This document shows positions 1 to 44,192 of a stretch of 44,192 bases of DNA, piece after piece. The DNA is from Rhodocyclaceae bacterium. Its GTDB lineage: Bacteria > Pseudomonadota > Gammaproteobacteria > Burkholderiales > Rhodocyclaceae. The notes beneath the pieces were generated by a model. It had not been told where the DNA came from. It made no database searches and was given only the letters and a program-made list of their open reading frames with translations. The stretch spans positions 1 to 44,192 of the forward strand of contig JAABQX010000013.1 in assembly GCA_011391215.1 (NCBI GenBank), written 5' to 3'. Each line of letters begins with the position of its first letter. Position 1 is the first letter of the stretch. Position numbers and translations under genes: made by a program.

Positions 1-398
1 CGCAGGCACTTGTCGGCGCGCGTCTGCAATTGGGGGCGGGGATCGTCGAAGTCGGCGCCTCCCACCAGCGTGAATTGATGCACGCACCGGTACTTAAGGC
101 CAAATTTGTTGTTTTCGGCCCGACAAGTGATGACGTGGCAATGGACGAAGAGATTTTCCGGGCGGCCTGCGTGGATGAATTGACGGCCCTCGGTGTGCCG
201 CCTCGCCTGCTCTGCGGAAGGCCTCAGCGTGCCAGCACCCCGGATGGTGTGCTGGCAGGATTCAGCCTGGTGCTGCTGGATTTGAAGGCCGATGCCGCCC
301 TGCGGTTGCAGCGCCATGGCCTTGGTGGCGAGCGCAAGCGTGGCTGTGGAATTTTCATTCCCCACAAGTCGATGGTCGCTGTTGGGGCGCTAGAATGA
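1..398 (+). CDS. cas6: Cas6/Cmx6-like CRISPR RNA endoribonuclease family protein (3' part)
   Basis: The open frame runs in from the left edge (first full codon at base 3) and stops with TGA at 396-398, so the N-terminus is missing. About 131 residues are visible. The C-terminus carries GLGGERKRGCGIFIPHK, matching the conserved glycine-rich end of the Cas6 subtype MYXAN (Cmx6) family, where the loop contacts the repeat RNA. Family members of this type cleave CRISPR repeat transcripts. No CRISPR array or other cas gene is visible in the window, and the next gene downstream is a sulfur-relay protein, so this looks like a stand-alone copy whose role is unclear. A run of eight or more T residues at about 424-431 follows the gene, without a clear hairpin. 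Confidence 0.6.
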   Translation, partial: QALVGARLQLGAGIVEVGASHQRELMHAPVLKAKFVVFGPTSDDVAMDEEIFRAACVDELTALGVPPRLLCGRPQRASTPDGVLAGFSLVLLDLKADAALRLQRHGLGGERKRGCGIFIPHKSMVAVGALE

Positions 399-460
399 TC
401 GGCCAGCGAATTTGAACATTCTGTTTTTTTTAATCCAACCCATAGTCAAAGGAGGAGCAC

Positions 461-799
461 ATGAGCATTGTTATCAATGGCGTCGAAAAGGAAGTTGACG
501 ATTACGGCTATCTGCTTGAGCCGGATTTCAGTGAAGAAGCAGTGCATGCCTTCGCTGCCGCTGAAGGTATGGAACTGACCGATCAGCACTGGAAAATCAT
601 CAATTACCTGCGTGAGAAGTTCAAGGAAGACGGGCACACCCCCAACGCCCGTAATCTGGTCAAAGGCCTGCAGGATGAGGCCGACATGCCTGAGGCAGAC
701 AACAAGCTGATGTTCGATCTCTTCCCCGATGGTGGTGCCGCCAAGCAGGGCTGCCGCGTGGGCGGCCTGACCCAGCCCAAAGGCAAGGGTGGCTACTAA
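461..799 (+). CDS. TusE/DsrC/DsvC family sulfur relay protein
   Basis: This 112-residue protein has the typical TusE/DsrC length and features: an N-terminal GYLLEPDFSEEA segment, HWKIINYLREKF and the C-terminal LFPDGGAAKQGCRVGGL. In the family, a penultimate cysteine (CysA) on a flexible arm carries persulfide, and a second cysteine about ten residues earlier (CysB) forms a disulfide or trisulfide with it. Here only the CysB-type cysteine (Cys98) is present and the protein ends PKGKGGY, so CysA is missing. This differs both from DsrC (two cysteines) and from TusE (CysA only), and suggests a regulatory or otherwise divergent member. A strong ribosome binding site (AAAGGAGG, 449-456) fixes the ATG at 461. 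A dispersed repeat copy starts right after the stop codon. Confidence 0.88.
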   Translation: MSIVINGVEKEVDDYGYLLEPDFSEEAVHAFAAAEGMELTDQHWKIINYLREKFKEDGHTPNARNLVKGLQDEADMPEADNKLMFDLFPDGGAAKQGCRVGGLTQPKGKGGY

Positions 800-800
800 G

Positions 801-824
801 AAAGTCGGTGCTGGCGGGACGGCG
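801..824 (+). repeat. Dispersed 24-bp repeat, copy 1, long form
   Basis: Near-consensus copy starting one base after the TAA stop (797-799) of the TusE/DsrC gene. It is followed by further partial units (next entry). It lies between that gene and the start of the next one at 904. Confidence 0.85.
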
Positions 825-893
825 ATTAGCCGGACTGCCGCGTTCATGGGGACGGCGATTCGCCGGATCGCCGCCTGTATGGGGACGGCGGCG
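816..893 (+). repeat. Tandem 33-bp units extending repeat copy 1
   Basis: The motif GGGACGGCG recurs at 816, 849 and 882, exactly 33 bases apart. The segments between are similar (GATTAGCCGGACTGCCGCGTTCAT and GATTCGCCGGATCGCCGCCTGTAT differ at few positions when read in parts). The period is 11 codons, so the tract stays open in translation. A single further unit is also seen at the copy near 19.7 kb, which suggests that the full element is longer than its 24-bp core. Confidence 0.75.
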
Positions 894-903
894 GTAGCTT
901 GAT

Positions 904-1515
904 ATGGCAGTCCGCATCCGTTCCCGTTTTCATGCCGGTGGTCAGTCTCGCTCGATGGCCACGCTGGCCAGCGTCGTGGCAGTTCTGTCATGGAAGCTCG
1001 CCATTGACGCCCTCAATCGCATGCGTCAGGCGGACTACGACATCGATATCGGTCGTCCCTACCTCGATTTCGTTTCCGAATTCACAGTTTTCCTTGCTTT
1101 GCTGGCGGACCGTATTGCCTATCGCGATCTTGACGCCGACCAACGGATCGAGTTCACCACGGCCCTTGCCAAGCGCCTCTCTTCATTGGTCGAGGAAAAC
1201 TTCGGCACCTATCTCGAAGATGTCGTGCCTGGCGAAATGAGTAATCATGTTCTTGAATTGTTCAACCGCCGCAGCGTGGATTACGCCGAGTTCAATTACA
1301 CGCAAGATGGCCCGGACTTCGGTTTCAAGCGCTGTTTCGCTGCCTGTCTGCGCGAAGGGCTGCCGGAAAAAGACAAACTTTGGGTGGTCGATCAGGTGAT
1401 GGATATCGAGGTACCCGAAGCCATGAAGGCACTGAATAAAACCTTGGCCGGGCTGTTTCATCCCGAGGTCAATGAAAGTCGGCACCGCAAAGACGGTAGC
1501 GCGACGGGAGAGTGA
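904..1515 (+). CDS. Conserved-looking hypothetical protein, mostly helical
   Basis: I do not recognise this 203-residue protein. It is predicted mainly alpha-helical with acidic stretches (DYDIDIGRPYLDF, DLDADQRIEF, DKLWVVDQVMDIEVPE) and no clear membrane segment or catalytic motif. Neither ATG 904 nor ATG 955 has a good ribosome binding site; the upstream sequence is the tandem repeat tract, which may have replaced the original leader. ATG 955 (MATLASVVAVLSWKL) is a plausible alternative start. The last residues (SRHRKDGSATGE) are encoded by a degenerate copy of the dispersed repeat. The stop overlaps a potential GTG of the following dioxygenase gene, so the two are probably co-transcribed. 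Confidence 0.6.
   Translation: MAVRIRSRFHAGGQSRSMATLASVVAVLSWKLAIDALNRMRQADYDIDIGRPYLDFVSEFTVFLALLADRIAYRDLDADQRIEFTTALAKRLSSLVEENFGTYLEDVVPGEMSNHVLELFNRRSVDYAEFNYTQDGPDFGFKRCFAACLREGLPEKDKLWVVDQVMDIEVPEAMKALNKTLAGLFHPEVNESRHRKDGSATGE
1474..1497 (+). repeat. Dispersed repeat, degenerate copy
   Basis: AAAGTCGGC is intact, followed by a diverged half ending AGACGGTA; about 16 of 24 positions match the consensus by hand alignment. It encodes the C-terminal SRHRKDG of the upstream hypothetical protein, a third forward reading frame of the repeat. It could be chance resemblance. Confidence 0.35.
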
Positions 1516-1517
1516 GT

Positions 1518-2402
1518 ATGTTCGGGCCGTTTGATTTTGAAGAAACAGTTGCATACGCACACTGGCGTGAACGGAAACTCGATACCGCCCCGCGCCGGGT
1601 GGAGGATATCGTTCTCGAACTCGATGATCCGCGCCGGCTCAGTCCGTCCGAACGGCAACGCCTCATCGATCTCAATGCCTCCTGCAACATGGCGATCTAT
1701 GTCAGCAAGTCCGGCGCTGATCCCGACAAGGATATTCCGCGCTTGCTGGGCCAGCAGTTGGGGCTCAAGACGCTCGACGGCCACTGGCTGACGGACAACG
1801 ATGGCATTTCGCCGATTTCAGTCACCGGCGCCGAGGCGCGTGGCGAACGCAAGGAGTTCATTCCCTATACCGACAAGCCGATTCGCTGGCATACCGACGG
1901 TTACTACAACACACCCGAACATACGATTCGCGGCCTGATTCTGCATTGCGTGCGCAGCGCGGCGAGCGGCGGCGACAACCAGCTACTCAATCACGACCTC
2001 GCCTACATTCTGCTGCGCGACGAGAACCCGGATTTTATCCGTGCCCTGTCTGCCCCCGATGCCATGACCATCCCGGCGCGCCTGGACGATGACGGTGTAG
2101 CGCGCGCAGAACAGCCCGGCCCGGTCTTCTCGGTGGATGCCGACGGCTTTCTGCACATGCGCTATACGGCGCGCACCGTCAGTATTACCTGGCGCGATGA
2201 TCCGCTGACCCAAGCCGCGCTGGCTGCGCTGGCACGTATCCTCGCCACGCCCACGCCCTGGACGTTGCATGGCCGCCTCGAACCGGGCATGGGCCTGGTC
2301 TGCAACAATGTGCTGCACGATCGCAGCGGCTTCACGGAAACGCCCGAGAAGCGCCGGCTGCTGTATCGCGCCCGTTACTACGAGCGCGTCGCGGCTGCCT
2401 GA
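1518..2402 (+). CDS. TauD/TfdA family Fe(II)/2-oxoglutarate dioxygenase
   Basis: A 294-residue enzyme of the TauD/TfdA fold. The facial triad is visible as the HTD motif in RWHTDGYYNTPEH (Fe ligands His and Asp) and the distal His in NNVLHDRSGF near the C-terminus. A following Arg (RRLLYRARYY) fits the 2-oxoglutarate contact. The family couples decarboxylation of 2-oxoglutarate to hydroxylation of a small substrate; the substrate cannot be read from the sequence. I prefer ATG 1518, because GGGAG at about 1505-1509 is well spaced for it and too close for the alternative GTG at 1512. The gene overlaps or abuts the preceding gene, which suggests coupling. Confidence 0.85.
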   Translation: MFGPFDFEETVAYAHWRERKLDTAPRRVEDIVLELDDPRRLSPSERQRLIDLNASCNMAIYVSKSGADPDKDIPRLLGQQLGLKTLDGHWLTDNDGISPISVTGAEARGERKEFIPYTDKPIRWHTDGYYNTPEHTIRGLILHCVRSAASGGDNQLLNHDLAYILLRDENPDFIRALSAPDAMTIPARLDDDGVARAEQPGPVFSVDADGFLHMRYTARTVSITWRDDPLTQAALAALARILATPTPWTLHGRLEPGMGLVCNNVLHDRSGFTETPEKRRLLYRARYYERVAAA

Positions 2403-2414
2403 ACGGCATGCCGA

Positions 2415-2420
2415 TATAAT
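2415..2420 (+). promoter_or_regulatory. Possible -10 element upstream of the HDOD gene
   Basis: A perfect TATAAT lies 38 bases before the ATG at 2459, in the gap after the dioxygenase gene. No good -35 hexamer is seen at the proper distance, so this is tentative. Confidence 0.35.
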
Positions 2421-2458
2421 CGGGCCAAGTTCAATTTCTCCTGGCCGATCCGATAGCG

Positions 2459-3328
2459 ATGTCACACCTTACCCCCGAGCTCGAACGCAAGTTGATGACT
2501 GCCGTCGAGCGCATGCCTGCTTTTCCTAAGAGCGTGCAGGCGGTGCTGGAGTTGACGCGCAATATCAACTGCCTGCCCAAGAATCTGGTGGGCGTCATCG
2601 AAAAAGATCCGGTGATGACCGTCAAGATTCTGCGCGTCATCAACTCTGCCTACTACAGCCTCCCGAATAAAATCACTTCGGTGGGACAGTCGGTCGTCTA
2701 TCTTGGCATCAACACCATCAAGAACCTGGCGCTGTCATTTGCTGCCGTCGGTATCCTGCCGCGTTTCAATACGAGCGGTTTCGACATCCAGCGCTATCTG
2801 CTTCACTCTCTGACGGTCGCTGCCGTGTCGCGCATTCTCTGCGAAAAATATGCCCGTACCGAAACCGACCCGACGGATTGCTACATTGCAGGTCTGCTGC
2901 ACGATTTCGGCAAGGTAGTATTTGCCCAGTTCATGGCCGGCGAGTTTCTTCAGGCCTTGGCGATTGCTGCCGACCTTGACAAGCCGCTTTATGTGGCCGA
3001 GCAGGAAGTCATCGGTGCTGACCATGCCTATGTTGGCGCTCTGCTGGCAAAGAAGTGGCAATTCGCCGAGCCTCTCGTCAATTGCATTCGTGATCACCAC
3101 AACGAAACGGCAGAAGCTTCCGCCATGATGGATTGCTTGCGTATGGCGGATATCCTCTGCCGCAAGCATGCCTTCGGCGACGCGGGAAACCCGTGGCGTG
3201 AGGAAGGGTTGGCGCATATGCCACAACGCTTCGGCACAGATATCGCGGTGGTGATCGCTGCGCTCGGCGATCTGCAGAAGATCGTCGAAGATGCCCAGTC
3301 ATTCGCACAAATTGGCACGGGGAAATAG
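2459..3328 (+). CDS. HDOD domain-containing protein
   Basis: 289 residues, almost entirely an HDOD domain, an HD-related fold found in bacterial signalling proteins. Visible family features are PAFPKSVQAVLELT, IEKDPVMTVKILRVINSAYY, GINTIKNLALS, the degenerate HD site GLLHDFGKVVFAQF and IRDHHNE. HDOD proteins usually act as non-catalytic signalling or scaffold modules in c-di-GMP, motility or stress circuits; the specific role is unknown here. It sits 9 bases ahead of the MBL-fold gene, probably in the same transcript. Confidence 0.88.
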   Translation: MSHLTPELERKLMTAVERMPAFPKSVQAVLELTRNINCLPKNLVGVIEKDPVMTVKILRVINSAYYSLPNKITSVGQSVVYLGINTIKNLALSFAAVGILPRFNTSGFDIQRYLLHSLTVAAVSRILCEKYARTETDPTDCYIAGLLHDFGKVVFAQFMAGEFLQALAIAADLDKPLYVAEQEVIGADHAYVGALLAKKWQFAEPLVNCIRDHHNETAEASAMMDCLRMADILCRKHAFGDAGNPWREEGLAHMPQRFGTDIAVVIAALGDLQKIVEDAQSFAQIGTGK

Positions 3329-3337
3329 GGAGCAACC

Positions 3338-4219
3338 ATGAAAGTCAGTATGTGGGGCGTACGTGGATCGATCCCTTCGCCCGGCCCGCGCAGTGTGCGC
3401 TATGGTGGCAACACCACGTGCATCGAGGTGCGCAGCGATGACGACAGCCTGATTATTCTTGATGCCGGCACGGGCATCTTTCCTCTAGCGCAAACCTTGC
3501 TCGCGAAGCTACCTGTCACCGCGCATGTTTTCATCACCCATACGCACTGGGACCATATTCAGGGCCTGCCTTTTTTTGTGCCGTTGTACATTCCCGGCAA
3601 CAAGGTGCGCATCCACGGTGCCTACGACATTGTGTCGATGCAGGGAATCGAGCAGATCATGAACGTGCAGTTGCAATACAGTTATTTCCCGATTCGTGAG
3701 GCGGAGCTCAAAGCCGGCATCGAATACCAGACGCTGACCGTCGGCGAGCCGGTGATAATTGGCGATGCCACCGTGACACCGGTGCTGATGAACCACCCGG
3801 TCACGGATCTCGGTTATCGCGTCGAGTGCAACGGTAAGTCGATGTTTTTTACCGGGGATCATGAGCCCTGGGTCAATATCTATGCGCCTGAAGATCCCGA
3901 GCATGCCGAGTATCAGGCAATGATCGATCAGCGCCAGGCGGAACTCGATGCCGCCATCGGCCCGGTGGATTTGCTCGTCGCTGATGCCGCCTATACGCTG
4001 GCCGAATACCCACCGAAGATCGGTTGGGGACACGGCACATTCGACAGCACCATCCAAATGGCACAACGCATCGGCGCGAAGCGACTGATCTGTACCCACC
4101 ATGAACCAACTCGCTGCGACGACGATCTCGAGAAGGTATTTGCCGAAGCGATCAATCGTCACCCCGAACCCGGTTGCGAGGTCATGCTGGCCCGCGAGGG
4201 CCTGGAGCTTGCTCTTTAA
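3338..4219 (+). CDS. MBL-fold metallo-hydrolase
   Basis: 293 residues with the metallo-beta-lactamase zinc motif THTHWDHIQG, a later metal ligand in FFTGDHEP and the C-terminal ICTHHEP. The N-terminus MKVSMWGVRGSIPSPGP is typical of the subgroup related to phosphodiesterases and PqsE/PhnP-like hydrolases. The substrate is unknown. GGGAG precedes the ATG with correct spacing. The gene probably forms a unit with the upstream HDOD gene. Its TAA stop (4217-4219) overlaps the stop of the convergent J-domain gene (4216-4218). Confidence 0.85.
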   Translation: MKVSMWGVRGSIPSPGPRSVRYGGNTTCIEVRSDDDSLIILDAGTGIFPLAQTLLAKLPVTAHVFITHTHWDHIQGLPFFVPLYIPGNKVRIHGAYDIVSMQGIEQIMNVQLQYSYFPIREAELKAGIEYQTLTVGEPVIIGDATVTPVLMNHPVTDLGYRVECNGKSMFFTGDHEPWVNIYAPEDPEHAEYQAMIDQRQAELDAAIGPVDLLVADAAYTLAEYPPKIGWGHGTFDSTIQMAQRIGAKRLICTHHEPTRCDDDLEKVFAEAINRHPEPGCEVMLAREGLELAL

Positions 4220-5652
4220 GGGCTTGCTGCCTCTGCCTTTGTAAGGTAATCAAGCTCGAACTTGGCCAGGTCGATCTGGCTATCTAGCCGCTTGGCCATT
4301 TCCTGCAATAAATCGCGTCCCTGGCGGGTGGCGATGCGTGCAGCGGCAAACAGTTCATAAAGTTTCGAGCCATAGAGGCGGTCAAGTTCGGTGACGATCG
4401 CGGCGAGGCGCCGGCGAATCTTCGTGGCTTCTTCGACCAGCGCCGCAGCGTCATCAGAAGTCGGCGTTGGCGGGACGGCGCCCGTGGTCGCAGAACGGCC
4501 ACATTCCCGGCCTTCAAGCCAAAGGGAGAGAACTTCATCGAGGGCACAGGCATCGCCGGCGCGATAGGCGCGGTTGGCCTCGCTCATCAAGTGAGTGCGC
4601 CAAGCGCGGTCATCTTCGTTCGTTGCCCGATCGGGATGAATCTTTTGCGCCAGCTGCCGGAATTGTTTTTTTAGATCGTTACTGGGGGCAAAGCGCTCGC
4701 TGTTATCTGCCCTTCTGGTTTGGAAGGAATTATTTTCCTTGCCTGATTGTTCGGCGCGCGCCTCGGCCTGTCTGGCGGCAGCATCCAGGTCGGGGTTGTC
4801 GGGTGCGCTCTGCCTGCGCAGTTTGGCCAGGTCGGCCTGCAGGCGATCAAGCTCGGCCATGCGTCCCGCGATAACATTGTGGTAGTGCTCGGTAAAGCGG
4901 GTGAGCTCACCTTGTGCCGTGGCGAGTTCGAGTTCCATTTCTGCCAGTTCCTGGCCGAGAACTTCGATTTCCGCACGCAGACGGGCGGTTTCGTCGATCA
5001 CCGCCAGCACCGTTGCCCCGCTTAACGGCCCGGGAGCCAGCATCAGCGTGCAGCGTGCGCCCGGCCACGGGGTGCGTACATTGGCGGGCAGTTGCCCAGA
5101 CTGGATGAGCATCACCCAATCGGCGGGTGCGGCAAGGCGTTCTGCCAGCGCCCACGGACCGATGCGTACCGGAAAGAGCTTGCCGATGCCTGCGGGGGGA
5201 ACTTCGCGGTCGACTCCGCGCGTTCCCCAGGCGAGGCTGGCGCGCCAGAGGGCGTCATCATCCTGCAGGTGCTCGCGCATAGCGGCCCAGGCGGGACCTT
5301 CGCTATCTTCGGCAGAGCGTGTCAGGCGGCTTTTCAATAGTGAGAGCGTGGCACGCAGGGCAATGCGCCCCGCGTAGTTTGCGCCAGGCAGCACGAGGCA
5401 GAGCGGGCGCAGGCGCAGGTCAAGAGCGTTCGAGATGTCCGGCAGCAGGGCGTCGTCGGCAGTGACGATCCACAGGCTGCGGTCGCGTGCCAGCGCTTCT
5501 GCGGCGAGTGCGGCAAGCGCCGGCACGGTGACGGATGGATCGGCCGGGGCGCCGATTTCGCGAAAAGTCTGCCCCTGCGGCACGGCAACGCGAGCGGTAA
5601 ACAGCCCGAGCCAAGCCTCAAGGGTGCGCGCGATATCCGGAGCAGAATCCAT
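4216..5652 (-). CDS. J-domain protein with large N-terminal region
   Basis: 478 residues. A DnaJ-type J domain lies near residues 320-370 (DLKKQFRQLAQKIHPDRA, with the essential HPD at about 336-338), so the domain is internal and not at the N-terminus. Before it, residues about 215-295 form a strong coiled coil (ETARLRAEIEVLGQELAE and following). The N-terminal 200 residues resemble no family I recognise. There is no Gly/Phe or zinc-finger region, so this is a class III J protein that would recruit an Hsp70 to a special client. Residues about 391-398 (AVPPTPTS) are a translated dispersed repeat. The stop codon overlaps the convergent MBL gene's stop. Confidence 0.7.
   Translation of the reverse strand: MDSAPDIARTLEAWLGLFTARVAVPQGQTFREIGAPADPSVTVPALAALAAEALARDRSLWIVTADDALLPDISNALDLRLRPLCLVLPGANYAGRIALRATLSLLKSRLTRSAEDSEGPAWAAMREHLQDDDALWRASLAWGTRGVDREVPPAGIGKLFPVRIGPWALAERLAAPADWVMLIQSGQLPANVRTPWPGARCTLMLAPGPLSGATVLAVIDETARLRAEIEVLGQELAEMELELATAQGELTRFTEHYHNVIAGRMAELDRLQADLAKLRRQSAPDNPDLDAAARQAEARAEQSGKENNSFQTRRADNSERFAPSNDLKKQFRQLAQKIHPDRATNEDDRAWRTHLMSEANRAYRAGDACALDEVLSLWLEGRECGRSATTGAVPPTPTSDDAAALVEEATKIRRRLAAIVTELDRLYGSKLYELFAAARIATRQGRDLLQEMAKRLDSQIDLAKFELDYLTKAEAASP
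4457..4480 (+). repeat. Dispersed repeat, copy 2, inside the J-domain gene
   Basis: One or two changes from consensus. On the minus strand it is read in frame as AVPPTPTS, in a low-conservation linker between the J domain and the C-terminal helical part. Confidence 0.85.
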
Positions 5653-5806
5653 GAATCATTGTAGTCGCCCGTCGTGACGCCAGTTATGGTTTCAATCCAC
5701 GACAAAAGGGGGGAAAACAGTGTATTTCCGTCTTGCCAATGGCGAATGCTTTGCCGGGTTCGTAGTAAAGTGCGGGCTCTTACTGCGTTGCATCGGAGGA
5801 CTTTCC

Positions 5807-6412
5807 GTGTTTTCCATCATTCAGGCTGCTGGCTGGCCCATCTGGTTTCTACTTTTTGCCTCTGTCATCGCCGTTGCCCTTATTATCGAACGTGGCACCG
5901 CGCTGCGAGGCGCCAAGATTGTGCCTGCGGGGCTTCTGCAAAGCGCGGTTGCCGAGTATCGGCGCGCTGGTGTTACCGACGAGCTGCTGAGGCGCCTGGA
6001 CGGGCACTCCCCTTTGGGGCGAGTTCTTGCTGCCGGTATCAAGAACGATAAAAGTTCCCGTGAGGTAATGAAAGAGGCCATCGAGGAAGCCGGCCGGGGC
6101 GCTGCCCATGAGATGGGACGTTTCCTCACCAGCCTCGGCACCATTGCCTCGATGAGTCCGCTGATGGGCCTGTTCGGCACCGTCGTCGGCATGATCGAGA
6201 TTTTCGGTTCCGCGACTGCCGCCGGCAACAATCCGCAGCAACTTGCGCACGGCATCTCGGTGGCGCTCTACAACACCGGATTCGGTCTCATCATCGCCAT
6301 TCCCGCGATGATCGCCTATCGTCATTTTCGCGCCCTGGTCGATGGTTTCGTGATCGAGATGGAGCAGCAGGCATTGAAACTCGTCGAGCAACTGCACGGA
6401 GAGAGAAAGTGA
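5807..6412 (+). CDS. exbB: MotA/TolQ/ExbB proton channel family protein
   Basis: About 201 residues from GTG 5807, chosen because GGAGGA (5795-5800) is ideally spaced; the frame remains open upstream to 5720 but lacks a ribosome binding site. The protein has three membrane segments (FSIIQAAGWPIWFLLFASVI, then around TSLGTIASMSPLMGLFGTVV, then GFGLIIAIPAMIAYRHF) in TolQ/ExbB layout. It forms a proton channel with ExbD that energises TonB-dependent outer membrane transport, or acts as a Tol-type system. exbD follows with a GTGA overlap. This exbB-exbD-lpxK-kdsB order is common in betaproteobacteria. Confidence 0.92.
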   Translation: MFSIIQAAGWPIWFLLFASVIAVALIIERGTALRGAKIVPAGLLQSAVAEYRRAGVTDELLRRLDGHSPLGRVLAAGIKNDKSSREVMKEAIEEAGRGAAHEMGRFLTSLGTIASMSPLMGLFGTVVGMIEIFGSATAAGNNPQQLAHGISVALYNTGFGLIIAIPAMIAYRHFRALVDGFVIEMEQQALKLVEQLHGERK

Positions 6413-6825
6413 ATTTCCAGCGCGGCCGGCATCCTGAGGAACCGGAGATCAATCTGATCCCGATGATCGACGTGCTGCTGGTGATCCTGATCTTTCTCAT
6501 GATCACAACCACCTATTCCAAGTTTTCCGGCCTCGAAATCAACCTGCCGACGGCAGACGAGCAAACGCAGCAAGATAAGCCCAACGAAATCGATGTGGTG
6601 GTGACTGCCACCGGTGATGTCCTGGTGAACAAGATACCGGTGTCGGGCGGCGTCGAGGCGATCGGCGTGGTGTTGCGCCGCACTGCCGAAGGGGCTCAGG
6701 AACCCGTGGTCATCATCAACGCTGACGCGAAGGCGACGCACCAGAGCGTCATCGATGTAATGCAGGCTGCACGCAACGCTGGCCTCTCGCACATATCCTT
6801 TGCCACTCAGCAAAAGCAGCCTTGA
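6409..6825 (+). CDS. exbD: ExbD/TolR family biopolymer transport protein
   Basis: 138 residues: a short cytoplasmic N-terminus, one membrane helix (INLIPMIDVLLVILIFLMIT) carrying the conserved Asp of the proton path, and a periplasmic domain. The start is GTG 6409, whose last bases overlap the exbB stop (GTGA), indicating translational coupling. It is the partner of ExbB in coupling the proton motive force to TonB-type transport. Confidence 0.92.
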   Translation: MNFQRGRHPEEPEINLIPMIDVLLVILIFLMITTTYSKFSGLEINLPTADEQTQQDKPNEIDVVVTATGDVLVNKIPVSGGVEAIGVVLRRTAEGAQEPVVIINADAKATHQSVIDVMQAARNAGLSHISFATQQKQP

Positions 6826-6832
6826 ACGTTTG

Positions 6833-7819
6833 ATGAGCGCATGGCGCCAGCGTGGTGTGCTGGCGCGAGTTTTGTGGCCGCTCGGCTTCATCTTCTCCAT
6901 TGTTGTCGCCCTGCGTCGCATGGCGTATCGCCGTGGTTGGATGGGCGTCGAACGCTTGCCGGTACCTGTCGTGGTGGTGGGCAATATTATCGCCGGCGGG
7001 GCAGGGAAGACACCTTTGACCCTCTGGTTAGCGCAGCAACTGACCACCTTGGGACGCAAGCCCGGCATCGTCAGTCGTGGCTATGGGCGTGAAACGAGCA
7101 GAATACTTGAGGTAAAAGTCGGTACTGGCGGGACGGCAGCAAATGTCGGCGATGAACCGCTCTTGCTCGCGCAACGCTCGGGCTGTCCGGTTTTTGTCGG
7201 CAGCGACCGCGCTGCCGCTGCGCAGGCCTTGCTGGCTGCATATCCTGATAGCGATTTGATCCTCTGCGACGATGGATTGCAGCACTACCGTCTGGCGCGC
7301 GATGTTGAAATTGCCGTTATCGATCGGCGTGGTCTGATGAATGGATGGTTACAGCCTGCCGGACCCTTGCGCGAACCGGCAAGTCGACTGCGGGAGGTTG
7401 ATGCCTTGGTGCTGAATGACACTGAAGCCGCGCCAGTTACAGGGGTGCCTTTGTTCAGGATGCATCTGGAAGGCGACATCTTTTATCAACTGGATAATCC
7501 GGCTACGACCTGCACGATAAGTGATCTGCAAGGGCTCAAACTGCATGCCGTGGCCGGCATCGGCGAGCCGCAACGTTTTTTCGATCACCTGGCTGCCTCG
7601 GGTTTGCGTTTCGAGTCGCAGGCCTTTCCAGATCATCATCATTACACCAGCGCAGATTTAAGCTTTGCTGGCGATGCGCTGGTGATGACGGAAAAGGACG
7701 CGCTAAAATGCGCCGGCCTTACCACGCTGCCGATCTGGGTGTTACCGGTCGATGCCTGCATCGAGCCTGATCTCGCCCGCTTTGTCTTGGAGAAAATCGA
7801 TGGATCCGCGCCTGCTTGA
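6833..7819 (+). CDS. lpxK: Tetraacyldisaccharide 4'-kinase
   Basis: About 328 residues. LpxK phosphorylates the 4' position of the tetraacyldisaccharide precursor of lipid A at the inner membrane. Visible are an N-terminal membrane-associated helix ([17 protein letters not shown]), the P-loop [19 protein letters not shown], the [11 protein letters not shown] block, DDGLQHYRL and MTEKDALK near the C-terminus. ATG 6833 is taken as the start; TTG 6800 is also in frame. The gene overlaps the exbD stop only if the TTG is used. Residues 94-102 (VKVGTGGTA), between SRGYG and VGDEP, are a translated dispersed repeat in a loop that is variable in the family. The 3' end overlaps trm112. Confidence 0.93.
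7114..7138 (+). repeat. Dispersed repeat, copy 3, inside lpxK
   Basis: Differs from consensus at three positions (GGTACT for GGCGCT, final A). Read in frame as KVGTGGTA within lpxK. Confidence 0.85.
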
Positions 7820-7976
7820 AATCCTCGTCTGCCCACTCTGCAAGGGTCCGCTTGATTACCGCAAGCCGCAAGCGGAACTCGTCTGCAAGGCCTGTCGGCT
7901 GGCCTATCCGATCAAGGACGATATTCCGGTCATGCTCGAAGACGAAGCGCGCCAACTCGGGCCTGATGAGAACTGA
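7800..7976 (+). CDS. Trm112 family protein (YcaR type)
   Basis: 58 residues: [16 protein letters not shown] and [19 protein letters not shown] show the four-cysteine zinc-ribbon-like Trm112 fold. Bacterial members sit between lpxK and kdsB, as here, and their molecular role is not settled; relatives activate methyltransferases. ATG 7800 lies inside the end of lpxK (20-base overlap) and has GGAG at 7789-7792 as ribosome binding site, so it is probably translationally coupled to lpxK. Confidence 0.92.
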
Positions 7977-7987
7977 GGAAAACTGAA

Positions 7988-8752
7988 ATGTGTTTTCGCG
8001 TCGTCATTCCGGCGCGTTATGCTTCGACACGGTTGCCGGGCAAGCCCCTGGCGGATATTGCCGGAAAGCCGATGGTGGTGCGTGTGGTCGAAGCCGTGCA
8101 GAACAGTGGTGCTCTCGAAGTTATTGTCGCGACTGACGACTCCCGGGTACGCGATATTGTCGCTGCCCATGGCCACGCGGTGACACTGACACGCGCCGAC
8201 CATCCGAGCGGCACCGACCGTATTGCCGAGGTGGCTCAGCAGTTCGGCTGGAACGAGGACGACATCGTCGTGAATGTCCAGGGCGACGAGCCCTTGATCG
8301 AACCCGCTTTGGTGGCCGAGGTGGCGCAGGCACTGGCTATTGATCGCGAGGCTGCAATCGCCACGGCCGCCCACGCCATTAGCGACATGGCCGACTTTCT
8401 GAATCCGAATGTCGTCAAGGTGGTGACAGCTGCCAGTGGTCGTGCGCTGTATTTTTCACGAGCACCGATTCCCTGGCATCGCGATGGCTTCGCAGCGCAG
8501 CGCGAGTCCATGCCCCCAGGCTACATTGTCCGCCGCCACATTGGTCTGTATGCCTACCGGGTGAGCTTCCTGCGTTGCTATGGACAACTGGCGCCGGCTC
8601 CCCTGGAACAGTGGGAGGCGCTGGAACAACTGCGCGCGCTCTGGCACGGCTTTCACATCAGTGTGATCGAATGCCCGCATCCACCCGCACCAGGTGTCGA
8701 TACGCCGGAGGATCTGGCGCGCGTCCAAGCGATTTATGCTGCGGCGCACTAA
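7988..8752 (+). CDS. kdsB: 3-deoxy-manno-octulosonate cytidylyltransferase
   Basis: 254 residues, standard length for KdsB. The enzyme activates Kdo with CTP to CMP-Kdo in the cytoplasm for lipopolysaccharide inner-core synthesis. Motifs visible are [17 protein letters not shown] (nucleotide binding), [29 protein letters not shown] and the C-terminal [11 protein letters not shown]. It is the last gene of the exbB-exbD-lpxK-trm112-kdsB run, 11 bases after trm112. Confidence 0.96.
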
Positions 8753-8817
8753 TCAGGGCGACTATCTTCGAATAGATAAAATCTAGCCAAGCTTTGAATT
8801 ATTAGTGCGAACATTAG

Positions 8818-9513
<696 letters not shown>

Positions 9514-9531
9514 CTCAAAGGGAGCAGTTCT

Positions 9532-10800
9532 ATGGCAGCGAAGAAAATGAATGCGTTCTACGCGCAATCGGGCGGTGTCACCGCCGTCATCAATGCGTCG
9601 GCTTGCGGCGTCATCGAAACCGCACGCAAGAACAAGGACAAGATCGGCAAGGTCTATGCAGGCCGCAGTGGCATCATTGGCGCCCTGACGGAAGACCTGA
9701 TCGACACCACCAAGGAATCCGCCACCGCTATCGCCGGCTTGCGTACTACGCCGTCGGGTGCCTTTGGTTCCTGCCGCTACAAGATGAAGAGCCTCGAAGC
9801 CAACAAGCGCGAATACGATCGCCTCATCGAGGTGTTCAAAGCGCACAACATCGGCTACTTCTTTTACAACGGCGGCGGCGACTCGGCCGATACCTGCCTC
9901 AAGGTCTCGCAACTCGGCAAGGCCATGGGTTATCCGCTCCAGGCCATCCACGTGCCGAAGACGGTTGACAACGATCTGCCGATTACCGACAACTGCCCGG
10001 GTTTTGGCTCTGTCGCCAAATACATCGCAGTTTCTACACTCGAAGCAACTTACGACGTGCGTTCAATGTGCGCGACATCCACCAAGGTGTTTGTCCTTGA
10101 AGTGATGGGGCGTCACGCCGGCTGGATTGCTGCCGCCGGTGCGATGGCATCAACCGCAGGCACTGAGTTGCCGATCATCGTGCTGTTTCCCGAAGTGTTG
10201 TTCGACCAGAAGAAGTTCCTCGCCAAGGTTGAGGGTTTGGTGAAGAAGTTTGGTTACTGCACCGTGGTCGTTTCCGAAGGCTGTCACCATCCGGACGGCA
10301 AGTTCCTTGCCGAGCAGGGTACGCGCGATGCATTCGGCCATGCCCAACTGGGCGGTGCCGCGCCGGTCGTCGCCAACATGATCAAGGATGCGCTGGGCTA
10401 CAAGTTCCACTGGGGCGTCGCTGACTACCTGCAACGCGCCGCGCGCCACATTGCCTCCAAGAGCGACGTCGATCAGGCCTACGCGATGGGCAAGGCCGCC
10501 GTCGAGTTTGCTATCCAGGGCCACAATTCGGTGATGCCAACTGTTGAGCGCACCTCGAACGCGCCGTACAAGTGGAAGGTCGGTATGGCATCACTCTCCA
10601 AGGTTGCCAACGTCGAAAAGATGATGCCGAAAAACTTCATTACCAAGGATGGCTTCGGTATTACCGACAAGTGTCGTGAGTATCTGGCGCCGCTGATGAA
10701 GGGTGAGGACTATCCGCCGTATGGCGCCGATGGTCTGCCCAAGTATGTGACATTGAAAAATGTCGCGGTAGCGAAGAAGTTGCCTGAGTTCAAGCTGTAA
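9532..10800 (+). CDS. pfp: Pyrophosphate-dependent 6-phosphofructokinase
   Basis: 422 residues. The PPi-specific signature is visible: NGGGDSADT with Asp where ATP enzymes have Gly, and PKTVDND with Lys in place of the Gly of PGTIDND. The catalytic region VDNDLPITD and substrate-binding EVMGRHAGW are intact. The enzyme phosphorylates fructose 6-phosphate with pyrophosphate, reversibly, in place of or beside ATP-PFK. It lies between adk and hppA, with GGGAG ahead of the ATG. A hairpin follows the stop. Confidence 0.93.
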   Translation: MAAKKMNAFYAQSGGVTAVINASACGVIETARKNKDKIGKVYAGRSGIIGALTEDLIDTTKESATAIAGLRTTPSGAFGSCRYKMKSLEANKREYDRLIEVFKAHNIGYFFYNGGGDSADTCLKVSQLGKAMGYPLQAIHVPKTVDNDLPITDNCPGFGSVAKYIAVSTLEATYDVRSMCATSTKVFVLEVMGRHAGWIAAAGAMASTAGTELPIIVLFPEVLFDQKKFLAKVEGLVKKFGYCTVVVSEGCHHPDGKFLAEQGTRDAFGHAQLGGAAPVVANMIKDALGYKFHWGVADYLQRAARHIASKSDVDQAYAMGKAAVEFAIQGHNSVMPTVERTSNAPYKWKVGMASLSKVANVEKMMPKNFITKDGFGITDKCREYLAPLMKGEDYPPYGADGLPKYVTLKNVAVAKKLPEFKL

Positions 10801-10824
10801 TAGTTTTGTTTTGTTCCTAGTATT

Positions 10825-10850
10825 CCGCCCGGCCAATCGTCGGGCGGTTT
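10825..10850 (+). terminator. Hairpin after pfp
   Basis: CCGCCCG (10825-10831) pairs with CGGGCGG (10841-10847), followed by only three T, so it may be a weak or leaky terminator before hppA. Confidence 0.5.
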
Positions 10851-10897
10851 AGTAATACAACGTACGTTTGTTGCTGTCCATCAAATAAGGGGGGGCT

Positions 10898-12988
<2,091 letters not shown>

Positions 12989-13006
12989 TTCGGTTGGTTG
13001 CGACAA

Positions 13007-13040
13007 GCAAAACGGGCAGCTTGCGGGTTGCCCGTTTTGC
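13007..13040 (+). terminator. Rho-independent terminator of hppA (possibly bidirectional)
   Basis: A perfect 12-bp stem, GCAAAACGGGCA (13007-13018) with TGCCCGTTTTGC (13029-13040), encloses a 10-base loop. The stem ends in TTTT. The complementary A run could serve the convergent murJ gene. Confidence 0.8.
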
Positions 13041-13044
13041 ATTG

Positions 13045-13069
13045 AAAAGTCGGCGCCGGCGGGACGGCG
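13045..13069 (+). repeat. Dispersed repeat, copy 4, between hppA and murJ
   Basis: One change from consensus (GCC for GCT). It sits between the hppA terminator and the 3' end of the convergent murJ gene (stop at 13084). Confidence 0.85.
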
Positions 13070-13083
13070 GCTATCACTGTGTA

Positions 13084-14625
13084 TCAGGAAGGTGTGCCGT
13101 GCCGGCGAAAATCCCGCAAGCGAAAACCTGTAAGCCAAAGTGTGCCGAAGTAGGCGGCAATGCCGGCAGAAACAACCGCAGAAAGCCATGTAATCCGCTC
13201 CAGCGTCGGTGCCGCCAACCAAGCCGCTTCCTTGCCCATGCCAAACCACAGGGTGGCACTGAGCACCGTCAAGGCAAGTGTGAGCTTAAGCAGGAATCTG
13301 CCCCAGCCTGGGCTGGGCAAATAGCTATTCTTCCGCCGCAAGCCGCGGAAAAGCAGCGCAGCATTCAAGCAGGAGGCCAGGCCGATTGCTAAGGCAAGAC
13401 CGGCATGTTTGAGTGTGCCGATGAAGGCAAGGTTCATCGCCTGGGTGGCAACGAGTGTCAGCAGGGCAATCTTCACCGGTGTCTTGATGTCCTGGCGGGC
13501 GTAGAAGCCCGGTGCCAGCACTTTCACCAGAATCAGTCCAATTAGCCCGATGCTGTAGGCTACGAGCGCCTGACGGGTTTGCAGCACGTCATCGGCACTA
13601 AACGCACCGTGCTGGAAGAGCGTGGAAATCAGAGGCACGGCAAGGATGGCGAGACTCAGCGCAGCGGGCAGCGTGAGCATGAAGGTCAGTCGCAGTCCCC
13701 AATCGAGTAGTGCAGAAAATTCCTTTGGGTTAGCACCGGTGTGGGCTTTGGAGAGGCTCGGTAACAAGATTGTGCCCAGCGCCGCGCCGAGCAGCCCGGC
13801 CGGAAACTCCATCAGGCGGTCGGCATAGTAAAGCCAGGACACGCTGCCCGACACAAGAAAAGAAGCGAAAACGGTATTGATCACGAGTGAAATTTGTGCC
13901 ACGGAAACCCCTAGCACGGCCGGTGCCATCAGCTTGAGTACGCGGCGTACGCCAGGATCATGCGGCGCAAAATCAAAGCGTGGCAACATGCCGATTTTCT
14001 TCAGTGCCGGCAATTGAATCGCCAGTTGCAGCACGCCGCCCAGGAAAACTGCCCAGGCCAATGCCAAGATCGGTGGATCGAAATACGGTGCTGCAAACAG
14101 TGCCATGCCGATGAACGACAGATTCAGCAATACGGGCGTAAAAGCGGGCAGCGCGAAGCGCCCCCAAGTGTTGAGCATACCCGCCGATAATGCGACCAGC
14201 GCCATGAACAGGATGTAGGGAAAGGTGATGCGGGTAAGCGTGACCGTCAGCGCAAATTTGTCGGCGTCAGCAGCAAAGCCGGGCGCGGTCACCTGTACCA
14301 GCAAAGGGGAGCCGATGACGCCCAGCGCAGCAACCGTCATCACAATCAGGAACAATGCAGTGGCGACGCGATTGACCAACTGATGAGTTTCTTCGGTGCC
14401 ACGCTGGTTTCGGTATTCCGCCAGCAACGGTACAAAAGCCTGTGAAAATGCCCCTTCGGCAAACAATCGACGCAGCAGGTTAGGCAGGCGGAAGGCGACG
14501 AAAAATGCATCGGTCAGCATGCCGGCGCCAAAGGCGCGGGCGATGACAAAGTCGCGAATGAAGCCGAGGATGCGCGAGAGCAGGGTAAGGCTGCTGACGG
14601 TGGCGAGAGTACGGAGCAGGTTCAT
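13084..14625 (-). CDS. murJ: Murein biosynthesis integral membrane protein MurJ (lipid II flippase)
   Basis: 513 residues with about 14 membrane helices, MOP/MVF superfamily. It moves lipid II across the inner membrane for peptidoglycan synthesis. The N-terminus [20 protein letters not shown] followed by [15 protein letters not shown] is the conserved start, so ATG 14625 was preferred over the longer open frame to 14691. [20 protein letters not shown] is another conserved block. It is divergent from rpsT, the usual arrangement in betaproteobacteria. Confidence 0.95.
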
Positions 14626-14685
14626 GGCTGCGATGGTAACGGTTCGGCGTGGCGCGCAATGTTGAAAATGACTTGGAAAAGTGCC

Positions 14686-14714
14686 TTGCAAAGTGACTCA
14701 ACTCTACCTATAAT
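14686..14714 (+). promoter_or_regulatory. rpsT sigma-70 promoter
   Basis: TTGCAA (14686-14691) and TATAAT (14709-14714) are separated by 17 bases. A GC-rich discriminator (CGCGCGC) follows, as at stringently controlled ribosomal promoters. The rpsT ATG is at 14749. Confidence 0.75.
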
Positions 14715-14748
14715 CGCGCGCTTTCCCCGATCTTAAGCTGAATATCAC

Positions 14749-15009
14749 ATGGCCAATACCGTACAAGCCCGCAAACGCGCCCGTCAATCCGCCGTGCGCC
14801 GTGTCCACAACATGAGCCTGCGCTCCGAATTGCGTACTGCCATCAAGAAAGTGCGCAAGGCAGTTGTCGCCGGTGACAAGGTTGCGGCTCAGTCAGTCTT
14901 CAAGGACTCGCAGTGCGTCATTGACTCCATCGCTGACAAGAGCATCATTCATAAGAATACTGCAGCTCGCTACAAGAGCCGCCTGGCCGCAGCGATCAAG
15001 GCTCTCTAA
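14749..15009 (+). CDS. rpsT: 30S ribosomal protein S20
   Basis: 86 residues, standard S20 length and composition: [18 protein letters not shown], then a lysine/arginine-rich helical bundle ending in [14 protein letters not shown]. It binds 16S rRNA in the small subunit. It has its own promoter upstream and is divergent from murJ. No strong Shine-Dalgarno sequence is seen ahead of the ATG. Confidence 0.97.
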
Positions 15010-15140
15010 GCAACTTCATTCAAAATATGCCTCAAAGCGGTGCGAACATCCTCACGGGTGTTGGCGCCGTTTTCATTTGTGCTTTTGAGATGACTAAGCC
15101 TATACAGGCAGCTAAATTTCACTTAAGATTCTGATCCCGC

Positions 15141-15182
15141 AAGAACGGCGGCCGAGGTACCAGTGGCCGCCGTCTTCTTTTT
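15141..15182 (+). terminator. Rho-independent terminator in the rpsT-argD gap
   Basis: AAGAACGGCGGCC (15141-15153) pairs with GGCCGCCGTCTT (15165-15176) with one bulged base, followed by CTTTTT. It lies 132 bases after rpsT. I see no gene in the 223-base gap. Confidence 0.75.
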
Positions 15183-15232
15183 ACAGATGCTGAATCACTA
15201 AATTAGTCAGACATACTCCTGCGGAGCGAATC

Positions 15233-16405
15233 ATGTCGCACCTGATGAACAATTACGCACGGCAAGCCGTGGCTTTTACGCATGGCGCAGGTTGCCAGCT
15301 CTTTGACGAGCAGGGGCGGCGCTATCTCGATGGGTTGGCTGGCATTGCCGTCAATACGCTTGGCCATAATCATCCACGTCTGGTGAGTGCGCTCAGTGTG
15401 CAAATCGCCAAGTTGATCCATGTTTCCAACGTCTATCGCATCAAGGAGCAGGAGCTGCTTGCCGACCAACTGGCTGCTTTGTCCGGCATGGACGAGGTAT
15501 TTTTCTGCAACTCCGGTTGCGAGGCCAATGAGGCTGCGATCAAGCTCGCGCGCATGTTTGGTCACCAGAAAGGCGTCGATCATCCGGCCATCATCGTGAT
15601 GGAGCATGCTTTCCACGGCCGCACCCTAGCGACCTTGTCGGCGACAGGTAATCGCAAGGTGCAGGCTGGCTTCGAGCCGCTGGTTCCTGGGTTTGTGCGT
15701 GTGCCCTTTGCCGATCTGGCGGCAATCGAGCAGGTGGCAGCGAATAATCCTAATGTCGTTGCCGTGTTGTTCGAACCGATTCAGGGCGAAGGCGGCATTC
15801 ATGCTGCCAGTGATGAGTTTATGCTTGGCTTGCGCTGCATCTGCGACCAGCGGAGCTGGTTGCTCATGGTCGATGAAGTTCAATGCGGCATCGGTCGCAC
15901 AGGTAAATGGTTTGCCCATCAGCATGCCGGCATCAAGGTCGATGTGATGGCTCTGGCTAAAGGTCTAGGCTCGGGCGTACCCGTAGGCGCCTGCCTGACG
16001 GCAGGCGCCGCAGCCGGGGTGTTTAAGCCGGGCAATCATGGCTCGACCTTCGGCGGCAATCCTCTGGCCTGTACCGCAGCGCTCACAACCTTGGCTGTGA
16101 TGGAGGATGATCAGTTGTTGTCGCGTGCAACTACCTTGGGGAAGCGCATTCGCGCCCGCTTGCACGAGCGGCTTGCCAGACTCTCTGCAGTCACCGACAT
16201 TCGCGGCAACGGTCTGATGATCGGCATCGAACTGGACCGTCCCTGTGGGGCTGTTGTGACAGCCGGGCTGGATGCCGGAATTCTCATTAACGTCACTGCT
16301 GATAAGGTGGTGCGCCTTTTGCCGCCTTTGGTGATGTCGGATGCCGAGGCGGATGAACTGGTCGATACGCTGGCGACGGTGTTGAAGGCCTTTCTCGCCG
16401 GTTGA
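15233..16405 (+). CDS. argD: Acetylornithine / aspartate-family aminotransferase
   Basis: 390 residues, class III PLP-dependent aminotransferase. The cofactor-binding pattern is visible: NSGCEANEAAIKLAR, HGRTLATLSATG, DEVQCGIGRTGKWFAHQH, ALAKGLGSG with the PLP-binding lysine, and GSTFGGNPLACTAAL. The position directly before argF and argG supports acetylornithine aminotransferase (N-acetylglutamate semialdehyde to N-acetylornithine) over GABA or other class III activity. The gap to argF is 9 bases, so it is co-transcribed. Confidence 0.92.
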   Translation: MSHLMNNYARQAVAFTHGAGCQLFDEQGRRYLDGLAGIAVNTLGHNHPRLVSALSVQIAKLIHVSNVYRIKEQELLADQLAALSGMDEVFFCNSGCEANEAAIKLARMFGHQKGVDHPAIIVMEHAFHGRTLATLSATGNRKVQAGFEPLVPGFVRVPFADLAAIEQVAANNPNVVAVLFEPIQGEGGIHAASDEFMLGLRCICDQRSWLLMVDEVQCGIGRTGKWFAHQHAGIKVDVMALAKGLGSGVPVGACLTAGAAAGVFKPGNHGSTFGGNPLACTAALTTLAVMEDDQLLSRATTLGKRIRARLHERLARLSAVTDIRGNGLMIGIELDRPCGAVVTAGLDAGILINVTADKVVRLLPPLVMSDAEADELVDTLATVLKAFLAG

Positions 16406-16414
16406 GGATTGCCG

Positions 16415-17338
16415 ATGAAAACTCCTAGACACTTCCTGCAGTTCAAGGATTTCAGCCGCGCCGAATTTGAATACCTGTTCGAGCGTGCGCACCGCATCAA
16501 GCAGCAGTTCAAGGCCTACCAGAAGTATTGGCCGCTGGAAGATCGCACTTTAGTGATGATTTTCGAAAAGGCTAGCACGCGTACGCGCCTCTCTTTCGAG
16601 GCAGGCATGCATCAACTTGGCGGCTCGGCGATCTATCTCAACACGCGCGATTCGCAGCTCGGGCGCGGGGAACCGGTTGAGGATGCGGCGGAGGTAATTT
16701 CGCGCATGAGCGATGTCGTGATGATCCGCACCTACGAGCAGGAAATCATTGAGCGCTTTGCCAGTCATTCGCGTGTGCCGGTGATCAACGGGCTGACCAA
16801 CGAATATCACCCCTGCCAGATCATGGCCGACATCTTCACCTTCATCGAGCAGCGTGGTTCGATCCAGGGCAAGACGGTCGCGTGGATTGGTGATTCGAAT
16901 AACGTCTGCAATACCTGGCTGCAAGCCGCCGAAGTGCTCGATTTCAACGTGCATGTGTCGACACCGCCCGGTTACGAAGTCGAACCTGAACGCGCCGGCC
17001 TGTATGGTACCGATCACTTCGAACAGTTCGCCGATCCGATGGATGCGACGCGCGATGCCGATCTGGTGACGACCGATGTGTGGACTTCGATGGGTTTCGA
17101 GGCCGAGAACGAGACGCGCATGAAGGCGTTTGCTGACTGGCAGGTCGATGCCGAGATGATGCGCGTCGCGAAGCGGGATGCGGTATTCATGCACTGCCTG
17201 CCGGCGCATCGCGGTGAGGAAGTTGTGGCCGATGTCATTGACGGGTCGCAGAGCGTGGTCTGGGAGGAAGCGGAGAATCGCCTGCATACCCAGAAGGCGC
17301 TGCTGGAGTTTTTGGTGCTGGGCAAGGTCAAGGAATAA
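16415..17338 (+). CDS. argF: Ornithine carbamoyltransferase
   Basis: 307 residues. It forms citrulline from ornithine and carbamoyl phosphate. Key motifs are EKASTRTRLSFEAGM (carbamoyl phosphate binding), HPCQIMAD, DSNNVCNTW and the ornithine loop HCLPAHRGEE. ATG 16415 is chosen because GAGG at 16404-16407 precedes it; the upstream TTG 16409 lacks this. Part of argD-argF-argG. Confidence 0.96.
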   Translation: MKTPRHFLQFKDFSRAEFEYLFERAHRIKQQFKAYQKYWPLEDRTLVMIFEKASTRTRLSFEAGMHQLGGSAIYLNTRDSQLGRGEPVEDAAEVISRMSDVVMIRTYEQEIIERFASHSRVPVINGLTNEYHPCQIMADIFTFIEQRGSIQGKTVAWIGDSNNVCNTWLQAAEVLDFNVHVSTPPGYEVEPERAGLYGTDHFEQFADPMDATRDADLVTTDVWTSMGFEAENETRMKAFADWQVDAEMMRVAKRDAVFMHCLPAHRGEEVVADVIDGSQSVVWEEAENRLHTQKALLEFLVLGKVKE

Positions 17339-17353
17339 CCAAGGGAGTTGCAG

Positions 17354-18625
17354 ATGGGTAAGGTAAAAGGCAAGTCGGACGTGAACAAGGTTGTACTCGC
17401 CTATTCGGGCGGCCTCGACACTTCGGTGATCCTGAAGTGGTTGCAGGACACCTACCACTGTGAGGTGGTGACCTTCACCGCCGATCTCGGCCAGGGCGAA
17501 GAGCTGGAGCCGGCGCGTGCCAAGGCGCTGAAGTTCGGCATCGATCCTAAGAACATTTTCATCGACGACCTGCGCGAGGAATTCGTTCGTGATTTTGTCT
17601 TTCCGATGTTCCGCTGCAACACGATTTACGAGGGCGAATACCTGCTCGGCACCTCGATCGCTCGCCCCCTGATCGCCAAGCGTCTCGTCGAGATTGCGCG
17701 CAAGACCGGCGCGCAGGCCATTTCGCATGGTGCTACCGGCAAGGGTAATGACCAGGTGCGCTTCGAACTCGGTGCGTATGCCCTGATGCCCAATGTCAAG
17801 GTCATCGCACCATGGCGCGAATGGGATCTGCTCTCGCGCGAAAAACTGATGGCCTATGCCGAGCAGCATGGCATTCCCGTCGACATGAAGCACAAGAAGG
17901 GCGGCTCGCCCTATTCGATGGATGCCAACCTGCTGCACATTTCCTACGAGGGCCGCCATCTGGAGGACCCTGCCGCCGAGGCGGAGGAGTCGATGTGGCG
18001 CTGGACCGTAGCACCCGAAAAGGCGCCAGCCAAGCCGGAATATCTCGACCTAGAATTCGCCAAGGGCGACCTTGTGGCGATCAACGGCGCGAAGATGAAG
18101 CCGCACGAACTGCTGGCCGAACTCAACAAGATCGGTGGCAAGCATGGCGTCGGCCGCCTGGATCTGGTGGAAAACCGTTACGTCGGCATGAAGTCGCGCG
18201 GATGCTATGAGACGCCGGGCGGCACAATTCTTCTGAAAGCGCACCGCGGCATCGAATCGCTCTGTCTCGACCGTGAAGTGGCGCACCTCAAGGACGACTT
18301 GATGCCGCGCTACGCCAGCCTGATCTATAACGGCTACTGGTGGAGCCCGGAGCGCAAGGCCTTGCAGGTGCTGATCGACCATACCCAGCAGAGCGTCAAT
18401 GGCTGGGTGCGCGTCAAGCTCTACAAGGGTGGCGTCTCTGTGGTAGGCCGCGACTCGAAGACCGATTCCTTGTTCGATCCGACTATCGCTACCTTCGAAG
18501 ATGATGCCGGCGCCTACGACCAGAAGGATGCGGCCGGCTTCATCAAGCTAAACGCCTTGCGCATGCGTATCGCGGAGAATGCGCGCCTCAAGCGTAGCAG
18601 TCGCGCCAAGACTCGTAAAAACTGA
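17354..18625 (+). CDS. argG: Argininosuccinate synthase
   Basis: 423 residues. It joins citrulline and aspartate with ATP. The N-type ATP pyrophosphatase loop [15 protein letters not shown] is at residues about 16-30, followed by [15 protein letters not shown] and [17 protein letters not shown] typical of the enzyme. ATG 17354 follows AAGGGAG (17341-17347). The slightly long N-terminus ([12 protein letters not shown]) is usual for betaproteobacterial forms. Last gene of the arg operon, 15 bases after argF. Confidence 0.96.
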
Positions 18626-18642
18626 CACGTTGCCGCCACAGC

Positions 18643-18864
18643 ATGGAAGGCACGATTTTCGGTTTCACCGAGTCGCAGATCGCCGAGTTCGGGGTGACCT
18701 TCGGTCTCGGCGCTTTCATGCTCTATATGTTGTTCATCATCGGCGAACTGGCCTACCGCTCGAAAGCCGGCAAGGTGGGCACCTTCGCCTTGTTCTTCGT
18801 GCTCGCCTTCGGCATGATTGGTTTTGTCGCCAAGACCATCATCCAAAAAATGTGGGGAATCTGA
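18643..18864 (+). CDS. DUF2788 domain-containing small membrane protein
   Basis: 73 residues with two membrane helices ([21 protein letters not shown] and [19 protein letters not shown]). It matches the small DUF2788 family of beta/gammaproteobacteria, whose function is unknown. It follows argG by 17 bases and precedes ppnP by one base, suggesting co-transcription with both. Confidence 0.85.
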
Positions 18865-18865
18865 T

Positions 18866-19174
18866 ATGAAATTCCATAATGTTTCCGTACTCAAGCAGGC
18901 CAACGTTTATTTCGATGGCAAGTGCGTGAGCCATACCGTGCAATTCGCTGATGGTACGAAAAAAAGTGTCGGCGTGATCCTGCCGTCCGCATTGGTATTC
19001 AATACTGGCACGCCGGAAATCATGGAAACCGTGGCTGGAGCCTGCCGCTACCGCATCAAGGGCGAGGACTGGAAAGCCTGCATCGCTGGCGAGTCTTTCA
19101 AGGTGCCGGGCAATACCTCATTCGACATTGAGGTGACGGGCGAGCCCTATCATTACGTTTGCCACTTCGGATAA
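18866..19174 (+). CDS. ppnP: Pyrimidine/purine nucleoside phosphorylase (DUF1255)
   Basis: 102 residues, a single cupin fold, standard length for PpnP/YaiE. PpnP cleaves a wide range of nucleosides with phosphate to the base and ribose 1-phosphate. Visible are [42 protein letters not shown] and [16 protein letters not shown] 18866 starts one base after the DUF2788 stop. Confidence 0.93.
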
Positions 19175-19181
19175 CCGCGCC

Positions 19182-19676
19182 ATGCCTTCCTTTGATATCA
19201 CCTCCGAAGCCGATCTCGTCGCGCTGAAAAATGCCGTCGATGTGGCGGGCCGCCATATCGGTAACCGCTACGATTTCAAGGGCTCTTCGGCCAAGGCCGA
19301 GCTGAACGAGAAGGACAAAGTCATCACCGTGCATGGCGATTCCGAGTTCCAACTTGATCAGGTGAAAGACATCCTGTTCCCCGAGATGGAAAAGAAGGAA
19401 CGCGAAAGCACCAAGCGCCTTGATGCTGGCACGGTGCAGACTATTTCCGGCAACAAGGCCAAGCAGGAGCTCAAGATCAAGAGCGGCATCGAGCAGGAAC
19501 TGGCAAAAAAGATCGTCAAGCTCATCAAGGACAGCAAGACCAAGGTGCAGGCGAGCATCCAGGGCGATGCCGTGCGCGTCACCGGCACCAAGCGTGATGA
19601 CTTGCAGGCGGCGATTGCTCTGGTGAAGAAGTCGATTACCGACTACCCGCTGGAATACGGCAACTTCAGGGACTGA
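19182..19676 (+). CDS. yajQ: YajQ family nucleotide-binding protein
   Basis: 164 residues, full-length YajQ with two RNA-binding-like (ferredoxin) domains: [34 protein letters not shown] and the C-terminal [11 protein letters not shown]. In Xanthomonas the homologue binds c-di-GMP and acts with a transcription factor; in E. coli it binds nucleotides or RNA. The role here is not shown. It lies 7 bases after ppnP. A long-form dispersed repeat follows. Confidence 0.95.
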
Positions 19677-19690
19677 ACGGTTCGGGCGCC

Positions 19691-19743
19691 GTCCCCATGT
19701 TGGCGGCGGCCCGGCTGTCGTCGTCTCGCCAGCGCCGACTTTT
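19691..19743 (-). repeat. Dispersed repeat, copy 5, long form
   Basis: On the minus strand the core (19719-19743) reads AAAAGTCGGCGCTGGCGAG and continues, 32 bases on, into CATGGGGACGGCG (19687-19699). That matches the second unit of the copy at 801-893. The core overlaps the last bases of the amidotransferase stop codon (19742-19744). Confidence 0.8.
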
Positions 19744-20443
19744 AATCCTTACGCAGCCCGCCACTCCAGCGCGTGTAGAGCCGGTCGGCGGCAACACGCA
19801 TCGCGGCCAAACGCTCTTCCATCCGTTCGTTCATCTGTTCCGGCGTCAGCACCGACCTGCCGGGCGTAGCGAATTCGTCAGCCCATTGCCGGCACCAGAG
19901 GCGAATCATTGCTTCGGTCATTTCGACGTGGCATTGCATGCCAAGGTGCGGACCCATGACGAAGGCTTGGTTTTCACAGTAGGTACTTTTCAGAATGCGT
20001 GTTGCGCCGGGCGGGATAGAGAAAGTCTCGCCATGCCAGTGGAAGGCCTCGAACCTGTCGATGTCACCCAGCCACTCGCGTGCTGCCGGATCGCTCGCTT
20101 CGACCTCTCCCCAGCCGATTTCCTTCACCGGATTTTTCGTCACCTTGCCGCCGAGCGCCTTGCTGATGAGTTGTCCACCCAGGCAATGGCCGATGACCGG
20201 TAGATCGACCGCAACTGCGGCACGGATCAAACCGAACAAGGGCGGTAGCCACGACAGATTGTCGTTGACGCTCATCGGCCCACCCATGAAGCACAGGCCC
20301 GAGAAACCTTCTACCGTTGGCGGTGGCATTACGCCGGCGTCGATGCAGATCAATTGCCAGGGAATACCTTGGGCATCGAGGAAAGTGGCAAAATAGCCAG
20401 GTCCTTCCCCCGAACTGTGACGAAAGATGGCAATGGGTTTCAT
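19742..20443 (-). CDS. Class I glutamine amidotransferase-like protein
   Basis: 233 residues with the class I glutaminase fold. The nucleophile elbow is GHCLGGQLISKALGG (Cys about 87), and the catalytic His is in MQCHVEM, preceded by FHWHGETFSIPPGA. The stand-alone subgroup is related to GMP synthase glutaminase-like proteins and gamma-glutamyl-polyamine hydrolases; the acceptor or substrate is not known. The stop codon overlaps a dispersed repeat. It is divergent from the protease gene with a very short gap. Confidence 0.85.
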   Translation of the reverse strand: MKPIAIFRHSSGEGPGYFATFLDAQGIPWQLICIDAGVMPPPTVEGFSGLCFMGGPMSVNDNLSWLPPLFGLIRAAVAVDLPVIGHCLGGQLISKALGGKVTKNPVKEIGWGEVEASDPAAREWLGDIDRFEAFHWHGETFSIPPGATRILKSTYCENQAFVMGPHLGMQCHVEMTEAMIRLWCRQWADEFATPGRSVLTPEQMNERMEERLAAMRVAADRLYTRWSGGLRKD

Positions 20444-20468
20444 TAGCGTAAGAAATCAGTGGTCCAAG

Positions 20469-21104
20469 ATGGTGAAGCGGCATTGTATCGCCCTGACATT
20501 GTGTGCATGGTGCTTGTCGGCGCAGGCGGCGGATGTTGCCTTGGTCGGCCTGCTTTCCGGCAAGGCCATGATGATGATCGATGGCGGCAAGCGGCAAACT
20601 CTGGCGGTAGGTGCAACCAGCGCGGAGGGCGTGAAACTGCTTTCAGTGGAAGCGGGTGCGGCCGTGTTCGAAATCGAGGGTAAGCGGCGCCGCGTGCAGA
20701 TCGGCCAAAATATCGTGTCTGCCCCCGGTTCCGAGCGTCCTGCCACGACCTTGACGGCCGACGCGCGCGGTCACTTCATCACGCAGGGCAGCATCAACGG
20801 TACATCGATGCGTTTTCTGGTGGATACGGGCGCGACCTTTATTTCTCTCGGTGCCGCAGACGCCAAGCGGGCGCGCATCGATACGTCACAAGCAGAAACC
20901 GGCATGAGCATGACAGCCAATGGGCCGGCGAAGGTCTGGAAAGTGAAGCTCGCGAGCGTCAAGCTGGGCAATCTCTCGATGTCGGATGTCGACGCTACGG
21001 TGCATGAGCAGGACATGCCGGTGGTGCTGCTGGGCATGAGTTTTCTCAACCGCATGGAAATCCGGCGTGACGGACTCTCGATGACACTGACGCAACGTTT
21101 TTGA
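20469..21104 (+). CDS. Retropepsin-like aspartic protease, exported (TIGR02281 type)
   Basis: About 211 residues from ATG 20469, giving a signal peptide (VKRHCIALTLCAWCLSAQA, cleavage likely after AQA). The C-terminal half has the retropepsin active-site sequence FLVDTGATFISL and the matching VVLLGMSFLNRMEI flap/end, the clan AA pattern of bacterial DTGA proteases. Such proteins are probably periplasmic or membrane-linked and their substrates are mostly unknown. The frame is open upstream to 20427, where it would overlap the divergent gene, so the internal ATG is preferred. The stop overlaps a possible TTG of the following Nudix gene. Confidence 0.8.
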   Translation: MVKRHCIALTLCAWCLSAQAADVALVGLLSGKAMMMIDGGKRQTLAVGATSAEGVKLLSVEAGAAVFEIEGKRRRVQIGQNIVSAPGSERPATTLTADARGHFITQGSINGTSMRFLVDTGATFISLGAADAKRARIDTSQAETGMSMTANGPAKVWKVKLASVKLGNLSMSDVDATVHEQDMPVVLLGMSFLNRMEIRRDGLSMTLTQRF

Positions 21105-21118
21105 GGACGGCGGCGAGA

Positions 21119-21715
21119 ATGTTGGTTACGGTGGATTGGATACGTCAGCGGTTGCTTGATGGCGGTCGGGCGGTGGGAAGTCAGGCGATCCACGAGACGT
21201 CTTCCCTCATCGTGTCGCCGATTCCTTCCGCCGTGCTGATACCTATCGTGAACCGGCCTAGCGGGCTGACCGTATTGCTGACACAACGCACTGCCCATTT
21301 GCGCGACCATGCGGGACAAGTCAGTTTTCCGGGGGGGCGTTGCGAACCTGTGGATTCCTCACCGGTTGCAACGGCGTTGCGGGAAAGCCGGGAAGAAGTG
21401 GGAATTTCCCCTGATCAGGTGGAGATTTTGATGAAACTGCCTGACTATTTCACCAGCACCGGCTTCCGGGTTACCCCCATTGTTGGGTTGGTGACGCCAC
21501 CACTCAATCTGCGGCTCGACGATTTCGAGGTGGCGGAGGTTTTCGAACCTCCCTTGAGCTTTCTCCTCGATCCGGCGAACTATCAGCGTCATCAGGTCGA
21601 ACGTGAAGGAGTTCTAAACACTTACTGGGCCGTGCCGTGGCAAGGTTATTTCATCTGGGGCGCGACGGCGGGCATGCTGGTTGGTTTGCGCGATTGCCTG
21701 ATGCCCGAGGCTTGA
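21119..21715 (+). CDS. Nudix hydrolase, CoA pyrophosphatase type
   Basis: About 198 residues. The Nudix box GGRCEPVDSSPVATALRESREEVGI is complete in its Gx5Ex7REUxEExGU pattern (first part GGRCEPVD, core RESREEVGI). The preceding RDHAGQVSFPGG matches the UPF0035/NudL CoA pyrophosphatase signature, suggesting cleavage of CoA or related dinucleotides. ATG 21119 follows GAGGA at about 21103; TTG 21101 is also in frame. Confidence 0.88.
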   Translation: MLVTVDWIRQRLLDGGRAVGSQAIHETSSLIVSPIPSAVLIPIVNRPSGLTVLLTQRTAHLRDHAGQVSFPGGRCEPVDSSPVATALRESREEVGISPDQVEILMKLPDYFTSTGFRVTPIVGLVTPPLNLRLDDFEVAEVFEPPLSFLLDPANYQRHQVEREGVLNTYWAVPWQGYFIWGATAGMLVGLRDCLMPEA

Positions 21716-21843
21716 TGCCACTGCCCGATGGCCACGATTCAGCGCTGGAAGTGTAATATCCGATCCTTCTATAACGCGCAGTATTTTTGGTTCCGGCATG
21801 GTACGTGCCGCGTGTGTCTCAGACCCTCCCGAACCCTGTTTTC

Positions 21844-22770
21844 ATGACATTCCTCTGCATTATTTCAGTTCTCGTTCTTGAGCAGTTGAAAGCCGCGCCC
21901 GCCGCGCGCCTGATGGTTTGGCAAGCGGCCTATGCCGAATTTCTGGAACATCAGTTTAATGGCGGCGAGCATCGCCACGGGGTGACGGCCTGGATGGTGG
22001 GCGTAGCGCTGCCTGCATTGCTGGTCCTGCTGCTGCATGTCGGGCTGGATTACCTTCACCCGTTACTGAGCTTTGGTTTTGATTTTGTCGTGCTCTACCT
22101 GGTCATGGGCTTCCGCCAGTTCAGCCATTATTTCACCGACATCCAACTGGCTTTGCGCACGGGTGAGCTCGAACGGGCGCGTCACTTACTCGCCCAATGG
22201 CGCGGTGTCAGCGCCGATCGGCTGGGTTCGGCCGAGATAGCCCGCTTGGCGATCGAGCAGGGAATCATTTCATCGCACCGCGATGTTTTTGCACCGCTGT
22301 TGTGGTTCATGGTGCTCGGTCCGGCGGGTGCGGTGCTCTATCGTTTGAGCATCGGTATGTCGCAACACTGGGCGGCATCGGCTTGGCCGATGGCTGAAAC
22401 CGATAATTTCAGTCGCTTTGCCCGACAGGCCTTTCAAGTCATCGACTGGTTGCCGGCACGACTGACGGCAGTCACCTTTGCCGTCGTCGGCGACTTCGAA
22501 GATGCGGTTTATTGCTGGCGTACCCAGGCCAGCCAATGGGCTGATGCCTCCTCCGGTATACTTCTATCGAGTGGGGCTGGCGCGCTGGGCGTCAAGTTGG
22601 GCCTGCCCCTACCTGATGCCATTGGCGTTGAGGCCCGGCCTGAACTCGGTTTGGGCGAGGACGCCGATGTTGAGCATTTGCAAAGCGCAATTGGCCTGGT
22701 ATGGCGCGCTTTGGTGTTGTGTTTGTTGTTGCTCGCCTTGCTCACCGTTGCAAGTTGGGTGGGGCCGTGA
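21844..22770 (+). CDS. CobD/CbiB family membrane protein
   Basis: About 308 residues with four to five membrane helices: MTFLCIISVLVLEQLKAAP, MVGVALPALLVLLLHVGLDY, FGFDFVVLYLVMGF, LLWFMVLGPAGAVLYRLS and a C-terminal anchor (LVLCLLLLALLTVASWV). It matches the betaproteobacterial group annotated CobD/CbiB family, related to AmpE; no cobalamin genes are nearby, so adenosylcobinamide phosphate synthase activity is doubtful. ATG 21844 begins the family-typical N-terminus; the frame extends to 21787. Confidence 0.75.
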   Translation: MTFLCIISVLVLEQLKAAPAARLMVWQAAYAEFLEHQFNGGEHRHGVTAWMVGVALPALLVLLLHVGLDYLHPLLSFGFDFVVLYLVMGFRQFSHYFTDIQLALRTGELERARHLLAQWRGVSADRLGSAEIARLAIEQGIISSHRDVFAPLLWFMVLGPAGAVLYRLSIGMSQHWAASAWPMAETDNFSRFARQAFQVIDWLPARLTAVTFAVVGDFEDAVYCWRTQASQWADASSGILLSSGAGALGVKLGLPLPDAIGVEARPELGLGEDADVEHLQSAIGLVWRALVLCLLLLALLTVASWVGP

Positions 22771-22805
22771 TCGCGTAGTGATTCATCAAACCAGGAGTGG
22801 AAAAA

Positions 22806-23990
22806 ATGTCTAATAAAGAAGTTGTTGTATTGAGTGCCGTGCGTTCCGCCGTGGGCGCGTTTGGTGGTTCGTTCAAGGATTTGGAGCCCGTCGATCTGGG
22901 CGGCATGGTCATCAAGGAAGCCATCGCGCGTGCCGGTGTTGATCCCAAACAGGTGACTTTTGCCACCGTTGGCACCTGTATCCCAACCGATTCGCGTTAT
23001 CCCTATGTCGCGCGTGTCGCCACGATTCAGGGCGGTATGTCGATGGACTCGGTGGCGTTTGCGGTCAACCGTTTGTGCGGTTCTGCGCAGCAGGCCATCG
23101 TCAGCTCGGCGCAGGCCATCATGCTGGGCGATGCCGACTTTGCCATCGGCGGCGGTGTCGAAGTCATGTCGCGTGGCGCCTACCTGTTGCCCGCGTTGCG
23201 TTCCGGCGCACGCATGGGCGATACGACGGCAATCGATGCCATGGTTGCTACGTTGACCGATCCGTTCGGTGTCGGCCACATGGGCATCACCGCTGAAAAT
23301 CTGGCCGCAAAGTGGGGCATCACGCGCGAAGAGCAGGATGCCTTTGCCGTCGAATCGCAGAAGCGCGCTGCGGCTGCCCAAGCAGCCGGTTACTTCAAGT
23401 CGCAAATCGTTCCGATTACCCTGAAGACCCGCAAGGGCGATGTTGTGGTCGATACCGACGAGCACCTGAAGCCCGCTACTACCATGGAAACCCTGGCCAA
23501 GATGAAGCCCGCCTTCAAGAAGGATGGCACCGTTACTGCCGGTAACGCCTCCGGTATCAACGATGCTGCAGCCTTCCTCGTGTTGGCGGATGCCGCCAAG
23601 GCGGTGGCCGGCGGCCACAAGCCGATCGCTCGTCTGGTTGCTTATGCCGTTGCCGGTGTACCGAATGAACTGATGGGCGAGGGTCCGATTCCGTCTTCGA
23701 AGGTCGCGTTGCAGAAATCCGGTCTGACCCTCGATCAGATGGATGTCATCGAATCGAACGAAGCCTTTGCCGCGCAGTCGATCGCCGTGGTCCGGGGCCT
23801 CGGACTCGACCCGGTGAAAACCAACCCGAACGGCGGCGCCATTGCGATTGGCCACCCGGTCGGTGCAACCGGCTCGGTGATCATTACCAAACTGTTGTAC
23901 GAACTGATGCGCGTCAATGGCCGTTATGGCATGGCCACCATGTGTATCGGCGGCGGCCAGGGCATCACGACGATCTGGGAACGCATCTAA
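22806..23990 (+). CDS. Acetyl-CoA acetyltransferase / beta-ketothiolase (PhaA/BktB type)
   Basis: 394 residues, full-length degradative/biosynthetic thiolase. It catalyses condensation of two acetyl-CoA or cleavage of 3-ketoacyl-CoA. The acylated cysteine is in NRLCGSAQQA (Cys 91), with NEAFAAQ, GHPVGATGSV and CIGGGQGI at the C-terminus. The sequence resembles BktB-type enzymes, usable for polyhydroxyalkanoate precursors or fatty acid turnover, but no pha genes are seen here. ATG 22806 follows AGGAG (22793-22797). Followed by a strong terminator. Confidence 0.93.
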   Translation: MSNKEVVVLSAVRSAVGAFGGSFKDLEPVDLGGMVIKEAIARAGVDPKQVTFATVGTCIPTDSRYPYVARVATIQGGMSMDSVAFAVNRLCGSAQQAIVSSAQAIMLGDADFAIGGGVEVMSRGAYLLPALRSGARMGDTTAIDAMVATLTDPFGVGHMGITAENLAAKWGITREEQDAFAVESQKRAAAAQAAGYFKSQIVPITLKTRKGDVVVDTDEHLKPATTMETLAKMKPAFKKDGTVTAGNASGINDAAAFLVLADAAKAVAGGHKPIARLVAYAVAGVPNELMGEGPIPSSKVALQKSGLTLDQMDVIESNEAFAAQSIAVVRGLGLDPVKTNPNGGAIAIGHPVGATGSVIITKLLYELMRVNGRYGMATMCIGGGQGITTIWERI

Positions 23991-24009
23991 GCAGGTCACT
24001 GCTGTAAAA

Positions 24010-24047
24010 CAAAGAGCCAGCCACTGATAAAGGGCTGGCTCTTTTTT
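24010..24047 (+). terminator. Rho-independent terminator after the thiolase gene
   Basis: AGAGCCAGCC (24013-24022) pairs with GGCTGGCTCT (24033-24042), a perfect 10-bp stem, followed by TTTTT. Confidence 0.9.
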
Positions 24048-24049
24048 AT

Positions 24050-24074
24050 CGCCGTCCCGCCAGCGCCGACTTTT
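24050..24074 (-). repeat. Dispersed repeat, copy 6, perfect consensus
   Basis: Intergenic, directly after the thiolase terminator and 28 bases before the Nudix gene. Consensus sequence on the minus strand. Confidence 0.9.
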
Positions 24075-24102
24075 TGGGGCGGGCAAAAAATCTAGAAAAA
24101 AT

Positions 24103-24666
24103 ATGGACGATTCTGATTTCATCGAGGAAACATTATCGAGCAAGCTGGTTTTTGATGGCTGCCTGCTCAAGGTATTTTCGGACACAGTGCGCGTGCCTGA
24201 TGGGCACGCGGCGGTCCGCGAATATGTGCGCCATCCGGGTGCAGTGGTCATCATCGCCGTTCTCGATAATGGCCGATTGCTGTTCGAACGCCAGTTCCGC
24301 TATCCGCTCAGGCGCATCTTCCTTGAAATGCCTGCGGGCAAGATCGATTCTGGCGAACATATTCTCGATACCGCCCGCCGCGAATTGCGCGAGGAAACCG
24401 GCTACAAGGCAAAATTGTGGCGCCATCTTGGCACCATGCATCCGGTGATCGGTTATGCCGACGAACGCATCGAAATATTCTGGGCACAGGGCTTGAGTTT
24501 TGTCGGTGCGCAGCTCGACCACGGTGAAGTTCTGGAAGTCATTGAAGTGACGATGGCAGATGCTTTGCTGGCGGTGCGCGACGGTGAAATCACCGATGCC
24601 AAGACGATTACCGCATTGCTGTGGGCCGATAAAACCTTGTCCGGTGAATGGCCTTTGCCCTTGTAA
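24103..24666 (+). CDS. Nudix hydrolase, ADP-ribose pyrophosphatase type
   Basis: 187 residues. The Nudix box begins GKIDSGEHILDTARREL and ends REETGY, preceded by LLFERQFRYPLRRIFLEMPAG, the pattern of NudF/ADP-ribose pyrophosphatases (QYR and E-P-AG motifs). Probable reaction: ADP-ribose to AMP and ribose 5-phosphate. The upstream gap holds a terminator and a dispersed repeat; no strong ribosome binding site is seen. Confidence 0.9.
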   Translation: MDDSDFIEETLSSKLVFDGCLLKVFSDTVRVPDGHAAVREYVRHPGAVVIIAVLDNGRLLFERQFRYPLRRIFLEMPAGKIDSGEHILDTARRELREETGYKAKLWRHLGTMHPVIGYADERIEIFWAQGLSFVGAQLDHGEVLEVIEVTMADALLAVRDGEITDAKTITALLWADKTLSGEWPLPL

Positions 24667-24770
24667 AAGCTGATGGGGCGGCCTTTTGCGGGGGCGGGAG
24701 GCGGTAGAATGATTCCGCGATAACGACAGGCCACCGACCGAATGTGTGGCGATGAGAGGAGTTGGATCTG

Positions 24771-26021
24771 ATGGATGCCCCCGCCACGAACCAGCCAGTT
24801 GTGCTGGAAGTGGGCACCGATGAACAAACGCATTTGCTGGCGCTCGACATCTTTTCTGCGGTGTCGGCCAGCCTCGCCGACGAGGACGATGTCGAGGAAT
24901 TGCTCGGTCGTTTTCTAGGCACAATGCTGCGGCTCACCAAGGCCACGGCGGGTGCTGTGCGCGTGGTGACATCCGATGGCAAGCATCTGCGGTTGGTGGC
25001 GGCGCGCGGCCTGCCTCAAGAGGTCGTCGAGCGCGAACGCCTCGTACCGATCGACTGCGGCCAATGTGGCAGCGCCATTGCGGACAACCATTCCCGCTAT
25101 GAAATCGACCTCCATGCTTGCGCGATCCGTACGCAGCATCCTTACTTCGATCGCGACTGCCAGGCGATGGTGGTCGTGCCGCTCCAGCACGGCGGGCAGT
25201 TACAGGGTACCTACAACCTCTTCCTGCCTGAACGCTTCGAGTTGCCCGAGGAGGTTGCGCTACTGTTCCGTTCGATCGGCGAGCACCTTGGCATGGCGCT
25301 TGAGAATGCGCGCCTCAAACGCGAGAACCTGCGCATCACGCTGATGAACGAACGGCAGATGATGGCTGCTGAGGTGCATGATTCGCTGGCCCAAACACTC
25401 GCCTACATGAAAATGCGCATGGCTTTGCTGCAGGATGCATTGCGGGAACAGAATTGCCAGGATGACCAGGGTGTCGGCAAATATGCCAATGATGTTGGCC
25501 ATGCGCTCGACGAAGCCTATAGCCAGTTGCGCTCGCTGCTCTCGCAGTTTCGCAATCGCATGGATCCAATGGGGCTGCAACCGGCGCTCAGCGGCTTGGC
25601 GGGTAATTTCCAGGATCGCACGGGAATTGCGCTCGAATACCGCAACCGTGTGTCCGACTTGCGGCTTTCAGTGGATCAGGAGGCGCAGGTTTTCTTTATT
25701 GTCCAGGAAGCACTGGCGAATGTCGTCCGGCATTCCGGAGCAACGCAGGCGCATCTGACACTCGAGGGTGCGGGAGACCATTACGTCGTCACTGTGGATG
25801 ATAACGGCCGTGGCGGTCAGGGATTTTTCGCCATTGCCAATCCCACCGGGGGCTTCGAGGAGCATCCGCATCTGCGCGACCACTTCGGTTTGTCCATCAT
25901 GCGCGAGCGCGCACGGATTATTGGCGGACGTGTTGAAGTCGCCAATCTCCCGTCCGGTGGTTTTCGCGTGCGGCTGACCTTCCCCGCGATCGGACCCAGC
26001 AACCATAGGGTAGCCGCATGA
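24771..26021 (+). CDS. Soluble GAF-domain sensor histidine kinase (NarX/NreB-like HisKA_3)
   Basis: About 416 residues with no membrane segment. Residues about 30-175 form a GAF domain with four cysteines, Cys96-x2-Cys99-x17-Cys117-x12-Cys130, a spacing that could hold an iron-sulfur cluster or act as a redox sensor. A HisKA_3 dimerisation domain follows with the phospho-acceptor in AAEVHDSLAQ (His 203). The C-terminal HATPase has VQEALANVVRHSGA, VDDNGRG and HFGLSIMRERA. ATG 24771 follows AGAGGAG. The stop overlaps the start of the response regulator gene (ATGA), so the two form a two-component pair. Confidence 0.9.
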   Translation: MDAPATNQPVVLEVGTDEQTHLLALDIFSAVSASLADEDDVEELLGRFLGTMLRLTKATAGAVRVVTSDGKHLRLVAARGLPQEVVERERLVPIDCGQCGSAIADNHSRYEIDLHACAIRTQHPYFDRDCQAMVVVPLQHGGQLQGTYNLFLPERFELPEEVALLFRSIGEHLGMALENARLKRENLRITLMNERQMMAAEVHDSLAQTLAYMKMRMALLQDALREQNCQDDQGVGKYANDVGHALDEAYSQLRSLLSQFRNRMDPMGLQPALSGLAGNFQDRTGIALEYRNRVSDLRLSVDQEAQVFFIVQEALANVVRHSGATQAHLTLEGAGDHYVVTVDDNGRGGQGFFAIANPTGGFEEHPHLRDHFGLSIMRERARIIGGRVEVANLPSGGFRVRLTFPAIGPSNHRVAA

Positions 26022-26689
26022 ACAGTACGAAACCAATCCGCGTTTTTCTGGTTGATGACCACACCCTATTCCGTAAAGGCCTTGCCGAGCTCCTCGAGCA
26101 GCGCGGCGAGATATGCGTTGCCGGCATTGCCGGCAATGGTACGGAGGCTTTGCAGTTACTCAAGGAAAGCGTGCCGGATGTGGTGATTACCGATCTGAAC
26201 ATGCCCCCTCACGGCGGGCTGGCGCTGTTACGGCAACTGCGTGCCGAAGGTTGCCGTTGTCCTGTGTTGGTGCTGACTGTCAGCGATGCCGAGGAAGACC
26301 TCGCCAGCGCGATGAGTGCGGGCGCCCAGGGTTACCTGCTCAAGGATATGGAACCGGAAGATGTAGTCGACGCGGTGCAGCGCGCAGTACGTGGCGAAAC
26401 CGTGGTGGCCCCGGCAATGACCCTCAAGCTGGTACATCTGTTGCAGAGTGGGCCGCAACCACCGAAAGTCGACGCGCTACAGCAACTGACAGCGCGCGAA
26501 CGAGAAATTCTTGATCACCTTGCGCAAGGTTTGTCGAACAAGGTGATCGCGCGCGCGCTGGATATCAGCCATGACACCGTAAAACTTCATGTACGCCACA
26601 TCCTCGCCAAACTCAACCTGACCTCGCGGGTCGAAGCAGCCATCTTTGCCGTGGAACAGAAGGTCAGCCAGCACGGAAAAGGCCGCTAG
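26018..26689 (+). CDS. NarL/FixJ family response regulator
   Basis: 223 residues. The receiver domain has the acidic pair VDDH, phospho-acceptor Asp 59 in VITDLNMP and the conserved Lys in YLLKDMEPEDV. The C-terminal LuxR-type HTH is LTAREREILDHLAQGLSNKVIARAL, ending SHDTVKLHVRHILAKLNL when read in two parts. ATGA overlap with the kinase gene shows translational coupling. Targets are not known; the pair resembles NarXL/NreBC-type nitrate or oxygen systems. Confidence 0.93.
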   Translation: MNSTKPIRVFLVDDHTLFRKGLAELLEQRGEICVAGIAGNGTEALQLLKESVPDVVITDLNMPPHGGLALLRQLRAEGCRCPVLVLTVSDAEEDLASAMSAGAQGYLLKDMEPEDVVDAVQRAVRGETVVAPAMTLKLVHLLQSGPQPPKVDALQQLTAREREILDHLAQGLSNKVIARALDISHDTVKLHVRHILAKLNLTSRVEAAIFAVEQKVSQHGKGR

Positions 26690-26751
26690 CTATTGGCATT
26701 GCTGCAATATATTTCATCAGATTGAAAGCCGTACCTGCTTACTGCGTCTGC

Positions 26752-26757
26752 GATAAT
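26752..26757 (+). promoter_or_regulatory. Possible extended -10 promoter element of the helicase gene
   Basis: TGCGATAAT (TG at 26749-26750, GATAAT at 26752-26757) resembles an extended -10 element, about 58 bases before the ATG. There is no well-spaced -35; TTGAAA at 26722 is 24 bases away. Confidence 0.3.
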
Positions 26758-26792
26758 ACGCCCTCTTATGGCCGAATTGGCCTGTTCACCAA

Positions 26793-26807
26793 CCCGCCAT
26801 AGGCGGG
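26793..26807 (+). promoter_or_regulatory. Leader hairpin covering the helicase ribosome binding site
   Basis: CCCGCC (26793-26798) and GGCGGG (26802-26807) form a perfect 6-bp stem with a 3-base loop; the right arm includes the only purine-rich stretch (GGCGGGAAA) ahead of ATG 26815. A GGCC/GGCC mini-stem lies just upstream (26770-26782). Such a structure could make translation depend on temperature or on helicase activity; this is inference. Confidence 0.4.
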
Positions 26808-26814
26808 AAAGCTC

Positions 26815-28872
26815 ATGACAGAATCCTTCGAAAGCTTTGCCGCGCTGCAATTGCCGGCCGCTTTGCTGACGGCCCTCGCGGATGTCGGCTATGAAACCCC
26901 GTCGCCGATCCAGGCGGCTTGTATTCCGTTGTTTCTCGCCGGCCGCGATTTGATCGGCGAGGCGCAAACCGGTACCGGCAAGACGGCGGCTTTCGCCTTG
27001 CCGCTGCTGGCACGGCTCGATCTGGCTAAAAAAGTGCCGCAGGCGCTGGTGCTGACGCCGACCCGCGAACTGGCGATTCAGGTTGCCGAGGCTTTCCAGA
27101 AATACGCCCACCACATGCCTGGCTTCCATGTGCTACCAGTGTATGGCGGGCAAAGCATGGTGATCCAGTTGCGCGCACTGTCGCGTGGGACCCATATCAT
27201 TGTCGGCACGCCAGGCCGTGTCATGGATCACCTTGAGCGTAAGAGCCTTAATCTCGATGGCCTGCAAACGCTGGTGCTAGACGAGGCTGACGAAATGCTG
27301 CGCATGGGTTTCATCGACGATGTCGAGTGGATTCTCGAGCACACGCCGGCGGCGCGCCAGACGGCACTCTTTTCGGCGACCATGCCTGATCCGATCCGCC
27401 GCATCGCGCAGCGTTATCTGCGCGCACCCGAGCAGGTGAAGATCCGTTCCGCCACGACAACGGTAGCGGCCATCAAGCAAAGATATTGGCAAGTGCGTGG
27501 TGCGGACAAGCTGGAGGCGCTGACGCGCATGCTTGAAGTCGAGGAGGAATTCGAGGCTGCCCTGATTTTTGTGCGTACCAAACTCGCCACCGTCGATCTG
27601 GCCGAGAAGCTCGAAGCGCGGGGTTATGAAGCAGCCGCCCTGAACGGCGACATGACCCAGGGCTTGCGCGAGCAGGTGGTCGAGCGGCTGAAAAGCGGTA
27701 GTCTCGATATCGTCGTGGCCACCGACGTCGCGGCACGCGGGCTGGATGTGCCGCGCATCAGCCATGTCATCAACTACGACGTGCCCTATGACACCGAAGC
27801 CTATGTGCATCGCATCGGCCGCACGGGTCGGGCCGGTCGTACCGGCAATGCCATTCTTTTCGTCGCGCCGCGCGAGATGCGTATGCTCAAAGCCATCGAG
27901 CGCGCCACGCGCCAGCCGATCGAAGCCATCCAGATGCCGACGCGTGGCGAAGTGGCCGAGCGTCGCGTTACGCAATTCAAGCAGCAGATCCTCGATGTGC
28001 TCGCCGAGGAAAACCTCGACTTCTTCTTCGAGGTGGTCCGCCGCATGGAGAGCGAGGAAAATGTTGCCACGCGCCAGATCGCCGCAGCGCTGGCCTTCCT
28101 CGCCCAGCGCGAGCGTCCTCTGCAGCCTATCGGTGTTGATGCGCCAGAATATCCGGCTGCGCCACCCCGCCCGGAGCGGCCTGTTTTTGCGGATCGTGGT
28201 GAGCGACCGGTGCGTGCCGAACGTCCGCCTTTCACCGAGCGCGGTGAACGCAGCGAGCGTCCCGCCCAGACCGAATGGATTGAACGTCCCGCGCGCGCGG
28301 AGCGCCCGCCCCGCGAACCGCGTGCTTTCACTGTCGGCAAAGTAGTGCGGTACCGCATCGAAGTTGGTCGCAACCAGGGCGCATTGCCGAAGGAAATTGT
28401 CGGTGCCATCGCCAACGAAGGCGGTATCGAGGGCAAGCTTATCGGCCAGATCAATCTGTTCGACGATTACAGCACGGTCGAATTACCCGAACTGCCGGCC
28501 GAGGTTCTCGATATCCTCAAGCGCACCCGCGTACGCCAACTACCGCTGAAAATTCGCGTGGCCGAAGCCGGGGAAGGCGAAACGCGCCGACCTGCCAAGC
28601 CGCGCTGGGAAAAGGATCGCGAGACGCCCCGGGAGATGCGTGAGCGCCGTCCCGCCAGCGCCGACTTTCCGGCGCGTCCCCGGCGGGACATCCCGCATTC
28701 CGCCAGTCCCACGGGGATTTCCTCCGGTCACGCCGACTTTTCCGCGAAGTCGCCTTACCGGGGCGACAAGAAACCGGCGGGCGAATGGCAAGGCCGCGGG
28801 GCGGGTAAAGGGGCAGGCAATCCAGCCGCTAAGCTGGGCAGTAAGCCGCCTGCCAAGAAGCGCCCTTACTGA
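26815..28872 (+). CDS. deaD: DEAD-box ATP-dependent RNA helicase with DbpA-type RNA-binding domain
   Basis: 685 residues. Core helicase motifs are in order: Q motif region (FAALQLPAALLTALADVG), AQTGTGKT (about 50-57), PTRELAIQ, GTPGR, LDEADEM (about 155), SAT, and HRIGRTGRAGRTG (about 332). Residues about 505-585 form a DbpA-like RNA-recognition domain (GQINLFDDYSTVELP). A proline/arginine linker with repeated ERP units precedes it. The tail after about residue 590 is low-complexity; residues about 611-618 (RRPASADF) are a translated dispersed repeat and HADFSAKS resembles a second partial copy. Likely roles are ribosome assembly and cold-stress RNA remodelling. Confidence 0.93.
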   Translation: MTESFESFAALQLPAALLTALADVGYETPSPIQAACIPLFLAGRDLIGEAQTGTGKTAAFALPLLARLDLAKKVPQALVLTPTRELAIQVAEAFQKYAHHMPGFHVLPVYGGQSMVIQLRALSRGTHIIVGTPGRVMDHLERKSLNLDGLQTLVLDEADEMLRMGFIDDVEWILEHTPAARQTALFSATMPDPIRRIAQRYLRAPEQVKIRSATTTVAAIKQRYWQVRGADKLEALTRMLEVEEEFEAALIFVRTKLATVDLAEKLEARGYEAAALNGDMTQGLREQVVERLKSGSLDIVVATDVAARGLDVPRISHVINYDVPYDTEAYVHRIGRTGRAGRTGNAILFVAPREMRMLKAIERATRQPIEAIQMPTRGEVAERRVTQFKQQILDVLAEENLDFFFEVVRRMESEENVATRQIAAALAFLAQRERPLQPIGVDAPEYPAAPPRPERPVFADRGERPVRAERPPFTERGERSERPAQTEWIERPARAERPPREPRAFTVGKVVRYRIEVGRNQGALPKEIVGAIANEGGIEGKLIGQINLFDDYSTVELPELPAEVLDILKRTRVRQLPLKIRVAEAGEGETRRPAKPRWEKDRETPREMRERRPASADFPARPRRDIPHSASPTGISSGHADFSAKSPYRGDKKPAGEWQGRGAGKGAGNPAAKLGSKPPAKKRPY
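28645..28668 (-). repeat. Dispersed repeat, copy 7, in the helicase C-terminal tail
   Basis: Consensus copy on the minus strand, read on the plus strand in frame as RRPASADF. A partial second copy (AAAAGTCGGCGTG on the minus strand) lies at about 28730-28742, with related GC-rich sequence (CGGCGGGACATCCCGC) between them. Confidence 0.9.
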
Positions 28873-28914
28873 TGCAGTAACATGCTGCCACGATAATCTA
28901 TCCAAGGAGTTGCC

Positions 28915-29058
28915 ATGAACAGCTTGCCCATGACCCCGCTTGCTTCACTGATCGCGGGCATCCTGATCTTCATTTTCCCGAAGATGCTGAACTACATTGT
29001 GGCGATTTATCTCATCGTGATCGGCGTGCTTGGCCTGACCGGGCACGTCGCGCTGTGA
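28915..29058 (+). CDS. DUF3096 family small membrane protein
   Basis: 47 residues: MNSLPMTPLASLIAGILIFI, then FPKMLNYIVAIYLIVIGVLG, then LTGHVAL. Two hydrophobic helices with a central proline match the DUF3096 family of tiny membrane proteins, function unknown. AAGGAG (28904-28909) is well placed before ATG 28915. It follows the helicase gene by 42 bases on the same strand. Confidence 0.85.
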   Translation: MNSLPMTPLASLIAGILIFIFPKMLNYIVAIYLIVIGVLGLTGHVAL

Positions 29059-29065
29059 TGAATTA

Positions 29066-29350
29066 CTACTTCTTGTAGCGGCCCATTTCGCACCAGTAGC
29101 GCGTACCCGCCGCCGCCAGTTGTTGCTCCTGGAACAGTTTTGCGGCCCTGACACAATTGGTGTGGTTGTAGCTCATTTTGCCCTGGGAGGATTCCGCCAT
29201 GGATTCCGCCGAATCGAAGGTGGCGACGTGAATCCGCAGGTTGCCCGTCATGGCGTTGCCCCGATACAGCGTGTAGGTGCCATCATCCAGATTGCATGCT
29301 GATAATAGGGCGGTAGCCAGCCCGGCCAATGCAATTATCTTCGTTTTCAT
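29066..29350 (-). CDS. Small predicted lipoprotein
   Basis: 94 residues with a type II signal: MKTKIIALAGLATALLSAC, lipobox LSAC with Cys 19. The mature part (about 75 residues; TYTLYRGNAMTGNLRIHVATF, two further cysteines in NHTNC and RYWCEMG) matches nothing I can name. The two cysteines could form a disulfide. GAGGAG just upstream of the ATG supports the start. It ends 7 bases from the convergent DUF3096 gene and may be transcribed after yaeQ. Confidence 0.75.
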   Translation of the reverse strand: MKTKIIALAGLATALLSACNLDDGTYTLYRGNAMTGNLRIHVATFDSAESMAESSQGKMSYNHTNCVRAAKLFQEQQLAAAGTRYWCEMGRYKK

Positions 29351-29400
29351 TTGAATTACTCCTCGGGTAAGGGGACTGCTCGTACCAGTATAGAGGCTGG

Positions 29401-29952
29401 TTACCCGCTTGCGGTGAGGCGACGCGGTTCGATCAGCACGGTTTGGGCGCCATCGCTGGTCGTCAGCCAGACTTGCCCGTCCTGGATCGTGCATTGCAAC
29501 TGCATGCCCCGTTCGGCTAGCGCTGCGAGTGCAGCGGATTGAGCGGAGTCGATGACGAACACCTTGAGGTTGGCGATGCGCGATAACGCCTTGCCTTCCT
29601 TGCCCCACCAGATCTCGGCAGCCTTGCCGCCATAGACCAGCACAACGACGTCTGCGGCACGGCCGGCAGCTTTGCGCAGCGTACGTTCATCCGGCAGACC
29701 AACCTCGATCCAGCGTTCGATGGTGCCCGAATAGTCTTTCTGCCAGAGTGCCGGCTCATCTTCGGTCGACAGGCCGCGGCCGAATTCCAGGCGTTCATCG
29801 GCAAACATGATGAAGGCCAGCAGACGCACCATCATGCGTTCGTCGGTTTCGGAGGGGTGACGTGCCAGCGTGAAAGCGTGCTCGCCGTAATAGGGGCGGT
29901 CCATGTCGGCGATGCTCACGGTCGCCTTGAATATGGTGGATTTGAGGGCCAT
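29401..29952 (-). CDS. YaeQ family protein
   Basis: 183 residues, standard length for YaeQ. The N-terminus MALKSTIFKATVSIADMDRP and the blocks HPSETDERMMVRLLAFIMFA and LWQKDYSGTIERWIEVGLPD are family signatures. The fold is a variant PD-(D/E)XK nuclease; the biological role is not established. A dispersed repeat copy lies 12 bases upstream of the ATG, in the place where a ribosome binding site would be expected, and no clear Shine-Dalgarno sequence remains. It lies downstream of lpxH on the same strand. Confidence 0.92.
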   Translation of the reverse strand: MALKSTIFKATVSIADMDRPYYGEHAFTLARHPSETDERMMVRLLAFIMFADERLEFGRGLSTEDEPALWQKDYSGTIERWIEVGLPDERTLRKAAGRAADVVVLVYGGKAAEIWWGKEGKALSRIANLKVFVIDSAQSAALAALAERGMQLQCTIQDGQVWLTTSDGAQTVLIEPRRLTASG

Positions 29953-29964
29953 GGGGTTTATGTG

Positions 29965-29989
29965 CGCCGTCCCGCCAGCGCCAACTTTT
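29965..29989 (-). repeat. Dispersed repeat, copy 8, between lpxH and yaeQ
   Basis: One change from consensus (AAAAGTTGG). It begins directly after the lpxH TGA stop (29990-29992) and ends 12 bases before the yaeQ ATG, filling most of the 37-base gap. Confidence 0.88.
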
Positions 29990-30718
29990 TCAGGTGATGA
30001 AATGCCAACCGTTTGCATCGCAGGAGAGGGTCTCGCCCCGGTCGGCATGCCAGTCGCCCAGCACCCAGCGTTGGCAAGCACGGCTGTCGACCAGGTGCGT
30101 ATGCTGGCCCTGACGATGGGTGTGACCATGGATGAGGGCCTGGGCAGCGTACTGACGCAGTATGGCGATAACACTATCCGGATTGACGTCCATGATCGCC
30201 AGCGGCTTGACCTTTTTTTCGTCCTGGCTGCGCTGGCGCAACGCGGCGATTTCTGCCTTGCGCTCACTCAGCGGCCGCGCCAGAAAGCGGGTTTGCCAGG
30301 CCGGATCGCGCACCATGCAGCGAAAACGCTGATAGTCGGCATCGTCAGTGCATAGGGTATCGCCATGGCTCAGGAGCGTCTTCACGCCATGGATGTTGCG
30401 GATGCAAGGATCGGGCAGCAGCGTCAGTCCGGCCACATCGGCAAAACCAGCGCCGATGAGAAGGTCGCGGTTGCCGGCCATGAAGAAAATTGTCACTCCG
30501 GCATCGGACAAGTTGCGCAATGCGCCGATGATCCGGGTGTTGAACGGGTCCGCCAGATCGTCGTCGCCCGCCCAGTAATCGAACAGGTCGCCGAGGATGG
30601 TCAGGCTGCCGGCAGTGCGCGCCGTACCGGAAAGGAAGGACAGGAAGCGAGCGGCCGTCGCGGGGGCATCCGGGGACAGATGCAGGTCGGAAACGAAAAG
30701 TGCTGCCCCGGGTTGCAC
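29990..30718 (-). CDS. lpxH: UDP-2,3-diacylglucosamine diphosphatase
   Basis: 242 residues, calcineurin-like phosphoesterase fold. It hydrolyses UDP-2,3-diacylglucosamine to lipid X and UMP in lipid A synthesis at the inner membrane. Metal-site motifs are FVSDLHLS, GDLFDYWAGDDD, AGNRDLLIG, LSHGDTLCTDD and IHGHTHRQGQH. It lies 3 bases after ppiB on the same strand. The C-terminus (GWHFIT) ends directly at a dispersed repeat. Confidence 0.94.
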   Translation of the reverse strand: MQPGAALFVSDLHLSPDAPATAARFLSFLSGTARTAGSLTILGDLFDYWAGDDDLADPFNTRIIGALRNLSDAGVTIFFMAGNRDLLIGAGFADVAGLTLLPDPCIRNIHGVKTLLSHGDTLCTDDADYQRFRCMVRDPAWQTRFLARPLSERKAEIAALRQRSQDEKKVKPLAIMDVNPDSVIAILRQYAAQALIHGHTHRQGQHTHLVDSRACQRWVLGDWHADRGETLSCDANGWHFIT

Positions 30719-30721
30719 GGC

Positions 30722-31216
30722 TCAGGAAACGACTTCGGCCTTTTCGATCTCCACGTCCTCGACCGGCACATCCTGGTGAAAGCCCTTGGTGCCGGTCTTG
30801 ACGCCCTTGATTTTGTCGACGACGTCCATGCCATCGACGACGCGACCGAACACGCAGTAACCCCAGCCCTGGCCGGAAGGCGCGCGGTGGTTGAGGAAGT
30901 CGTTGTCGGCGACGTTGATGAAGAACTGTGCGGTGGCCGAATGCGGATCGTTGGTGCGTGCCATGGCGACGGTGTAGCGGTCATTCTTCAAGCCATTGGC
31001 CGCTTCATTCTCGATCGGCTTGAGCGTATCTTTTTCCTTCATGCCGACGCCAAAGCCACCGCCCTGGACCATGAAGTTGCCGATGACGCGATGGAATACC
31101 GTGCCGTCGTAATGGCCGGACTCGACGTAAGAGAGAAAGTTGGCAACCGTCTTGGGTGCCTTTTCGGCATCGAGTTCGAGGGTGATGGCGCCGTGGTTGG
31201 TGGTGAGTTTGATCAT
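30722..31216 (-). CDS. ppiB: Peptidyl-prolyl cis-trans isomerase, cyclophilin type, cytoplasmic
   Basis: 164 residues without a signal peptide: [54 protein letters not shown] and [15 protein letters not shown] hold the catalytic Arg, Phe and Gln residues of cyclophilins. It accelerates proline isomerisation in protein folding in the cytoplasm. Ten bases upstream lies the end of a second, exported cyclophilin gene; the pair likely arose by duplication. Confidence 0.94.
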
Positions 31217-31226
31217 TTTGAAGTCC

Positions 31227-31790
31227 TTATTTTTTCTCGGGCAACAGGGTTACGGATTCGATCACGATGGGAGCCGTGGGAACGTTCTGGTGGCCACCGG
31301 CGTTGCCTGTGGCGACCTTGGCGATTTTTTGGACGACGTCTTGCCCTTGCACGACCTTGCCGAATACGGCATAGCCCCAGCCGTCCTGGCCAGGGTAGTC
31401 GAGGAAGCTGTTGTCCTTGAGGTTGATGAAGAACTGTGCGCTGGCCGAATGCGGGTTCGGCGTGCGTGCCATGGCGATGCTGCCGGTGACGTTCTTCAGT
31501 CCATTTTTCGCCTCATTCTGGATCGGCGCACGCGTCGGTTTTTCTTTCATGCCGGCCTCGAAACCACCGCCCTGGATCATGAAGTTGTCAATGACGCGAT
31601 GAAAGATGGTGCCGTTATAGAAGCCATCCTTGACGTACTGCAGGAAGTTTTCGACGGTCTTGGGGGCCTTGACGGCATCCAGTTCAAACACGATCACGCC
31701 CTGATTGGTCTTGAGTTCGACTTGCGGATTGGCTGCCATGGCTGACAGCGAAAGGCAAAAGAGGGACAACAAAGCAAACAGTTTTTTCAT
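31227..31790 (-). CDS. ppiA: Peptidyl-prolyl cis-trans isomerase, cyclophilin type, periplasmic
   Basis: 187 residues with a signal peptide ([18 protein letters not shown], cleavage after AMA). The cyclophilin domain parallels the neighbouring ppi[40 protein letters not shown] and [15 protein letters not shown]. The ATG at 31790 was chosen because it begins the signal peptide; a longer open frame upstream is the shadow of the next gene. It folds exported proteins. Confidence 0.93.
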
Positions 31791-31821
31791 GGGAACACTC
31801 CGGGGTAAAGAGATTGCGGTA

Positions 31822-33024
31822 TCAGGTTGCGTCTTCGTGGGCGATTTTCCAGCGCCCGTCTTCCTTGATCCAGTATTGGCGTTTCTGCATCCGGTTCGAC
31901 AGGTTGCTGCTCTGATAATCCTGCTCGAAGGTGACGACGACGTACTCGTCCTTGCCCGGATTGCGGAACATGCTGATGTTTTGCGTGCCGACCTTGATCC
32001 ACTGCTTGCCGGCATTGACCTTTTTCTTCTGGGCGACCCAGGCGGCGAGATCCTTGCCGTCGCCGGAAAACTTCTGCGAGTAATGGCGGGCATAGCGGCC
32101 GATATCGAGGCTCTCCCAGTCACGCCGCCATTCGTCGATGACGCCGAGCAGGGATTTGCGTTCGGCCTGCCAGTTATCAAGCGAAAGCCATTCGATGCTG
32201 TTGCTGATGATGACGGGGGTGGTACCGATCTGCAGGTTCTTTGCCAGGGCGTCAAGGTCGGTGTTGGCCAGTACCACGCAGCCATCCGATGCTTTCGGGG
32301 GGCGCGAGAAAGTGTCGGAGGGTGTACCGTGCAGCCAGATGCCATGGCCGTTCTTGCCTTGCTTCTTGTCCCATGCATTGGGGTAATTGATGGGGAACGC
32401 GCCGCTCCCGTAGAAGTCGCCGAGTTTTTTGGTTGGCAGGCTGGAGGTGACGTGATAAACGCCGACCGGTGTTTTCTTGTCGCCTTCCCTGAGTTTGTCG
32501 GAACCCAGTTTGCCGTGGGTGATGTAGTAGTCGGCCACGAACCGCGGGGTACCCTTGTCGTTCTGATAAAGGTAGAGCCGCGATTTCTGGGTGTCGACGA
32601 CCACGGCATGCTTCTGCTCCGGCCGTAACTGCAGCAGGTAGCGCGGCACCTGAGTTTCGGCCGGCTTGTTCTGATAAGCGTGCAGGCGGGCAATCGCTTC
32701 TTCGCGTAGGTCGGCGACCTGCTCGACGGCAGTCACGGCGCCGTCGCCGCCGAAGCTCTTCAGCGGGGTGATGCGGGCCATCAACAGATCCCCCTTGATC
32801 AGGTGGCCAAGACGAAAGTTGGGGTAGGCCTTGAGCATCGCCTCGGTTTCGTTGAGGGCGGCTTCCCAATGGTTCTTTTCGATTTGCTCGAATACGTGCG
32901 CCAGCAGGGGTTCCGGGCCGGAATCGGTGTAACGCGGGGCAACCGGGGGGCTGGCCGCCAGGGTGCCTTGCAAGCAGAAAAAAGCTGCCAGGGTGGCACT
33001 GATCAGTTTGCCCGCAGCTTTCAA
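31822..33024 (-). CDS. L,D-transpeptidase (YkuD) with C-terminal NTF2-like domain
   Basis: 400 residues. A signal peptide ([20 protein letters not shown], cleavage near TLA) is followed by a helical region and a YkuD domain at about 135-275 with the active site [21 protein letters not shown] read in parts (His and Cys in HGTP and SDGCV). The last 110 residues ([18 protein letters not shown] and [17 protein letters not shown]) are an NTF2/SnoaL-like module also found at the end of the upstream TPR protein. Likely role is 3-3 cross-linking of peptidoglycan or lipoprotein attachment in the periplasm. The start is TTG 33024, whose bases overlap the TGA stop of the TPR gene (TTGA). Confidence 0.88.
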
Positions 33025-34163
33025 CCGCCCACCCGCTCTTCATGAATCAACCATTTGCCGTCGCGTTTGACCATTACCAGGGTTTTGCCGGAGGAAGATT
33101 CGAAACTGGCAGACTTGTAGTTCTGGCGGAAACGCACAATTGCCTTGTCGGAACCTTCGGCCTTGACAGTCAGTTTGTCGCGACTGACCTCGATCTTGCC
33201 AGGCTTGGCAACACGCTGACTGCGCTCTGTTTCCCAATCCTTGCGCGATTGGCCGCCAGGGGTCTGGAAGTCTCTGGCGTAGTGCGACAGATAAGCTTTC
33301 ACATCCTTTTTCGACCAAGCGGAAAGCCAGCCATCAACGGTGGCGGTGACCTCGCTGCTGATGTCAGCCGGTTTGGCGGGTTCCGGCGCCGGCTTGCTCT
33401 CGGCTGGCTTGACTACGGGAACGGAGGCTGGAGATTTGACGGGTTCGACAACCTGCGGTTTTGCAATGGCAACCATGGCAGGTGCCACTGGTGGTACGGC
33501 AGGCGCGGGTGGAGTAATCCCCACCGGGCTTGGCGCGGCAGGCTTGCCAGTTGCTGCAATTGCCGTCTTGCCAGCGCCGACTTTTTCCTTGGGACTGCCA
33601 GCCCCGCCAACCAGTTCGTTGATCATCGACAGTTTGGTTTGTGCAGAGGCATTGGAGGCGTCGATCTGCAATGCCTTGCCATACGCATCACTCGCCAGTC
33701 GCGAGTAAATGTCACCGAGATTCTCGTGCGCGGTGGCATAGGCCGGATGGGTGCGGATTGCCAACTCCAGCGCCTGTTTGGCCTTGTCGTACTGCTTTTG
33801 CTGGGCGTAGATCACGGCCAGGTTGTTGTAAGGCTCGGGTAATTCCGGATAGTCTTCGGTGAGTTTCTTGAAGACCACAATGGCTTCGTCGGGCTTGTTT
33901 AGCCCCGTGAGGATGATGCCCTTGAGAAAACGTCCTTGCGCATCCTTCGGCTTGCCGGCGAGGTGGCGGTTGACCTGCTCCAGGGCCTTGGCATGCTGAC
34001 CGGCCTTGAATGACTGGTTGGCGTCATCGAGTGTGTCTGCAAGGACGGGCAGGGCACTCAAACCAAGTGTCACCAGGCCCGTGAGCAACAGTAATACCCG
34101 CGAGAAAAACCGCGCACCGGGGTGAAGGCGAATTGCGGTCGAAAAAGCGGGGAAAATAGGCAT
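33021..34163 (-). CDS. Exported TPR-repeat protein with C-terminal NTF2-like domain
   Basis: 380 residues. A signal or anchor sequence (FFSRVLLLLTGLVTLGLSAL, cleavage near VLA) is followed by about four TPR motifs at about 45-175 (NNLAVIYAQQKQYDKAKQAL, HENLGDIYSRLA), a proline/alanine/lysine-rich linker at about 185-270 and an NTF2-like domain (WSKKDVKAYLSHYARDFQTP and KRDGKWLIHEE). Residues about 194-201 (KVGAGKTA) in the linker are a translated dispersed repeat. Overlap with the L,D-transpeptidase gene and the shared C-terminal domain suggest a joint envelope role. Confidence 0.85.
   Translation of the reverse strand: MPIFPAFSTAIRLHPGARFFSRVLLLLTGLVTLGLSALPVLADTLDDANQSFKAGQHAKALEQVNRHLAGKPKDAQGRFLKGIILTGLNKPDEAIVVFKKLTEDYPELPEPYNNLAVIYAQQKQYDKAKQALELAIRTHPAYATAHENLGDIYSRLASDAYGKALQIDASNASAQTKLSMINELVGGAGSPKEKVGAGKTAIAATGKPAAPSPVGITPPAPAVPPVAPAMVAIAKPQVVEPVKSPASVPVVKPAESKPAPEPAKPADISSEVTATVDGWLSAWSKKDVKAYLSHYARDFQTPGGQSRKDWETERSQRVAKPGKIEVSRDKLTVKAEGSDKAIVRFRQNYKSASFESSSGKTLVMVKRDGKWLIHEERVGG
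33562..33585 (-). repeat. Dispersed repeat, copy 9, in the linker of the TPR protein
   Basis: Three changes from consensus (AAG for GGG, final A). On the minus strand, in frame, it encodes KVGAGKTA. Confidence 0.85.
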
Positions 34164-34318
34164 GCGGTCTCTGGTCTTGACTGGGAAATTCGACGTATGA
34201 TTCTAACAAAGAAGCAGTGCCCGGCACGCTGCCGGACAATGTTCTAAAGCCTTAATACGGTGCTTTTCCCTACCTTTATGGGCCTTTCCCGGCCTTTGTT
34301 CTATCTGGTCTGATTTCC

Positions 34319-35698
34319 ATGCTGAAAATCTACAACTCTCTTGCACGTGCCAACCAGGAATTTGTGCCGATCGAGCCCGGCAAAGTACGACTCTATGTTT
34401 GCGGCATGACTGTGTATGACTACTGCCATCTGGGTCATGGCCGGGTGATGGTCGTCTTCGACATGGTGGTGCGCTGGTTGCGGGCGAGCGGGCTGGCAGT
34501 GACCTATGTGCGCAACATCACTGATATTGACGACAAAATCATCAAACGTGCTGCTGAAAACGGCGAAACGGTGCGGGCGCTGACCGATCGTTTTATCGGT
34601 GCCATGCACGGGGATGCACGGGCCCTGGGGGTGCAAATACCCGATCACGAGCCGCGCGCCACCGAATTTGTGCCGCAGATGCTCGACATGATCGGGGCGC
34701 TGGAAAAGAACGGCTACGCTTACCTCGCCGCCAATCAAGACGTTTGTTATTCGGTGCGCAAGTTCGCCGGTTACGGCAAGCTTTCCGGCAAATCCATTGA
34801 GGATTTGCGTGCCGGTGAGCGCGTCGATGTCATGGAAGGCAAGCAGGATCCGCTGGATTTTGTACTCTGGAAACATGCCAAACCAGAGGAGTCCGCCGAA
34901 GTGAAATGGGATTCAGCCTGGGGCAGGGGGCGCCCCGGCTGGCACATCGAGTGCTCCGCAATGAGTTCGCAACTGCTGGGCGAGCATTTCGACATCCACG
35001 GCGGTGGCCAGGACTTGCAGTTTCCCCACCACGAAAACGAGATTGCCCAGAGCGAGGGTGCGCATGGCAAGACCTTCGTGAACTACTGGATGCACAACGG
35101 TTTTGTACGCGTCGATAATGAAAAGATGTCGAAATCGCTCGGCAATTTTTTCACTATCCGCGACATCCTCAAGAAGTACGACGCCGAGGTGGTGCGCTTC
35201 TTCATCCTGCGCGCCCACTACCGCAGCCCGCTGAATTACTCCGACGCCCACCTCGATGATGCGCGTGCGGCTTTGTCGCGGCTCTATACGGCGCTGAAGG
35301 GTTTCGACGTTCCGGCGCAGTTTGATTGGGACGAAGCCTACGCCTGCCATTTCCGCGAGGCGATGGATGATGACTTCGCCACGCCTGAGGCCGTCGCGGT
35401 GCTGTTTGACATCGCCAATGAAGTCAATCGCAACAAGGATCCCAAGCTGGCTGCGCAACTCAAGGGATTGGGGGGTGTACTGGGCTTGCTGCAACGCGAT
35501 CCGGTCGCGTTTTTGCAGGCCGGTCCGGTGGTGGCCGATGGCCTGAGTGCGGCGGAGATCGACGAAAAAGTCGGTGCTCGCAATACGGCGAAACAAGCGA
35601 AAAACTACGCCGAGGCCGACCGCATCCGCGCTGAACTTAAGGTCGCCGGTATCATGCTGGAGGACGGACCCCAGGGAACAACCTGGCGGCGGGGGTAG
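34319..35698 (+). CDS. cysS: Cysteinyl-tRNA synthetase
   Basis: 459 residues, standard length. Class I synthetase signatures: [17 protein letters not shown] (HIGH-type HLGH), zinc ligands including the Cys in [15 protein letters not shown] and [10 protein letters not shown], and the [12 protein letters not shown] loop. The C-terminal anticodon region ends [19 protein letters not shown]. It charges tRNA-Cys in the cytoplasm. It is divergent from the TPR gene across 155 bases. [13 protein letters not shown] resembles the dispersed repeat product but is the expected family sequence. Confidence 0.97.
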
Positions 35699-35814
35699 CG
35701 TTTCTCATCCTTCATCGCCCGCCAGATATTTTGGCCAGAAGAGACTACGATGGACTGGTGAAATTGAGTACTTTAAACACTCAGGGTTTTGGCGCGGCGA
35801 GCAAGGAGTGGTCG

Positions 35815-35875
35815 GTGTTTGCGCCTTTGCTCCTATTAGTTTTTCTTTGCCTCTTTGCCTCTTTGCCTCTTTGCC
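35815..35875 (+). promoter_or_regulatory. Out-of-frame SD/GTG start and signal-peptide region of the lytic transglycosylase
   Basis: AAGGAG (35803-35808) lies 6 bases before GTG 35815, which opens a strongly hydrophobic signal-peptide-like reading frame (VFAPLLLLVFLCLFASLPLC). In the given sequence this frame leaves the enzyme's frame and ends at 36015. The frame offset is +1, so one more 8-bp unit, or two fewer, would bring it in frame with the transglycosylase. Confidence 0.6.
35844..35875 (+). repeat. Octanucleotide tandem repeat (TCTTTGCC) x4
   Basis: Four perfect copies of TCTTTGCC. The unit is not a multiple of three, so slippage changes the reading frame. It lies in the signal-peptide coding part of the transglycosylase gene, a classic position for phase variation. 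Confidence 0.92.
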
Positions 35876-36688
35876 TTGGCGAGTGGCAGGGTGAGTGCGA
35901 CTGTGCTGGAAATCGAAGCGCCCAAGGTTGTCGCCTTGCTGGAGCAGGGACTGGCGGCGGAGCAAGGTATCCGAGGCTACAAGCGTCCGGGGCTGGCATT
36001 GGCGCTTTACTGTGAAGCCGGCGAGTTGGGGAGCGCCGAGGGTTTTTTTCAGGTCGGACGTACTCTGCGCAAGTCCGCTTCCGTATGGTATAGCCCGTCC
36101 TTGGGGAATGCCTATCTTGCGCTGGCGGCCAGTCTTGGCCATCAACAGGCCCAAGAACTTTATGATCCGGCGTTTGCCAATGCGTTTTTACCGGAACTCT
36201 GCGGCGATTTCGACAACATCATGGTCAGCGGAAAATTCGATCTTGATGGCTATCTGGCTGCCTTGTCACCCGCGCGGCAAAAAATCGCCGCATTGATTCG
36301 TCGCCATGCGCCGCGTTATGCAGTCGATACACGCTTTGGGCTGGCGGTCGCCTTGGCTGAATCGAACCTGAATCCACTGGCAGTCTCACCGAAAAACGCC
36401 CAAGGGGTGATGCAACTGATTCCCGACACGCAGGAGCGCTTCGGCGTCAAGAAACCCTTCGATCCGGAAAGCAGCATTCGTGGCGGTTTGACTTACTTGA
36501 AGTGGTTGTCGGCACGCTTTGGCGGTGATCTGGCCCTGGTGGCGGCTGCCTACAATGCAGGCGAAGGTACGGTCGACAAATATCAGGGTATTCCGCCTTA
36601 CTCGGAAACACGGCACTATGTACGTCGTGTGCTGTATTTTTCGGGTTTGGGGCTAACCGAACGCGCCAAGACTCCCCTGCTGCGATAG
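35855..36688 (+). CDS. Lytic transglycosylase (SLT domain), probably phase-variable
   Basis: 277 residues if read from TTG 35855, which has no ribosome binding site. A stop (TAG 35837-35839) closes the frame just upstream. The N-terminal 120 residues are helical and unrecognised (LYCEAGELGSAEGFFQVGR). The SLT/GEWL domain at about 145-265 has the catalytic Glu in ALAESNLNPLAVSPKNAQG, MQLIPDTQERFGV, AAAYNAGEGTVDKY and the C-terminal YVRRVLYF. The enzyme cleaves peptidoglycan strands. The proper secretion signal and SD/GTG start lie in another frame across the octanucleotide repeat. The stop TAG is inside a degenerate dispersed repeat. Confidence 0.8.
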   Translation: MPLCLFALASGRVSATVLEIEAPKVVALLEQGLAAEQGIRGYKRPGLALALYCEAGELGSAEGFFQVGRTLRKSASVWYSPSLGNAYLALAASLGHQQAQELYDPAFANAFLPELCGDFDNIMVSGKFDLDGYLAALSPARQKIAALIRRHAPRYAVDTRFGLAVALAESNLNPLAVSPKNAQGVMQLIPDTQERFGVKKPFDPESSIRGGLTYLKWLSARFGGDLALVAAAYNAGEGTVDKYQGIPPYSETRHYVRRVLYFSGLGLTERAKTPLLR

Positions 36689-36708
36689 TCGGCGCTGGCA
36701 GTACGGCT
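36685..36708 (+). repeat. Dispersed repeat, copy 10, diverged, overlapping the transglycosylase stop
   Basis: ATAGTCGGCGCTGGCAGTAC, then GGCT. The substitution in the A run creates the TAG stop codon (36686-36688) of the transglycosylase gene. Confidence 0.7.
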
Positions 36709-36715
36709 GTATCAC

Positions 36716-37804
36716 TTATGTCCCGAGATGCACGGGGATGCGTTGCGCGCCAAAAGGCCTGTCGAAGTGTCCGAAGCGTCCCGCGATGGCGGTGCCGCAG
36801 TGCTTGCAGTGTCCTGTGTCGTCGAGGGCATAGCCGAGAATTTCATACCAGTCACGTTCGATTACAGGCTTGCCGCAGCCGGGGCAATAGGTCGCATCGC
36901 CGGCGCGGTCGTGCACATTGCCGGTATAGACATAGCGCAGGCCGGCGCTCATGGCGATTTCTCGGGCGTGGGCGAGCGTGGTGGGCGGCGTGGCAGGTGC
37001 ATCCAGTTTGTAGTCGGGATGGAAGGCCGAGAAGTGCAGCGGCACGTCGGGTCCCAGTTCCTTGTAGCACCACGCCGCGAGTGCCTTGAGTTCGCCATCG
37101 CTATCGTTGTGGCTGGGAATCAGCAGTGTGGTCAGTTCGATCCAGCAGTCGGTTTCGTGATGGACATAGGCGATCAGGTCAAGCACCGGCTGCAGATGGC
37201 CGACGCAAAGCTTGAAGTAGAACTCGTCGGTAAACGCTTTCAGGTCGATGTTGGCAGCGTCCATCTTGGCGTAGAAATCGTGCGCTGCCGGCAGGTGCAT
37301 ATAGCCCGCCGTGACCGCGACGGTCTGGATGCCTAGCGCGTGGCAGGCATCGGCAGTATCCATTGCATATTCGGCGAAGATTACCGGATCGTTGTAGGTG
37401 AAAGCGACGCTGTGCGAGTGGTAGCGCTGAGCTGCCTGCGCGATAGCCGCCGGACTGGCCTGGTCCATCAGGCGATCCGTGTCGCGTGATTTCGAAATAT
37501 CCCAGTTCTGGCAAAATTTGCAGGCGAGGTTGCAGCCGGCGGTGCCGAAGGAAAGGATGCTCGAGCCGGGGTAGAAGTGATTGAGCGGTTTCTTCTCGAT
37601 GGGGTCGATGCAGAAACCCGAACTGCGGCCGTAGGTGGTGAGGATCATCATGCCGCCCTGGTTGGCACGAACGAAGCAGGCGGCGCGTTGGCCCTCATGC
37701 AACTTGCAATCGCGGGGACAAAGGTCGCACTGGATGCGGCCATCCTCCAAAGGGTGCCACCAGCGGGCGGGGGAACCCGTCAGGATTTCTCGGGCTCTTT
37801 CCAT
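36716..37804 (-). CDS. amrS: AmmeMemoRadiSam system radical SAM enzyme
   Basis: 362 residues. A radical SAM cluster motif CNLACKFCQNW (CX3CX2C) follows a zinc-like CDLCPRDC segment; the C-terminus has CPGCGKPVI and CKHCGTAI, a second cysteine set. Together these match the AmrS family, which always occurs with an AMMECR1 and a Memo protein, as here. The substrate modification is not established. The start ATG 37804 lies inside the end of amrA (25-base overlap). Confidence 0.92.
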   Translation of the reverse strand: MERAREILTGSPARWWHPLEDGRIQCDLCPRDCKLHEGQRAACFVRANQGGMMILTTYGRSSGFCIDPIEKKPLNHFYPGSSILSFGTAGCNLACKFCQNWDISKSRDTDRLMDQASPAAIAQAAQRYHSHSVAFTYNDPVIFAEYAMDTADACHALGIQTVAVTAGYMHLPAAHDFYAKMDAANIDLKAFTDEFYFKLCVGHLQPVLDLIAYVHHETDCWIELTTLLIPSHNDSDGELKALAAWCYKELGPDVPLHFSAFHPDYKLDAPATPPTTLAHAREIAMSAGLRYVYTGNVHDRAGDATYCPGCGKPVIERDWYEILGYALDDTGHCKHCGTAIAGRFGHFDRPFGAQRIPVHLGT

Positions 37805-38334
37805 TTTTGTACCTCGTAGCGATAGAGCTTGACGTCGGGCGACCAGAAGTCGGTGGTGAAGCCGGCCTTCTGCTTGAGATGGGTGAAGAACTGCCGTGGA
37901 TCGGGCAGGCTTTCCCAGACTTGTGGCAGGAAGGTGCCACGCCGGCCGTGGCATTCGAGGATCATGCCGTCGATGCCGGGCCGCATCTGGCGGATGGCGT
38001 CGGTTTCGTCGCTGAAACTGAATGGCACTGCCGGCGTTAGTAGTGAAACCTCGACGCGCGTGTGATCGAGTTCGTTGCGCGTGAGTGGATTGAAACGCGG
38101 GTCACGGAAGGCTGCAGCTTTGGCGTTGGCGCGAATGTCCTGGTCGAGTGGTCGCCAAGCTTCCAGAGACCCGATGCAGCCGCGTAATTGGCCGTGCTGC
38201 GTCAGCGTCACGAAGGTAGCGCCAGCTTGTGTCAGCGCCGCTTGATCGGGTTCGGGCTGCTCTGCCACGCCGAATTCCCTGGCAATGGCGTTGCGGGCGC
38301 GAATCAATAGAGCGTTACCAAGTTCATCAAGCAT
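37780..38334 (-). CDS. amrA: AmmeMemoRadiSam system protein A (AMMECR1 domain)
   Basis: 184 residues, one AMMECR1 domain: GATFVTLTQHGQLRGCIGSL, then DPRFNPLTRNELDHTRVEVS and FLPQVWESLPDPRQFFTHLK. The LRGCIG motif is invariant in the family and may be catalytic. ATG 38334 was chosen from the overlap with amrB (8 bases) and the family start; the open frame extends to 38418. Translationally coupled to both neighbours. Confidence 0.92.
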   Translation of the reverse strand: MLDELGNALLIRARNAIAREFGVAEQPEPDQAALTQAGATFVTLTQHGQLRGCIGSLEAWRPLDQDIRANAKAAAFRDPRFNPLTRNELDHTRVEVSLLTPAVPFSFSDETDAIRQMRPGIDGMILECHGRRGTFLPQVWESLPDPRQFFTHLKQKAGFTTDFWSPDVKLYRYEVQKWKEPEKS

Positions 38335-39142
38335 GGCCGGGCTCCATGAAGGCGAAACTGGCATAGCCGACGACGCGCGACTTGTCTCCGGCCGTATCGC
38401 CGGAATTGCGCAGATCAAGAAGGTGCGGTTTCAATCCGCGCCGTTTGGCCACTTCGAGGAGGCCGTTGATCGGCGTTGCCCCGCAGGCTTGTTCATGGTC
38501 CACTAGTAGGCGCAGGTGGGCGATATCTTCGGCGGTGTGCCGGTCGCGGTGCTGGGCGTCTGCGTAGTTGTGGTAGTGCGAAAGATCGGAACTGATGACG
38601 ATCAGCGTTTCCGGTCCGCCCCACAGAAGATCCAGTACTTCGGCGACTTCGTTGGGCGTGGCAGAGCCGACCGCAAGGGGAACGAGGCTGAAGTCGTCCA
38701 GAACCTGTTGCAGGAATGGCAGTTGCACTTCCAATGAATGTTCGGCGGTGTGCGCGCTATCGTGACGGATCACCTGCGGCATCTTGAGCGCGGCAGAAAT
38801 GACTTGCTGATCGAGCGGCACTGTACCGAGTGGTGTGGCGAAACTGAGCGCACTGGGGACTGCCAATCCGCGTACGGCAACACGATGGCAGGGGCCGAGC
38901 AGCACGACACGCCGGATTTTTGTGGCAAAGGGTTCGAGAAGTGCATAAGCACTTGCTGCGATCGGCCCGGAATAGATGTACCCGGCGTGCGGACAAATCA
39001 AAACCTTGGGTTGCCCAAAAGTCGGTGCTGGCGGGACGGCGGCAGCAAGCAGGCTATCGACTTCATCGGCCAGCGTGGCGCGATTGCCCGGGTAGAACAT
39101 ACCGGCAACGGCCGGGGGGCGGGTGGTGCGATGTGCGTCCAT
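38327..39142 (-). CDS. amrB: AmmeMemoRadiSam system protein B (Memo domain)
   Basis: 271 residues. The Memo fold is related to class III non-heme iron dioxygenases; metal-site motifs are CPHAGYIYSGPIAASAYA, LGPCHRVAVRGLA, HTAEHSLEVQLPFLQ and SSDLSHYHNYADA. Residues 34-42 (AAVPPAPTF), just before the conserved PKVLICPHAGY block, are a translated dispersed repeat inserted in a linker. AAGGAG is well placed before the ATG. First gene of the amrB-amrA-amrS operon. Confidence 0.93.
   Translation of the reverse strand: MDAHRTTRPPAVAGMFYPGNRATLADEVDSLLAAAVPPAPTFGQPKVLICPHAGYIYSGPIAASAYALLEPFATKIRRVVLLGPCHRVAVRGLAVPSALSFATPLGTVPLDQQVISAALKMPQVIRHDSAHTAEHSLEVQLPFLQQVLDDFSLVPLAVGSATPNEVAEVLDLLWGGPETLIVISSDLSHYHNYADAQHRDRHTAEDIAHLRLLVDHEQACGATPINGLLEVAKRRGLKPHLLDLRNSGDTAGDKSRVVGYASFAFMEPGHA
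39017..39041 (+). repeat. Dispersed repeat, copy 11, inside amrB
   Basis: One change from consensus (GGTGCT). Read in frame on the minus strand as AVPPAPTF. Confidence 0.9.
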
Positions 39143-39188
39143 GACAACGCTCCTTTTTACCCAAAGGGTAGAGACTCAGATAGCAAAT

Positions 39189-40448
39189 TCAAGCCAACAG
39201 GAAAATTCCCAAGATAAATCCTACGCCGATTGCCGCCAGGCCGGGCAAGACGCGGCGCGCCAGCGGCTTGCCGCCGATGGCAATGACTAGTCCCGACTTG
39301 AAGGCAAGATTCGACAGGCTTGCCAGACCGATTGCGATGACGGCCGGGTTGGCCACGAGGGTTTGCTGATTGAACAGGCGCAGGGTCGATAAGGTGATGG
39401 CATCGACATCGGTGAGGCCGGAGGCGAGGGCGACGAGATACAGACCCTGGCTGCCGGCAATATCCTGCAGCCAGGCGGAGAGCAGCAAAACTGCTCCGTA
39501 GAGCAGGCCGAAGGAAAAGGCGGTGCGGATTTCGGTCGGATTTTTTACCTCGGGCAGGGGTAAATCACCCGCAGCGGTGAGGGTGCGCCACTTTAAGACC
39601 GCGACGACCAGGCCAAATGCCAGTCCGATGCCGAGCACGCCGGCGAGCGGCGCAAACAAAGTCGGCGCCAGCACGACGGCGACGATGCCGAGACGCAGGG
39701 TGACGACGAGATTGGCGATGAGAATGACTAGGGTTGCGGTGGCGGTCAGGTTGGGATCATCCCGGGCATTGCGCGCGAACACCAGCGTGGTGGCCGTGGA
39801 AGAGACCAGTCCGCCAAAGAATCCCAGCAGCGGCGCGCCGTGCCGGTTGCCGACGATGCGCAGGGCGGCGTAACCCGCCAGAGAAAGGCCGGAGATTAGT
39901 ACCACCATCCACCAGACCTGATGCGGGTTGAGCGCATGGTACGGGCCGTAGTCCTGGTTGGGCAGGATCGGCAACACCACCATCGACAGCACGCCGAATT
40001 GCAGGATGGAAATCAGATCCTTGTGCGTCAGGCTACGCGTCACGAGTTGGAGTTGCCCCTTGAAATAGAGCAACACGGTGGTCGTGATGGCGAGCATGAC
40101 CGCCAGCGTGGCTTGGCCGTACCAGACCAGCGCGCCCAGCCCGAAACAAACCATCAATGCAACCACCGAGGTAGTGCCCGGATCGCCATCATCTTGCGGG
40201 TCGCTGGCGAGCGCCACGATCATCATCGTTGCAGTCATCAGCAAACCCGCCGCGAGAATCCATCCGCTCCCCGATTTTTCGCCCAACAGCGCAGAGAGGC
40301 AACCTAACAACGCCGTCAGCGCAAAAGTTCGCAACCCGGCTTTGGCATCGGATTTGCGTTCCCTTTCCAAGCCGATCAGCAAGCCGATCCCGATACTAAC
40401 GGCAAACGCCTGAATATTCGGATAAGCGGCAGGTTCAAAGGTAATCAC
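39189..40448 (-). CDS. MgtC/SapB family membrane protein with DUF4010
   Basis: About 419 residues with about 11 to 13 membrane helices. The N-terminal MgtC-like region has IGIGLLIGLERERK and LRTFALTALLGCLSALL; the C-terminal DUF4010 part has LLGFFGGLVSSTATTLVFAR and ASGLTDVDAITLS. Its transport or regulatory role is unknown. GTG 40448 follows TATAAT on the minus strand (40455-40460) closely; the alternative ATG 40472 would share its bases with the ispD start codon. The gene is 46 bases from amrB on the same strand and may be co-transcribed. Confidence 0.88.
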   Translation of the reverse strand: MITFEPAAYPNIQAFAVSIGIGLLIGLERERKSDAKAGLRTFALTALLGCLSALLGEKSGSGWILAAGLLMTATMMIVALASDPQDDGDPGTTSVVALMVCFGLGALVWYGQATLAVMLAITTTVLLYFKGQLQLVTRSLTHKDLISILQFGVLSMVVLPILPNQDYGPYHALNPHQVWWMVVLISGLSLAGYAALRIVGNRHGAPLLGFFGGLVSSTATTLVFARNARDDPNLTATATLVILIANLVVTLRLGIVAVVLAPTLFAPLAGVLGIGLAFGLVVAVLKWRTLTAAGDLPLPEVKNPTEIRTAFSFGLLYGAVLLLSAWLQDIAGSQGLYLVALASGLTDVDAITLSTLRLFNQQTLVANPAVIAIGLASLSNLAFKSGLVIAIGGKPLARRVLPGLAAIGVGFILGIFLLA

Positions 40449-40470
40449 AAGCTCATTATAGAATCCGCCC

Positions 40471-41169
40471 ATGACTTATTTTGCACTTGTACCTGCGGGT
40501 GGCGGTGGTGCGCGCATGGGGGGCGACTGCCCCAAGCAATACCTGCCGATCGCCAGCCAGCCGCTGATCCGCCATACCCTTGGTGTGCTGGCTGCCGTGC
40601 CCGTGATCGAACGTGTTTTTGTCGTGTTGGCAGCGGATGACGCTCACTGGGATGGCTTCGATTGGCGTGACCTCGAGCCACGGCTGACGATATTGCGTTG
40701 CGGCGGGCCGACGCGGGCAGAGAGCGTCACGCGGGGCCTGCGCGCGATGCGCGAGCAGGTTGGGGCAGATGACTGGATTCTGGTGCACGATGCTGCCCGT
40801 GCCTGCCTGACGCGTGTCCATGTCGAAAAGCTCATCGCCGAGGTCGGCAATGATCCGGTTGGTGGCTTACTCGCCGTGCCGGTGGCGGATACGTTGAAAC
40901 GTGCGCAGGAGCTTTCATCTGACGGTGTGCGCGTTGCCGCCACCGTGCCACGCGAAGGCCTTTGGCAGGCGCAGACACCGCAGATGTTCCGCTATGGCCT
41001 GTTGGCCGAGGCGCTCGAATATGCGCAGACCGTCACTGATGAGGCCAGTGCCATCGAGGCGCTCGGCCTGCGTCCGCGACTGGTCGCGGCGGATGCGACT
41101 AATCTCAAGGTAACCTATCCGCTCGACCTGCAATTGGCCGAATGGATTTTGCAGAATAGGAATAGCTGA
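40471..41169 (+). CDS. ispD: 2-C-methyl-D-erythritol 4-phosphate cytidylyltransferase
   Basis: 232 residues. It forms CDP-methylerythritol in the non-mevalonate isoprenoid pathway. Motifs are [20 protein letters not shown] (CTP-binding glycine loop), [22 protein letters not shown] and [11 protein letters not shown], with [11 protein letters not shown] near the end. Directly followed by ispF after one base. Confidence 0.95.
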
Positions 41170-41170
41170 C

Positions 41171-41650
41171 ATGGATATCCGGGTGGGGCATGGCTATGAC
41201 GTGCATGCGTTGGTGACGGGGCGTCCGCTGATTCTCGGTGGCGTGACGATTCCTTATGAGCGGGGTCTGGCCGGCCATTCGGATGCCGATGTGCTGCTGC
41301 ATGCCATCACCGATGCGATTTTGGGGGCCGCTGCACTGGGGGATATTGGCCGCATGTTTCCCGATAGTGACGACAGCTGGAAAGGTGCTGATAGCCGCGT
41401 TTTGCTGCGTGGCGCGGTGGCGGCAGTGCACGCAGCCGGCTGGCGGGTGGGCAACATCGATTGCACGGTGATCGCCCAAACACCACGCGTTGCGCCGCAT
41501 GTAGCGGCAATGTGCGTGAACATTGCAGCTGACCTGGAAATCGCAACGGACTGCGTCAACGTCAAGGGCAAGACTACGGAACGGCTGGGTTTTGAAGGGC
41601 GCAGCGAGGGCATCGCCGCCGAGGCTGTCGCGCTCCTGATTCGTGCCTGA
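41171..41650 (+). CDS. ispF: 2-C-methyl-D-erythritol 2,4-cyclodiphosphate synthase
   Basis: 159 residues, standard length. The zinc site and active-site loops are visible: [57 protein letters not shown] and [20 protein letters not shown]. It follows ispD, as in most betaproteobacteria. The stop overlaps the following thpR start region. Confidence 0.97.
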
Positions 41651-42188
41651 ACCGGCAAGAGCGACGCGACGGGTATTTTTTGCCATTTGGCCCGATGCGG
41701 CGGCACTGGATGCTTTGGAGTTTGCCGCATCGTCCGGCGTTGCGCGCTGCGGCGGCCGACGCATGCGTCGCGACAGCCTGCATGTGACGCTGCAGTTTAT
41801 CGGTGCGGTTTCCCCTGATCAGCTTGCCAGCCTGCATGATGCCGCCGCCACGGTGTGTGCTGCGCCCTTCGAGATGGTGCTCGATCGCTTGGGCTGGTGG
41901 CCCCACAACCACATTCTCTGGGCGGGTTGTCAAGAGATGCCGTCCCGCCAGCGCCGACTTGTGGATACGCTATCGCAGGTGCTGCTGACGGCAGGTTTTC
42001 AGCCTGATTCACGGCAGCAGGTTCCGCATGTGACCCTGGTTCGCCAAGCCCGCTGCGACGGATTGCCGACGCTGCAGGTGCCTATCCGCTGGCGGGTTGG
42101 CGAGTTCTCCCTTGTCGAGTCATTTTTGCAACCCTCCGGTGCTCGTTACCGGGAACTGGCGTGTTGGCCGCTGCAGGAATACGCATAG
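41643..42188 (+). CDS. thpR: RNA 2',3'-cyclic phosphodiesterase (2H family)
   Basis: 181 residues. The two HxT motifs of the 2H phosphoesterase fold are HVTLQF (HVT) and HVTLVR, with [11 protein letters not shown] in the typical N-terminus after GTG 41643. It hydrolyses 2',3'-cyclic phosphates on RNA ends. Residues about 100-106 (PSRQRRL) are a translated dispersed repeat that takes the place of a similar-length helix start in homologues. The start overlaps the ispF stop. Confidence 0.88.
41939..41960 (-). repeat. Dispersed repeat, copy 12, inside thpR
   Basis: Nearly consensus on the minus strand (A run shortened). Read on the plus strand in frame as PSRQRRL. Confidence 0.85.
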
Positions 42189-42197
42189 AATCGCCAG

Positions 42198-42704
42198 ATG
42201 CAAAACAAGCCCACGCCCCTGATGAAAATTTTCGGCCCCAGAAAACTCACAGCGCGCCTCGCTCAACTGGCTCAGATTTCCTTGTTCAGCCAGCTTTCCC
42301 CGGCGGAACTCGACATCATCGAAGGGCTACTCCATCAGCGCGAATATCTGGCAGATGAAGTCGTTTTCGATGAAGGAGAGGAAGGACAGGCGATTTACAT
42401 TGTCCAGCAGGGGGAGGTGGAGTTGCGTCGACAGGGTGAAGGTGAGGGTGGGCTGATCGGTACGCTAGTGCCGGGCCAGTTTTTTGGTGACCTTGCCCTG
42501 CTGGACAACCTGCCACGAGCGGCCCAGGCGCGAGCCACGCAAACAACCCGATTGGCGGCCTTGTTTCGTCAGGATTTTCTCGGCCTGATGGATACACATG
42601 CCCGCATCGCCAGCAAGATCGCCTTGCAACTCGCGCGGGAAATGGGCCGGCGCATCCGTCAAATGCAGGGTGGTGAGTCGCAATTATGGCGTCAGCACCT
42701 TTAG
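42198..42704 (+). CDS. Cyclic nucleotide-binding domain protein
   Basis: 168 residues. A Crp/PKA-type cNMP domain at about 30-140: ISLFSQLSPAELDIIEGLL, VVFDEGEEGQAIYIVQQGEV and GQFFGDLALLDNLPRAAQAR, with the phosphate-binding cassette GDLALLDNLPRAA close to the canonical RxA pattern. No DNA-binding domain follows, so it is a stand-alone sensor or regulator. The stop overlaps the next gene by 19 bases. Confidence 0.85.
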   Translation: MQNKPTPLMKIFGPRKLTARLAQLAQISLFSQLSPAELDIIEGLLHQREYLADEVVFDEGEEGQAIYIVQQGEVELRRQGEGEGGLIGTLVPGQFFGDLALLDNLPRAAQARATQTTRLAALFRQDFLGLMDTHARIASKIALQLAREMGRRIRQMQGGESQLWRQHL

Positions 42705-43825
42705 CTTTCCCCGACTCCCGGCAGCAGTCCGGCCCCCTGGTCTGGGCCGGGATCATCGGCGCTACCTGCCTGCTGCTGGCGGCCTTGCAAAAACTGTTGT
42801 GGTTGACGGTACCTTTTCTGCTGGCGCTGATCCTTTACTACATGTTGCAACCCGTCATGGTGGGGCTGATCTATCGCGGCATGCGTCGGGAAACTGCCGC
42901 CGGCACGGCGATGGCCGGTTTCCTGGGTACTTCATTATTGATCGGAATGCTTTCGCTGCCGCACTTCGGCGCACGATTGCTCGACTGGCAGGCGACGTTG
43001 ATGCGTTATTTGCATGGCGGCAACACGCTGCTTGACCGGAGCTTGCGGGTGCTTGAAGCCAATTGGGGCATGTTTGCCGATGCGCACGTGGCCGATGCAA
43101 CCGCTGCGCGATTGGAAGAGGTTTCCGGATCGATGACCGGGCATATCGAGCCTTTGATGTTGGCGACAGCGGCTTGGGCGCCGGCGCTGTTGCTCACCCC
43201 CTTTCTTGCATTTTTCTTCCTGCGTGACGGCCGGGTGTTCCTGCGCTTTCTGGCGCGGGCAGTACCGAATGCCTTTTTCGAGCGCACGCTCAATCTGCTC
43301 GCCGAGGTGGATCGAACCGCTCGTGCCTATTTTCAGGGCTTGCTCTGGCTGACCTTGTTTGACACGGTCACCCTCGGCATGGGCCTCTGGTTGCTGGGCT
43401 TTCCTGGAGCCTGGTTGCTTGGTCTGATTTGTGCCGTGCTGGCCTGGTTGCCTTATATCGGTTCCATCCTGGGCGGCTTGCTGGTGGTTCTGGTCGCGGC
43501 GACGGACTTTCCGCAGGCCCCCGAGATGGCGTGGTGGGCCGTAGGCCTCTTCGTGCTGGCCCGCATGCTCGATGACTTCGTGTATATGCCGCTGACCATC
43601 GGCAAGAGCCTGCGCATGCATCCGCTGCTGACGGTAGTGATGATCTTCGTAGGGGGCGCTGTGGCGGGTGTTCCCGGATTGATGCTGGTTCTTCCGGTGC
43701 TGGGTATTGTGATGGTGGTCGGCCAGACCTTCGGTCAGTTGCAGACTGATCCACGCCTGTTGGCGCGCCACCGCCATGCGCGCCGTCTGAGGCGCCAACT
43801 CGCCGAGATTGATTTGCTACGTTGA
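42686..43825 (+). CDS. AI-2E family transporter
   Basis: 379 residues with about eight membrane helices in the family arrangement: VWAGIIGATCLLLAALQKLL, LTVPFLLALILYYMLQPV, GLWLLGFPGAWLLGLICAVL, LPYIGSILGGLLVVLVAATD and MLDDFVYMPLTIGKSLRMHP. Family members were linked to autoinducer-2 export or to Na+/H+ exchange; the substrate here is unknown. It overlaps the cNMP-binding gene, so the two may be functionally coupled. Confidence 0.9.
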   Translation: MASAPLAFPDSRQQSGPLVWAGIIGATCLLLAALQKLLWLTVPFLLALILYYMLQPVMVGLIYRGMRRETAAGTAMAGFLGTSLLIGMLSLPHFGARLLDWQATLMRYLHGGNTLLDRSLRVLEANWGMFADAHVADATAARLEEVSGSMTGHIEPLMLATAAWAPALLLTPFLAFFFLRDGRVFLRFLARAVPNAFFERTLNLLAEVDRTARAYFQGLLWLTLFDTVTLGMGLWLLGFPGAWLLGLICAVLAWLPYIGSILGGLLVVLVAATDFPQAPEMAWWAVGLFVLARMLDDFVYMPLTIGKSLRMHPLLTVVMIFVGGAVAGVPGLMLVLPVLGIVMVVGQTFGQLQTDPRLLARHRHARRLRRQLAEIDLLR

Positions 43826-43890
43826 TTTGCTGCGCTGAGGCAGACGATTTCACCTGTTTTCTCCTGCCGAAATTTCTTTTTGTAAAGTTC

Positions 43891-43918
43891 TTGACGGTAG
43901 GGAAATGCTCCGTATAAT
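43891..43918 (+). promoter_or_regulatory. rRNA operon promoter
   Basis: TTGACG (43891-43896) and TATAAT (43913-43918) with a 16-base spacer, an A/T-rich upstream stretch (AAATTTCTTTTTG) and a GC-rich discriminator (GCGCCCC), as in growth-rate and stringently controlled rrn promoters. Confidence 0.85.
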
Positions 43919-44177
43919 GCGCCCCTCTCGTTGCTGAGGCAGCGACTGATCTTTAACAAACTAACAGCCGATAGGTGTAGGTGCTTGCTGAGTTGGAGCG
44001 AGCGACACGTGGTGGTAGCGAAATCGAAGCTACTGCTGCAGGGACTGAGAAGTTCTTGGTTGAAAGACTGTGCGCGAGCTTGTAGCTTAAAAAATTGAAG
44101 CAAAGCACTTACACGGAAACAAACAGTAAGGTTAAGAAATTGACCTTGTTGATTCTGAGTAAGTGAGCGAAGAGATT
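43919..44177 (+). other. 16S rRNA leader region
   Basis: No gene in this 259-base stretch. It holds an antitermination boxA-like element, TGATCTTTAACAA (43948-43960), and sequence likely forming the RNase III processing stem before 16S. It is the only non-coding span above 300 bases when counted from 43826. Confidence 0.75.
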
Positions 44178-44192
44178 AAACTGAAGAGTTTG
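44178..44192 (+). rRNA. 16S ribosomal RNA, first bases only
   Basis: AAACTGAAGAGTTTG matches the beginning of bacterial 16S rRNA (before GATCCTGGCTCAG). The gene continues outside the window. Only 15 bases are present, so no taxonomic reading is possible. Confidence 0.85.

Follow-up and report, generated by a model that had tools for sequence, protein, structure and literature searches.

A 24-bp word dispersed through Rhodocyclaceae genomes is a probable DNA uptake sequence

The window, by which we mean the whole 44,192-nucleotide stretch of Rhodocyclaceae DNA analysed here, comes from an assembly of 2.33 Mb that is 76% complete (G000, the source genome). The initial annotation had described a dispersed repeat family in it, and this family is real: a 24-bp word, AAAGTCGGYGCTGGCGGGACGGCR, lies at all 12 of the main positions with 0-4 mismatches, and AAAAGTCGGYGCTGGCGGGACGGCG lies at the same 12 coordinates with 0-5. 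Six of these copies are on the plus strand and six on the minus strand, they are independent of gene strand, and the single word is not palindromic, all as had been described. A supposed weaker copy at 1474 shares only the first bases of the word, differs from it at more than seven positions and does not belong to the family.

Several copies lie between genes. An exact copy at 801-824 (+) begins one base past the stop codon of an open reading frame at 461-799 and is followed directly by two 33-bp tandem units ending ATGGGGACGGCG (825-890, +). The copy at 13046-13069 (+, one mismatch) lies between the convergent genes for a proton pyrophosphatase and MurJ, and those at 29965-29988 (-) and 41938-41961 (-), each with one mismatch, are also intergenic. 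At 19687-19742 (-), the word (19719-19742, two mismatches) is followed by one unit ending ATGGGGACGGCG (19687-19700), and an exact intergenic copy at 24050-24073 (-) adjoins what appears by eye to be a terminator-like hairpin.

Other copies are found in genes. Those at 4457-4480 (+, two mismatches) and 39018-39041 (+, exact) are antisense in gene 4216-5652 (-) and in a Memo-family gene (38327-39142), where they encode GAVPPTPTS and AAVPPAPTF; an exact copy at 28645-28668 (-) runs antisense in the final part of a gene for a DEAD-box helicase (26815-28872) and encodes RRPASADF. The copy at 7115-7138 (+, one mismatch) encodes KVGTGGTA inside lpxK (6872-7819), a gene that covers its Pfam model over nearly the whole length, and that at 33561-33584 (-, two mismatches) encodes KVGAGKTA between the TPR and Cds6_C domains of gene 33021-34088 (-). 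A weak copy with four mismatches lies at the end of gene 35891-36688 (36685-36708, +). Equally weak matches occur inside cysS (35567-35590, +), by chance or as a partial word, and inside gene 39189-40472 (MgtC/DUF4010; 39658-39681, +); AAAAGTCGGYGCTGGCGGGACGGCG has further matches with 4-6 mismatches at 35566, 39657 and 5563.

The repeat is far from confined to the window. With up to three mismatches, a 23-mer form was found at 244 + 269 = 513 places in the source genome, compared with 1 + 0 for the control, so the family cannot be dismissed as having a low copy number. In 394,668 bases (the window and six other contigs of the same genome), the 24-mer with up to four mismatches has 113 copies, and the reversed pattern has a single match, at four mismatches. 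Such extreme over-representation of one short word in both orientations is a property of uptake sequences. The word spans 24 bp and carries about 34-37 bits. In the source genome, the only common flanking base is a preceding A (96 of 113 copies); a following C is favoured in G017 (64 of 85) and G002 (38 of 66), the closest complete genomes (100% complete). Genus-wide, conservation is concentrated in two blocks, AAA-x-TCGGCGCTGG and ACGGC, that flank looser letters.

Copies are enriched between genes. Of the 113, 37 are intergenic, in about 8% of the sequence, and the density per 10 kb is 12.8-38.5 copies where the flanking genes converge and 2.5-6.7 where they diverge. The enrichment between convergent genes, together with the hairpins seen by eye beside some copies, would suit a terminator, processing site or other transcription- or RNA-level element multiplied at gene ends. 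We regard this as very improbable, as the majority of copies are intragenic and on both strands, inspection by eye shows no self-complementarity in the single word, and a search of the window against Rfam returned no match.

Sixty-six of the 113 copies lie wholly within predicted genes. They use only four of the six reading frames, with the frame peptides KVGAGGTA (25 copies), AVPPAPT (23), RRPASADF (12) and KSALAGR (6). Between G017 and G002, 25 of 38 coding copies are kept. Third codon positions within the word are identical at a frequency of 0.875 from G017 to G002 (38 sites) and of 0.917 in the other direction (24 sites), compared with 0.757 and 0.761, respectively, for windows elsewhere in these genes; neither value was reached in any of 5000 resamplings. 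Such specific conservation at third codon positions excludes mere ancestral coding sequence, the finding that would have undone the original description.

We compared sites between genomes for traces of insertion. Among the 13 coding sites of G017 at which the word is degraded or lacking in G002, the core aligns without a gap at ten, and at none is a gap as long as 12 bases, so that many coding sites show substitution in place. Over all genome pairs, 64 comparisons at coding sites involve a word that is degraded or lacking: the core is gapless in 32, has a gap of 1-11 bases in 27 and one of at least 12 in five. The gapless pattern is thus weaker over all pairs than between G017 and G002, and this slightly lowers our confidence in the uptake-sequence reading developed below. 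Some of the all-pair alignments look non-orthologous. Among 100 comparisons in which the word is lacking, 14 miss 12-19 core bases in the target, with ragged edges. The word is maintained in place, inside genes included, between G002 and G017 and at five sites of G001/G012.

The initial annotation had proposed a small mobile element, possibly mobilised from elsewhere in the genome by an enzyme encoded there, and had suggested looking for empty sites and for a REP-associated transposase. A short mobile element of the REP or MITE kind, copied by a transposase encoded elsewhere, would account for the intergenic enrichment, for the gaps that accompany intergenic losses, and for composite forms, in which the word is joined to a hairpin, to 33-bp units or, as a long form, to a 24-nt insert. 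REP/BIME units with their RAYT transposases are likewise short, high-copy, intergenically enriched and found in composites. They are, however, palindromic and extragenic, whereas the word is not palindromic and lies inside genes in 66 of 113 cases, and they have a cognate transposase, whereas the REP-associated transposase family PF01797 is absent from 13 of the 18 copy-rich genomes of the genus, G002 and G017 among them, and present in the other five. Nor were the clean empty sites of a MITE or insertion element found: at none of the 36 sites examined with a word-lacking relative does a core gap reach 20 bases, although many of these alignments are ragged and a fully lacking relative aligns without gaps at only five of the 36. 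Spacing is also too even (coefficient of variation 0.72, compared with 0.95 under random placement, P = 0.0004). Given these results, the intragenic copies and the codon conservation, we judge a mobile element quite unlikely, and the proposed enzyme-driven movement finds no support.

Strand and foreign DNA were also considered. In 400 kb, the word has 40 plus-strand and 45 minus-strand copies in G017, and 23 and 43 in G002; over whole genomes the strands are near-balanced. Uptake sequences are depleted in recently acquired DNA; here, density per 10 kb is 1.77 in unaligned and 1.61 in aligned DNA of G002, and 1.43 and 2.13, respectively, in G017 (from 3 and 66 copies). In G002, four transposase genes lie in a 29-kb stretch free of copies, which by our estimate is unremarkable at a mean spacing of 6 kb. 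Exact matches to the word occur in 53 viral contigs, a count that may weigh against uptake.

The word occurs in several genera of the family, and the literature searched contained no match to it. Eighteen of 19 genomes of the genus have 200-681 places each. When 150 genomes of the family were sampled, 16, belonging to six genera, had 229-822 each; hundreds of copies extend to five genera beyond the host genus. Altered words, or dialects, are present in further genera. These were counted with a loose pattern built from words seen in the family sample, the words being listed for G078 and G044 only: G078 (AAGTCGACGCTGG..ACGGC) has 159 matches compared with 3 for the reversed pattern, G044 (AAGTCAGTCCCGG..ACGGC) 155 compared with 4, G056 74 compared with 1, G141 40 compared with 3, and G074 just 20 compared with 6. 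Outside the family, 194 genomes have at most 12 matches each to the loose pattern and up to 15 to the reversed control. A genus-wide word with dialects in other genera does not fit the recent origin first suggested for the family. On a GyrA tree of 29 genomes the dialects track phylogeny, as those of uptake sequences do, with exceptions: G044, which has a dialect, falls outside the main group, and no copies occur in two genomes within it, G006 and G020. G006 falls within the genus, on a long branch, and 311,726 bases of it (including a few Ns) contain no strongly enriched 12-mer that could be a dialect of its own. Of 166 intragenic copies compared with G006 proteins, four were covered, and two of these few have a one-residue gap, compared with 4.7% of control windows.

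Competence machinery is present: a gene for the ComEC channel was found in 18 of the 19 genus genomes, a PF16732 (ComP_DUS) pilin in 17 and a PF12019 (GspH/FimT) pilin in 18, with neither pilin found in the source genome (76% complete). All three families also occur in genomes without the word, G006 included. We rejected ComP_DUS as a marker of carriers, as it is present in 37 of 41 genomes and does not discriminate. A second GspH/FimT-type pilin, which many carriers have but which was not seen in G006, was dropped as a receptor lead because we take it to be an MSHA-like pilin and because the single GspH match of G020, which lacks the word, is of the same type.

From these sequence comparisons, we consider the repeat to be probably a DNA uptake sequence, which would make it the third such system known. 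The word would be a self-recognition signal scattered genome-wide, bound by a surface DNA receptor that may be a minor pilin of the type IV pilus. During natural transformation this receptor would prefer fragments bearing the word, and fragments taken up would recombine at the homologous site, so that alleles with the word displace those without it. Such biased conversion, we propose, would keep hundreds of copies near-identical without transposition. Of this account, we infer which kind of receptor acts, that it prefers the word in uptake, and that conversion follows. The gene-conversion idea of the initial annotation comes near to this if conversion is understood as recombination after biased uptake. 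We incline, with somewhat less assurance, to a fuller statement: an independently evolved third system with a 24-bp word and genus-level dialects, of an age that spans several genera within a Rhodocyclaceae clade, with composites and with loss from one or more fast-evolving lineages.

Even spacing, third-codon conservation and genus-wide persistence would also follow if the word were bound inside the cell by a protein for chromosome organisation, segregation or repair, with direct selection at each site, and two conserved blocks around looser letters suit any DNA-binding protein. Chi, KOPS and matS-type signals are short words across the chromosome that are selected in place, and Chi and KOPS are strand-polar; the present word, however, is 24 bp long, shows no strong polarity in the strand counts above and differs between genera. 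The absence from G006, inside the genus, is hard to reconcile with an essential chromosomal function, and a change of dialect at hundreds of sites would presumably be easier by uptake-driven conversion. We therefore think a chromosomal binding site rather unlikely.

Uptake sequences are known from two families. The USS of Pasteurellaceae is, like the present word, a long motif spanning more than two helix turns, with A/T tracts in its architecture; the present word is an unrelated GC-rich sequence in which this architecture was not seen. PMC12616744 names Neisseriaceae and Pasteurellaceae as these families. Like the word, the USS as described in PMC2346458 is genome-wide, in both orientations and biased in the reading frame of its genic copies. 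Studies of the neisserial DUS (GCCGTCTGAA; receptor ComP) describe many genic and intergenic copies with a cloud of near-exact variants, dialects following phylogeny and inverted pairs at gene ends (PMC3630211, PMC2397512), features that resemble ours; they also describe agreement of the dialects with the core-genome tree (PMC3630211) and spacing that matches conversion fragments (PMC2397512). The DUS differs in its word and family, with GCCGTC in common on the reverse strand, possibly by chance, and in being 10-12 bp rather than 24 bp long; the present word is also several times sparser. Whether uptake sequences reflect self-recognition or molecular drive is debated (PMC2397512). If bacteria from the environment do supply a third system, its longer word, its several dialects and its apparent loss from G006 would make it possible to test by comparison the origin, spread and turnover of uptake words and to ask which pilin recognises them. 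Natural transformation would then be expected to be frequent in these bacteria, and adding the word to DNA might be a practical route to transforming them.

Uptake alone does not account for the composite repeats built on the word. At 28702-28741 (-) in the window, a long form consists of the word's first half, a 24-nt insert (TGACCGGAGGAAATCCCCGTGGGA) and the start of the second half, and long forms with such an insert occur in six of the 19 genus genomes. Units of the 33-bp type ending ATGGGGACGGCG also trail some other copies in the source genome, and hairpin-word composites occur in G002 and G017. These lineage-specific composites may parasitise the uptake drive that maintains the word.

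One common word of 24 bp, usually with A in front, (A)AAAGTCGGYGCTGGCGGGACGGCR, was found at every one of the 12 main positions listed for the window in the initial annotation; the weaker copy also listed, at 1474, is not a family member. The window and six other contigs of the source genome, G000, together make up 394,668 bases; matches here with 0 to 7 mismatches numbered 21, 43, 27, 11, 11, 6, 8 and 22, against none below four mismatches and 1, 1, 1 and 35 at four to seven for the pattern read backwards in the same bases. Thus, copies with up to about five mismatches are well above background. Copy number across G000, which the annotation had left to a genome-wide search, bears the family out: a 23-mer with at most three mismatches gave 244 forward and 269 reverse matches (control, 1 and 0). 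The sequence around the copies is little alike; A precedes the word in 96 of 113 G000 copies, and a following C is favoured in two other genomes of the genus, G017 (64 of 85) and G002 (38 of 66).

We found 200 to 681 places per genome in 18 of the 19 genomes of the genus, and zero in G006. In the family sample, counts of 229 to 822 places were seen in 16 of 150 genomes, which span six genera; the remainder have at most 47. In some of this remainder the word is altered, as in G078 (AAGTCGACGCTGG..ACGGC) and G044 (AAGTCAGTCCCGG..ACGGC). A loose pattern, built to span the altered versions (the actual words are listed for these two genomes only), matched 159 places in G078 (reversed control, 3), 155 in G044 (4), 74 in G056 (1), 40 in G141 (3) and 20 in G074 (6). 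Within the genus, the final letter is mostly A in G002 and G017 and mostly G in G000; G002 and G017 are also loosely conserved at position 4 and in the GGG block. Outside the family, 194 genomes from the same order gave at most 12 matches to the loose pattern and up to 15 to its reversed control; a few exceeded their own control, namely G245 (12 vs 3), G228 (10 vs 3), G035 (9 vs 3) and G198 (9 vs 3). Some exact or near-exact words are present in G245 and G035, perhaps imported. Small clusters were seen in genomes otherwise poor in copies (G114:C1:1461266-1502265; G089:C104:13082-19609; G245), a pattern that DNA imported from carriers would give. Among the matches listed, an exact 22-mer occurs in at least 80 named contigs, labelled mostly Rhodocyclaceae, Sulfuritalea or Sulfurisoma, with some other labels. 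The exact word is also present in 54 stretches of 53 viral (IMG/VR) contigs (loci L357-L410), possibly prophage flanks or phages of carriers.

A GyrA tree was built from 29 of 30 genomes searched, with G008 and G141 partial and G014 omitted, its match being weaker and paralogue-like. One split (96/98) separates 24 genomes, including all high-copy ones in the tree, from five others, among them the altered-word genome G044. The zero-copy genomes G006 and G020 lie on the 24-genome side. G006, which clusters with G002, G004, G007 and G017 (100/99), has a long branch, and the program flagged its placement as unsure; G006 appears to be a natural loss of the word within the genus. No strongly enriched 12-mer that might be a replacement was found in 311,726 bases of G006. 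On the simplest reading, the word is old, diverged into dialects and disappeared from G006.

The initial annotation had suggested a small mobile or gene-conversion-driven element, to be checked by looking for empty sites and for a REP-associated transposase. The word does not look inserted. Word-lacking relatives were available at 36 sites. No core gap there reaches 20 bases, but only at five of these sites is the core of a lacking relative ungapped, and 12-19 core bases are missing in 14 of 100 comparisons with word-lacking relatives; some gapped comparisons are long-form swaps (the word split by an insert) or doubtful alignments. For G017 and G002, which are 88% identical, the picture is cleaner: among 38 G017 coding copies, 25 are kept in G002 (at most four mismatches), 12 are degraded (5-7), ten of these without a core gap, and one is gone, and in the reverse direction all 25 G002 coding copies with an aligned partner are kept. 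Across all pairs examined the result is less clean: where a coding word is degraded or lacking (64 comparisons), the core is ungapped in 32, has a gap of 1-11 in 27 and has one of at least 12 in five. The transposase family, PF01797, is present in five of the 18 copy-rich genomes of the genus and was not found in 13, including G002 and G017.

The word is maintained at the DNA level. Third codon positions are identical more often inside it than in other windows, at 0.875 vs 0.757 in the same genes for 38 G017 copies compared with G002, and at 0.917 vs 0.761 for 24 G002 copies compared with G017; none of 5000 resamplings was as high as either value, the sites overlapping between the two directions. 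Smaller sets point the same way: third positions of word and flanks gave 0.925 vs 0.704 in five G001/G012 comparisons, and 0.833 vs 0.765 was obtained in six comparisons of other close pairs. First and second positions gave 0.898 in the word vs 0.934 in other windows in one direction (P = 0.007) and 0.945 vs 0.940 in the other, which indicates that many words lie in permissive protein stretches.

Genes were called with a simple purpose-made gene finder, by which coding DNA makes up 92% of the G000 sample. Of its 113 copies, 66 fall wholly within genes, 37 are intergenic and ten are at gene edges. Copies in G000 use just four of the six frames (25 and 6 copies sense, 12 and 23 antisense), encoding KVGAGGTA, KSALAGR, RRPASADF or AVPPAPT; a fifth is used by one copy in G002 and two in G017. 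In the window, one copy lies inside lpxK, whose protein has no insertion when aligned to solved LpxK, and one in a Memo-family gene, whose product exceeds human MEMO1 by three residues at the proline-rich stretch; a TPR protein has one between two of its domains, and a helicase has one in its tail. Density per 10 kb peaks between convergent genes, at 38.5, 17.4 and 12.8 in G000, G002 and G017 (14, 9 and 6 copies), and is lowest between divergent genes, at 6.7, 2.5 and 3.5 (7, 2 and 3 copies). G000 copies are spaced more evenly than randomly placed ones (CV 0.72 vs 0.95, P = 0.0004); five gaps are shorter than 500 bases, where 14.4 would be expected.

DNA uptake sequences have these properties. 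For the neisserial ones, published work describes dialects congruent with the core-genome tree (PMC3630211), as well as a spacing that matches conversion fragments, terminators holding inverted pairs, and a lack of copies in genes gained recently (PMC2397512); a reading-frame bias of uptake sequences is also described (PMC2346458). Known uptake sequences are, however, shorter and denser than the Rhodocyclaceae word, which could instead be the site of a chromosome-organising protein. Under the uptake reading, a type IV pilin of these bacteria would favour word-bearing DNA, and recombination following uptake would spread the word. Of the 19 genomes of the genus, 18 have ComEC, 17 the pilin family PF16732 and 18 the pilin family PF12019; ComEC and pilin genes are present in word-free G006. 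As each of the three is also seen in genomes without the word, and G000 (76% complete) yielded neither pilin, the mechanism is permitted, not proven. As a check for depletion in foreign DNA, copies per 10 kb were compared between DNA without a match in the other genome's compared 400 kb and aligned DNA; they number 1.77 vs 1.61 in G002 and 1.43 (three copies) vs 2.13 in G017, with no clear depletion. In a 29-kb copy-free stretch of G002, ten proteins were examined and four of their genes encode transposases; by our own estimate, a gap of this size is unremarkable when copies lie 6 kb apart on average. No prior account of the word or repeat was found among the matches listed, a scope outside which most subscription papers fall, and its novelty is provisional.

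Some copies are part of composite forms. Directly downstream of a minority of G000 copies is a 33-bp unit, present once or twice, with the ending ATGGGGACGGCG (window 825-890 and 19687-19716, the end at 19687-19700; also contigs C6, C8 and C12); judged by eye, pairing between this unit and the word's end is possible. The insert of the long form is 24 nt, with a 27-nt variant in G008; the form occurs in six of the 19 genomes of the genus (G000 11, G005 19, G008 40, G009 1, G010 33 and G015 4 copies), in the window at 28702-28741 on the reverse strand, and some orthologous sites have the short form in one species and the long in another. At some G002 and G017 copies, a hairpin-like pair of inverted halves is followed by the word (G002:C1 about 1043100-1190050; G017:C1 about 1125500-1331000; L213-L252). 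The composite forms may have hitchhiked on the spread of the word itself. Separately, the window carries a direct repeat of 300 bp (30865-31672) whose copies are 73% identical and start 508 bases apart.
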